In this document: positions 1 to 64,000 of the stretch, in pieces
Layout: the number at the start of each line of letters is the position of its first letter
Numbering within the stretch: position 1 is the stretch's first letter
Origin: Fasciola hepatica
Taxonomy: Eukaryota; Platyhelminthes; Trematoda; Plagiorchiida; Fasciolidae
DNA length: 64,000 nt
Reading direction: 5' to 3'
Assembly (NCBI GenBank): GCA_948099385.1
Contig: CANUEZ040000179.1
Location: 12,612,501 to 12,676,500, forward strand
Notes under the pieces: model-generated
Database searches by the model: none
Told to the model about the DNA's origin: nothing
The model's input: only the letters and a program-made list of their open reading frames with translations
Program-made: the position numbers and the translations under genes

Positions 1-2380
1 CTGTTTAAGCCCAAGAACCGCACGGTGAAATGTTTACTACCAATAGAGGCTCTAACCTAGATATCAAGAGTGATTTATAAGAAGAGGATGCAGTTTGCAA
101 CGTTTGTCTGCTGAGAATGGACTAGTGTTAAGGGCTACCCTTGTTCAGTAATTCGCACGAGTTTCTTTTTTTCTACAAGCAGAGTACTTTACTTTTGCTT
201 ATTTGAAAGTTAAAAAGCACAGTGAGATTGCACGATTCAACTCCGGAACCATTTCGTGGAATATCTTCTGTTACCTGCTGCAGGAAGAAACCACCGCACT
301 AAATAGGGTCTTTGCCCTTCCGCCTGTTAGACATTATTTATTTATTGATCTCTATCTTTCCCGCATAATCAGCGAAACAGCAGATCAATTTGTGGTTGAG
401 GTTTCGGGATTATCTACCTTGATCAGTCTTGTGGTTTGTCGATAAAGTGATAACCTGTTCACACTGCCCCCCTCCCGACACATTGCTTTTACCTTTTATC
501 CAAACTCGGGATGTGTTCTGTTACGCAAACAGGTGTTCACAGGTAGGACTTGACTTGTATCCGGGTGGTAATAAAACGCAGAATTGCAGAGGCGGAAAAA
601 TATGCTTGGTCAACAGCCGAAATCAGTCGGTTGCTTCACGGCGGTCTGACGTCATCCCGTTTTAAGGAAGTTCTAGGTTAACCTCCTGTTTCGTAACGGA
701 CACGACATGAGCCACCTAAGTGACTAGGTTTCAGAGTCATCAGATGAATCTTGTTGGGTAACCTTTGGATTTTAACGTCTTCCATATGTTCCGTTTACAG
801 ATTTCCGGGTAGATACATTTGTTTAAATCGCTCCACAGGATTTTAAAGTAGACCCTGACTGTATCGAATATTTTCTACATACGGATGCAAGCGTAACCCT
901 GTGCAGGTGGATTTTTCATAGAGTGATCGGAGAATCGTGTCTTCGTCCTTGTTAGTCATGATTTTACCCATAAATGATAATAGCCCGTCCTTCTTGTCTT
1001 CAATCATGGAACAAAAATATTCATGAACAGTCTGCTCAGGTGGTTAAATATACGTCTGCTCTCAGCAACGTTTGTCGTAGTAAAGGTTTGATTGGCTGTT
1101 TTCAAAGTTGATTTGTGTTCCGTACATGTACACTGAATGAACCGTTTCCCATGTTCTCTGACTTAAATACAAGTTCGGCCAATCAACTTTCTTTCGTCCA
1201 GAATTTCGCTACAACCATCTTGAATACAGGATTCTTCTTATGTGCGGTAAAAGTGAGTAGCTCCGTTCTCGACAGAATACCAGAAAAGTGCCGTGAAATG
1301 AAAGCAAATCCAATCGAGTCATCTTACTGCAGAACTACAGCCTCAGGAAAAACACCGGATACACAAAGACTGCTAGGTCTTCGGAAAAACATAATGATTT
1401 ACGGATTCAGTAAAGATGATAGAGCCTGTTTCAACGGCTACCTGCTCGCCGAAAGATTGTACATGGTGTTGTGCAATGAAGACGGGAAAAGAAACGCTCA
1501 TCACGCGACGAGCCATCGTACTGTTCTTACCTGAGAGATCTTTCAAAGTCATCTGGTCTCGCGCGACTGCGTGCAGACATGAAAGTCAGACGTACTGGTT
1601 GGCAAATGATAAAACTTTAGTTTTTGAATCTGTAATCTGAACCTCTTTTCCTAGTGACCGTGTTTAAGTTCACGCTAACTTACAAGTACTTAAAGGGGAA
1701 AAGTATTTGAGGATTAACCGTGAAAAGAAGAGAAGTTCGGGAGTTTTTCAGTACGAGGCCTGTCATTTCTTTTCCCGAGCAACACACAGTACAAGGTTCT
1801 AAAATCACTGGGACTTTGTTTTACCTGGTCGGGACTATTATATAGATTCTTGAGTACACTTTTGGTAATCATACTATGATTTCACTCATTGTAGACGCCT
1901 CGATTTGACATAATTCGCTCGTTTTTCAATGGGTAGTCACTTGATGAGGACGAAACTGGTGGTAGTTTCATTCTCACCACATAAGAACATCGGCAGCATT
2001 CATGGATGAAATGGTTTCTCCCCTTCTAAAATTGCGATTTTTGGCAACTACCTTCACGTAACGAATCATGAGTTGAAGAAGTGGTGAGCAAAATGCCGAA
2101 GCTTCATACTTCATCAGTGAGCAGGTGTCTGTTGTTTAAAGAAGACAGTTTAGACAAACGTCCACTCCGTGATTGGGAAAATTTGTCATCATTGATCAGA
2201 TGACAAAAAATATAAAAGCTCAATAATACACGTATGTTATGAATTAGTTTCACTGATTACTGCCCAGTTTGATTTGCTGATTGATGAAGTAACTAGAAAA
2301 TGAATGAACCAATTGGTTAACTGATAGATGAATGATCGAATGAAGAGTTTCATCATCTGGACGAAATATTGATTTTATGG
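1..2380. other. intergenic, no gene recognised
   Basis: Several short open frames occur (for example around 1115-1534) but none has a start context, splice structure or protein motif that I recognise. Codon content looks random. I see no RNA gene. The stretch 741-779 resembles 25709-25760 (both contain a GATGAATCTTG-T/G-TGGGT core followed by GGTAAC and TTTGA/GA-like sequence), which suggests a small dispersed repeat. Confidence 0.5.
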
Positions 2381-2431
2381 TAGGTAGATAGATAGATATG
2401 TGAATAGATAGATAGATAGACAGGGTTAGAT
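2381..2431. repeat. GATA/TAGA tetranucleotide microsatellite
   Basis: Interrupted runs of GATA units (TAGATAGATAGATA, then a break, then a second run) are directly visible. The flanking 2280-2340 is rich in GATGAATGA-like degenerate tetranucleotides. Confidence 0.85.
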
Positions 2432-4920
2432 ACCTAGATTATCGTTTGGTTAACTGATGGATGGAATTGCGGATCGATTTTTGATTGTCTTACCGCAAAC
2501 AAAACCACAATATAACAATAAAACTGCTATGAAGTGTGTTAAGTTTTCTTGTTTGACCGAGAACCTCAACAACTTTAACCGTCTACCAGTTTTATTCAGT
2601 TGAAGGTGGTCGAACGGTCAATTTCTCAAAATCAATATCTCAATCTCGTTTTCAATCTCTTTGCGTTATTCCAGGCTGGATATATGATCCGATCGAGAGA
2701 CTGTTAGAGAAAAAGAAGTAGACATAGAGAGACAGAGAACAAAACTGGAAAGCATCGGCCAATCGTGACCTCGTCCTTGTACTCCGTTTTTTTTATATTC
2801 TTACGGTCATTGTGATAGAACGCAACAAGAATGGTGGCCTAGAAGTGCGCTCTCTCTGGGTCGTATTCTCAACCTTTTCGCTTATAAGGAGTCTGTGTTT
2901 TTTCATTCATTTCTGAAAGCGCGTGAACAACAAATTATTCAAACCGTATCTCAAACCTTTTACTGAGACTTGCTAAAATTGGACGAAAATGAAGAAGCCG
3001 ATTGGATTAAAATGTATTTCGGGAAAAACTACTGATATTCTGGTTTTCAGTTGTCCAATTATTTTCACTGGACACACTTTGGAACATATTTCGTCAAACA
3101 AGCTGGTCTTCAGTGATTCATACCCATACCATTATACCACAATACATTAGAACAGGTTACGGGATTGGATTGGTCTAATTGGTCCAACCCATAAACTTGC
3201 CATCATATTTTGAGATTTAATGGCATGACCACAAATCACTGAAATGAGGCTTTTATCCTTAAAATGTACGAAATTCCCGTCGGTTGATAGAGGATTGAGT
3301 GCAACAAAAATACTTTTCATTTTGATCTGGCGATGGGCAAGAAAATGTGCCACGATTCCAGTACCATGAAAGAGAGCGGAGACCTTGTGACATTGGTTTG
3401 AACAAAATTATATATGTGACTACAGAGAAGGGAAAGACGGGTGTTAACAACAAAGTCCTAAAAGATGATAAGCTGTGGAGTTAGTACATGAAAATTATGG
3501 AAGGAAAAATTCATTTTAAAGGCGGCGATAACAATGGCTGCAAGACGTTGTGTTGTTTACACAGTTCAGTTCCAATCTTCGAATCATTTTAGCTCCAGTC
3601 TTCATGAGCAACAGCCTGCGTATTCTTTTGTTAGGAACACTGGAAAATGTCTGGACAGGTTTATAACCTGTCACCGAATGGTTCTGCTGTCCAATAGCAA
3701 TCAAGCGTAGTAAGATTGCACCGATTATGGCCCAAATTGTTTCCTTGGGAAAAAAGTTCAGGATGGGTTCCGCTACGCTTTTTGGTAGAGTCTTGTCGTA
3801 TGGCCAGTATACTGTACACTACCAGAGCACTGGGAATGGTACGGAAAGAATGATCAAAATCGGTAAGGCAATAAAAGATCAATAGGTTCTGACGTGATAA
3901 AATTTGAACGTGCACAAATGGGACTACTTCCTAAAGGACTTAAAAGAATTATGTTCTACTATGGTACAGGGTGAATAGGAACATAAAAAAACATCTTTTT
4001 CGTTTAGGTAACTACAGTTTTCGTTTTACTTGATTTTCTCCTCTAAGCTGTCGAATCAGAGGTTTCCCCTAGCCGATTTGAGCAATTCGTCTCGTATGTG
4101 TTTAATCTCTTGGTTCTTTGTCTCTTCTCCGAGGTGCATGTAGTTTTTTCTTTTATCCTATCTGCCTCGTTCCGCGTGATTTATAATATCCAAGTGATTA
4201 TCGAAGATTCAGCGCTGTTTTTCAGTATCATCACGGATATACCCCTCATCAATGAAGTACCATATTCAAAAAGTAATACTAATCCATCAAAAAGCAAATT
4301 TTTATGTCCATCCTGAAACTTGGTGAGTTATATCCAGCCATCATTATCATTGCATCCGATTTGAATAGCCACGTGCACAATCGATCAGTATCACGTTCAA
4401 ATTCAAAGTTCACATGATCCCTTCATGTCGGTCTTTACCAAGTGCAATACTAATATTATTCTAATGCTAGCCTACTGACTTCTGAACACAAAAATCATGA
4501 ACCGGGTAACAGAGGAACAGCCAGCTACAAAAAAATAACAGAAGTAAATCCCATGAATCGGCTGAACCCACGAATCACACAGACTGAGCCAGAAGACAGT
4601 ACGAGAAAATGTCAGCTTGCATAAACCGAAATTCGGTCGGGTCGTATTGACAGAGTCACGCTCGATCAACTCAAAAACCACAATTCACTCGCTGACGGCC
4701 ATGGTCCATTGATTATCAACTTGGAATTTGAGTAGCGCAGTCCCGGGTTTCATTCCGGCCATCAAGGGTCACTTCCTCACTTGATATTCTTTGACTGGTC
4801 CCTCCCCGTTCTTCGAGAAATACTATACACCGGCGTAAAATGAGTAAATAAAGTAGAATATTATTTTCTTTTGAGTAGTAGGAGGTTAGACTTGTATTAT
4901 TTGATTTATCATGCAGCTTG
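2432..4920. other. intergenic, nothing recognised
   Basis: Only short random open frames on both strands. I found no splice-bounded exons, RNA genes or recognised protein motifs. Confidence 0.4.
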
Positions 4921-5135
4921 AAAGCTCAACTCACCACTGAAAACCATGGAAGCGCTGTCCAGCCGTTTTATCCTTGTTTGAAATCATCAGCAGCACACAT
5001 CCACCGGGCACTCACGAGGACACGAAACCGAGGTGAATGATTGCGAGTCGAACACCGTAACCACAAAGCTATACGGAATGGTTCTCAACGGTTTGCGTGT
5101 TGAGTTTTGAAACAGCATGATGAATGATGAACTAT
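4921..5135. repeat. dispersed repeat, copy 1
   Basis: The sequence around 4925-5040 (CTCAACTCACCACTGAAAA, then GTGGAAGCGCTG-like, CCG-TTT-ATCCT-GTT, and CGA...TGAGTC-like motifs) matches, with divergence, the stretch at 46850-47060. No coding function is visible, so I treat both as members of one dispersed family. Confidence 0.6.
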
Positions 5136-6349
5136 CATTATTATAGTAATCAAACGAGGTATTTACGCGGCACAGCAGTATGCGTTTCATAAAATGTGAG
5201 GTGATGTAAAAGCAGGGTGTACCGTGAAAATCTTACTGATCGCTGTTAATGAGATACACGAGGCTGTAGGCCATATACAGCTCCACGGATGGCTTAGAAA
5301 AACCACGGGATATGTTCGAATAAAGTAAGCTCCAGCTCACTTGAGTGATCAATCTAACTCTGTCTGATACCAATCAGTTGTCAACAGGACATGCAACCAC
5401 TGTATCGGATGGTTGCAAATGAATTGCTCAGTGCCACAGCGCACCGTCAGAAACGGACCACTTTCATCGACGGAAACAAAGTGTTGACCATTGTTTTGAT
5501 GCATGTCTTCTTTGGCCAGTGACGGCATGTAACTTCATCACCTGGCACGGTCCATATTACAGTAATAACCAGATAAATCCTTTGTGCCTAAATGCATCAT
5601 TTTTATGGCTCAGTATCCTTCAAACCCAGGCATGCCATGAGAGCAAAACAAATAAGCGTCAGTAGAGCAAGATAGTTATCCTCTGGAACCCATGACACTC
5701 ACAACACTGAAGCAGCGTAACTCATACGGTTAGCACCTTTCTTCTTCAGCCTACGAATTTTATCAAGAAGCTGGATTTTCTATTGTTTTCGTAAACGGGC
5801 GATCCTATCAAGGCAACCATGAAAAGGGTTGCGTCATACCTCGGAAGCGAAAAGTCAGCTTGAATAGTTCAGTGGTTAACATGGAGAATTACTATCCTTT
5901 ATTCTAGCAGTGAGATCCAACAAGGGATAATAAGTGACCGACGACGGTCGAATGAACTTTGAACCCTGCTTCCACGAGTTCCAATCCAGTCACCCACTCA
6001 GGAGTGTCTATATAGCTGTGACCATCTTCTCGAAATAATGTCATGTGATAAGTAAGATAAACAGTTATTAAGAAACTAGATAACATGACCTTACGTAAAA
6101 CCTTTGTGGACTATGCGTGTTGAGTTCAGAGTGGGGTCCGAATTCTGAACGAAAATAACCAAAATAATCATACCTAAGTGTTACAGCCTTTTGCACCTCA
6201 TAGATTTATTTCCGTTCTTGTATTATGGATGGGAATTATTACATGGTCACATACACCACAATTCTTTAACGAGGACTGGAGTCATCGATCCTATCAGTCC
6301 GATCCTCACCAACGTCGTTTGGTCTACTCCTTAGATAGCTTATTACTGA

Positions 6350-6351
<2 letters not shown>

Positions 6352-6408
<57 letters not shown>
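6352..6408. repeat. (TA)n microsatellite
   Basis: Uninterrupted alternating TA for about 57 bases. Open frames running through it (poly Ile-Tyr) are artefacts. Confidence 0.95.
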
Positions 6409-6409
<1 letters not shown>

Positions 6410-6663
6410 CCATCACGTCGGTTTGGAATCATGCGTGGTGCCAGCGAAACAACAAAGAATACAAAAAGGGAGATAGTACAACAGAGAATAAGAAGCAGTT
6501 AGTATAAACGGGATACTAAGTTGCAACACTCTTGCTTTTTTACGTTATACGTTTTGGATGTCTTTTCCGTCATTTTGGTTGTCTGAATGACAATTTTGTG
6601 ACCATGAGGCACAAGAGTTCAACACACCAAGTCATGGCATAGCCATTGCCCAGCAAGTGGGAA

Positions 6664-6870
6664 TCAGACCTGGGAATGTGAACAGTGGAGAGGCATTCGC
6701 AAAACATGACCGAGCCACCGGAGGCGGTTTAGGGCGATCGCATCGTTAAGAGGGCGGCTATCTCTCCCCAACACGTGATGGCGCATCTCGTGATTACTCA
6801 ACCAAAATGTTCCCACGAGACGCGAGCAATGCTTCGGAGACATCGGTAGTCGAACACAGAACGACAGCAT
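6664..6870 (-). pseudogene. non-LTR retrotransposon fragment (reverse transcriptase C-terminus)
   Basis: Read on the minus strand, this stretch encodes a segment containing NRLRWLGHVLRMP, preceded by DSRPLNDAIAL. The (R)LRWLGHVLRM signature is typical of the C-terminal end of RTE/CR1-type LINE polyproteins common in fluke genomes. Only the tail is left: no catalytic YADD box or endonuclease domain is visible nearby, so this is a truncated, dead copy. The (TA)n tract at 6352-6408 lies on its 3' side and may be the former tail. Confidence 0.7.
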
Positions 6871-7619
6871 GGGTCGAAATTACGGTTCCTGTCCTATTGT
6901 ACTATTCCTGTGAGGATAAATAGAACCCAAATAAAAGATCCCTCAATCATAGGAAAGAAAATTTTCAGTATATTAAAGTTTTCTTATCTCGTTAGATGTA
7001 AGTCTCCTATAACATGTATACAGTTTCGTTTTATCGACTTTGAATTTCTGGATGAAATTAAGAATATTCGGTCCCCGGGGTCGCTGAGAACAGCCATAAG
7101 TAGAAGTTCAAGGAAACTTTCATCTCTGTAGTAAATTGCCTGCATATGGTTAAAAAGGACCAGAAACGAGAAATACCATTTGTTCTATAGGTACAATTTT
7201 TAAGAACTGGCTCTCAACTCACCTGGTTTTGAACAAAAATTTTTCCATCTATTATGAATGAATAATCGTTTGTCTATTTGTACCCAGGATGACAATGCAA
7301 TGTGCGAGTAAATTTAATTGTTCCTGATCATTCCTATGTACGTTACCAACGAAATGTTTCCCTCTCCAGAAGATATAAGAGAATCCGGATTTCCACCTTG
7401 AATAAAGCGTAGATTTGCACCAATTAAAAAAAGTCCAGGTGAACTTATTAGACACACAATCTTGCTCACTCTTTACAAACCGCCGGTTGACAACAGTTGT
7501 ACTTGCACTGCTGGAAACTCTCAACAAACATGGTGGGTAAGCCGAATATCAGTTCCAATAATTCCCCGGGAGGGGGGGGGGAAAGAAGAGCTTGAGTACA
7601 CTGGGAATTATCCAACTGT

Positions 7620-7785
7620 AATGGCCTGGCTGTAAATCGCCAAGTTGTTCAACTTATGTGAGTGCTGGCGCCTGTTGATACGCTTACTGAGCCTCGGCTC
7701 ATGGGTTTTCTCTTTCTTCTGGGCTTTCGGAGATTGAACATGTGTAATCACCGGCGGAAGATCACTGGTCTTTGCGTGTTACAAT
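7620..7785. repeat. direct repeat, left copy
   Basis: About 165 bases that recur, diverged, at 8070-8245. Shared blocks include GCTGTAAA-CGCC, GTTGATAC-CTTACTGAGCCTCGG, TTCATGG and AGATTGAACA. It is followed by unrelated sequence. No coding content is visible. Confidence 0.75.
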
Positions 7786-8069
7786 TTTGATGCCACTACC
7801 CGGGACCGAATGGTACGGGAGGCCTTGCTGGTCGACCCGAAGTGGGTCGTAGAGATAATTGTGTTCTTTGAACTGCGAAGCTGTTTGGATGTGGCCCGGT
7901 TGAGGCCTCGTGAATTGGACTTCCGTAGTGAAGAAAAGGGCGGCCTAATTGATTGCTTGGTTTTGAGGCACTTTGTGGTCTGCGGTGGTCCTGTAAAATG
8001 GCCTGCCCGAAGTGTGCTCCTAAGGAAGTAACACTGTGCGCAGTGTTCTTTCGTTCATGAGCAGCAGTG

Positions 8070-8245
8070 TAGTGACCAAGCTGTAAACCGCCGTATTGTT
8101 CTTCAACTAATATAAGTGTTAGAGTCCGTTGATACACTTACTGAGCCTCGGTTCATGGAGATTCTCTTCCTTTAGTGCTTTTGTAGATTGAACAAGTGCA
8201 ACTCCCCCCCCCTCGGTAGATCAACTGACCTTGCATGTCCCACCA
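8070..8245. repeat. direct repeat, right copy
   Basis: The second copy of the 7620-7785 unit, offset by about 450 bases in the same orientation. It contains CACTTACTGAGCCTCGG and AGATTGAACAAGTGCAACT, with a short poly-C run that the first copy lacks. Confidence 0.75.
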
Positions 8246-8249
8246 GAGT

Positions 8250-11200
8250 TTACCTTTGTTCAAGTTTACCATTGGTTCCACAAACTCTACCCAAACTGTC
8301 ATAATAAAGTTTTGATATAATCGAGTACTTGGCATTCAAGTTGAGCTCATCAGTTAGAAGATGTGATGTCCAGTTACCATCGGAGATACCTTTACCAGAA
8401 AAATCTCTCATTATAAAAAATTAGTGTAACATGGCAATGTTAATAGTGATGTCAACATTAAATCGCAACATGTTGCAAAGTGCGCTTGTGTGCAAATGAG
8501 TCTACATTTCCAGTATGCCAATATTTCAGTCAGAACTCAAATATTCAGAATAGATTACAACCGAGAGTTCACAAATGGTACACATTCGGGCATTCAAATT
8601 AAGAAAGAAGTTTTAGTGATCGTCAGAGTAAGAAAGAGAAATATGAAGACAGGCCAATTTAGCAGGCTGAAACGCAATTCGTCTCCCTACTTGTGTCGTC
8701 GTTGTTAGGGACCCAAACCAGATACGGTCCAGGGTAGATTTCTTCCGATGTATTCGGTGGAAAACGCAAAAGCGTAACTGTATTGTCATACTTTAGTGAG
8801 TTTTTGGAGTATTTTGTGCTCTATGGCTTATCAAGAATCGATGTGCCAATCAATGAATTCAAGCACGTAGTGGAAATGGGCATGGATGCTTTAAAGTACT
8901 TTTTCAGGAAGCCAAAAAAATTCCACGGAGAAATAAACAAAATTCGAAAGATAAATTCGAAAACGACTGAATATGTTGCCTAAGCTGCATGAGTTAGCGC
9001 AAATAAAATGTTGACGTTGCGGTTATAAAACACAGTTTTCATGTGATCTGCAAATAGTAGATTATTATCCGAGAGCTTGACAGATTTCATGAACATACTG
9101 TGTTAAAAAACATATTAAAACGATTTGGATGGGTCTAGTTTTGAACGAGACTGGGTGTAAAAATGTTCGATTTGAGATAAGTTTTTACTAAAGTTTCTAC
9201 ACGCTGAAGGATCGAATCTGGCCTGACAAAGAACAACATCATAAGACCCTGTGGTAACCTCAAAGAAGGAAAATACTGGTAGGACAACAATAAAAGTTAA
9301 AAAAGGGAACCACACAGCAAGTCGAAGTATTCCATAGTTGTTGAAAATGGGTTAGGAATGTTCTGACTGGATTTTCTGTGTTCTGTTGTGAAATCACTTA
9401 GGGAAGCAAACAAAGAATTTTGTGGGACGAATGAAAGCTTGAAGTTTTTTGAAGGAGAACAGTTTGGGAATAGAGTACAAGGGGCTGAGCAATGAGCAAG
9501 AAACACGCAGCTAACAGATTTTACAGAGCTATCCAAAGATTTTGCAGTAACGTGAATTGGAGAGGCTTCGTTGGTGGATATTTTTGGCCTCGCAGACAAA
9601 CTGAAATGGATCGGGAGGGGTACATCCAGGTGGATTTGAAGACAGCTTCATTCAGTACTCTTGGTATGTTTCAATGTCTTTCATATAAGATCTTTTAGAC
9701 GGAAATGTTTTCTGTCAGATGAACTCCAGCCCTTTGAGATTAGTCTGGCCGTTATAGGTCACAAAAATTAAGACCTCCACACCTTAACGATGACTCTTAT
9801 ACCAAAGCCGTCATAGAGTAGCAAGCTCAGAATTCGCATATCTGCGAATTAAAATTGAAAGATCCTCCGAACTTGCAAAAGATGGTATTTTAGGCCTAGA
9901 AAAAACAATGAATACGTCGATTACTGGGAGAGGTTTGAGTATACAGTAAAACACGGAAAACACGAAGGAAGACTGTTACTGGGAGAATGTGTGAAAGTAA
10001 CACTGGCTTGTTTGACATGAATGTCATCATTTGAGTAGGACTTCTTTTTCTAACCACAAAGAAGTATTTCACACTGCCAAAGGAATTGGGGATTCATGCT
10101 TGTGCGGTGAAGAACAAATTCAAGAATTTTATCTCTACCTTGATCAGGGATTAGTAAGACTTTGCTTCAGAACCTCGGCGAGAATTGTACGTGAATTCCT
10201 TTGCGTCATGTGAATCTTCTGGTATTCGACAAGACACTCCGCTATCAGAAGCACAAAGTGTTTAAGCTGGACAGAAAAATCCCAAGATAGCACTCCTGGT
10301 ATCAGTAACCAGTTAAGCAACTGAAAGGAGTAAACGTGGGCCGAGTCACCGAAAGTCAGCGGCGAAGGTTGCTCATGGAAAGGGGATGATACAAAACGAA
10401 AAATTAGGAAGGATCAGTTTTATCTCATTCTTTCCCATGAACAATCTGTGATTAGTAGATGCGAATACATCTTTGGTCTCAGAAGTAGAAAGTCATGATC
10501 ACTTTTAGAAATGAGGGCTTTTGAGCTAAGCCCAACAAATCCTGCTTAACTGAGTTTGGGCGTAGATACTATTGACAGAGTGGACAATGATCTTCTTGCT
10601 TAGGCAGATCCAAATCGGTCACAGCTCACCCCATTGGACATCATGTAACTGATGTATGACAATTAGGATGAAAATGTGAAAATAACGTTAAATAACACTA
10701 GCTGGCAAAGTGTAATTTACTGATAATAAACGTCGAAAACTGCGTGCCAGGGTTATACCACACCTATTGAACTAATTTAAACTAGATTTTTTGGAAGATA
10801 GAACTACCTTAGCCCTCGACATTTTTCCTTTAAAAAAGCCTGTTTTCCTTACAATCGATTACTAAAAGGAGCGTTCATGGTCTGGTGTGTTATATTCTCA
10901 CAACCGTTAACATTGATTGTTTGATCGATTGATTGGTTGACCTAATAAATGATCGACTGACCGCACACTGAGTCCTAATGTGCGCTGAACCTCTCACTAA
11001 TCGGAGTCAAAGAAAGCCCTAGAGAACTTGTTGTCTGGCCTTTTGTGGTTCTATCAATCTATCTTTCCATCTTCATCATACAATATAGATTGGCTATCAG
11101 GCTTACAGTTCAATAAGTTCTTAAACTCTGCGCGCCAGTGCTTACGGACACGCACGCTCATGTGTCCCTTGCCAACTTGAATGGAGACCCAGTCAACTGC

Positions 11201-11332
11201 TGATTTTCTGATTGATTGATTAATTCACTAGTCTGTTACTGATTGGTCTGTCCTATCTGTTCCTCTCTGGAGTCCATTTATTACAAGTCCTAGAAGACTG
11301 AGAACCAAAAACACGAAGATCCCGACCGAAAC
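8250..11332. other. intergenic upstream of the micro-exon gene
   Basis: No gene recognised. Degenerate GATT/GATC tetranucleotide stretches lie near 10905-10945 and 11205-11230. The promoter of the gene starting at 11333 should lie in the last few hundred bases, but I cannot point to a convincing TATA box or initiator. Confidence 0.4.
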
Positions 11333-11390
11333 ATGTTGTTAGTCTTGAGTGTGGCTGTGCTGTTCCTGGCCCACACAAATGCGGTATGTG
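11333..11390 (+). CDS. MEG exon 1: start codon and signal peptide
   Basis: 58 nt encode [19 protein letters not shown] plus the first base (G) of the next codon, then donor GTAAGT. The hydrophobic core [12 protein letters not shown] followed by small residues (NA) before VC gives a classic signal peptide, with likely cleavage after ...HTNA. The start context CCGAAACATG is acceptable. The phase-1 end sets the phase for every later exon. Confidence 0.9.
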
Positions 11391-14043
11391 GTAAGTGACT
11401 TCATCCTCCTATCTTCCATCAAGTCTACGTTCCCATGCAAACACTTATTTTCTCATCTTACTTGTAATTCAAGGAGACTGGACAAGCTTTATAGACGTCT
11501 CAGCAATGCGAATTCGACACCATTCATAAAGTAGGGGCATAGAGCCTAGCACGACCGGGACAGTCAGGTATACTTTTGTTAAACTTTGTGCAATGATTTT
11601 GGTTTTATTTCGTATCGTTGGGTTTAAGCTGTTTCTCGTTGGTAACAGAGGCCAGAGGCCGTTTGTCATCACTCTCAGGCATGCTGTGAACCGTGTGCCT
11701 TAGTATCAAACCAAGTTCAAACCATAAAGATTTTAACAAAAGTGCTTTCAGAAACAATATGCCTCTCAATGATTACCAGTTTGTCATTCGCCACAATTGT
11801 TCGGACCCTTGTAGGGCTAGGTCAGAAAGTATTAGGCGGTTTCCCAGATGAATTGTACCAAGTTTTCCCTTCGAGAAAAGCTTTTGGAATTTGTGCGCGA
11901 AGATTAACGTATATGATGCAACCGTACAGTCCTTACTGAAGTTGAGATTATAAGCTAGGCCCTATTTGAGTGATATTCGTGCCCCAGATCATCCGAGATG
12001 CTATAAGAGTTCAAGTTCAATTGATAAGATTTCTTGGTTCAAAGTAGAACACGGAAGCCTCCACGGGTATAAAAGCGCAGATTTCATATTTCTAATGGCT
12101 GTCTTTATGTGAAATTTGTTTGGGGTCTGCTGTGTCCAGCCCATTTTACAAAAATGACGAGTCTGAACTCGTCAGTTTGCTAAAGTCTTGTCTCCGAGAG
12201 AAATAACCAGCTCGCAACATGTGCGAAGACTTTTTGCTAGGGAAACCCAACGGGTTGAATTTGACTATGCGTATGGAACCAATCGTGATCATGATGTTAT
12301 TTGAATACAGCAAAAGCATGAATACAATGACGATCGATGAGACGATAAAAACGTGAGAGCTTTCTTTGTCCATGATTTGGATGATTTTGTTCCGATAAAG
12401 TGCACCATTCTTGATCCTAATTCAGGAATAAATCTGACGGGAATTAGAACTCGTGTTGCCAAAAAAAGCAGTTGCCGAACTTTGATAGAAGCTTTATCTG
12501 TTCGTTTCTGTTTTAATGCCTTCGCCGGTCAGTTCAATTATTTTGCCGTTCATGCTTTTGAATTTTTTCAAAGGACAAACTGGATGTTGTGGTAAGTAGC
12601 CTACAGTTTGACATCTATTGACAGAAGCATTCAATCACCGTCTCTAGCCGTAGCACGAATTTCGGTTATTAGGGATTGCTAGTCAGGAAAGTCATTGCGC
12701 AATTTGGTCACATTATGACAAAACAGTCGATGGTTGTATGCTCTAGGACGGGTATCTGTCCAAACCAGAACAAAAGAAGCGAAATAACAAGTAGAACTTC
12801 TTTAGAGTCGTGATAGCTAAATACCTTCTGGCCAGTATTTAAATATCCAGATAGTACTTATCTAAACAAAAACAACATGGATTTGGAAAAACAATGCTCG
12901 TTTTGTCACACGTTTTTTTCATGGCTTTGGATTGTTCGGTTATTTAGAGCTTTTGTCACCTTGAAGATCTGAGTATCAAACCCGGTCACCGTCTCCAGTC
13001 ACTATGGTGTTAGTCAGTAATTCACCGTGTTACGTTGCTTCTCAGCACACCTGACTTACTGGGACCTAATGTGGTTCTCCTTCACAACAAATTTCAGGAT
13101 AGGGTGATCAACTATCTCGAATAAAGTACTGAGCCATATCGACTGTGAGGTATGATGCCCTTCTATTTTACTCACGCGCAAGCGTGCAGTAAAAATACTA
13201 CAGCTCGATCAATACTTGTGAACGTCTAATGATTCCCAGTAATTGTAGCCTTTCAGTGACTCTGCCTAACTTGAACGTTTTGTTCTGGTTTTCATATTCC
13301 TTTCACTTGTTCCTTGTTAACCTGCACGCTGCTTAGAAGATAAGATAAAGTAGTTGAATGCCACTGTTATACTGCGGCAATCATTCTCCGTATTATATAA
13401 TTTATAAAATAAATCCCAATTTTTGAGGCAAGTAATAAGCTGGACCGCGAAAATTCCTCTTATTCGTCATCACAAAACCGCCGCTTTTAGACTGAGCGTG
13501 AGATTCGATGTTGTAGAGTAAAGAAAACTGCACTGGAATAATCTAAGTCAAGAAAAACTCGACTGATCAAATTGTTATTCAGGATACGGCCCAAAAAGAA
13601 ACATTCACATTCGAAATAATCTTTCCGCTATGCAAAAAATAGGTTTTTGTGTTTCTTATCCGATAATCCTTGTATGAAGTTCATGAAAGATTACTTGCTC
13701 CCCGTCATCCTTCGCCTGGAGATATCCACTTGGGAGAAATTTGTTACTTCTTCCGGACGTACAGTTCAATGTCCACATCCAAGGCAATATATGCATTTTG
13801 GTAGGATTAAAACCTAGGGCAAAAAGGCTGATAGTGATTACAAATTATGCAGTAAACTTAACGGGAAACAGAAATTACTGTCACTCGTGACGGTGATTTT
13901 CTTCTCTCTTACGATACGACGTAGTCCATATTGACAGAAAACGACAAAACAGATCATAGTCCACTCGTTTTAGATAACGCATGAATGGGTTAAATGTTTT
14001 GAAAAGATTCCACTGAATTTCACTCTTTCTCTTTCTTTCTTTT

Positions 14044-14097
<54 letters not shown>

Positions 14098-17000
14098 TCC
14101 GTCTCTTCCAAAACCAATCTCTTTTCTAGAAGCCAATTCAGCTGCAGCTCCTTTATGCTGCGATATGAGAAGATATATGGGTAAGTTCACGACCCGAAAA
14201 TCCTAACAGGGAATGATACTCCGAAGTTTTGAATATCTCTCCCAATATGGACTCTTTTTCGTCGAATGATGTTGAATGAATATTTTCATAGCACTGTATT
14301 GTAAGCTGGCGAAAAAACTCCATTCTAGTTCGATATGTGAAAAGAGAATTGTTGAGTATATAAAACTTAGAAAACGTTGCTGAGAGCATATTTGAAATTT
14401 TAAGCCAGGCATGACAATAAAATTGATCCCTGATCGGTGTTAGCACAAGAAAACGTTTTTGGAAGAAACGGTTGTGTATCATACTCGGAAGAGGTTTCCA
14501 GTCTGGCCCAATCGAAGCTTTCTTAGATATTTAATTTTTTTCGATTTCGCTTTGAAGAAAAAGCTGCGAACCACAGTTGGAAAGAATTCACTAATGGTAC
14601 CGAATGGGCGCCTCTGATCAAGAAACAATGCAGGCGGCAACCTGTTGATAACAGGTTTGATTCAAAATCCACCAGTACGGTTTTTAGTCCCTTCGAATGA
14701 AACATCTGTAAACGGTGTTCCCGTGGTGTTTTATCAGTACTTTCGCTGCTGATTATGTATGGTGACTCATTTTACAAAAATTAATCCGCAAACAATGTTA
14801 AGCACACCGTGAAAATCCATGGAAATTGCTTGAAACCAATGGACCGTGTTTGAGCTTAACCAAAAGTGTACGATTACCGTGTCATAGTTGCTACTAGAGA
14901 CTTGCAGAAAATGCCACGCTGCGTCCACAAAAATGTGCTTGTACGTCACGGTAAAAGAGACAATCATTTACGAAAGGTTGTGTATTAGCACACTTATTTC
15001 AAGTGAAAGGATTTGAATATAAAAATTTTACTCCATTTGTGTGACCAAGGTTGTATTCCGAACGATCAGGTCAACATTAAAATTTTGTCTTCATGGTCGA
15101 AAACGGTCTCTGGGTCATTTCTTACCACTAATAAACTCTAAAACATGATATGATTAAGTGACAATGTGTAGAATGGAATAAGTCACTTACAGTTGACCAA
15201 CAATTCAGCATCAGTACGTTCTCTCCTGGGTAACCTGAGTTGTAACTGGCTGGGCACTGTTTTCTTCCTTAACTCAACTCACTGCCCTACCCCTCCCTTC
15301 CTATGGCAACAGCCGGAGAAACTCCAAGTCCATGTGAGCACTTTTTTCCTTTGTTCTTGAATAAATGAAATCAAAAAGCTTAGGTTCATTCGAGAGTTAA
15401 CTTAGTCTTTTATGGGCTGTGAAGAAATCCGAAATACGCTTGCTAAGGGAATTTATTTTTCGAGAAAATACCCACATGTAGCACGCAAGAATCAGTATTC
15501 CTCCACGGGCGGTTGCTTGCAGTCGTTCCTGAACAACAGAGGCAGAAAACGTCATGAGGGAAAACGCTCACGATGTGCATCACAACGGTTCTACAGGTAC
15601 AATGATAGAACACTGATATGGCTGCTGACAGCTTGCTGTCTACACGTGTAGAACTAAAAATGACATATCTGTGACTGGTATGCTATTGTATTCTTAACTA
15701 CGAATTGTATCATCTAAATTTACAATTACCTTTCAGGTGGAAAGCATGCTTTCGATAGAATCTGTGAGAATATATGATCAGTTTTTTATAGTTTCATTCA
15801 CTCATTTTTCATGCGAATACTCTAAGAAGAAATTAAAGTCAAAATTCGACATTTTACCTATTTCTTGAGGGAACTGTATTATACTACAAAATTAGTGGTG
15901 TGCAGGAATGCGTGCAAAACGAACATCCCTGTAGAACTAAATTGGGATATGCTCACAGTTTACCAACTGTCAAGCAGCTCAAGGCATGCGTGTTTGACGT
16001 ATAAAGAATGATCATCAAAGTACATACTAGCAGAAATTATTATGGCTCTTAGATTTGTTTCGAATGGATTTGTCACTCGGTATCCGAGCACATATCATGG
16101 CTAGATTCCCTTGAACATTGTAAAACACTTTTCTGTGGATCATTGGAAGTAACCTCCAATGTCCTGCCTCCGAGTTCATGCTGAATCTCGAACGAGGCAG
16201 ACGAACAGGACTGAGACCCAAATAACAACCGTCAGACCATAATGGCTCTCTTTCCTCACGAGTATACCAGATTAAACTGTACTTATCATCGGCCAAATTC
16301 ATCATCTCATTGGTAACACCTGCTCCTTTCAGTAAAAGCCTTTTCATTATGAACCACATGAATTGAAAGCTTAGATAAACAACGTACATAAACATCAGAC
16401 TACATTACTCAAGACTGATCTCTTTGGACAAAATAGTATCCGCACAGTCACGTTATCCGAATCAAAATCAAGCAACTTGTGACTGTTGTAAGTGTTTTGG
16501 TCACGAGATGCCTGTTTACCAGTGGACAGAAGCATACCTGTGAAATAGACTGTAACCGATGGGATCGGATGCCACCATAGACTGAATATATGGAAGGCTG
16601 CGAATGAAAGAAAAGTTCACTGATGATGGAAAACCCTAATCTATCATTCTCTGTAATTCAACCGACTTGACTAAGACCATTCTGTGTTCGTGAAATTTGG
16701 TCATTTCTCGAATTTGCAGAACGTATTGTCCTTTTTGGTTACATTTTACCTGCGAAACTGAGCAAAACCTGATTCTCGTTGTCTGGTAGCCAAGAGTAGT
16801 CCACAATAAAAGTCCGTCTCGACGTTACACCTGACCTACTGGCTTTTGTTTTGATGTGTGTTCCCCAAATCGAATTCTCACAGTTATGTCCACAGGTCGT
16901 CGATAATAAAGATTTAAGGTGTTTCGGATCACGTACATGTCGCATTCATCACTCTCATGCGCAAGCATAAAATTGGTTGAGCAATCAACAGTTGCTGACT

Positions 17001-19601
17001 AATGAGATAAAACACAGAGGTAAATAAGACTGACAATAATTCCAACTAAATAATCCGGTTGATCTAATTGCATTGTGAATGTTTTTCTTTTATTTATCTA
17101 GTGGATCTCTTGCAAACTCAAATGGGTAATTGTTCATTCACCACAGTATATCACAAATTGCACTGATTTGAGAGAGAGAGAGAAAAAAAAACATTTTTCC
17201 CGTCAACTTGATCACCCACAATTTGGTCAGTTTGGCTTTTTCTGTTGAAACAGATTGTAACTCGCAATGAGGGATCCCTTGTCTGCAGGAGGGCTTGACA
17301 AGTATCCACCGAATTGTTTTCTTGAATTTGGTTGATTCTTGGGGCATTGACAGTTCGAAGAAATCTTTGTGCCTATTCTGTTCTGGTTCAAAAGGAAACA
17401 AAGATTAACTGATTTGTTTTTTGTTCGGCAGCACAGAGTTATCGGTAAAGATGGTAGTCAGGTGACGTTTCAGTTACCGCGGGTAACCTTTCTCAAGACC
17501 AGTTTGTAATCGAAACGTCACCTGACTACCATTTTTTCCGATAACTCTGTGCTGCCGAACAAAAAACACTTACCTAAAACATACCACACGGCGCATCGCT
17601 TTTTCGATACTCTTCGAACGGACCTGGGATATGATACCTCACTAGACTGAACTAGATTTGACGATACGCAGTTTACATTACTTATCTGAGAAATATAGAT
17701 ATCATAATTTAATAAGAGGGCAGAATGATTTCTGCTTTCGGATATACCTTCAGTAGGCGGATGAAGGTTGCATCCGGTCAATAAGGTAGAGGTAATCTGT
17801 ACATGTGACTGACAGCGATTGTACCCTGGCGATTTCAATCCAGAAAACCGCAAACGGTGGTACTCAGTTTTGACTGTATATACAGTTCAATTTATTCTGA
17901 TCAGCTTATTGTAAACGGCAAATCAACTAATTTGCAATAAATTCATTTCTGATTTATTTTACTACGCATATTCAAGAGGAACACTCTGATTGAACTTTCA
18001 CTCTCCGTTTTCGGATTTAGGTGCAAGGTCTACTGATTGTAAGTATTTGACCCATCATCGAATTATTGTATCACTCAAATCAGTGCATCAACCAGCTCGC
18101 ATAAAGCCAAATCAATATACTAATCCGCACGGTTTAGAATCGTTGTTCCCTTTTGTAAAGGAAATCGTATGGATACAGTTCATCGGTAGTTTTCAGAACA
18201 TTCACTCAGTCCGAATTTGTCTGTTGTACTCCTTCAGCCCACAATATGAGCCAATTTAGAGAGATTATATTCTCAGCTGCTCTGCAAACACCAATACTGC
18301 CAATCGTCTCATATGCTTTCCAATTTAGGAGGCTTAACTTTAACCACAGAATTGAGAGCAGTATATCAGTTGATTTGATCTACCTAAACACACCGCTTTC
18401 ATTGGAAACTTGCGTTGCACATTTGAAGTTTGTTTCATCATTACTATCACTATCATTGTCAACAAAACATCCGGTTTATAGGAAGCAAAACCAGCCAGTC
18501 AGTGTATTGAATATAACAATGAGTTAATTCACCGCGATTGCATTTCCAGGTCTCAAGTCCTTCATGGAGAAAATTGGTGAGTAAGCCGCCCCCGGTTCTC
18601 GCAAGAATGAATTAAAAGCTGACTCCCTATACAGACATAAAAATTATGTAAAATAAGTCCAAAATGTTGTTTAGGACCATTCATCTGGTTCGATATTACG
18701 CACAACAGATTCGAAAATATGTAAACAAGTCACTCGATAAAGCGTCTTAGTATAACTTGATGTTGGTGATGCAGAGAAACAATAACAGGACTTAGATTAC
18801 TCATACCCAGGTTTTCTCGGTTGCATGCGACTGTTCCACGAATGAGTGGGGGTGCGGAGGGGTTTGTAATGTGTTTGGGATCATACGCACTTGGATTACT
18901 TAAGATCACACAGAGGGAATGATAGTGCATTGTTTGCTGTGTCTTTCGTTTTTTAATTTCACTCGGTGAACATGGGTATAGGTGGTCATTATTTTTGTTT
19001 CTCTAGTGGAACTACTACAAAAACAATACAGTAAGTTACCGTCAACTTGAAGTGAATAGTAAAATGGTGTTTGTATGATTGGTCAACGCTTCTTTTCGAT
19101 AGAGTTCAGTCTCTGTAAATTGATTCTCTCAACAGTTGAGAATTTTGATGACTAGTCGTTTCTTTGATACATGCTTTCTCTCGAGTACCGTGAAAGGGAT
19201 TCTGTACCGTGATCCGGGAAAATCACAATAACCACAGTCTTGGGACTTAGAAAGCCGGTACGCAAAAGACCCGAAGTGGGTCAAACGTGATCGCGATCCG
19301 GAAAACGGAACTGAAAGAATTTGAAATTATTCAATGTGGATCATCAGTGGCATATATCAAGATTGCTATTGAGGCATAAGTCAAAAGCCTACATCCCTAA
19401 AGTACAACAAAGAGTAGAAAATAACTCAGGGTTTAAAGGATAAAGATAAATAAATCAAGATATCATCCTTTCAAAAAGGTGTTTGTAACCAAAGTTTAAC
19501 GGTCAGTAACATACGCTTAACTCAGTTCCCCAGATCCGAAAGTAAAAGCACCTTGAAATTCCGGTTGATGGTTCCAGTACTGTGTTTTAACTACTCAGTC
19601 A

Positions 19602-19662
<61 letters not shown>

Positions 19663-22600
19663 CACCTCAAGAACCTCAACAGTGACCGCTAAGCGAACTA
19701 GGCACAGTGAAATATGCTCAATGTCACAATCTGTTGCAACAGAAGCGCTCAAATCACAGAAGATACTTGTAGTCATTAAGACGAAGAGTGACGTGTCACA
19801 GTTAAAAAATGCACCAATCAGCGTACAACTTTTGATTCAGTCAGACCATAAGAGTGGCGCAAGCATGGAAGTAGAGAGGATCAAAGAAATCTTGACCCAA
19901 AAAGTACCTTGCCCAAATAATTAAGCCGCTTTCATTGATTATCTATTTTAGGCCATCCAAAGAAAGATTATCATCAGCATTCGTGTTCTTTTTGAGCCAA
20001 GAACCACATAAGGTCTCAGTAGTTCAATGGTGATGATGAGTCGGATGACTGTAGATTACCGTCTACCACCAAAGTGACCGACAGGGGCGGGGTTTCAACC
20101 CCTGACCTACGAGGTGATGCTCGTAATTAGTGTTAGAACACACAACGGTGGCATTCCATTTTTCTGCACAAACATGAATGCAAAACCTAACCTCTGCCGG
20201 CTTGTAAGCAGCAAACAAGTCAGTAAGTCATTAGACAAGTTTATAAGTGAGCGGAATCCAAGTAAGTTCAGTCGACTCGTTGCAGTACGGAACAGTCAGC
20301 AGGGCCGTGGCAATAGCATGATCAAATATTTTCCTGTGTAAGTCAATGCATGACGGGGATGTTGGTGGATTGTCCTCGTAGTGTGCGTGAATGGTAGAAC
20401 CGGGCGCAAGAGAAAGCAAACGCTTTAAAACAATCGACCATCACCGGCAGTATATTCAGGATAAATATGCAACTGTGCACATTCCCAACTGATTTTAGAC
20501 TTTCGTTCGTTTTCTGATAAACTGCTTACTTTCTCTCGTGGTGGTTTTAGACTTGTCTGCCGATACCTCGACCTGTAAGTTTATCATTCTATTTCCTGGA
20601 TCCATTTAAAAAAGTTCACAATGCGGAAATTCTCAAACCGCTTTTGTTTAGTTTCATAATTCAGATCCCTAAAATTTTCTGAATCAAACACATGGATGAA
20701 AGCTTTTGACAGATATCTGTTGATTATATTTACCCCTTTAGGTTATCTCATGAAGCTTCTGCTAAGTAATCAACAAAAGGGAAACCATCACTGACTTATG
20801 TGCCTGTTTCTGAAGATTATACTATTAAATGTGACTGAGGAAAAATTCCGAAGATAGCAAAGCCCCCTGCTCGGGTAAAGCAAAACTCGATGAGTATCAC
20901 ACCTTGTGTGTATCAGCCCATTGAGGACAATCTTGCCTGATTGAATCAGGCATTTAAGTACTTGCGAACAAAATAAAAATAGATTCCAACTCATTTCATA
21001 GGGAAGTCATCATCTGCCACACCGGATAACCTAAGACACGAAAGCTTATTGGTTAAAAGAAATCCTAATCAGTTATTTCACTTTCATCAACTCTACACGT
21101 AATTACAACCAGGCCTACATCGCCTTCCTTCAATTCAAACTCACAGGTTTGAAGACTGCACTTCAACAATTTGGTATGTGAACCGGTGACGTATAAGTAG
21201 TATCTCATGTATTTTATGGAAGTGACATTTTTCGCCCTTTATTATAATAGACAATGCACTTTTAGCTGAGAGGAGTGAGAGAGAAGAAAACAGTTCAGAC
21301 TTGCTCTTCAACCTATCGGAATTCTACTGTCATCTTTGCAGTATGAAATGCATGAGCGAGTATAGGACTCACCGAAAACATTTTTTCGCTCTTCAGCGTC
21401 TTATTCCTAATGACTAAGTTGTTCTCTTTATCTGCCAAGCAACTGGGACTGGTATATCACAGTAAAATGCTCCATTCACAGTCTATGGCGTCATTGGGAA
21501 ACAGGGAGGATATTGCCCGGCACAGCGAGATTCAGTTCTGTAGAGAGTGGAAAGTGGTAAACTGGTGTGTGTGTGTGTGTACGTGTGCAGTTTTTTTCAC
21601 CGTATAGAACTCTGGAAGAATTCATTAAGAGAACATTACTCATGAAAAACCGCAAGGCATTCCGGTTGTTACACGTTTCGAAATGAAAATAAGCAAAAAT
21701 AAATCAAAGCTGAGGTTTATTCCGTCGAAGGATACCATTTATCGCGCATTCATTTATTCAAAAGTGTTAACAGGCTGCTCCATGGAAAGGAAAATGGTTA
21801 CCAGATTGTGTACAATCATTTCTAGGGTTATACGAAAGGAGAGCTACCAATCGACAACAACGACAAAAAGGGAAATTTTCACCTTATTCGAAAGCCAGTC
21901 AACTGAATACGGGTCACGCGTAGTAATTATTGTTGCTTGATCTATCATTCCCCAATTGTTAAGCATTGTCTCACTTCTTCTACCACTTACTACTATACCA
22001 GATGTCTCTCTAAAAAGTCATCTCGGTGAGTATTTCTCCCTGATATATTAAATGCTAATAACTCTTTTGATTTCTGCTCACGTTTGTTTTCTGTATTCTT
22101 ATTTGGAACAATCGCGGAGAAAGTAACAGTGAATTGAAAAAACTGCTGCTGAGTAAAACCAGATTTTACTGACGGCATGGCAACAGATGGAGCAATGCGA
22201 GTTTGATCGCCTATATTATTCACAAATACGGTGTTGGCATTTCAGTGACACCAGTAGGCCAGATGGAGTTATTTACTTTGTAGATACTAAAATACGTTTC
22301 ATTTATTAATTTCACCGCCATCTGTTTGCTGATTTGTTCATGGTGGTCTTGCAAAACAAGGACAATATCGAAAAAACAGGGTTCCAGTTGACACACACGA
22401 TAAAGCGTAGTTCACCAAAGCCCAACTATATGGCCGATTTGCAGGCCGATTTTCTTATTACTGTTGTAATGGTTGAAGGACAAAACTTCATCACGGTAGC
22501 GTTACTGCACCTTGTTACGAGACAGGAAGTTTCTGGATATGTGGGTACTATCATTCTATTCCTCGGATGAGTCCAGTGGAAGTGGCATACTATTTTCTTC

Positions 22601-25600
22601 GAAGACCTATTGTGACATTGAAGGTAACTAACAACGGACATCCTAACCATGAAACTTGGAGTGAGGACCCATATAAGGACTCACAGCCCCACATGGACCG
22701 GTTTGGACCAGTTCCCGTTACACATCTCCACTTGGTAGCCTAACCCCTCCTTAAAACGCTGCACACACTTGACCCATTGCACATGAAAAAGGAAAACTAT
22801 TCATGAAAAATAATAATGTCTATAAAGGCACCTTTCGGTGGAACTACGAGCAAAATGTGGCGTTTCTCACGAACTTGGCAACATTTCTCTGCAACCGTTT
22901 TTTATTTCAGACTGCATGAATAAAATCGTAAATAGTAAGTTTTGAACTCCCAGCCATCTAAAGTCGTTTGGCTTCATTGTGCATCACCCGTACGGTAACA
23001 GATTTTTGAACGGAGAACCAGATGGAACGACAAAACTACTAGTAGATTCTGACCGATTCATTTGCTTAGGTACTGCAAGGAATTCGACTGTAATTTCTGT
23101 CTGATCGAAGAAAACGTTTCACTACTCAGTAGTAGGTAAAGGCTAAATTTGGAATAAGTCGGTGCTGAGATGGATGCTTTTTCAGGATGAGATATAAACA
23201 CAAATTCCATCCAGTAGGTAGAAATGTGCTAATCAAAGGTACGAATAGGATAGCGATCGAACTGTTCAAGGCTCTTCATTGCTTTATGTTTTGTTCATCA
23301 GATGGCGGAAAAGTGGACGGATGCCGTAAGTCACGTGCTATACAAAGCGTGAGAATTGTCTATTCGGAATAATAGCTGACGATAGATTGTCATTAATGTT
23401 ATTCTGCACATCTACTTGTGTACTCTAACATTCACAATTTTGAAATTTTGCGTCCATTCTAATCATCTTACAGTTCCCAAACTCATGAGTCCATGGGGTA
23501 ATTATTTTAAAAATCACTTTTCTTTTTTGTCAGTTTTAAAATAATTGGCTCAACTGACTAGTATTTAGGCATTTACATTTTATCATATGTGTGCTTATTG
23601 TTTTTCATGGTGGTTTCCACTGTTTAGGCAGATGTATTAGATCACGTAAACGAAGACTGCCTGCCAGAGATTCCCTTGTCCACACATTCCTATCCCGTAT
23701 ATTCTATTGTTTGGAATTCAGTAACGCAGCGTCTTCTGGACTGTATGCAAGCAGCCAAAGTTTCGATTACACCTGGTAAAGTTTATCAAACCTGGTCTAC
23801 AGCTGAGCTTTGTGAAACTCCGAAACTGGTTCTGATAGACCGTTCAATGAATCACTCGGCATATTTCACTACCTGTCATTATGGAGTAAGCAGCTGAGAT
23901 ACAGACGTGATATCTATCCGGTTATCGTGTGGAAAGTCACATTGTTGCGTACAAGTCTGTATAGGAACACCGGTTTAGGCCATGGCTAATAAGCTATGTT
24001 TCTGATTTCTAACAAACTCGTAGTGTTCGATTTTCTGTGTCACATGTATATGTGTGCCTCAAAGGCCAACTGCTCAATTAGGTCTGGCCGGTAACCAGAC
24101 CCTGAGATTTGGATTAGAGAGCCACAGATGTCCGAATAGGGCAGGAGTGGCAACCAGTCGGACAACAGTCGATTACTGTTTACCACCAGAGTGACCGATG
24201 GCCTCAAGGTTCAAACCCCAGACTCCTGAGTTTGACGGTGGACGCTCAAAATTGATCTACATCCTCCACCATGATACTCTTCCACGGATCCTCAATGACT
24301 GGTGTTGGGCCACTAACTTCATTCATTGATGAGTCAGTAGTTGTACAAATAAGCCTAATTTGAGAATTTTCACACAGACAGAGGTGCGGGTAGGACGTGG
24401 AAAACCGATGTGGGGATTCCCTGTAATTTTGAAGAACTGAGCTCTTGATTTATCGATTTATTGAAGTAATCGACTAAGTGCTATTACATTTCAGTCCGAA
24501 GCCGGATTCCTTTCATGTGTATGTTAAAAGATTGCATGAATTGTGTACACTTGACTTCTTTTATGACACGTGCTCCCCCGTATCGTTACAAAGCCAATGG
24601 GTTTTTGTTGGCTGTATGTCATCATCATTGTGACCGGAAAAAAAATGGTGAAACAGAGACGCTCCGACATTGAAAATTTTTCATTTCTGAACTATTTGAG
24701 CAATAAATTCTAGGGTATTTCAAACCCTAAGGTTACAGTTGTATTAAGCTTGGGGGGAGGGTGTTAGATGGCACAGCCCGTGTATCCATGCATAGGAACC
24801 GAATGAGCAAATACATTCATGCTTTTCACTTAGACTGGCAGTGGTTCATTGGGTTTGCAGTATTTTCCAACCGAGCAAACCACATATACACCAGAAATGC
24901 ATAACTAAAAGCCTTTAAGGGATTTTTAAAATCGACACAGTGCAGAGTATGTGTTGGTAATGTAATTCCTTTATGACCAAATTCAAACACGAATGACAGG
25001 GTGTGGATGATTAACACAAAAATTATTTTGCTCTTCAAATTGTTTATTACTGCTAGATCGTATTGTATCCATTTTCGAAAAATAGTTTTTCTGAACATCC
25101 TCCGAGTTGTGACCATCATTTCGTGTAGCTATGTGGGTGGACTAAAAAAAGTTACCTGAAAACGCCTAGAGTTAGACACTGATAACGCATGGGCATGAAA
25201 ACATACCGGTGAGAATTGAGAGTCCTTCAGATAAGTTTAACGGACGCGATCTCATTTGCTTTGCTAAGGAATAACCAGATTGGTTGTTCCCATTTGCTTT
25301 TCAGTCCCATCTTACCTTCCACCATTGGGTGAGAGATGTGTCTTTTGAATTTCAAACTTTGTGTGTTCTTGTCATCAAGTGTTACCTAAACATTCCTGAG
25401 GAGGCCCTGTGGGCATAGTCTTCGCTTTGGAACTTCTCTCTTGCCAGCTGTCCAGTATTCACCCGGAACAACTTAGCTGAGAGTTCCGAAAAGAGAAAGC
25501 AACCGAGTGGAACCGACGTACAGGGGAATTACGATGGAAGCACTTTTCCACACATAATGGTGCAATTAAAAAAGTGTCTCTCAACAGGTGGACTGCATTG

Positions 25601-28600
25601 ACAATTTTCATGTAGTCAGCACGGAGTTGGCAGTCACGCCGCCTTTAATTGTGACTCAGGTATTGCATCGGAAGCTTCTCTATCCGATCACAAGCGGAAT
25701 GGGTCAGATGAATCTTGGTGGGTCTGTTGGTAACTGACCTTTGAACTTTGACGTTGATAGTCCAGGCAGGACAAACGGCATTGTGAGCATTTGTCGCATA
25801 ATCCGATTCCTTGAAACAGGTATTAATCATGCTTTCATTTATGATTTGGCTGAACTAATCGGAGAATGTTCCCTTGAGATTTCAAGCAGGCTGTTCAACT
25901 TTAGTCCGGCAAAACTTGCTGCACAAACGTAAATGGACAGATGCATACATTGAGAAGAGCAACTCACAACGAGTCTGTGATCCGTCCTGCCAGAAAAAAA
26001 GTCAGACTGCTTTCCCAAATAAAATATCACCTTACCTGAATGACCCAAAAATGCTTGGTAATTTGATTTCCTGGGACAACTGAAATAATACGTGACATGT
26101 TCGAACTTTTCTTCAGCTGCACGTATGCAAGCTATGGGGAATAAGTTACCTGATATATGATCAATACAGTTTGCATCTAATTACAAGGAGAGCACATGAA
26201 TGCGCACAGCGGGATGGTAAACTTCCGATGCGTTACATGGCAAGTCCACTTTTGCGAAGCGAAAAGCAACAAACACTATTTCGGAAATTCACCACTTCAA
26301 GCGGCTTCATAAATTGTCGGATGATTGTGTCGATTGTTCTTTGATATCCTTCTGATCGATCGGTAATTCAACCTACAAATTTTGCGGTCCGGAGCTTCTA
26401 TTCAGCATCCAACCGATATGATCTGATAGACGGTCAAACTTGAGCCGTCATTTATGTAACATTGTTCCCTTTCTGTTCATCGATTACCGAATTGAATGAA
26501 ATGAGGAAAAATGGAGTCGTAGGTATGAGATGAAATAGAAGAATTGTTGTAATCTACGAATCTCGTGGAAAGAAGTAAAGTCAGTGATTGCAGTTCCTCT
26601 CTGTGCTTAAAGACCTTTCATAAAGTGATGGGATATTCTACAAGTCACCTCTGACAAATCAAACAATTCTTCTCTTTATTAGTTGACAAAGAAGAACAAA
26701 CACTCCATAAGATGATATGTGGCGATTTCCGTCGACGTATATCTCGCTTATTTCTGTACCGTGGGGATGGGTGAAACACAATGTTTCACAACTTTCTTTT
26801 CTCAAATATTTCCATGTTGATCCCCCGACTGTATTGCCAGTTCCACTGATACTCGTCCAACTGAACGTTTAGGGGTAGAAAATATTTCAAAATTTGACGA
26901 GGCTCAAATCCGGCTTGATTCTTGTGCAAAGGTTAGCAAAGATACGCAGTCGAGAACTATACCAGTATGCGGTTTGTTTGCGACACCAACGAGATTTATA
27001 CTTATGTATTTTTCAAAGGGAACTGCATGCACTTCATTGCCACCTCTGATGCAGCTTTTGACCGCTGAAATGCTTATTTCCGTGCTTATTTGCTGAGGTC
27101 TATTTTACACGGACAAAAAAGGTGACCACGAGAGCGTTGCTGATCAGCTGATTCAGTGAGACAGGACTTCGTCTGGAACCCTCTTGCTGACTACTCAAAT
27201 ATGTTTCCATATCAAACTTGAGGAAGTCATATTGAGTAGCATTTTGCCACATTAAGCCACGAAAGGCATCACTCCGAGCCGAGCAGCCGTTTCGTTTTGG
27301 ATGGATTTCGCTAAGAAGGTGCAGAAGGTTTTTGTTTTTCCTAGCTGTCACGAATGATACTTGTAGCAGCATCGTAAACCAGGCTTGTCTGATGTGACAT
27401 CTAATTGCAAACGAAAATTGAAGTATCTTTCATTCGTCGCGAATTCCCCGCTCACATATGACTGCACGGAAAACGGCTACGACCAACAGACATGACTAGA
27501 AAAATACAAATGTATATATAAATGAAAATGATTGAAATAGGGAACTGAGGATAACGTTGTTTTATTGTTTTCGATGAATATTAGCATATTTCACTGCTCC
27601 ACAATACTTTCCAGTGTCATTGTTACTTCCATCAATCGATAAGATGTATATTGTAAAAACTGAACACTTTGTGTTTCTACTATCATGTGTTGATTTTCCG
27701 TTTGCGGCTTTGATGCGCATTTTACGCTGTTGAACTGCCTTTGCACCAGCCCTTCAATGGGCAGGCAGAACGTGTGAGCACAGAGTTCTTTGGTGTTCAC
27801 TGGTAACCGGAAAACATAGCATGCCTTTTGCGGATGAGAAACGTTAAACAGCCGTATTCGCGTGCACTCGGGCTGTATTTTTGACTGGCTAATTTGCTTG
27901 CGAACTCACGTACCTGTTGGAATTTTGATTCAGTTTTCTTGGTAGCTTGATGAGCGTTTATCAAGCTGAATAATTCCCCGACTAACAAGCTTGACGTATG
28001 CGATTTTTATACAGCCGCGCGAATGCAAACCATGGGAAGTAAGTTTTCTCTTTGCTGAATCAAACGCTGTTCGGGCCTAATGATCATAAAGTAGAATGAA
28101 AGAGCTATTGGAAGAGTGACAATTTCCGCTGACTAGTCACTCATTTTTATTTGGCAAAAGGGAGACAGAAAAATATTTCACAAACTCGCGCTTCAAAGGG
28201 GCCTTGCATGCATCGATCTACAGTCGTGGGTTTTATTTTGTTACATGTAAAAAAAGTATACTTACTAGTGTTAATCTATGCAATACCGGCAAATGACAAC
28301 AATGACAGCATCGTCTACCCTAGTTGTATGCGATTGACAAAACCAATCAATTGTTGGCGACCAGAGGAAATCCATTTTTGTCAACACATTTTAGACACTA
28401 ACAAGCCCACATATTTAGTACGCCAAATGTCATTAGGTTCACCCCGCTTTTTGCGATTACTTTTGAATCAAGCCATCTAGGATGACCAGGTTTGGCTTAC
28501 TGATGACTCAACCCACCATTACACAAAATGTGCACACGGATTTTAGTCGTGAAACAGACGAACCGCTTCATCCCAGAAAAGATGCCTGAGACGGTAAGAA

Positions 28601-31600
28601 ATGTTGATAGACACGCACGTCTTAGAGTGGCCAAACACCAACTTTGCTCAAAAAAGCAAAGAATCTGGTGGCTAATTGCTCATTTCGATACTCATCGATG
28701 TGTTTTTGAGTAGGTTTCACTTCAGATGTGATTTTTAGATGAATTTCACTCAAACTTTACGTTCTGAGTGGAAGCAGAGATCTCTCATTTATCAAAATAA
28801 AAAGATGGCAAGAGGTCCAAGGTTCTCTGAGCTTGATCAAGGACAAGTACTCACACACAAAGACTCGGAGTTAAGTATTAGCCAGATTTCCAACAGAACT
28901 TCCAGGACCACCATAATCATACGTAAACTTTTGACATCACTAAGAGGAAAAACCGAATTCGATGAAAAATATCTGATCAGGCCATGGGAAGACTACTGCT
29001 TTGTGCTTCGGAACGACTTACGAGGGAATCGAAGCTTCAGATATCCCTACTACTACGACTACTGGATTTGAGCACTCGGCATGTACAGCCACTCCTACAA
29101 TCTGCACCGCATCCGCAGTACATCAGTGCCTTGGATGGCTGATGGTCATGTTCACACCGAAAGGAATGATCCGAAATTCACATCACTTTGAATGCAAGAA
29201 TGGATTTTGGTGATTTAGCAGGCACCACATGAGACACGGCTAGATAGGGGGCATCGTGGCTACGTACACCTGAGGGCATAAGCTAAGCAGAATCGCCGTG
29301 AGCAGGTTCAACAAACGCTCACTGAGATTGGTTACCATCTAACCAACTAATTATTTCATTTGATACAACATGTCTGTTCAAACCGATTCTGCATTAGGAT
29401 TAACGTACCGTATACCAGTATGAGGGTATGGTCCGACACATCGTTCGATGGACGGTTTAATCTTACTGGCAGACAGTGCGTCAACACCGGCCCCTACCGA
29501 GCCCACGAAATCACGACCGGCAAGACAGCCAATCGATGGCGTGAATCAATAGACGAGACGAATCCTGCCAGCGGCTTTCAAGCCTCAAGGCGAGGTCGGC
29601 CACAGCAGTCAGACCAATGTGCTGTGTGCAACATGTAGGTACATGTGACAGCAACTCATACATTCTTTGTTTTTCTCTAATGAAGCCGGATGGTTCTGAG
29701 GCAGGTCTGAGTTCTCACTTGAGATGGAGGGATGGAAAAAACGCCCAGCCATGGCCTTCTCACTATTTCAGTTTGCAAAGTTTTGGGTTGGAGTGATTTC
29801 AGTATGTTCTCGGATAAAATACTGTGATATTTTGCGAAGAGAAAAAGTTCAGCTTAGGTAGTCCTGGTGGAACCATGTACTACTGGCCGCAATTCCGGGA
29901 AAAACAAGCTGGAAATCAGTAGTGAAGCTTTTGGTAGTGGTTCTGTGATGCTCTGAGATGCAGGTTTTGCAGACGGAAATTCTCGGCTAGCAGCTCCAGA
30001 AGGGAAGAAGTCGGTTGATTTTCACTTCAGAACATTGAGTGACACCTTAGCGGGCGAGCTCCGTTGAAGTTATCGACGTGGCGGCAACCTCATTTGATGA
30101 GTTCGGCCAGTAAAGATTGACGTGTGAGGTCGACATGGTAAAATGAGTTTGTAAATAATTACTAGAGGTATTAAAATAGGATAGGTTTGGGAATTAATCA
30201 ATGAGGGGAAGATGTTCCTGTACGAGGAACTGAGGTGGCAACGTTTGATTTCTACAGGCATGCAATATAAATGGTTCTCCTGGGCTGCGTTGCCCACATA
30301 ATCTAGGCGCAAGGTTTTCTGATAAATTTATTTGTGTCTGTGTGAGTGTTATGATACCAAGTTGAAGGCAAAGACGAGCTGATGCATTAGAACGCCTTGT
30401 GAACATTATCACGTGGACAATGAGACTCATTTGGGTTGGGAGATTTACCGTCAAACTGCATAGTTTACAAACTCCTCCAACTTTTGTCTTATTCCCCGTA
30501 CTGGTCCAGTGTTGGCACAAAACCGTGCACGTAAGTCGGTTACATCTTACTAAAGGTTTTCGGTCACCAGATTCATTCAAGGGTTTTTCGTCAATTTAGA
30601 TTGGTCTGCTGGCGTGAATCCAATAGTTCTTACATTTTCGCATTCTGCATGGCAGTTTCGATAAGCAGATTTGGGAACACTCTGTGCACATAGAAGCTAA
30701 TGGTCCACAATAGGTGTGTCTGGGTTTAAGCTAACCAATTTCTGCCCAGTTATTTCGGAAATTGTTCGAAGCTGTCTGTTCCCGCTGTTTAGCTCGGTAA
30801 TCCAATTGAACGCAAATTAGCATATTAACCCGTGTGCAATTGAGAAGGTTCAAGGAAATGCTCGGAAATCTTTACCATTTTGTCTCCTATCTGATCTGAT
30901 CAACTGGACCCAAAAGATTCGATTTATGACTCAAGGATCAGAACAAAATGAAACTTGGTTTCATTGTGTGGAAGATGGGAACGTTTGGGAATGAATTTGT
31001 GACTGAAATGACCAATGACACAAAATGGCTCAGACTAAACCCAGTTATACTTTTAAGTGAGGCTGAATAGCTGATACAACTGAACAAGTTAACGTCGAAG
31101 ACGGAGTAACATGTAGTTTTCTGACGTTTTTGGTTAGAACCATAAAAAATGCACTCTTCGTATCACGGACGAAGAACCAGTGTTGTAACCATTATGAACC
31201 AAGATCCACTGATTATTTCTCTACTTGTCTTTTCTAACCTTAGGTTTGCGATCACTTTGGAAGCAAGGTTGGTTACCGTCCTAACTTTTGTCTATCATCG
31301 GCTGGTTAGCTTTCAACTTGTTTCCTATGGTCGTAGACTGAACACCATTCAATAAAAAGGCTCAGGAAAGGTAAAAATATGGTTAGCTTATTGCAGAGGC
31401 ACTGTGACATCAAAATACAAATTAACCGGTGGATGAACACGTTTACTAACTGGTAGATCGCCTGTCTGTAGGCGACATCCCATTCCAAAATCGCAATACA
31501 TTCACAAGTTTACAGCCGTAATCTCACTTGAATTGTATGGAGGATGCGTTTGCGGAGAGTCCGTTCAGCTATCACACGGGGATTCTCCCAAAGTTATTTC

Positions 31601-34600
31601 ATTTTGTACCACGGCTGATCATCAGCAGGAGGACAGATAGTCCTAAGTATGGGCTTTCGATATGAGTACTATGGCATTATGCTTGGAAGCACACGACCGG
31701 TTACGCGGTTTTCGCCTCTCATCAGGTATGCATACCCGGTACTCTTCCGTCCAATCATCCTTATATTTGAGCACTGCGCAGTCAGTTTACAGCTGTAATC
31801 TCATTTGAATCGAATGAAGCGTGCACGGACGGGGAGTCCATTTTCATAAGTTGGTTAAACCTGTGTAGCCAGCAGCCTATGTACTGTCTGAACTGAGTCT
31901 ACAACATTCATCCAAAAGGATGAATGGCTGGACTTGATACAGTGATTAGCGCATAAAATGGCAAGGGGACGTTGTCTGACTTTGTTCAGATGCTTGTGAA
32001 TCAAAACTGGTTCATACGACGTTAGAAACAGCTACGGAACAAGAATAGCAACCAAACGTTTTAAGGCGGTTACTATCGTGGATTTTAATTCTTGGCTTGG
32101 TGGAATCAGAATTCTGCTACCACCGGTCAATTCCCTGTTCGTTAGCATTATATTTGTCTCGACTCACACATATATTTTACTTCGTTTTGTGATAGTTACA
32201 GATAAAAATTTACTTCGATTTATCTACCTGTTTATTTATTCATCGCTTCTATGGTTTTATTTTTATCAAAGCAATGAAACTGCAACAAAAGCGAGGTGAG
32301 GATCTACTTATCCAACTACAAGACACATTCACAAAAGTTATTCAGCAAATCTGTCCAATAATTTGTCTGTCATTCCAACAAATATTCAACCAAATAAGTA
32401 AACAGTGGGTCTGTTTGTGTAATAATCCTTGTATTTATCCTTACCATACAGGAGCACAAACTAGAATGAAAAAAACATCAAATTACCAGTTTCTGGCACA
32501 TTTATATTATGTCTACACGGTTCCATCTAATCGGAACTCGTGTTTCACCGAATGTCATTCACACCGCGTTGGCTATTGACCGTAATCAGGTAGAGCATTT
32601 TGTTAATTTGATTTCATCAGTTCATAACAAACTAACACATATTACTGGACATCTGAAACGCTCGGGCTAGGTAATATGCTTTGTTCAACCAAAGGAACTT
32701 ATTCAACGTGATAAAAGATACCAATCACATTTTCTACTCGAAGAGTGCGGGGTTGTATTTGGAAGACAGAACAACTTCTCCCCGGAAGCATACTACCGAG
32801 TCCGCAGTTGTTGCCACTCATCAGGTACACTTGCTCGGTACTCCTCTGCCTAATCATACCCACACCTGATCACCCAACAGTTGGCTCGCAACTGTAATCT
32901 CATTTGAGTCGCAAGGAGCCTGATTTGACAAAGAGTCCATTTTTAGAAACACACGGAGATTTTTCCAAAGTTATTTCACGGTCAACCTTCAAAACAAGGA
33001 CACTCGGTCACAAGTATCGATCTTCGAAATGGTTAGTATGGTGCTTTATATGGATTGCAGGATACAAATTTCCACGGAAGCACAAGACCACGACTTTGAG
33101 TCAATACCCGTGTGATTCTAAAAATGAACTCTTCGCCCTGGCAGGCTCCATACGATTCCAATCCCTTTTTCTATATTCCTTTTAATCCGTCTGTTTTGAT
33201 GTTCATGAACTTTTTTATCCACGGGAAACCTGTCACTGATTTTTTTTAAAGCTTTCGAGAGACCATGCCGCAGGAGTGAGTTGTGAATACACTGCCATTT
33301 TACAAACTTGCTGCTTTATCCTTATGTTTCGACTGTTCAAACTCAGGAGACAGAAATGAGAGGAACAAAGACCGAATGCATTTATGAAGATAACCCAATA
33401 TTCCAAATCTAGGATTTGTAGTGCTGGGACATTCAGAGTTTCAGAGGACTGGAGAATATTCCTCAAACAACTCGGAAAACCGCATGCTCCCGTCGGCCAC
33501 GTCAGCAACGTGAAACGAACTGATTAACTAAGACAGTTTCATGGGACCTGCAGCCGTATATATGTATGTGTGTGTGCTTGCGCGTGTGTGTGGATGCACG
33601 TGATTGGTTAAAGTCATGATAGGTTAAGGTTTAAGGTCATACGCTTTTGGACACAGGGTGGGTTGGTGTAAGCAAACTCCTGTCGCAGGTTTGTCTTCTG
33701 AATTGCTTGTTCTGATTCGTCACTGATTATAAATATTTTATTATTCACTAGGCATGAACCATATGCGCAAAAAAATGAAGAAATAAATTACCCTGATATT
33801 TTCGACTAATTTAATCAGCACGACATTTGATAGGCAGCAGAAACAAACGATGAGTCACACCCTTGCAACTGGTAACTGTTCTGTTGTCTCATTTGGATTC
33901 TGATGTTTTACCCGAATTATCCATTCGTCAGTCATTGAGATTATTTCATCCAACAGTCAAATATAAATCGATCAAGCAAGTTTCGTCGATGGTGTTAAAG
34001 CCGGTCAAGATCTCCTGCAGTGGAAGTACAAACTGCGGTACTTATGACAAAATCTGCTGAAGCTTCTAGTTTACTCCGTCACAGATCAATTAGTTATTCA
34101 CACTACTTATTTCGCTTGCTGTACACAATCAAATAACAAGAATTCAAGTGTCCCGTTTAGGTAAACAGAGCTAGTTGGGTTCAGTTCAGCTCTTACAAAG
34201 TTTCATCTGTTGTGGAGCCGTCACCGGTGCAATACTCGTTACCGTTTAGTTGAGTTTGTTAATGATGGGGTGCATAGCCTCCAAACCAGACGTGTAATGT
34301 GATCAGCCGTATAGTGGCTGTGGCTATATGCAAACTGTGCATAAGTATACCCAGGCTTGGATATCAATTATAGGAGCAAATTAGTTACGGAGTGAAATAC
34401 AAACCCCAGAATAAGCTTGGCTTTCGTGTGTGCCTGTCTACGCGAATGCACAAACATGTCAGTCACAGCTTGCCGGGCTTCGCTAACGTAGCCCCGGTAG
34501 ATAGGCTGTCTGAGAAGTTGGTGTAGATAAGCTGGATGTGCATGAAGAATTCGAGTAGCTAAAATGGGGTGAGGATAGCATGAAACTTCGCTTCCGCTCA

Positions 34601-37600
34601 GACCATTACAAGTACTTGTGATGTGTACAGAATTGTTAAGGTCATGAGCGAATTAGAGTATTGAAATGACATATACAAGCTTGTTTAAACGAGCCAAAAG
34701 GATAAGTTATTACCTTGGGTACATTTTGTCCAAACTGTTCGGGATCACCTCAATTCGGTCCAAATGTTGGCATGCGGTCGAATTCCTGTTTATTAAACGG
34801 ATAATACCCTCACTTGATAAACAACAGTATCTATTGTATATGCTAGCTACTGAGAGACGTATCAGTTGTATAAAGTAGAATTTGAACTTGCCTCAAGATT
34901 TTGACCGAATGGAGGTGATCCCGATTTTTTTGGGCAGACTGTACTGTAACCCTTGATTGATCTTTGCATGCACGTTGTCAACCACTGATAACAGAAAGTA
35001 TCCTCATGTTTCCTTGTCTAATTTAAAGGAAGCTATCGTTTTGATGACGACGATGAGGACGACGATATTCTGGAAGATAGTAAGTAAACCTTTCCATTAG
35101 ATTTGTCTGATGGGTTTAGGCTTGGCATACATCTGTTCACGGCCTCGTTACTCACAACAAAGCGTGAGGTAAATTTGTTGTCGTCCTTCAAAGGAAGCGA
35201 TTCATTGAGTAATCCCAGCACCCAGTTAACCATCCGACTAACCTCTTTATTTCCAGCTCACGTATTACTCAACAGCTGTTGCAAGACATTTTCCATGTAC
35301 GAGAGAATATGGCTTTTTGTGGAAATCCCAGCAGGGAGCTTGGGTAGCTTTCATTTGAGACGAACGCGGTGCACCACGAATCTGAGTCCACATGGCTGAC
35401 CGCTAGAGAGGCATGTGTTGAGAAATATATAGACTTTGATTTATTTGATCTATCTTAGGGTGTACAAAAAACATTGGTAAGTGAAACCACTTATGGGAGT
35501 TATTGTTCTCACAGAATTAACCAGTGTAGTGAGCAGCACGAAATACGTCGAGGTTTGCAGTGAAAAATCCTCAAGACAAAACAAAAGCAATCCTGTAAAA
35601 CAAACCACAAGAAACAGATAAGCGAATAGATTCCTAATTACCTGGGACTTTTGATGTGAAATAAACAAAAAATAAAAATTGTTGTTGCATCTTAAAATGT
35701 CTCTCAACATGTGTGAACATGTTTTCAAAATTTCAGAGAAACCTAAATGCAGTTGTAAGTCCGGAATCCAAGCTTTTTTTTACCAGACTAAGTTATGCAA
35801 TGCATCTTAAGACGAATAACTGTTTCCAGTTCCTTTTTTGTTCAGATAATTGCAAAGTTCTCAGTGGTCACTCGTGTATAGTATCCCTGAAATCATTTAA
35901 TCTCATTGTACTGTCAGCGGAGGAACTTATAACGGAGAAAGTAGTTCCGTGTCTGAAGTTTTATAGAATTTTTACAAAGAATATAAATAAGTAGAATCAG
36001 CTTTGATTTTTCAGCTTAGTAGATTACTTATGAAATATCGTGCAGCATGTCTTATAATTCCCGTTCTACTTCTGAAGTCGCGCATCTATCTTTTTAAGCT
36101 GACCATCTGACGGCCTCGGTAGACCGACGAGTGAAACTCCACAGCTACCTACTACTACTGATGTCAGTAGTCAAAATCTGGATTGAAAACTACCAGTCCA
36201 AGGCTGGAATCAATGAGCAAACTACGTGATGGGTTTTATTCATCTGGTGCTTTATTTCGCGATATCATTCCAAGCAATGGAATCATGTTGTACACGATCA
36301 GGAAAACGTCCTAACATCGTGTTCAGTGGTAACTTTTACACCAGGGAAATCAGCACGGTCGTTAGCCTGGGGTCTTTGAAAATATACAAGTTTACTGGAT
36401 CAAATGAACCAACAGGAAGGGTTAGATTTTTGCAAGCAAGACTGTTCACCTAGTAATGGCGTACTCTACTACTTTTTGAGCTGTGCATGGCATCAGGTTT
36501 TTTGTCGCTTGATCTTCCCAACAACAAATCATGTCAGAATGGGTCAACAGACACTTTGAAGTCTAAGTCCCACTAAATAAACGTTTTTTCGTATATTTCT
36601 GAAACTAGCGTTCAATCCTGCCCTGCTTGCTGCTAATGTGGATGATGATATCGACTGTTTGGCATGTGAGTTTACTCCCGTGGCATATATAATAGTAGAG
36701 TTGACTGTGATGCACTCGAAAATGTACTCAGTATATAGTTCAATTTCTGTAACTTAACTAAGGCCATCTTGTAATGATACTAATTTTTCAATTTCCTCTT
36801 ATTTATGTTGACGATGAGCTACGTTATGGGTAACTGAAAGTATGCGATCTTGGTTGCCAAGGTAAAAAGCTCTGAGAAGAGTGAGCTATCAATTACCAAG
36901 GTTTAGGAACATCATTAGGCTGATCAAGAGGATCACATGAGTTATCCTATGTTATATTTCGGTAGGCTTACTATCGGAATGTTTTGGTAGGTGTTTCCTT
37001 AGCCAATATGTTTTTCAAGAATATGCCTTTATTGGAGGGTTGACAGAAAAATTTCATTATTTGAAGATTTCCCGATAAGTGCGATTTAGATTTTTTTTAA
37101 AGATGACTGCCTAACTTACAGAAAATAGAAGGTCCCAGTTCGCATCAATATGAGTGTTGGCTTCAAGGTCATTTAGCCGCATTTCGTTAATCCCTGGCAT
37201 TGCTATCGTGATGGCGATGAAAGATCCAGTAAAACCGAATTTTCTTGGTATCTCCTCGAAGAGCACCAAAGTAGAATCACAGATGCCTAAAAGTTTGAAT
37301 CTTTGGAGCCGTATCTTGCTTAGTATTGTACCACAAGTAGGAGCATCAGTTATTGGATAAATGAAATAAAAGCCACCCCAAGTGCACATTTCAAAGGTAA
37401 AAGACCTAACAAAACTAATGAATGTACCGAGGTCATGTGCATCGCCATCAAAAAGCAATGCCGGAAATCCCTGTTCCTAAACTAGCTCGGGAATGTACCC
37501 AAGCTCTCGCACTCCCTGTTGGACATAAGGTAGTGACAGTTCTCAATGCGGTCAGTATCACGTGATTTGAAGGCTGCATTGCAAGCGCAAAAAGTGTGCC

Positions 37601-38491
37601 TCGTATCGGTTTCCTGTCGTTTTGGCGATGGATCTGTTTATCGTATGAGTACTTGGTATATGAGGAGCTGTTGAGGGTTCGGAAAAATGTCATTTCGTGT
37701 ACGAATATCGCCCCAACAACTGTCCAGCTGAAAGTCAATATACCATACCGGCCATCATCATTCGTCTGGATCGGGATAAAACGCGTTTAGCTTTGTTGGT
37801 GGATTTCAACTAGCGAGGCCTCGATTGTTGGGGAAATCTTTACTGTTATGACTGTAAAAGTCCCGGAATTCAACGGCAGGAAGTTACCTGAATAAGTAAT
37901 AGTTTTTTTCTTCAAAATAATTCTTTATGGTTCGTTCCATGAGAGGTTTGTAATGTAAAGTCATGGAGCACTGTTTGCCTACTAATTATTCACTGTATGA
38001 CTTGTAAATGTATACGCAACTTCAAGATCCAGTTCATATGATTACCCTCCAATTGGGCAGATTTAAAAGTGATCGTATCTGATTTTAAGAGAGTAGCCAA
38101 AGGGCTACCTACATATTGGCCACCCACATGATGAACTCTATACCGATAAGACTGTAGAAAATCTTGGGGAATGAAACCTGACCACATGTTTCCACGCCGT
38201 GTATGAACTTTGTCTTTTGAATAACATTTAGGTTGATTGAATGTAAAAGCTATCTTGTTCCACTTCACATCATAGTTGCGGTCCACTGGTAACCTCGAAA
38301 ATATGGTTTAGCCTGAATTTTGATCATTGCTTTTCGCGGCATACAAGCGAACCACAAGGGTCATTTTCTTAAAACGTCATCACTACTTGTTGGTTATGGT
38401 GCATATAAAATGAAATACTTCTGCTTTAATGCTGTCGTTGACGACCACAAAAGTGCTTATAGGACATCCGTATGCATCAAAGTCGGCACTA

Positions 38492-38590
<99 letters not shown>

Positions 38591-40858
38591 AAATATAGTA
38601 AGTAGCATGTAAAAGTGTGGACAAAATGTCCCCGGAAGCACATGACCGGTTTCGCGTTTATTCGTGTCTGTGTCACTGCTAACTCAACGAAAAACGAGGC
38701 TGCATGTGCAAGCTCTCATATCATCACAGTTGTGGTTCATTTGTGGGCTCTTCAATGAAGAGTATCTATTCACACTCCAGACGGTTCAAATTAGATTCTA
38801 GTGAAAGAAAGTGAAAAAGGGATAACAGAAAGAGAGAGTGGGAGGTAGGGATTACATTTCCTTTGGGGACTCACCAGGCATGCTGCAACGCTTATGGGTT
38901 GTCCTCTCTGGCATACAAGTGCTTCTTCGGCAAACAGTTAAAACGTATGCAACTCTGTGTGCGATATCAAACCTAAATGAAAACGACAACCTTTCAATCC
39001 TCTTGGTCACAACTCCAGAGAAGAGTTCTTCAGAGTATCATATGAGACCACAGCTTGCCAAAAACAACAGTAATGTCTTTGAAATTTCCTGCTCTTGACT
39101 CTATAAACGATACCCCGGTTATACTACTTACGAGTAGTCAGTTCTAGCGGTAGAACAGAATTATGATTGTAAGCAAGGACCACGAATGAACTGAGGCAGA
39201 AGTCGACAATCAGATAAACTGTCGTTCGATCGACTGACAATGCGTAAGCAAAATGGCCGTGCTTAGAAGCCGAAAGCATTCATTTTACGTATTGTTCATC
39301 AAAGAAAAAAGAAGGCTGGCTTGGAGATGAATAGAAACTGTGCGGTCAGATTTGACATGCGTTGGGTTTACCATAAAGTATTGGTTAAACAGATAAAACT
39401 CAGTGATTGATCAAAGGGCTTTTGTATTCACCTTTGCATATCTGATGTTCAGGCCCTGAAAAGTTCAATGACACCGAATGTAAGTATTGATTTGCAAGTG
39501 TATCTCTTCTTAGTGTCCAGTTCTGTAGCCCTCTAAAGTACTGGTATGTTCAAGTCAGATGTTCAAAAGCAATCAAGCATGGTACTTGTGTTAAATATCT
39601 TTGAAAAACTTTGCTTACTTCAAGATTATCTTTTTTCAGTTAACCATATTGTATGAATCTTCCATGTTGGTAATTGCAAGAACAAATCGTTTTGAACGTA
39701 GAGGTCCGTGTCTTCGCCGTTTATAATCCTGTCGAGCTTTTGTTCATGAATTCCTCGGAGTGGGATCACTAGGAAATTTGTGAAGAAAGACCAAGGAATA
39801 ACTTTCATCTCCGGCACGAATAGAGCTGACCATACCAATCCATTCAGGAAGTGATAAGCAGCCGAATGTGGACTGTCAATCAGGACGCTGATCAACAGCT
39901 GTGAGAACCGAACTCGAGGCCCTACGATCTTTAGGTCACCATGGTGACCGTCTGTTTCACACCTGAGGAAGAAGCCACGAATTTTCCTCCAAGTTATCAG
40001 GGAATTCCACCATTTGTGAAAGTTATAATGTTGACAACACAATGTTGTTGGTAGATGTAATACGTCAACGTTTCGGTTACCGTGGGTAACCTTTCTCAAG
40101 GCAATTTTACAATCGAAATTCTATCTTATAAATTGCCTGGAAAAAGGTTACCCTCGGTAACCGAAACGTTGGCGTATTACGTCTACCAACAACGTTGTGT
40201 AGTTAACATTATAACTTTCACAATAAAAACAACATATGGCTCATCAAATCTTCGACACACTCCTTACATCTTTTGGTCTAGATAATTACCATTTGACCAT
40301 TTGTTGAGGATTCTCGACTTACCACAAGTGCATACCTCCTACTGAGCTCCCAACTGACCGCAAAATAATGTGAGGCAGTTAAACTGTGTATGCTCGAAGT
40401 TCGGAGTAATTGTGCCAACCTTTAGCTATTATTATGAATAGATGAAATGGGTGTAGTTACTTCTTACGGCCGAAAATAACTGAGAAGGAATTGCACACAT
40501 ATTCATTACAATACAAGCTGGTAATAATGTATATTATGGAAAAAATGATCCCTTTTTTCTGCTTTAATGCTAAATTAAAATTTGTTTGCTATTTTTTTTA
40601 ATAATTTTTAAAGGTGGTTGCCTATCTGGTAAGCTTAGTTAAATGCAAATCTATTGTTGAACTATGGAGAGGAAGAGTGTCATCGCCAAGGTCAAAGATA
40701 ACCGTAGTGCACCACAATCTGCTTGGTTAAACACCCGCAAGAAAGTCAATCTCGTACAAGGTTGATCATGAGAAAAATGCTGAGAAATGATGAAACTGCG
40801 GTTACAAACCGGAAAACAAGAAAATATGAATAAGGTATAATATAATTACTCATGTTCA

Positions 40859-40929
<71 letters not shown>

Positions 40930-43900
40930 ATAGCAAGTAGTATATATACATATATGTATATCACCAGAAGACTACTTGAACTAGCCTAAGTAGCCTTTAT
41001 GGCTTTACCATACAGAATCATCAGTGGACTCACGAGAGAAAATGAATGAATCGCAGGGCTTGCACAGTGAAATTTCAGGAAAATTTTTTGATCTGTCTTC
41101 GTGAGTCCCGTTCTCAGCTGATGCTATGACTTACATCTACCCCCATTCAAGTAGCATTAACCGTCGGTGTGACCACGTCCTGAAAGGGAATGAGCTGTGA
41201 AACGCAAATAGAAGCTCAACGACCTCAGGACGAAGCCTTCTTTTAATCTCATTCGTTAGAAAACTGGTAACTGTGATAAAAAAGAAATTGTGAAAGATCA
41301 TTACCAATTTGTTCAACCCTCTTTACCTGAAGTCACGTTTTTTTCGTATAAACAACAATTTCACTGAACGTAATGATCAATATTATATACCTGTGTTTTG
41401 CATTTGTTGTGTTTCACAGTCAGCAAGAGGAGTAAGTACTAAGACTGAACTAGCAGAACCTTTTTCCATTCAATCTAGATCAACTCAGGTTTTGTTACTT
41501 ATGAGTCTTTTCTTGTGGTTAGCACCAAGTACCCTTGACTTTCGAGTACGGAATCAATTGATAAACACTAATGCTAACAGACAAAAGTTAGGCCATCTCC
41601 AGGGAAGCTTGGTAATCTAGAAATGACAATTTTCCCATCACCAGAAGCTAGATCTTTTCCAATCACGAAATGCGTTCAGAGATTTCAAAGATACAGTGGC
41701 AATAAAACAGTCCACTACGGCTTGCTTTCCCCGAGAATCTCCGCATTACAAACTTCTATCAATGCTTACCACATAGCTTCTCGGCCTGCTGAGCTCTCTC
41801 GATAGTACCGCATTACAGAAGGGTAATCGTGTGTACAAAACATTCGTGAGTCCAGTCATTGTCAGTCAATGATCTTTCAACAGGAATAGCTCAATCGCAG
41901 ACAAGACGAGGGTCAATCATCTTCAATATGGACCATCGCTCTAAATACTAAGGGCAATCGGCTAGGCCGAGTTCGATTTAATAGCAAGGTTTTTCCAGCC
42001 CTTCAAGGCAGAAAATTTTAGACTTCTGCTCTATTACGGAGCTCACGCTGCTCAGAAGAAGAGCAGTTATAGATTTACTGCAAGTGTGTGGATTTCGATC
42101 CGACAAAGAGTACATCTCTTTTATGGTTGTAGCTATCTGCTTGAAGGAAGAAAATGCTTTTTGTGTGTGCCTTCTGGTCTACAATTTGACTCCTTGTAAT
42201 CTGCTTGGTTATCCAGTCGTAGTCGATCATGAGACTAAATATAAGGTGTTGAACATTTTTTCATTCAATCTCACGTGTATATACACGCATCCACTACTCT
42301 TGTCCATCTGTTGACAGGCTGTGATTGTGGATGTGTTGCTAGCACTCCGTGTGGCAACAAAGCGGTTCCGTGCGATTTGTCAGTGCGTCGAAGTGCTACC
42401 GGAGACGATTGTATACCCACCGGTTGTCGAGCCACCTGTGGTTGTCCAACTGCGTGTAGTTGTGGTAAGACTTTGTTGAACCATTGACCGTAATCGAATA
42501 GGCTCGTTTGGCCACCTTATTCTGGAAGTTGTGTTGATTGACACTATTTGCTCATCTATCATTTTTCGACTATTGGGTTTAGTTTGGGGAATCAACATAT
42601 TTATCGGCCGAAGAATTCTTCCCAGCAATTCTTGTATTAGTTCGTTTAGAGTCCCGATAACAATGGCATCAGTAGAACAAACTGGTAACTAATAATAGGG
42701 ATTTCAGAACTGATTTAACAGTAGCTGGTGGAATCTGCCAAGTGCAAAGCGGCTAATTGGATCAAAATCCATGATTATTTGCCAAAAAGAGTCTGATTTC
42801 GACCTACTCAAGACCTTGTTTTACGTAATTAAAATTCAAAACTGCTATCTCAAGGTAAGGAAAATGTCAGCGAGTTTATAACAACCTGGTTCTCTGGAAA
42901 TCCAAAATAAGAGCGTGAAAATCAATTTATCACAAATATGTTTATGTTATTGATTCTATGTGATCAGTACTCTTTGCCGGTTCACTTTGGTTCCCGGTGA
43001 AAATCTCTGTAAACATCATTTTGAATGACGTGAAGTTTCGCGGAAATTCATCTACTCATTCCAAAAAAAAATTAATTTTCAAAGCTGAAATTGATGGGTT
43101 CACTCAAAATAAAAAGATATTTTACTATCATCCTAAACCTAAAACCACACAACTGCCAGTGGCTGGCTCAAAGCCTTTGAATGTCGGATCAGATCTGCTC
43201 TTGCGACCAGTGGCATGATCCAATTTGTCTCCCGATGGCTTTTGTTTGCACGTGACACATCAGTGATTAAACGAGACGGATGGACCATTCTAACAGTTGC
43301 ACGATTTGCGTCTTCGACAGACTTGATGGGATAAAAAAGTGCGAAATTCGACGCAGTGCGTTTGCGTCTGTGTGTCTGTCAGTGTGTGTGTGTGTGTGTG
43401 CGTGTGTGTGTTTAATTTTGAAGGCCCCTCGCATGCTACACACCGCTTTGACTGATGTTTCGATTTTGCCAGCTGACTGAGTTTGGATCTACTGAGTGAA
43501 TAAAACTCAAGCAGAAAACATGGAATTCATCATTTCTGCTCAGTACAAAGAGTTATCATTGTACAGATAAAATAGTGAGATCTGATCAGAAATTATCACT
43601 CTTTTTCTTCATATCCACTGAATTTCACATCGATTCCATACGGATGGTTTTTTTTTTTGTTACAGGACTGTCAGGTGAGTTATGACGTTTGACATTTACA
43701 CTCATCCGTTAAAAAACCAGTGAACCAGGACACTGATAGTCTAGGCTTAGAAATACTCGATCTTCTAACTTAAACACGGAAACCACCGACTGTGATGAAC
43801 TGATGCATCTAGCCCTATCTCCAAGGGTAGTGCCTTGAAGCAATATGCATTTGAATTTTCATAACACACGACAAGCGTCGTATATTTATATAGACAGACA

Positions 43901-46900
43901 GAGCTCAGTTCTGATATAGATCAACTCCTTGATATGGTAAATCGATTGTCGACAAAAACCTACACAACCGAACGTAGGCTGCTGTTCACTGTATCCAAAA
44001 ATACCAGATTACTGAACAGAGTCAAAATCTGGTGTAGTTTGCACTATTGGAGAACACTTTAATACGTCGAATGAATGAGCCGGTTAAATAAATGAAAAAG
44101 GTTACGTGACACAAATAACGAAGTGGGGGTTGGTTAAATATCAGAAATGGTGCATGTTTACGTATGTGCAAAAGTAATAGCTGAGTGTACTGATCGGTCC
44201 GATTAGCTCCAGCAAGAAGAATCATCTCGTTATATGAGTACAAAACTGATAGCTCATGATCGTAGCCAAATAATTGAGTGAAAGATATTAGTTCAAAGGC
44301 CTTTCATAACAGGTTTCTTTACGATCCCCATTGACTGATTTGCCCCCATTTGGCCAAAACAGCTACCGGCAACTGATTGGTTGCTTTCGTTCGGTTTCTC
44401 ACAAACTGATTGGGCCTTTGGTCCCCCTAGCTGACTTCAGACTTGTCTTCGATTCTACGTAATCGATGACACGCTGTCTGTTAACCAAACCAGACTCTAC
44501 AGAGAAGATTGTTCAATCAGTTCCCCACACTTGATGATGTTCAAAGAGAAGGGCCTGAGAAAAGCCATCAGAATGTTGTGGGCCTCACAGCACCACTGAT
44601 TGACGGGGCACCACTGATGTTCTAAGGTCACGTAAAGTGTTCAATTTTTTGGCGGAAGGCTGAAAACTCTTTTCATACGAAAGGATTCATATAAAACTTT
44701 ATGCAGAAAAAATATTCTCCCATGCCCCAGTTCATGTACGAGGGATGTTTGGTTATATTATCAACATTGAGTGTATACTTGTGTGTGTGTGCGTTTCGTT
44801 TTCTATATAATAAAAGTCTTTTGATAGTCCAGTGACTGATCAGCTACGCTTACATTTCGAGTTCACTTTGTGGTAATTCGAGTTGCAGAAGCATAACCTG
44901 TTAACTCCCTTAAATTGCACAGTGAAAAAACGTGAGTTTCGATTGAAATTCTCAAGATAAAGCTGAAAATGGTGATGGTGATTCGGATGATGATGATGAG
45001 ATATTGCTAACAATATTCTGAATGAATAATAGACTTTTAATTTACACTTATCAAAATTTACAGGTTGCGCATGTGGAGGTACGTTGAACATTTTGTATTT
45101 TCATTGTGCTTATGGAGGAAATTCACTTTGACATATCATTCTTCCTGCATGGTAATTACGATCAGTTGCACCCAAATACCAGTAGACAACGTCATCCGTA
45201 CAGTATCATCATTTGAATCATCATCATTATCATCATCATCATCACAACTTGCACCATCATCACTAAGACGAACATCAACAACAACAACTTTTCCACCATT
45301 CCAGATGATAATGCTCGATCGATATTACCGTCTACCGCACCTAATGTTTTTTGTTCTTATCTCTTCTGCCTCAATTTTAGGTCTGCCCAGTAGGTCCACT
45401 GAAGTTAGCCGAACCTTTCTTTTTGCTTTTGAATGTCGTTCAGTTGTAGACATGCAGTTCTTTTCGAAAAGGAATAGTCATGCTGTCACGAGAGCCTCGG
45501 CCAGAATCATGGACGCAGCTGACGCACCAAATACTATGATAGACACAACTTCACGCTCAAAAGCTTTTTTCTCACAGTAAGACGGGGTTACTTTTTTTTA
45601 AAGCCGATAACCTAGAAGCTTGATGTGACCGCACTTCCTTCTGACAATAACATACGATGAAGAAGATTCAATTACGTAGTCATAAACCTCAAGTAAAAAC
45701 AGCATAATCAATAAATATCGTGGAACCACCAAATGTTGTTCCATCTAGCTTGTTCAGAATCTTAGGAGGGGATCCCTACTTAGACTTCAGTCAAAACAGT
45801 ATGAAGGTGAATATAACACCATAGATTTGCTCTTCTCAACTTGAGTTTAACTCATTCGATATGGGGGGGGGGATACCTCCATTGTGATCGAGATGCTGCT
45901 TTTACATTTCAGATTTCAACTCAGGAGATATTCATTCAGTTGTACTGCTTCATACACACAAGCACCTTTTTCGTTATTAACAACAAGCTCAAATTTATGT
46001 TTGTAATAGTTCGCATATTTTGTTCAATAATCTTCATGATAAGGTGATTGTGCATATATATATATATACATACATATATGTATATATTATCTCTCTCACC
46101 TACCAAACTTATAGTTTCCAAAAGAGGAATACTGAAAACAAGTAAGTTGATAAGCTCCAATGGTCCCGAATTTGATAGCCCCGGTTTAAAAGAACTTCGT
46201 AGTCTTTTCAAAGTTGTGGAGACTTTCCAATATGTTTAACAACCGCGGTATCTCACCACGACTCTCCTAGGGGTGCCCTGATTGATTCCGGCTTGTAGTA
46301 AGGCCTATAAGTATGATTCTTTCTGGAAAACTGTAATATTCTGTTGCCGTAGTTTGCTAAGTTACTCAATAAAGGTTATTTGAATGTACACCTTGAATGT
46401 TTCATCCATAGCCCGTCTGTTATTATTCTAACATTAGACTCGGCCATCTTCCAGTGTAGCTCCTCAACCATGACAATGATTTCCACTACTCAATGGTGGT
46501 TGTACCATCTGATGTTCTGCTGGGAAAAACATTTCGCTCTTGATTTATTCGTTGTCTTGCGTCGTAATACTATGAGCTAGGGACCAACCAATACTAGATG
46601 ACATATTGTCCGGATATTTCCACTGAATCTATTTAGAGAACAAAATCTGGCAAACCAGCTCGTTTTTCAATGAACAATTATAGTACAACTGCATCGTAAT
46701 ATATGATAATTATTGATCATGAATACTGTGTTCCTGGATTAACTCCAGACCGGATTTGTATTGGTGTCTATTGTGTCAGCATTAGTAGATTGAGAGTCGG
46801 TATTGCTTATTTGCGGATAACGCTTTATATAACGCGATTCGTCAAGCAGTATCAACGCTCATCTCACCAATGAAAAGCGTGGAAGCATTGTACCGCTGTT

Positions 46901-49900
46901 TCATCCTCGTTAGGAATCCGCAGCGGTAGACCTTCTCGGAGACCTTCTGGGTCTTGATCACGGGGCGAACGACTGTGAGTCAGACTCATAGTCACCAGAC
47001 TATCCCGGCTGGTAGTTAACCGTTTGTTGAACGTATACACCACATGATGCATCGCCTTTCGATTGGCACTACATGATTAATCATGGAAATAAATCTAATC
47101 TCCCAATTACGTTTTGACCATCTCCATCGTTGGATTTTTCCAATTTCAGTGGCCGGTAAGTTCACGAATAAAATACTGTTTTAACAGCTCTCTTGTGAGT
47201 TACGGAAACCCAGTAACCCTTGACGATGTTGCTACGGGATGTTCGAGAATAAGATTCCCTGTGGATTTTAGCGTAGACTGAGTAAATACAAAAATCTTGA
47301 GTCATGACGTATTCGGTTGTCAGTATGTGCACGATCAGTGCATTACTGCCTCCTGTGAAGATTTAAGAGTACAACTTGGTATTTTGTTTTTGAAAATCGT
47401 ATGACGCTGATCATTTTCTCCAATGCAAGGCAGCGTGGGAGGGGGAGGAGGAGAGAAGAGAGAGCGAGAGAGAGAGAGAGAGAGAGAGAAGACGTTTATC
47501 AACGAAATGTAGCCAAAACAATAAGCCAACCCACGAAGGAAGACTTCTAATGTTCAATATCTGGTATGTATTGCCCAATGTGACTTGGGGGTGAGTGTCT
47601 GGGAGAGAATCTCCTGGACTAGATGGTCGACCGATTAGTTCCGACGAAAAAATGTACACCAGATGAGTACCGATTGGACAATAACTGTGTTTGTAAGTTT
47701 GTGCTTGCTTTATACGTGTGGCTAAAGACAGTTAGTATTCCTTGGTGGTTTGTTTGGGAAAAATCACAAACAGAAACCCAGAGTGTGCGGTGTTCAACAA
47801 AATCAACACTAAGCGCATGCTTTGGAGGCATAGAGGGGACACAAAATACTAGATCTCTTCAGGTCTGTGATCCTTACAGAATCAACTGATCTTCTGTTAT
47901 CGTCTTTTGTATTCGACAATATCAGTATGCAATTCAGGCTACTCCAAGCGTTTTATACATGAAAATGCTTCTGTCAAACACGCTTCACCTAGCAGACTGT
48001 CAGGAGATTGCTGAACGAGGACAAGTTTCATTTTAATCCTTGGCGATTGATGGCTTATTTTGTCCCAACTGGACATTGGAATCAACGTGTGCTTTACTAA
48101 AGATTTTGGCATCGTAATCAAGGCTGGCATCGCTTTCCACATCAGCAGTTCGTTGACTTTACGTGCCCATTTGGTCAGAACTTTCTATTGTACTTTGGGG
48201 TAAACACGAATGTAACTATGACAAGTGTCAGAATTTTGAATCCATATTGACTTTTTAGCCTAGTAATCCTCTTCTGTTTTAAAATTGAAAATATATGTTG
48301 GATAAACTCTCAAATACCCTCAGTCTTTAACATTCACATCACCAATGCTAAATCTATTACCTTATGGTTGCTTTTCAGGTTCATACATGGGATCAAGTAA
48401 GTGCACTTTTCTATATGCGACCATCATGAACTGGAGAAAAATCTCAATATCAAGTCCAGCTTGGTCTAGACAGTTCCTCCAACCGCTCTACCACAATAAC
48501 CGGATAGTAGAAATTCGGCTTTTATGCTCGCATTTATGCCATCGAGAAAGAACGACGCTTACCAGGATTACCTCCAGTGTTACGGAAAACGATATCATGA
48601 CAGACAGATTTCTTCTCAGTGAAATCTTTAGTCCAGTATGTTTATAGATTTAAGATAAACATGTATACTAGAGATGAATATTACCAATGTCACTCACATG
48701 ATACACGAAGATGGATTGTAATGACCGGAAAAAGCTCCTAGCAGATAAGGAAAACCTCATGAAATAGGATCACGCATTCAGGATGTCTTATGATTTTCAA
48801 CGAAATGCGGCCAAAGTGATTTGAACAAAGTCAAAGAATTTAGAAGCCATGGGGGGTATCACTCACGACGCATTGGTTTGCATCCAAAGAAGAATTTCTT
48901 TCAAGTCAATCCAAATATTCTGGTCCAGTATGAAATCAGGCTTACAGACAGGCCTCAGCTCACACGGTAACATGCTACGACGCGGTTTAGATTGTCCATA
49001 TCCGACTGATGTTATTGATTTTGCCTCACGCCAGTTAGCACCAATCGCCTTATTTCTAACCAAAGCACACCCCAACGGTCTGCTATTCCCAAGTAATGGT
49101 TGTAAGCAATCTATCTCCAAACTACCATATTGCTGACCATGTCAGTTTCGTATACAGTTCTCCAGGTTATTGGGCTGCCTATAGTTTCTGGCGATAGTTA
49201 TCTGTCAAGCCGGAAATTTGGCGTGCATGCTTGCGAAGGAGTAATGTGCGCACAGGACCACATCAAATTAAGGACCTTCACAAACTGCCTGTACAAAATT
49301 ACCAGATGGGGGAGGTACGTCAGTTGGGCAACAATCAACTTTACTATGGAAACCAATAAAGGGGATCGAGTTAACTGATTAGCACAGGAAGGGATCAACA
49401 TCATCTGTAGTCTGACTTTCCCGTGTTATGGCAGAAATGTTTGGGCAAAAAATGAGATGCCCAGTTGTGCAGCATTCTTTTCGCTTTGAATCATACCTCC
49501 AAAGCTTTTGTGCTTTACTCCAGTACCTAGTTTCCTGTTGGAGAACTATATAGTATGTCAGTTTCTCTTCCAATGCACGGCTGTTTTTTCGTCCAAAGAT
49601 CAATGGAACACGTTGAAGATGAAATAGTTCTCCGAGTAAATTGTCAGAGAGTTCATTGTCGGTAGCATCGATCTACATAGTTTGCAAGTCAAAAAATCAA
49701 GTTCAATGGGGAAGTGGATGTTCTTTTAAAATCTGTATTTTTATAACACTCAAAGAAGGCTGAGAGAAGTGAAACAAATTGCAGTTCTGCTTGTCAAATA
49801 GTACTGGTCAGTTTATCAACTCTGTTGGTTTTCTCAAATAAAAACTTGTAGAACTCATGGGCGGTAAGTTGCAGATTTCCAGAGACTAAACAAAATGGCC

Positions 49901-52900
49901 ATATTCAGGTTACATGACAGTCATTCATTTTTTATTTAATCAATTATTTATTCACTAACATAGTTTGTTGGGAAAGTTCGTTCTTAGCGGTTCTTGCTGA
50001 TTCAGACAGAAGGTGGTTGTTACTGTGATTCCCAGACAGGACAATGAGATAACAGTTAGTGGGGTACGACGGGTCTGCAAATCAGTAAGACTTTTTAATC
50101 GCATGACCTTGATCGAAATCTGAAATGATAGTGAGTGTGACTGTGCTCACAAACTCGAGTCATCAACTGGTTCCTGGAATGTTCATGATTTACTGGAGAA
50201 CGAATAGAGCCTGTTTCTAGGACGATTATGGAACATTTTACTGACGGAGGCCCACAGATTCCGCTAGGGTATACGTACTACTTTCGACCAATACTGCTTC
50301 TATTCACCTCTATTGCGAGTGAAGGCCTGCTTGTCTGACTTAATTCATTCATCATCAAATGATCTACGTCTATGTGACAATAGTCCAATATCTCTAGATG
50401 CAGTCGATGGGTTCGGAATCGATTCAGACAAGACCATTCGTAAATTCTAGTTGATCGTTTCTTGTTACATCACTAATCACGGCCAGATAAATAGCTTCTT
50501 TATGCATGGTTTGAACTCCTTTCTCAAATGGAGACAAAGGAGAAAGTCAGTCACATTGGCACTTTTGCTTTTTTCATGTAGAGCAACCCAATTTCTGACT
50601 AGGAACGCTTCCAGACAAATATGAATGTTTCCTAGTGTCTACGTTGTAATTTAACACATGATTAGGCGTTTACATCAAAGGTGGTCACCAGTAATGCCAA
50701 AAGAACTATTTTACATAGTTCTGTCGTTCCAACACACATGTAATAAATTGAGCAATAGATGGGCATTCTTATCTGCATGAATCGTGCCAGTGAATGAAAC
50801 CATCCACATCCCGAGGTTGATATCAACAATGAGTACGTAACTCAAGAAGGCCAATTTACAATACGGAACAAAGCTGTCCCCCTCAGCCGTTTGTTCCGCC
50901 TCAGAAAAGGTGAACAGAAGCCCCAGTATGCCCGGTTACTGGCCGGATTTGTTCCAATTTATTATTCTGCTGCCGATGGCTTATTGATACATTCATCTTT
51001 AATTTTGTGTATGCACAAACTTCGAACACTGATAAGCGAACCAAGCTCCAGAGACGAGTAAACATACAAGTCTCTACATTGCCGTAAAATGCTTCACAAT
51101 GATCCTCTGTAGGACACACTATCAAGTGACTTCACGATCTAGTATTACCGTCCATCTACATAGAGAAATGCTCCAAGTTCGTAATTTTTTGATTTCGCAA
51201 TAATGGATAACAGTCATTGCCTAATTAATTGCTCTTCCATTTATGATTTTCAATACACTTTTCAGGAAGTAAGTTGTGATTTTTATGTTATTCTGAATTT
51301 TAAACATAAATCGATCTTTTTATCATATAATAACAACGTTTACCAATCAGGAACACTCTGAGCTATTCTAATTTTATCACCATTCTTTTGGCTTGAAGAC
51401 AAATCCTACCATTGAACACTACGGGGGAGGCACTGTACACACCTGTTTCATTCGTGTTTAACTCCTTCCTACCGGACCGCCAGATACCGTCGACCAAACA
51501 GTGACCACGCATATGCAACGGCGCGGCTGTTCTCATACTGATGTAGTGGGACCTATCACACGATCAGTGACCTAGGAAAGTATTTGAAACCCGTCTCGTG
51601 ACGGTACCTTCGTCCCATTTATACGTACTGTTGCCCAGTCGGCTCACCTGGCTAATTGTGCTCGTACCAGGACGTATTCAATAAACAACTTAGGCGTTGT
51701 AAAGCTATTTCTATCTGAACAGACAATAGCCCATTCACATCATTCGAATTTGGGTGTAAATTTCACTTGCCAACTCAAATGCGCTGTAAATACCAGACAC
51801 TGAATAGGGTAACCCGAAGAACAGCACTTGAATGGTGTTAACTTTCAATCAAGCTGACCTAAAGGTCGGATTTGAGTGATTTTATCGCAAATGTTGTTCA
51901 CAGTCAGTAGCACCTTAAAACGGAAAGGAGTCAGAACCGTAAGAACCACTTGTTTAGTATCACTAATGAGTAGTACGTTTTCTCGAAGCATCTTAGCAAT
52001 ACCCATTCAAGCATGAAAGTGTCGTGCACAATCATTTCGTTTGATTTCAGGCTACGATTACCTGTTATTATAAAATCACCTGGCTGCTTGACTGCTCTTA
52101 CAATGCTGATTGTATGAATTTGAGATTTACATTGCTTTGCTCTGTTCTTGATGACGTGACATATCTAACGTAAATTCTGCTGACTTTGTTCTCGCACAAC
52201 CCCTCTCCAGGCATGCGTAAGTAGACATCAGTTTGTGGCTTCATGTGCCGTTCAAAGTGCCAAATTAATTTTTACCTTTTATATTCTCGCGGCTGAATCC
52301 ATCCAGGCTGGTACGAACGGGGCCACCCTTGTTCCGCTTCGGTGGCTGGAGGCTAAGCTGTAACTGTTCACAATAACATCACAACATTATTTTCCACATC
52401 GTAGTCAACAGCGACATTATTATGCTTCAGAGATTGATTTACTACGACGTTCATTTGCTATGTGGGAAGATGCTGTTCACTTCCCATTCCATAATATTTG
52501 CGTCTTCACTTTTTCATTCTTTTATCAAATTCAGTGGGAGGTACGTGATTGATTGACAGTGTCTAAAGTTTTTGAATTTTTTCTTAACCCCAAATGCAGC
52601 GTGCGCTCGTATCTTTGAAACCGAAGTTTTATTTTGTCTGAGCGTTACTTCAGTCGATGTACTTACAGAGAGCCAACCTATAAATCAATCAGTGAACCGA
52701 TTAATTTATATGTATATCAAGCAAACAATTAGTCAAACGATTACTAGAACAGCCGATCAATCCTACAGTGGTATTCATTTTGACTAAGTACAGGGTGCTT
52801 TTGAAAAGAAGCAATTTGCTTACTAGTACTTTGCCATATCTCAATTTCCCTGAGGTGAATTCAAGCTCCCCTAACTGTGTTAATAACGTGAACACCTTAG

Positions 52901-55900
52901 AAACATAAGGATGATGGGTTTGTTTTCCTTGGTGGGAAATAAGAATCATTTGCTGAACAATCTGTAATGCACTTTGAGCGCTCAGTTCAACAAAGAACAT
53001 CCACGAATAACTGCGTACAGCTGTCTTATCCCCCTTGTTGGGAGCCATTTAAGGCCGGTGGTGGTCGAATGGTATAGAGCGTTTGATTAACACCTCGGTG
53101 GTAACAATTTCGAATCCCCTTTGCCACCTGTCACTTTGGAGATAGACCGAAATCCCAGCTGTAGTCTGGCTCGTTGTTGCATCTGACCTATAGAGACCTC
53201 ATGTGATCCATCCAGTTCAAGCTGCAGGATTTGGTTGCCGGTTATCTTTAACGGCCCTTTTGTAACTATGGGGTGAAAAAATCGGTCACAGACCAGACAG
53301 TGCAGACCTCACCATCATATGGCAGAACCATTGTCCTTCTGCCCTCGGAGCATGCTGTATATCTCGCTATGGTAACCTTAACACTGCAGGTGAGCGACTT
53401 CTGATTCACACCATTAAGGAAGACTCCGGGATGTCAAAAAAGCAAAAACGAGGACATTACTAGTTACTAGGCGACATGATACGTAGTAGGCTAATTCCAG
53501 ATTGGTGACGGTTATGGTCAACCCCAGCCAGGGTTCTCTAAGTCTGTATTGGTCACTAAATCGATAGTCATTTTGATCAACTGTTCTTCGTTAGTAATAA
53601 ATGGACTTTTAGAACGTTGCGGGCTTATTGTTAGAATAAAGCCGATGTCTGTGGAGGCGGACTGATTGGACGGCCATCAGTAATACCATGGGTAAGACAT
53701 AAGATGTTCTCTTCCGGGTGTGATGTTGTGATAGCCTCCGACAAGAACGATAATACATTTAGTAATTACCAATCACGACAGATTTGTGCCATGGAGTGAT
53801 TCAGGTTTTGTGATGCCTGGAGAGCTTGGTAACACGATTCCCATTTTCTCCTTTTCACAACAGGAATGAGTAAGTTTTCTCTTACTAGCAGTCAATCATT
53901 TCCTTCCAATTTTGATGGTGACAGTTTGATCTTCACTTTCCGTCAATCATGGTTATGACAATAAGTTCATTTTTGCATAACCATATGCTTTTGCTTACTG
54001 TATAAATTATTGACTTCAACGCAGTGAGTACTGACTGGCGCCCCAACTGGAGATCATTCCTTGAACTAATGTCCAGTGTTTAGTTTCATCTGCTCCACTC
54101 CTACTGGTGGGTGAAGTTTATCACCAATCAGAAACGCATCACCTTTATTGATCAGACGGTTGCTAGTTTTGTTCATGTCAGTTTCATCACAGTAACAAAA
54201 CTCCGGACAAAACCAGGCACACGAAAGAGGTGTCATTCTAGTTCAATAAACGCTAAAATTTTCGCAATCCGTTTTCATTCTCATCTGTTTTGTTTTTCAA
54301 ACATCGAATGATCATTCTGCTCTAAAGTGGGTAAGTTCGAGAAAAAGCCATCCTATTCTCGCTGTTTAGTCGTTTCACTAGAAAAATAACGATGAATATT
54401 CGCACTGGCTGACCAGTCTGGTTTTACGCGAAGGTCTTACTGGGTTGTTATCTGCATTAGGTTGAGAAATGAAACAGATAAGAACCAAATATGTTTGAGC
54501 TATCTGACTGAAAGACACTCCTTTATTAGACTGGCTGGTTGGTTAATTAACTGACTAGCTGATGGTCCGACTTATTATCTAATTCACTGATTACTTACTT
54601 GTATGAATAAATGATCAACCAGTCCAAAGAAATCTTGTCACGAAAATTTCCAGATGCCGAGCAGAATGCAAGACCAAATTCGAAAGCCCCGCCAACTCAT
54701 GACCATGAACCGTTCAGGAAGTACAAAACCCTGTACCACCCTTTAAACTAATATTTGGTGGTCGATCTTGGAACAACACGGTGTGAATAACTTCAACTCA
54801 TGCAAACAGTTTATCATGCTTCTCTTATTTATCTGTTTTTCTACTAATGCAGGTCCTCTCAATCCTACAAGTGGGTCCCATGTTTCACATCGTCCTCAAT
54901 TTATTGATTTATCCAACTTGTTCTTCTCGATGGAGAAAAATGCCAACTTTTTCTCTACTGAAACCGAAAAATTAAAAACATACTACTTGCTTTCGATAAA
55001 TTCCTGTAAACCTTTATGCGTCAAATAGTACGAATTGGAAGTGATCGAAGGTGAACTACTATTTCGAATAGACCGTGGAAAAGTGATCAGAAACACGAAT
55101 GACAGCACCCTCGCGTGGTTTTTTATCTCCAGCTTTATTTATTAGTAGTGACGTTTTACGAAGATTTCGCAGACAGAAAAGCTTACGCTATTCCGAATTC
55201 CGAATCTTTCAAAATAATTTTGATCATGGTAAACCTAATATAAATCAAGGTTAAAGTTTGCAGAGTATTTATTTGTTGTGACGTTCAAACTTTATTGAAT
55301 CTAGTTCGTTTCTATCCGGAAATGGGGTTGGTTGTGTAAGATGTATTACCATGATGTTGTTTGAGTGGCCTCAGTTTCCAAAACCTTTAGGTATCCGGAA
55401 AATACCCATTGTATTATATAGAGGTCTAATTTGGTGAAACAATTTTTTTCAGTGATCCATTCTGAAGCCGTTTAGAAATTACATGGGGGACATCAGACAA
55501 GATCATACAGACAGACATAGAAAACACACCTTTCATTGGGCAGGAGTTTGTCAACAGTCAAATCGTCCTTGTCATGTGATTGGTTCATTTAACTTACGCT
55601 CTCTGGGCGATAAGACGATAGATTCATTCGGCCTCGATCGATCCTAGGCCATGAAAGTTGAAGTGACTGGACCAAAAGCATTTGGGTGCAAGGGTACTGC
55701 GCTCGAATCCTACTTGCGACATTTGGATTTTCCACGAGTTGCAATCCGCTGTCTCCTTACTCGTTACCAAGTCCAACTTACTCAGATTTCATACGGTTCA
55801 CCATTTGGAGTCTCCGAATCATGGCTGATGGATCCCATGATAGTACTATAGACGTTTTGAAACTGTGGTGAACATGTCTCTTCCACTGCACACTGATGCA

Positions 55901-58900
55901 CAGACATCAAATGGGAATATCAACACGATTCACCTATGGGAATTTCTTTTGTTATCGCTTCGCCATTATTCTGGAAGAAAAACACCTTCGGTTGGCTGTT
56001 ACTATCAAAATGATCAGATCTTGGTCACTGTCTAATGTCGCATATAATCAAAATCACTTCTGAATAAGTTATTTATTCTGGTTCACGAAGACGACAAATG
56101 ATCACTAACTCGTGTGCTCATGTGTTGTTTATTTTTCTCAAGGTTTGATCTGTAAGTTTTTATGAAATAAAAATTAAATTTAATATTCGGTATTGTATAT
56201 GAAGCGGATACACTGACAAAAGCAGATTTCAAGAGTTGCTTCCTGTAAATTATTTTTTTGCAAACAGTTTGACCGCGTTTGCCAAGTTGTTCAATAGCCT
56301 GGGTTTATTATTCTCCATCCACGCAGCAGTGGAGAAATTATAATCACAAATTCCTCAAGAGTCCCAATCCAGTGACTTTCAGCCCCATTCAATGGTGGTT
56401 AACGCAGCTGCCATTGGGGCATCCAACCCTAACCTCCGTTGGAAACATTGGTTCCCGGCACATATTTTATTAGAGCAGTCAAATACTGTTTCCCAACTCA
56501 ATACTCTTTCTGTCAAACTGTTTGAGCAGCCATCGTGCTTGGATATGATGGAATAGAAGCTGCTGACTGCGAAAGTCAGCTGAAGGTGACAGTCCCCGAA
56601 CCCTGGAATTGAGGAGTTCAATCGGCGAAAGCAAACATTTTATCTTACGGGGAACCTGCTGATGCCATGCCTTGTTCACCGCTGTCCCTAAATTCAGCTT
56701 CCGGATGACCAACCTATCGTTTTCCCCCGTCGATGTGTGAATCGGCTTTCACTTTTAATATACCCAGTTCTGGGACAAGAACACTTTACTGTTATACTTG
56801 TTACCGTTCGCTTACTAAGGTTCTTTTTAGCTTTTCGAGATATTTTTAAAAAATCACGGAGTTTCAATCTGTATACTTGTAACGATTCCGTGACACAGTG
56901 ATCATCACAGTAGCTGTAAAATTATAAATTCGGGACTAGCTTAGTTACTAAAACCACAATCCTCCTCTTCTTCCCCGGTGTTTACTCTCCAGCCGTAATA
57001 AGTGAGTTTATTTCTGGACTCATTCAGCAAACTTTGATAAATGTTTATCTGTTGAAACAGTGCTTTAAAAAGCCCAACAGAATCGATCATTTATTGATAC
57101 GAAAATTAGTCGTCTACGTTGAAACTGGGCTACTACCGCGGAGAGCCTGTCAGAAGTGAACTACGCAAATGAATGTGCATAATTTGGCTTCCATTATTAT
57201 GTCTTCATATGGCACCCGAAACAGTCCGTGCCAATAAAATCGGAATATAGAATACACTGTTTTTGTATGAAATAAACCCACCGTTACTTAGACCTCTCTG
57301 AAAATTATCGGAATCGTGTGTTTTGCACCTCGTCAGTTTATGAACGAACTAAGTGCTCTTCACTCAACTGCTTTCACTTCGAAAAACAGCGCAATTCGGT
57401 AAGTCTGTCGTTCTGGTTTCACACAAAACAGTTGAAAAATAAGACTCTCCTATAAACTGAAAGTGATCCAGGTGGATATATTGTGTTATGGAAAAAATTA
57501 CTTGAATTATCTCAACAAACAAAACGGCAAATAGATAAAACCGTAGAATCACTTGTTGTGGGGCTGTGCTGATTCATCTCGAGTGTGTGAGTATGCCTCA
57601 CGCGTACCCTCAGGTGTGCCACCAATCGATACGTTTCTCGCGTCCACCTTCACAGGTTCACAAATTAGCGTAGTTCATAAATGGCCATATATGACTTGGA
57701 TTCCATGTCAGCTAGAACCAATCAGAATAATGTTCGAGCTCCACACTGCACTGTGAATGACTTGTTTTATTACAGTTAAAGATCTTATGACTTTTGTCCA
57801 ATCCATGTCATTTCAGTGGGAGTTTTACCGACCTGAAAGTGTGATGAGAGAATGTTAATAATTTCATATTATACCGCAATGACCTGGTTGAAAACTGCAT
57901 TGTCTAGTGTTGGCGACTAAACCTAACGTGAGGATAGAAAAAGGACATGTTCATAGGGAAAGCAAAGGCTGAAGTGATTCAAGGGTAGTGAGCAACGAAC
58001 AGAGATAAGGGGCTACGATCGACATGTTGTGCCAAAACATATCCCGAACTTGAATCATTTCGTCGCCGTATGGTCACAGCAACTGCACAACTTGAACCAA
58101 TGATTTTTGCATGCACAAAACAGGCACGAAAAGCGGTTGACTGTCGGCACTGAGATGGCCAGTTAGAGTGAACGAACATTTTCCTGTTAGAAGCGAGAGG
58201 GTACAGAAGGTATAATATAGGCAACAAATTTCAGCAAGGTACAATTACATCATGTAATTCGGAGTGGGATCACCACTGATATAATTTCGTAATAGAATGG
58301 TATCCTGACTGGACAGTCAGTTTATCATTCGAAGTGGAGCAGGACACAGACAACTGATTGATATAGTTATTACTGGTGGTAAGAAGTAATAAAGGTTGGC
58401 ATTATTCACTGCATCAAGTAGCGATTCTCCCATAAATGCAATGGACGAGATTGAACTTAGGGCTCATTCATTAGTTAATGAAAGTCTTATGGTTTCCTTC
58501 CACATTTTTCTGTTCTAACAAACAGCATTGATGAAGCATTTGAGTAAGTGTTATAAAGATGATAACTGCTATGCACAACATTTTGCCTAATAAACATGCA
58601 TGTTTGCATGAAAAAGCTATTGAATTTGGCCCCATAAACTTGTGGTCTATGGTTGTTTATCCGAGAAGGTTTCACTAAGTTATGCTGGGATTGGGCTGAA
58701 GGCAGTAAAAGCCCCAGCCGCTACCTCCAAGTATTCATTCTATGGTGAAATGAAAATCGAACTTGAAATATTGTAATGGTGATTATCAGATAATGCTATG
58801 TAAAGGTAAACAGTTTCAAGATAGATTGCAGGGGTATTTTAAATCGTACATCACTGAAACTTCATGCTTTCTGAGGGATTATTCGTGCATGTACACTTTC

Positions 58901-61900
58901 TCAAGGCAGACGTGATTAACAAAGTATTGTGCAAACTCTCCTTGAGTATGTCTGTGTCATCTAGTGCTGTGCTACTTACAACCTGTTGGTAGCGTCAACA
59001 GTTCTGATTCCATGTATCGAATAAACGACTGAGAAGCCAAAAGGCAATTAACCAACTAATATCCAATAAAAAGGGTAATTGCTTATGAAGTGGAAGCTGG
59101 ACTGCCGTGTAGGAGATGAGGGAGAAAATGTGTGTGAAAGAGATAGATAGAAAGAGAGATACCAGTCAGTTACGGTGATCCGTTAGAAACCGAACACATT
59201 ACTTCACTTTCTCCAACTATGAAGACTAACCAGTATTCCTTTGCTTTTTTAGTGAATGCTGTTGGTAAGTGATTTCGGACAATAATTGTGATTTCCTAAA
59301 TCGTAAAACCTTGCTGGACCGAGATCATCTGCAAGGTTTTTAAATCAACACTGCCAGTACTATGGGTCTAAAAGTCTGATCCCACCCAAAATACTTCTGA
59401 GGGACCGAGATGAAAAGTCTGTTCACTGGTTTAAAATCTTCAGACTTTTGACATGTCACTGACTGCGGCTCCGAAAAGCGCATCCAAGTACCATAGTAGG
59501 GCCTCATTTCCCTTTATGTATGTGCACCTTGTCAGGAAGTAGCGCTCATTCCACAGATTGTTTCGTGTAGTTATAGCGCAGATTTCCGTGTACTGTTTTC
59601 AGACTTCAGTAATGACTTGCGAGTTAATTTGAATCCTTCACACAGACAAGTGTCACAGAAAGTGTCACTTTTTTGGCATTCGATAGGTATCCGAATTCTC
59701 CTAAATGAAGTGCAGATAAGCTGTGAAACGTATTTACAGATTAGTCCCAAAGATGAGTGGATTTTTTTTTATTAGAAGTTCACATTTTCATACCCTGAAC
59801 TGGGGATGATCTTCACAATCAACATTAGTTCTGAAACCCATTTATTGTTTGTGGAATGGGACTAAATGAACGGTTTAAATGATTCTGTTCGCTTATCGTT
59901 ATGTCCAGCTAGGACCAGCAAACCAGGTTGACTGCTCCAATATTGTATTCTATTCCATTTGTAGGATTATGTGAGTTGCTTTCTTATTTCTAATTGTCAT
60001 TTCTGCTCAAACTGTGTATGCGTAACAGCCCGGTGTCCGCATACACCATAAAGCAACACGAGGTTGTTATTTTTGTTGTCTTGGTTGCAGCTGACTTTGT
60101 GTGGATCTGTTTTTCCCGAAAATTGTGTACAATGAAAAAAATTATCTGTCCCGTCACTGTGAAATTAAACTCGCTCGGCTCGAGTTATTTTATATTGAGG
60201 TTAGTAATGGTCAGTGAAGCGAAACTAATCAAGACATAAGAGCCGATGCTTTGCACAGAAACGTATTCTGACACGAAAGAATAACTTACCCTAGAAGTAA
60301 CCCAACGGACCTCAGCCTGCACCACCTGAATAATCTTCGAGTTACAATCAAGCCTACACTACTTTCACTTTTCACTCACTGTACAACTTATAAATCGGTC
60401 TGTTGTACAGTACGTCCAAAAACTCGGAGTTACCTCAATTCGGTCGAATTCCAATTCATACCACTGATACTACTCTCTCTCTCTCTCTCTGACGTTAAAC
60501 AATAGTGCCTATTGTAAATTTTGGGCTACTGGGAGTAGTATCAGTTGTATAAACTGAAATTCGACCGAATGTCAGGATTTTGACCAAACTGAGGTGATTC
60601 CAAATTTTTTGGACACAGTCGGGTCCTGGGCAGCCCCAACTTGTATGAGACACAATGAGATCCGTTGGAGTTTAGAGCCAGCGTTTTTTACACTGCTCCT
60701 TCTCGTTCGCGCACGCTCCCGTACACACGCGAAGATTCATAATGGGTTCGTGATCATTCATGATTTATTTTTTGTAATACCTGAGACTCTTCGGTCGTCT
60801 GAAGCATCGCACCTTAAGGGACTCGTAAACAATGATTAACCTATTGGTTTTGGTAGTAACATCTTCCATACAGCAGTCTATCCGAGATAAACCTTACCCA
60901 ATGTTCACAAGTTATTTATCTGTGGCAAACGACTACAAAGTAAAATTCCAAATTTCATGATGGATTTATCAATCTTAAGAGCTACTATAAACTGCACTCG
61001 CTAGTCATATTAAACGAATGGCATCTGACGCCTTCAGTCGGCTTATTAATGTTTGATAACATGGTTTGTGTACTCTTTTTTGGTTTTGCTTATGCGTTCT
61101 TCTTCGATCATTAAACTCACTGCACGTAATGGAAAACTTGTCAAAGCCTATGCTGATTTAGTTAACGCACTTCAATCAGTCCGATGTATATCATCTTACT
61201 GGGCACGTGCAGAAATTGTGGGCGCTGGATCGATTCGAATTACTTGCCTCCCATTTTCATGGAATTAGTCACGGTTTGCTTCTGATTCAACCGATTCTGT
61301 TATGCAATCATGTAGGTGGTCAAAGCGGTAAGTCATTCTCAAAATAGACCTTTTCCTGAAACACAAAGGTAAAGAATATGACTCAGGCAAACAAACTCCA
61401 TGAAGATTTCGCCCTGTGATTTTACGAAAAACCGCATAAATTTGGTGGGATATGAAAAATGAAAACTCACGCCCTGTGAAAGGCATGTCAGATACGATGC
61501 AAATTTCTACCTGATAGGTTGTTTGTCCGTTGCGTTGCTTTTCGCGCTCAGCTCTGTTTGTTCAAACATTTTGATTGCCAAGTCAAGATCTCAACACTTG
61601 GATGTAAGAAACGCTTGAATCAAGATGCACAAAACAAAAGATTCTTTGCCCCAGTTCTACCAGTTCATTTGCGAATTATTTTGGAGGTTCGAGAGTGCGA
61701 GAGCTGCTCAACATCTTCACTTTTCAACGCAAATCAGACATTTTTTGGTTTATTTTTAATTTGGCTGGATACGGGTTTGATGCAACCCACGTTACGTCTC
61801 CCTAGTACAATTTATGAGATAAGCGATTGTTCGAATGTGATGCCACCGCTGCTCGATACCGTTTTCGTCACACCAAGCCAGTGTTCAGTGTTTTGAAAGC

Positions 61901-63905
61901 CGTGTACCACAGTTGCAATCATAGTTAGGGGCTCGATTAGGTTAACATCGTTGTCCCAGTTAGGCTTCTGTGGCCATAAGGTCTATCTCAGGAATCGGCC
62001 GTGTTGGCTGAGAGACGGGCTGGTAGCATCTAAAGCCAGTGACTGATGTGGTGTGGAGGAGAAGCGAAGAAGTCTCGATATGCACCCTGGATAAGATTCG
62101 AACGGCTGTTCGTTTCCTACTAGTTTCCAGTTAGAACTAGGTGAAAAAGCACTAAAGATGCTTCCATGAATTTCTGACCATGAAGTATCCGTGTCGTCAC
62201 TGCTTGCTGAATCATGCAATGTACCGTTAAGTGTAATCAAACAAAAAGGATTTAACCACAATGATGATGGAAACAGATATGGCAAGAGTCTCACATACGT
62301 AATTTCCAACGTCCGTTTTTCGTTTTTAAAGGAGATTTTGAAATATTTCGGACTGTGTCAAATGTAAACCAATGCGGATTTACTTTGTGTCACTGATGAA
62401 ATCAAAATAAGTCAAAAACACAAAACACGTCTCGTTGGCTGAATTCGTTATCTAGTTTTTTAATGTCGTTCTCCATAAATTCTAGAAAACTGGACATTTT
62501 TTTGAGACCTACCGACACCAATCCACTGAGAACTTTGGGATTAGCACTGACTGAAATTCGATTGTAATTCCTGTGGAACTTGGTAGATTGATAATCTGAT
62601 AAGAGCTGTCCATTTCTATTCAGCATGTTCCATCTTTGATGCACTTTTTTTTGTTCTTCCTTCCATACTCCTCTTTTGGAAACGGAACTATGTCGGTATG
62701 TCGAGAATTCTAACAAAATGAAAATTGGGGCGATGTTTTTCGGAAGCTTTTTTCTTACCTTATTCTGTTTCCATTATCTTTGCTTTAAATTGGCGATACC
62801 ATCGCGAATGTATTTGGGAAGAATGGTCGACCAACTCGGACCATATAGCCTTTATTGGGCAAAAGCTCTTTGTTCTTTGATCAACGGGGCTTCGCAAATC
62901 TCTTGGCAGTTCTCTTCTCCGTTAAACGCCGAATGAATTTCCCCACAATTCATGCAAGTTTAAATCCACCGACCGCACATATGGTATACACAGTTGAACA
63001 GAAACGGTGTGCGGTGTCGATCATTTTTCGGAAACAGCTGAAAGTGTGAGTTAGCTTCGAAGAATCACAGAAGAAAGTGACATTACACTGATATCGACGA
63101 AGGGTACGAATTTCCGTCCAATGGATGCCAAACACATCCTCATCCTATTCACTTCGTCATGTGATGTAAGAAAATCATAGATAAACATGAAGTTCGCACC
63201 AAACAGTCTGATAGGTCACAGATGTTTTTGCACAGAAGACAACTGACTAGTTGTGAAATGTTTGCTATTGAAAAATTGAAATATGGGTAAAACTCCGATA
63301 TACTGTTCAAACATAAACTGGTAAGCCTCGAGCTGAAGAGGAACCAGGAATGGTATAAACTTGGTGTGAAACGAAATTCGATGGCTTAGTGCATGGAAAA
63401 ATGGGAATTTTTTCCGTTTGAATGGGCAATTGTAGAACACCTATCTTACCCGACCAGTATTCGTCACGTGAGCATTAAAAGATTTCGACTGTTGATCCCG
63501 AGGGAGAATGTTCAACTCCAGCCACTTATGGCCAGCTTTCGTGGTGGATAACTCTCTGCTGCCTCACAGATCACTGCCTTATCTGAACTACTGCACACTT
63601 TTCGGGCTTCTCCATTTCTATGTCTCATGTTCATCATTGTTGGCTCTCCTGGATAATGTAGCTGATCCATCGGTTAAATGACAACTACTTCACTGCCTTC
63701 ATTAAGAAGCATAGGACGGGAACGTTGAAAACATATGCACTAATGTCTTCCATGTTAGTCGTTGTCCATAATATTAAATATCTAATACCACGAAAATTGT
63801 AAATATTATCGCTATCACGTAATATTAAGATACAATCTGTTGAATCGAATATCATCCAATTCTGTTTCATGTATCATCTATTTTGTATAGGTTCAACAGG
63901 GTTCT
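11333..63905 (+). CDS. giant micro-exon gene (MEG), secreted protein, 3' end outside window
   Basis: This is one transcription unit of about 52 accepted exons. Exon 1 encodes a signal peptide and ends after the first base of a codon; every later exon is a multiple of 3, so all introns are phase 1 and all internal exons are symmetric. Joined, they stay open throughout (about 405 codons). Donors are mostly GTAAGT or GTGAGT and acceptors end in CAG or TAG, mostly behind pyrimidine tracts. Flatworm MEGs share this design; in schistosomes they are secreted, many from oesophageal gland and tegument, and alternative splicing yields variants. The function here is unknown. Predicted segments change along the protein: short amphipathic or hydrophobic exons, then an Asp-rich exon, a Cys-rich block, and a Gly/Met/Ser tail of minute exons. 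Exon choice was made by eye, so individual exons may be wrong, but the overall pattern is very unlikely to arise by chance. Confidence 0.85.
12574..12591 (+). CDS. MEG exon 2 (18 nt)
   Basis: Follows the strong acceptor TTGAATTTTTTCAAAG and precedes donor GTAAGT. In phase 1 it reads GQTGCC, with two Cys, and leaves G. Confidence 0.75.
14023..14098. repeat. CT-rich tract followed by (TA)n
   Basis: A pyrimidine run ending in (CT)n passes directly into (AT)n. The tract ends about 30 bases before the exon 3 acceptor, so its length might influence recognition of that exon. Confidence 0.85.
14130..14180 (+). CDS. MEG exon 3 (51 nt)
   Basis: Acceptor CAATCTCTTTTCTAG, donor GTAAGT. Seventeen codons: [17 protein letters not shown], leaving G. 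It carries a CC pair. A minus-strand open frame across the same bases is treated as a shadow. Confidence 0.85.
15313..15333 (+). CDS. MEG exon 4 (21 nt)
   Basis: Acceptor CCCTTCCTATGGCAACAG, donor GTGAGC. Encodes AGETPSP and leaves T. Confidence 0.75.
15737..15763 (+). CDS. MEG exon 5 (27 nt), module A first exon
   Basis: Acceptor TTACCTTTCAG, donor GTGAGA. Encodes CGKHAFDRI. It resembles exons 8 (CLKSFMEKI) and 12 (CLKTALQQF) in length, in the leading GT of the exon, and in the Lys at position 3. Confidence 0.85.
17102..17125 (+). CDS. MEG exon 6 (24 nt), module A second exon
   Basis: Very strong acceptor GTTTTTCTTTTATTTATCTAG; donor GTAATT lacks the +5 G. Encodes LDLLQTQM, clearly similar to exon 9 (VELLQKQY), which supports the call despite the weaker donor. 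Confidence 0.75.
17415..17568. mobile_element. foldback element, copy 1
   Basis: Arms 17415-17470 and 17513-17568 are inverted repeats of 56 bases with two mismatches. The 42-base centre holds CAGTTACCGCGGGTAACC and TTTCTCAAG. The same core occurs in the foldback at 40013-40223 while the outer arms differ. No coding capacity. It sits between MEG exons 6 and 7. Confidence 0.85.
18021..18038 (+). CDS. MEG exon 7 (18 nt), module A third exon
   Basis: Acceptor CTCCGTTTTCGGATTTAG, donor GTAAGT. Encodes GARSTD (CARSTD if exon 6 is skipped) and leaves T. Confidence 0.85.
18550..18576 (+). CDS. MEG exon 8 (27 nt), module B first exon
   Basis: Acceptor TTGCATTTCCAG, donor GTGAGT. Encodes CLKSFMEKI, a paralogue of exon 12. 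Confidence 0.9.
19007..19030 (+). CDS. MEG exon 9 (24 nt), module B second exon
   Basis: Acceptor TTTTTGTTTCTCTAG, donor GTAAGT. Encodes VELLQKQY, a paralogue of exon 6. Confidence 0.9.
19603..19660. repeat. (TA)n microsatellite
   Basis: Uninterrupted TA repeat of about 58 bases within intron 9. Confidence 0.95.
20012..20110. repeat. SINE-like repeat, copy 1
   Basis: Contains TAGTTCAATGGT (A-box-like), GATTACCGTCTACCACCAAA, GTGACCGAC and GGGTTTCAACCCC (B-box-like). The block recurs at 24140-24245. Probably a tRNA-derived SINE relic. Confidence 0.6.
20551..20574 (+). CDS. MEG exon 10 (24 nt), module B third exon
   Basis: Acceptor TCTCTCGTGGTGGTTTTAG, donor GTAAGT. Encodes NLSADTST, a Ser/Thr-rich segment, and leaves T. 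Confidence 0.85.
20742..20765 (+). CDS. MEG exon 11 (24 nt), weaker
   Basis: Strong acceptor TATATTTACCCCTTTAG; donor GTAATC is weak. It reads CYLMKLLL in phase and leaves A. If it is skipped, exon 12 begins with Cys (as exon 8 does); if used, exon 12 begins with Ser. It could be an alternative cassette or a false call. Confidence 0.5.
21147..21173 (+). CDS. MEG exon 12 (27 nt), module C first exon
   Basis: Acceptor CAATTCAAACTCACAG, donor GTATGT. Encodes (C/S)LKTALQQF, matching exon 8 in length and in the LK pair. Confidence 0.85.
21563..21582. repeat. short GT-rich tract
   Basis: A (GT)n run of about 18-20 bases within intron 12. No function inferred. Confidence 0.7.
22002..22025 (+). CDS. 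MEG exon 13 (24 nt), module C second exon
   Basis: Acceptor TTACTACTATACCAG, with TCACTTCTTCTACC further upstream; donor GTGAGT. Encodes DVSLKSHL and leaves G. Confidence 0.8.
22911..22934 (+). CDS. MEG exon 14 (24 nt)
   Basis: Strong acceptor CCGTTTTTTATTTCAG, donor GTAAGT. Encodes DCMNKIVN and leaves A. By position it could be the third exon of module C. Confidence 0.85.
23302..23325 (+). CDS. MEG exon 15 (24 nt)
   Basis: Acceptor GTTTTGTTCATCAG, donor GTAAGT. Encodes NGGKVDGC and leaves C. Confidence 0.85.
23474..23497 (+). CDS. MEG exon 16 (24 nt)
   Basis: Acceptor AATCATCTTACAG, donor GTAATT (weaker, like exon 6). Encodes LPKLMSPW and leaves G. The preceding intron is only about 148 nt. 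Confidence 0.7.
23628..23645 (+). CDS. MEG exon 17 (18 nt), weaker
   Basis: Acceptor TTTCCACTGTTTAG is good; donor GTAAAC is weak. Reads GRCIRS and leaves C. It resembles exon 26 (RCTKNI) in size and in its Cys and basic residues. It may be an alternative cassette. Confidence 0.45.
24140..24245. repeat. SINE-like repeat, copy 2
   Basis: Shares CAGTCGGA, GATTACTGTTTACCACCAGA, GTGACCGATGG and GGTTCAAACCCC with 20012-20110. The GGTTCAAACCCC segment is a good polymerase III B-box. Confidence 0.6.
24495..24518 (+). CDS. MEG exon 18 (24 nt)
   Basis: Acceptor GCTATTACATTTCAG, donor GTATGT. Encodes (V/L)RSRIPFM depending on the upstream exon, and leaves T. An overlapping GT two bases upstream would break the frame. 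Confidence 0.75.
25305..25328 (+). CDS. MEG exon 19 (24 nt)
   Basis: Strong acceptor GTTCCCATTTGCTTTTCAG, donor GTGAGA. Encodes FPSYLPPL, a proline-rich hydrophobic segment, and leaves G. Confidence 0.85.
26117..26140 (+). pseudogene. decayed copy of MEG exon 20 with dead donor
   Basis: After acceptor CTTTTCTTCAG come 24 bases that would read AARMQAMG, almost identical to the AARMQTMG of exon 20 (28015-28038). The donor that should be GTAAGT is ATAAGT here. An internal GTATGC at 26123 could in principle make a 6-nt exon instead. Most likely a duplicated exon that has lost its 5' splice site. Confidence 0.75.
26141..28014 (+). other. long intron between exons 19 and 20
   Basis: No confident exon. 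A possible 36-nt cassette lies at 26683-26718. Minus-strand open frames at 27100-27372 and 27591-27988 have no recognisable domain. Confidence 0.5.
28015..28038 (+). CDS. MEG exon 20 (24 nt)
   Basis: Acceptor CGATTTTTATACAG, donor GTAAGT. Encodes AARMQTMG and leaves A. It is the functional partner of the decayed copy at 26117. Confidence 0.85.
30510..30530 (+). CDS. MEG exon 21 (21 nt)
   Basis: Acceptor CCCCGTACTGGTCCAG, preceded by CTTTTGTCTTATT; donor GTAAGT. Encodes MLAQNRA and leaves C. Confidence 0.7.
31244..31267 (+). CDS. MEG exon 22 (24 nt)
   Basis: Strong acceptor GTCTTTTCTAACCTTAG, including a CTAAC branch-point-like motif. Donor AAG/GTTGGT has +5 G but lacks the usual +3 purine. 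Encodes RLRSLWKQ and leaves G. Confidence 0.6.
31505..31610. repeat. clustered repeat, copy 1 (partial)
   Basis: Contains TTTACAGCCGTAATCTCACT, GAGAGTCCGTT, CACACGGGGATTCTCCC and AAAGTTATTTCA, which recur in order in copies 2 and 3. Confidence 0.75.
31680..31860. repeat. clustered repeat, copy 2
   Basis: Begins with GGAAGCACACGACCGGTTA and continues through CTCATCAGGTATGC, CGGTACTCTTCCG, TTTACAGCTGTAATCTCATT, TTGAATCG and GAGTCCATTTT. Confidence 0.75.
32272..32295 (+). CDS. MEG exon 23 (24 nt)
   Basis: Strong acceptor GGTTTTATTTTTATCAAAG, donor GTGAGG. Encodes AMKLQQKR, a basic segment, and leaves G. It lies inside the repeat cluster without being part of the repeat. Confidence 0.8.
32780..33100. 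repeat. clustered repeat, copy 3, and start of another
   Basis: CCCGGAAGCATACTACCGAG, CTCATCAGGTACAC, CGGTACTCCTCTG, CAACTGTAATCTCATTTGAG, AGAGTCCATTTT, CACACGGAGATTTTTCC and AAAGTTATTTCACGG match copies 1 and 2. A further GGAAGCACAAGACCACG start appears near 33076. Confidence 0.75.
33110..34719 (+). other. long intron, nothing recognised
   Basis: Part of the 2.7-kb intron between exons 23 and 24. Short GT-rich sequence lies near 33564-33592. No confident exon, RNA gene or domain. Confidence 0.5.
34720..34943. mobile_element. mariner-like MITE, copy 1
   Basis: Left end TACATTTTGTCCAAACTG, then GATCACCTCAATTCGGTCC. The right end mirrors it with TTTTGACCGAATGGAGGTGA and TTTTTTTGGGCAGACTGTA. 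TA at both outer ends fits a TA target site. No transposase frame. The same element occurs at 60405-60622. Confidence 0.8.
35029..35079 (+). CDS. MEG exon 24 (51 nt), Asp-rich
   Basis: Acceptor CCTTGTCTAATTTAAAG, donor GTAAGT. Encodes [17 protein letters not shown] and leaves A. Ten of its 17 residues are Asp or Glu, unlike any other exon except exon 27 (VDDDID). Possible cation-binding or charge-spacer segment (inference). Confidence 0.9.
35459..35476 (+). CDS. MEG exon 25 (18 nt)
   Basis: Acceptor TTATTTGATCTATCTTAG, donor GTAAGT. Encodes RCTKNI and leaves G. Confidence 0.85.
35737..35754 (+). CDS. MEG exon 26 (18 nt)
   Basis: Acceptor GTTTTCAAAATTTCAG, donor GTAAGT. Encodes EKPKCS and leaves T. 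Same length and Cys/Lys character as exon 25, only 260 nt away. Confidence 0.85.
36609..36665 (+). CDS. MEG exon 27 (57 nt)
   Basis: Acceptor CGTATATTTCTGAAACTAG, donor GTGAGT. Nineteen codons: [19 protein letters not shown], leaving T. It contains an acidic VDDDID stretch and one Cys. Confidence 0.85.
36666..38493 (+). other. long intron with unexplained minus-strand open frames
   Basis: Part of the 2.8-kb intron between exons 27 and 28. Minus-strand frames at 37111-37480, 37448-37738 and 37990-38286 give protein-like sequence (for example [12 protein letters not shown] and [18 protein letters not shown]) but I recognise no domain. They may be relics of a mobile element or processed gene. 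Confidence 0.35.
38494..38588. repeat. (TA)n microsatellite
   Basis: Uninterrupted TA repeat of about 95 bases, the longest in the window. Immediately after it (38626-38680), CCCCGGAAGCACATGACCGG matches the start of the repeat clustered at 31.7-33.1 kb. Confidence 0.95.
39453..39479 (+). CDS. MEG exon 28 (27 nt)
   Basis: Acceptor TATCTGATGTTCAG, donor GTAAGT. Encodes CPEKFNDTE, with a possible N-glycosylation sequon NDT, and leaves T. Confidence 0.85.
39626..40099 (-). CDS. unrecognised minus-strand open frame
   Basis: 157 codons, the longest uninterrupted ATG frame apart from those I reject as low-complexity. No family recognised; its start lies inside the foldback element at 40013-40223, which argues against an intact gene. 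Possibly a relic of a mobile element. Confidence 0.15.
   Translation of the reverse strand: MRKVTHGNRNVDVLHLPTTLCCQHYNFHKWWNSLITWRKIRGFFLRCETDGHHGDLKIVGPRVRFSQLLISVLIDSPHSAAYHFLNGLVWSALFVPEMKVIPWSFFTNFLVIPLRGIHEQKLDRIINGEDTDLYVQNDLFLQLPTWKIHTIWLTEKR
40013..40223. mobile_element. foldback element, copy 2
   Basis: Arms of about 95 bases (40013-40107 and 40130-40223) are near-perfect inverted repeats. Each carries CGTTTCGGTTACCG and GGTAACC, the core shared with the element at 17415-17568. The loop is about 22 bases. No coding capacity. Confidence 0.85.
40614..40628 (+). CDS. MEG exon 29 (15 nt)
   Basis: Acceptor TTTTTTTAATAATTTTTAAAG, donor GTAAGC. Encodes CGCLS and leaves G. Compare exon 33 (GCACG): same length and spaced Cys. 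Confidence 0.8.
40861..40927. repeat. (TA)n microsatellite
   Basis: Uninterrupted TA repeat of about 67 bases in intron 29. Confidence 0.95.
41420..41431 (+). CDS. MEG exon 30 (12 nt)
   Basis: Acceptor TTTGTTGTGTTTCACAG, donor GTAAGT. Encodes VSKR and leaves A. Exon 34 also begins VSKR. Confidence 0.85.
42318..42464 (+). CDS. MEG exon 31 (147 nt), Cys-rich domain
   Basis: Acceptor CTTGTCCATCTGTTGACAG, donor GTAAGA. Forty-nine codons, by far the longest exon. It starts [15 protein letters not shown], continues through [10 protein letters not shown] and DDCIPTGC, and ends [13 protein letters not shown]. Eleven Cys in 49 residues, often as CxC or CxxxC, suggest a compact disulfide-bonded fold in a secreted protein. 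I cannot assign a known domain, though Cys-rich secreted domains of this size are common in parasite secretions. The length keeps phase 1-1, so the whole domain could be skipped without a frameshift. Confidence 0.9.
43382..43411. repeat. (GT)n microsatellite
   Basis: GT repeat with one interruption, in intron 31. Confidence 0.85.
43666..43674 (+). CDS. MEG exon 32 (9 nt)
   Basis: Strong acceptor TTTTTTTTTTGTTACAG, donor GTGAGT. Encodes GLS and leaves G. Confidence 0.85.
45064..45078 (+). CDS. MEG exon 33 (15 nt)
   Basis: Acceptor ACTTATCAAAATTTACAG, donor GTACGT. Encodes GCACG and leaves G. Confidence 0.8.
46055..46086. repeat. degenerate (TA)n tract
   Basis: TA repeat broken by CATA and GTA units. 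It lies just upstream of the exon 34 acceptor tract. Confidence 0.8.
46115..46141 (+). CDS. MEG exon 34 (27 nt)
   Basis: Acceptor TCACCTACCAAACTTATAG preceded by CTCTCT; donor GTAAGT. Encodes VSKRGILKT and leaves A. The first four residues equal exon 30, which suggests the two exons share an origin. Confidence 0.85.
46850..47060. repeat. dispersed repeat, copy 2
   Basis: Matches 4921-5135 (CTCACCAATGAAAA, GTGGAAGC, CGCTGTTTCATCCTCGTT). Located in intron 34. Confidence 0.6.
47150..47155 (+). CDS. MEG exon 35 (6 nt)
   Basis: Acceptor TTGGATTTTTCCAATTTCAG, donor GTAAGT. Two codons in phase (MA) and leaves G. Confidence 0.8.
47461..47489. repeat. (AG)n microsatellite
   Basis: GA/AG repeat with one C interruption in intron 35. 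Confidence 0.85.
47639..47692 (+). CDS. MEG exon 36 (54 nt)
   Basis: Donor GTAAGT is strong; acceptor GGTCGACCGATTAG has a weak pyrimidine tract. Eighteen codons in phase: [18 protein letters not shown], leaving T. Two Cys nine residues apart ([12 protein letters not shown]) plus exon 37 starting with Cys give a spacing like small disulfide-rich or EGF-type segments. The in-frame length supports it despite the weak acceptor. Confidence 0.65.
48379..48396 (+). CDS. MEG exon 37 (18 nt)
   Basis: Acceptor TATGGTTGCTTTTCAG, donor GTAAGT. Encodes CSYMGS (GSYMGS if exon 36 is skipped) and leaves A. Confidence 0.85.
48397..49851 (+). other. intron between exons 37 and 38
   Basis: No confident exon. 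A possible 18-nt cassette at 49166-49183 has a poor donor and is listed among rejections. Confidence 0.5.
49852..49863 (+). CDS. MEG exon 38 (12 nt)
   Basis: Acceptor TTCTCAAATAAAAACTTGTAG, donor GTAAGT. Encodes KLMG and leaves G. Confidence 0.75.
51266..51268 (+). CDS. MEG exon 39 (3 nt), candidate
   Basis: CAATACACTTTTCAG is followed by GAA and then GTAAGT. Read as a 3-nt exon it keeps phase and adds one Gly codon across the junction. Such an exon is at the limit of what the spliceosome can define, so it could also be a recursive splice site (an acceptor almost abutting a donor). Confidence 0.55.
52211..52216 (+). CDS. MEG exon 40 (6 nt)
   Basis: Acceptor CGCACAACCCCTCTCCAG, donor GTAAGT. 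Encodes SM and leaves C. Confidence 0.75.
52535..52540 (+). CDS. MEG exon 41 (6 nt)
   Basis: Acceptor TTTTATCAAATTCAG preceded by TTTTTCATTC; donor GTACGT. Encodes LG and leaves G. Confidence 0.75.
53044..53170. repeat. tRNA-derived SINE-like repeat
   Basis: TGGTCGAATGGTATAGAGCG resembles a polymerase III A-box and AATTTCGAATCCCC a B-box about 40 bases later. GGTGG and CCACC at the ends could pair. It reads like a tRNA-derived SINE head, with the body possibly continuing to about 53450. Confidence 0.6.
53864..53869 (+). CDS. MEG exon 42 (6 nt)
   Basis: Strong acceptor TTCTCCTTTTCACAACAG, donor GTAAGT. Encodes GM and leaves A. Confidence 0.8.
   Translation, partial: E
54328..54330 (+). CDS. 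MEG exon 43 (3 nt), candidate
   Basis: CATTCTGCTCTAAAG, then TGG, then GTAAGT. Keeps phase, adding a single Met codon across the junction. Same caveat as for 51266-51268: it may be a recursive splice site. Confidence 0.5.
54853..54870 (+). CDS. MEG exon 44 (18 nt)
   Basis: Acceptor CTGTTTTTCTACTAATGCAG with a perfect CTAAT branch-like motif; donor GTGGGT. Encodes GPLNPT and leaves A. Confidence 0.8.
54871..56142 (+). other. intron between exons 44 and 45
   Basis: No exon seen. The acceptor-like AATTTTTTTCAG at 55441-55452 is not followed by a usable in-frame donor. No recognised repeat. Confidence 0.5.
56143..56151 (+). CDS. MEG exon 45 (9 nt)
   Basis: Acceptor TTGTTTATTTTTCTCAAG, donor GTAAGT. 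Encodes SLI and leaves T. Confidence 0.8.
56993..57001 (+). CDS. MEG exon 46 (9 nt)
   Basis: Acceptor CCCCGGTGTTTACTCTCCAG preceded by CCTCCTCTTCTT; donor GTGAGT. Encodes SVI, nearly identical to exon 45 (SLI), and leaves A. Confidence 0.8.
57390..57398 (+). CDS. MEG exon 47 (9 nt)
   Basis: Acceptor GCTTTCACTTCGAAAAACAG, donor GTAAGT. Encodes TQF and leaves G. Confidence 0.7.
58526..58543 (+). CDS. MEG exon 48 (18 nt)
   Basis: Acceptor TTTTCTGTTCTAACAAACAG with a CTAAC branch-point motif; donor GTAAGT. Encodes ALMKHL and leaves A. Confidence 0.8.
59253..59264 (+). CDS. MEG exon 49 (12 nt)
   Basis: Strong acceptor TTCCTTTGCTTTTTTAG, donor GTAAGT. Encodes MNAV and leaves G. Confidence 0.85.
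59965..59970 (+). CDS. MEG exon 50 (6 nt)
   Basis: Acceptor TTCTATTCCATTTGTAG, donor GTGAGT. Encodes GL and leaves T. Confidence 0.8.
60405..60622. mobile_element. mariner-like MITE, copy 2
   Basis: Left end TACAGTACGTCCAAAAACTC then GTTACCTCAATTCGGTC. Right end mirrors it: TTTTGACCAAACTGAGGTGA and TTTTTTGGACACAGT. A (CT)n tract at 60473-60491 is internal. Same family as 34720-34943; both share AGTATCAGTTGTATAAA-like internal sequence. No transposase. Confidence 0.8.
61316..61327 (+). CDS. MEG exon 51 (12 nt)
   Basis: Acceptor GATTCTGTTATGCAATCATGTAG, with a moderate pyrimidine tract; donor GTAAGT. Encodes CGQS and leaves G. The closest other exons in sequence are the GC-type exons 29 and 33. 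Confidence 0.75.
61328..63890 (+). other. long intron between exons 51 and 52
   Basis: No further exon, repeat or RNA gene recognised. A 104-codon minus-strand frame (62402-62716) has no recognisable domain and is not called. Confidence 0.5.
63891..63905 (+). CDS. MEG exon 52 (15 nt), last in window
   Basis: Acceptor CATGTATCATCTATTTTGTATAG, donor GTAAGT. Encodes GSTGF and leaves T. The clean donor shows the gene continues beyond the right edge, so the stop codon and 3' UTR are not in this window. Confidence 0.8.
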
Positions 63906-64000
63906 GTAAGTCTTCTGGAGCATAACACATTTACTTTAGAATGAAATCAGACAGTTATCTTCAATAACAAACAATATAATTAAAACAAGATTCTGGACAC

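Follow-up and report, generated by a model that had tools for sequence, protein, structure and literature searches.

Does the + strand of this 64,000-nt stretch of DNA (the window) carry one giant gene built from dozens of micro-exons? A preliminary description had read it so, with a signal-peptide exon, dozens of micro-exons after it and about 52 symmetric exons over more than 52 kb, while conceding that lengths divisible by 3 were taken when several sites were available. Because of this preference, and because a great many AG and GT dinucleotides can be paired in 64 kb, we used a splice-pair scan that is blind to length. Acceptors (a) and donors (d) were scored by generic metazoan consensus weights drawn from general knowledge, with no length rule, and the resulting pairs (3–60 nt) were judged by length modulo 3 and by open frame. 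With d ≥ 3.5 and a ≥ 3, all 13 pairs on the + strand past position 11390 were multiples of 3, compared with 5, 4 and 3 pairs of remainder 0, 1 and 2 on the minus strand (n = 12). At a+d ≥ 6 the counts for remainders 0/1/2 were 33/3/5 on the + strand from 11391 (n = 41; binomial P = 8 × 10^-10 for 33 of 41) vs. 9/10/11 for the minus strand over its full length; at a+d ≥ 4 they were 59/15/18 vs. 37/29/24. Before any frame filter, phase 1 was open in 32 of the 33 multiple-of-3 pairs, phase 0 in 23 and phase 2 in 27. The excess runs through all three thirds of the + strand (a+d ≥ 5: 13/3/3 in 11391–28100, 16/2/4 in 28101–45400 and 15/4/2 in 45401–64000). An array of splice pairs with an excess of multiples of 3 and an open phase 1 is thus a real and strong observation, and the scan gives statistical support to the proposed design, a signal-peptide exon followed by dozens of symmetric phase 1-1 micro-exons.

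Chance, helped by the choice of lengths divisible by 3, would be one alternative; any 64 kb will contain many splice-like sites, the length choice was admitted, and the middle third of the minus strand also leans to multiples of 3 (10/5/2 at a+d ≥ 5). This explanation is exceedingly improbable, since the excess appears without a length rule and is absent from the whole minus strand (2/5/6 and 4/7/7 in its first and last thirds, at the same threshold) and from shuffled sequence. After retraining of the position matrices on the strong exons (33, scored by leave-one-out), pairs scoring ≥6 numbered 46/6/9 on the + strand and 6/8/9 on an equal length of the minus strand. The same matrices gave 3/0/1 in the 11.4 kb upstream, a small and non-significant excess (3 multiple-of-3 pairs in 11.4 kb vs. 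46 in 52.6 kb). We therefore reject chance and reader bias, and the conceded preference for certain lengths does not explain the array.

Chaining the sites gave a similar picture. The best chain of phase-1 symmetric exons (penalty 4) had 59 exons and a score of 149, compared with 18 exons and a score of 24 on the reverse complement and at most 21 exons and a score of 42 in 20 dinucleotide shuffles. Phase 1 scored highest of the three phases on the + strand, yet the phase-0 chain (50 exons, score 112) and the phase-2 chain (47 exons, score 128) still lay far above the phase-1 shuffles, because a short exon is often free of stops in every frame. When length and phase were both left free, the chain contained, at the highest penalty, 32 multiples of 3 among 38 exons (5 of 22 on the reverse complement); its start phases 1, 2 and 0 numbered 23, 13 and 2, so it was not purely phase 1, the frame being displaced by a small number of other exons. 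Between 11391 and 64000 the + strand has 35 copies of the donor hexamer GTAAGT and the minus strand 16, and the model described below uses 29 of the 35; GTGAGT is evenly spread (18 and 17). Stops fell in 0 of 340 codons read in phase 1 vs. 18 of 392 in phase 0 and 18 of 340 in phase 2, for exons partly selected for phase-1 openness. A k-mer search of the flanks found nothing clear beyond the polypyrimidine tract; some low-count 6-mers stood out, uncorrected for multiple testing.

The gene model (Table 1) keeps 51 of the 54 phase-1-open candidates (3–60 nt, a+d ≥ 4) and adds exon 1 and an exon of 147 nt. The three candidates removed by hand were 29473–29475, a TG repeat at 43383–43397, and 63900–63905, which overlaps the exon at 63891. 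The model has 53 exons and 1,234 coding nt, or 2.3% of the 52,573 bp from 11333 to 63905, and is still open at the right edge of the window; the median intron is 870 nt. Full inclusion would give a protein of 411 residues and 44.6 kDa with 36 cysteines. From the out-of-frame classes (15 and 18 pairs) and the open share on the minus strand (22 of 37), about 10 of the 54 candidates are predicted to be false, so about 44 micro-exons would be real. The earlier count of about 52 exons agrees with the score-based model in size, but only about 44 have statistical support. Likewise, the view that strong sites leave no choice of exon holds for about two thirds of the internal exons (33 of 52) and not for the 19 with moderate sites; under the retrained matrices 8 of the 52 score below 2, the 147-nt exon among them. 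Single weak exons of the model should therefore not be trusted. The one long exon that the preliminary description mentioned was located at 42318–42464, and no stop occurs in the exons or at any of the 52 adjacent junctions. A pseudogene is unlikely, as the model preserves both the reading frame and the splice sites.

Table 1. Predicted exons of the model, all on the + strand. Sites are strong at a+d ≥ 6 and moderate below (generic weights); the retrained score is that from the matrices trained on the strong exons.
Feature	Position	a+d	Sites	Retrained score	Remarks
Exon 1, 58 nt coding	11333..11390				predicted signal peptide (19 residues) plus first codon base; ends in phase 1 at GTAAGT
Micro-exon, 18 nt	12574..12591	6.3	strong		GQTGCC
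Exon, 51 nt	14130..14180	7.2	strong		Cys-containing
Micro-exon, 21 nt	15313..15333	5.8	moderate	0.2	
Micro-exon, 27 nt	15737..15763	5.8	moderate		
Exon, 51 nt	16437..16487	4.0	moderate		
Micro-exon, 18 nt	18021..18038	7.0	strong		
Micro-exon, 27 nt	18550..18576	6.7	strong		in helix-like stretch (helix moment)
24-nt exon 1/12	19007..19030	10.2	strong		
24-nt exon 2/12	20551..20574	6.5	strong		
24-nt exon 3/12	21251..21274	4.7	moderate		
24-nt exon 4/12	22002..22025	6.0	strong		
24-nt exon 5/12	22911..22934	9.7	strong		
24-nt exon 6/12	23302..23325	9.0	strong		
24-nt exon 7/12	24495..24518	4.4	moderate	1.7	donor GTATGT
24-nt exon 8/12	25305..25328	8.3	strong		
24-nt exon 9/12	27750..27773	4.9	moderate	-1.3	
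24-nt exon 10/12	28015..28038	7.7	strong		
Micro-exon, 30 nt	29772..29801	6.5	strong		
Micro-exon, 21 nt	30510..30530	7.3	strong		
24-nt exon 11/12	32272..32295	6.5	strong		
24-nt exon 12/12	33252..33275	6.1	strong		
Exon, 51 nt	35029..35079	5.3	moderate	9.6	acidic DDDDEDDD run
Micro-exon, 18 nt	35459..35476	7.0	strong		
Micro-exon, 18 nt	35737..35754	7.4	strong		
Exon, 57 nt	36609..36665	4.6	moderate		
Micro-exon, 21 nt	36966..36986	4.4	moderate	-0.7	donor GTAGGT
Micro-exon, 27 nt	39453..39479	6.0	strong		
Micro-exon, 15 nt	40614..40628	4.1	moderate		
Micro-exon, 33 nt	41068..41100	5.3	moderate		
Micro-exon, 12 nt	41420..41431	10.6	strong		donor shared with signal-like ATG frame 41373-41431 (phase 2)
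Exon, 147 nt	42318..42464	a 3.4, d 3.3	strong	-0.9	49 residues, very Cys-rich
Micro-exon, 9 nt	43666..43674	13.1	strong		start of exon-size shift
Micro-exon, 9 nt	44923..44931	7.1	strong		
Micro-exon, 15 nt	45064..45078	4.2	moderate	1.0	
Micro-exon, 9 nt	45381..45389	5.5	moderate		donor GTAGGT is weak; could instead be terminal exon 45381-45580, or end of first exon from 45305/45344
Micro-exon, 27 nt	46115..46141	4.0	moderate		
Micro-exon, 6 nt	47150..47155	8.3	strong		
Micro-exon, 18 nt	48379..48396	9.2	strong		
Micro-exon, 3 nt	51266..51268	7.6	strong		
Micro-exon, 6 nt	52211..52216	5.9	moderate		
Micro-exon, 6 nt	52535..52540	5.6	moderate		
Micro-exon, 6 nt	53864..53869	9.3	strong		
Micro-exon, 3 nt	54328..54330	4.8	moderate		
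Micro-exon, 18 nt	54853..54870	7.2	strong	1.3	
Micro-exon, 9 nt	56143..56151	7.6	strong		
Micro-exon, 9 nt	56993..57001	8.1	strong		
Micro-exon, 9 nt	57390..57398	5.1	moderate		
Micro-exon, 18 nt	58526..58543	6.5	strong		
Micro-exon, 12 nt	59253..59264	10.6	strong		
Micro-exon, 6 nt	59965..59970	8.8	strong		
Micro-exon, 12 nt	61316..61327	4.5	moderate	-0.3	
Micro-exon, 15 nt	63891..63905	8.3	strong		or 63900-63905 (6 nt); last before edge, array open

Exon 1 is preceded by in-frame stops and is, among the candidates listed, the most hydrophobic signal-like first exon (3.16 in a hydrophobicity scan). The runner-up among those listed, at 41373–41431, scored 2.98, and the best on the minus strand 2.34. 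That second ATG frame, with 19 signal-like residues of its own, runs up to the strong donor of the exon 41420–41431, which it reaches in phase 2. Upstream of exon 1 lies a strong 51-nt splice pair (1202–1252), open in phase 0 as well as in phase 1, which may be part of an adjacent gene.

After exon 1 the model begins with Cys-containing exons of 18–51 nt, continues through a helix-like stretch, in which the helix moment predicts an N-terminal amphipathic helix spanning three exons, and then enters a block rich in 24-nt exons; farther on lie the acidic exon (35029) and the Cys-rich one of 147 nt. Within 19007–33275, twelve exons measure exactly 24 nt, compared with only one such pair on the minus strand. 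Their likeness to one another was not beyond chance in shuffles, and self-comparison of the window found no tandem exon duplication; the 24-nt exons therefore share a length and not a sequence. Tandem duplication of these exons was not supported by the total pair identity of 13 24-mers, the twelve and an additional candidate at 17102–17125, which was 498 vs. 473.5 ± 17.6 after shuffling. The additional candidate lies outside the model and has a weak donor, GTAATT; its peptide xDLLQTQM resembles xELLQKQY of the exon 19007–19030. An intron repeat about 70% identical between its copies (31685–31849 and 32784–32948) flanks the 24-nt exon 32272–32295 and may be a trace of segment duplication.

Farther downstream the array changes character. 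Exons are mostly tiny from 43666, the median exon length is 24 nt before 45381 vs. 9 nt from there on, and the best split by exon size falls at 43666, about 43.7 kb (P = 7 × 10^-8, the best of all splits tried and uncorrected). Cysteines make up 34 of 328 residues before 45381 vs. 1 of 64 after. Such a change at 43.7–45.4 kb could mark at least two micro-exon genes in tandem, the first from 11333 to ~45.6 kb and the second starting at ~45.3 kb, or at a hidden first exon, and running past the window. A signal-like ATG exon in phase 1 (45305/45344–45389) could start the second, and an open terminal exon with a stop (45381–45580), followed by AATAAA at 45710, could end the first. Against this, the donor at 45390 is weak (GTAGGT), the acceptor at 45381 fits an internal exon too, and strand and phase are constant throughout. 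Of 24 acceptors tested between 41068 and the end of the array, 5 lead into read-throughs of 55–89 residues, that at 45381 (66 residues) among them, so it is not special; and past 45.4 kb no signal-like first exon is found among those listed (d ≥ 2.5). Separate genes are thus unlikely. Given the weak donor and the unremarkable read-through, the whole array is likely one gene, which we clearly prefer to two genes or an early 3′ end, and a span of over 52 kb, still open at the window edge (the last exon is 63891–63905), stands provided that it is. Taken together, the array from 11333 to the edge is probably a single giant gene, and its predicted product is a secreted protein rich in Cys, some 400 residues long or longer; that its exons form one transcript and that the protein is secreted we infer.

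What could such an array be for? All internal exons are symmetric in phase 1, and single exons or runs of them can therefore be removed in frame. In the mechanism that we consider likely, exon 1 would supply the signal peptide, and since every internal exon would have both its boundaries just behind codon position 1, splicing of an exon to any other farther downstream would keep the frame; by omitting single exons or runs, the spliceosome could produce related secreted variants from one locus. Variation by exon skipping is reported for the micro-exon genes (MEGs) of flatworms, which have a like design, in extracts of PMC7653826. In the 53-exon model, stops at junctions that skip 0, 1, 2 or 3 exons number 0/52, 0/51, 0/50 and 0/49 (202 junctions), whereas permuting exon order within blocks of 6 to 53 gives 5.6–7.4 expected stops (P = 0.0003–0.0025); conditional on clean adjacent junctions, P is 0.002–0.02. 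Skips of 4 to 11 exons produce 2, 1, 1, 3, 0, 1, 0 and 1 stops, and among all ordered exon pairs 55 of 1,378 contain one. Adding back 29473–29475 and the TG repeat leaves one stop at an adjacent junction, and P for skips of 0–3 is then 0.001–0.012; the TG repeat 43383–43397, if real, would create this stop. The tolerance of the junctions suggests that skipping of nearby exons has been selected for, a signal that the strongest exons taken alone do not carry: with those 34, the same test gives 3 stops and is not significant.

That loss of signal is one reason to weigh a different reading: genuine micro-exons, none of which is ever left out, a single invariant protein as the product, and a symmetry that has remained from the way in which the exons were gained. 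The predicted amphipathic helix across three exons would also suit an ordinary folded domain. We regard a fixed protein as rather unlikely, given the skip tolerance of the full model and the skipping reported for genes of this design (PMC7653826, in part).

Database searches placed neither the protein nor its longest exon. The full model and two parts of it returned 2,945, 45 and 154 candidates from a set of 5.8 billion proteins, none with E ≤ 10, a weak negative as the coverage of flatworms and insects in that set is uncertain. No relative of the model protein was found in Pfam or the PDB. For the 147-nt exon, pattern matches numbered 25 in viral contigs and 593 in those of prokaryotes, none of them confirmed, in a search from which the window's own genome was possibly excluded, and its best PDB match, natrin 1 (E = 0.57), was not significant. 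Rfam at gathering scores and a tRNA scan found nothing in the window, and Pfam on 70 of the 128 open reading frames of at least 75 residues gave no match above the curated cut-off. Matches below it (E = 9 × 10^-4 to 0.16) included CBM_48 (E = 0.0022), EI24 (E = 0.0055) and a Tc3-type helix. The last of these is an open frame at 28739–29068 on the + strand, within the intron 28039–29771, that comes near the Tc3 transposase helix-turn-helix (E = 9 × 10^-4, 19.4 bits, cut-off 21.1) and is likely a decayed Tc1/Tc3-type transposon. An inverted repeat at 40014–40223, with 94-nt arms 91% complementary around a 22-nt spacer, looks like a small non-autonomous transposon; part of it (40068–40118) matches 17465–17515 over 51 nt at 86%. 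Other repeats are a dispersed pair at 34772–34936 and 60438–60615 (71% identity, with an inverted match between 34727–34807 and 60535–60615) and a direct repeat upstream of the gene at 7617–7747 and 8068–8201 (76% identity).

Identity as a flatworm MEG is plausible. A published rule, in extracts of PMC7653826, asks for at least 7 exons, of which half or more must be shorter than 70 nt and a multiple of 3 in length and must include 4 or more in a row; 51 of the 53 predicted exons conform. In MEGs the 5′ exon is described as coding all or most of the signal peptide (PMC4671649, in part), as exon 1 is predicted to do by the hydrophobicity scan, and this together with symmetric exons (PMC4671649 and PMC5825161, in part) agrees with the model. 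In extracts of PMC10399815 and PMC5825161, about 75–80% of MEG coding sequence lies in exons of 3–36 nt; the share here, for a gene incomplete in the window, is 66% in exons ≤36 nt and 83% in exons ≤69 nt. Long flanking exons at both ends are described (PMC4671649, in part), and the 3′ end of the one-gene model lies beyond the window. The 7–20 kDa given for MEG proteins in part of PMC10399815, a range typical rather than strictly defining, is exceeded by the full-inclusion model, itself still open. A Trp-containing motif after the signal peptide, described in the cited part of PMC10526429 for S. mansoni only, was not seen by eye in the model, which has only two tryptophans, both far from the N-terminus. 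As an example of the class and not of this gene, host-cell lysis and binding of host immune proteins are reported for MEG-8.2 (PMC12998952, in part). The statement that known schistosome MEGs commonly have some 10–20 micro-exons agrees with the 10–20 short exons per S. mansoni gene in PMC10526429. A literature search that covered subscription journals thinly found no flatworm gene with as many exons as here, and no MEG passage was found in a paper on Echinococcus canadensis (PMC5327563).

Genes of insects bear on this identity too, as the array could be an effector gene of the hemipteran type (the aphid bicycle, cassette and megacycle kinds), or come from a third convergent lineage, rather than being a flatworm MEG. 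In PMC9168663, exons of bicycle genes nearly all start at codon position 2, the phase seen here, and megacycle genes combine more than 100 micro-exons with a signal peptide; one of them, in M. sacchari, has 118 exons over ~100 kb. For KQY1a, 37 exons spread across 45.7 kb are given (PMC7495047, in part). The published bicycle generalized linear model (GLM) returned logits of +37.5 for the 53-exon model and +23.4 for the strong subset. However, the GLM favours any gene with many such exons and so does not separate the aphid from the flatworm reading; neither the start at codon position 2 nor the positive logit is specific. Repeated units as in megacycle proteins were not detected, with no exon-exon similarity beyond shuffles and no tandem exon duplication in the self-comparison. 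The model has four loose C..Y..C stretches; paired CYC motifs are not clearly present. Aphid genomes have about 28–30% G+C, unlike the 40.1% of this sequence (CpG observed/expected 0.83), a value which we take, as a lead only, to fit flukes better than aphids. An aphid-type or third-lineage gene is quite unlikely. The MEG reading keeps its giant symmetric phase 1-1 design with a signal-peptide exon, but no homologue was found for it and the design is common to aphid genes. As to size, which had been called exceptional, the gene exceeds the 10–20 exons of S. mansoni MEGs, yet aphid precedents of 37 and 118 exons mean that it is not unprecedented among animals; it would be exceptional for a flatworm and not for animals.

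The most specific form of the flatworm reading is tentative, and we give it somewhat less than an even chance: a MEG of mega size with at least 50 freely skippable micro-exons, in which a tail of exons mainly 3–18 nt long comes after the block of twelve 24-nt ones, and junctions selected such that skips of up to three neighbours make no stop, evolved independently as the counterpart of an aphid megacycle gene. If this is true, the generation of variants from a single locus by micro-exons reaches the scale of aphid effectors in a flatworm, and animal parasites and plant parasites have converged on one gene design. The locus would in addition be a large natural test of how the spliceosome recognizes exons of 3–9 nt and of whether junctions are selected for skip tolerance.

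Compared with known systems, the gene is like the pea aphid KQY cassette effectors in coding for a small secreted protein from a huge gene with tiny exons, whereas in KQY1a 33 of 37 exons are ≤15 nt (PMC7495047, in part) and no sequence relation to the present gene was found. With aphid bicycle genes it shares phase, exon size and a strongly positive structural classifier, but those have ~17 exons on average and carry paired CYC motifs, which are not clear here. Megacycle genes share with it the signal peptide, the great number of micro-exons spread over tens of kb and, as reported for the bicycle kind, a codon-position-2 start of the internal exons; that of M. sacchari, in the part of PMC9168663 cited, differs in its 2,092 residues and 15 repeated units, the present protein being shorter. 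S. mansoni MEGs have 10–20 exons, most commonly of 15 nt, and proteins of 7–20 kDa, whereas the present gene has ~44–53 exons, most commonly of 24 nt, and a protein of at least 44.6 kDa. What it shares with the MEGs of schistosomes and tapeworms is a 5′ exon with a predicted signal peptide, micro-exons that are mostly symmetric, long introns, a lack of known protein relatives and, likely, exon skipping.
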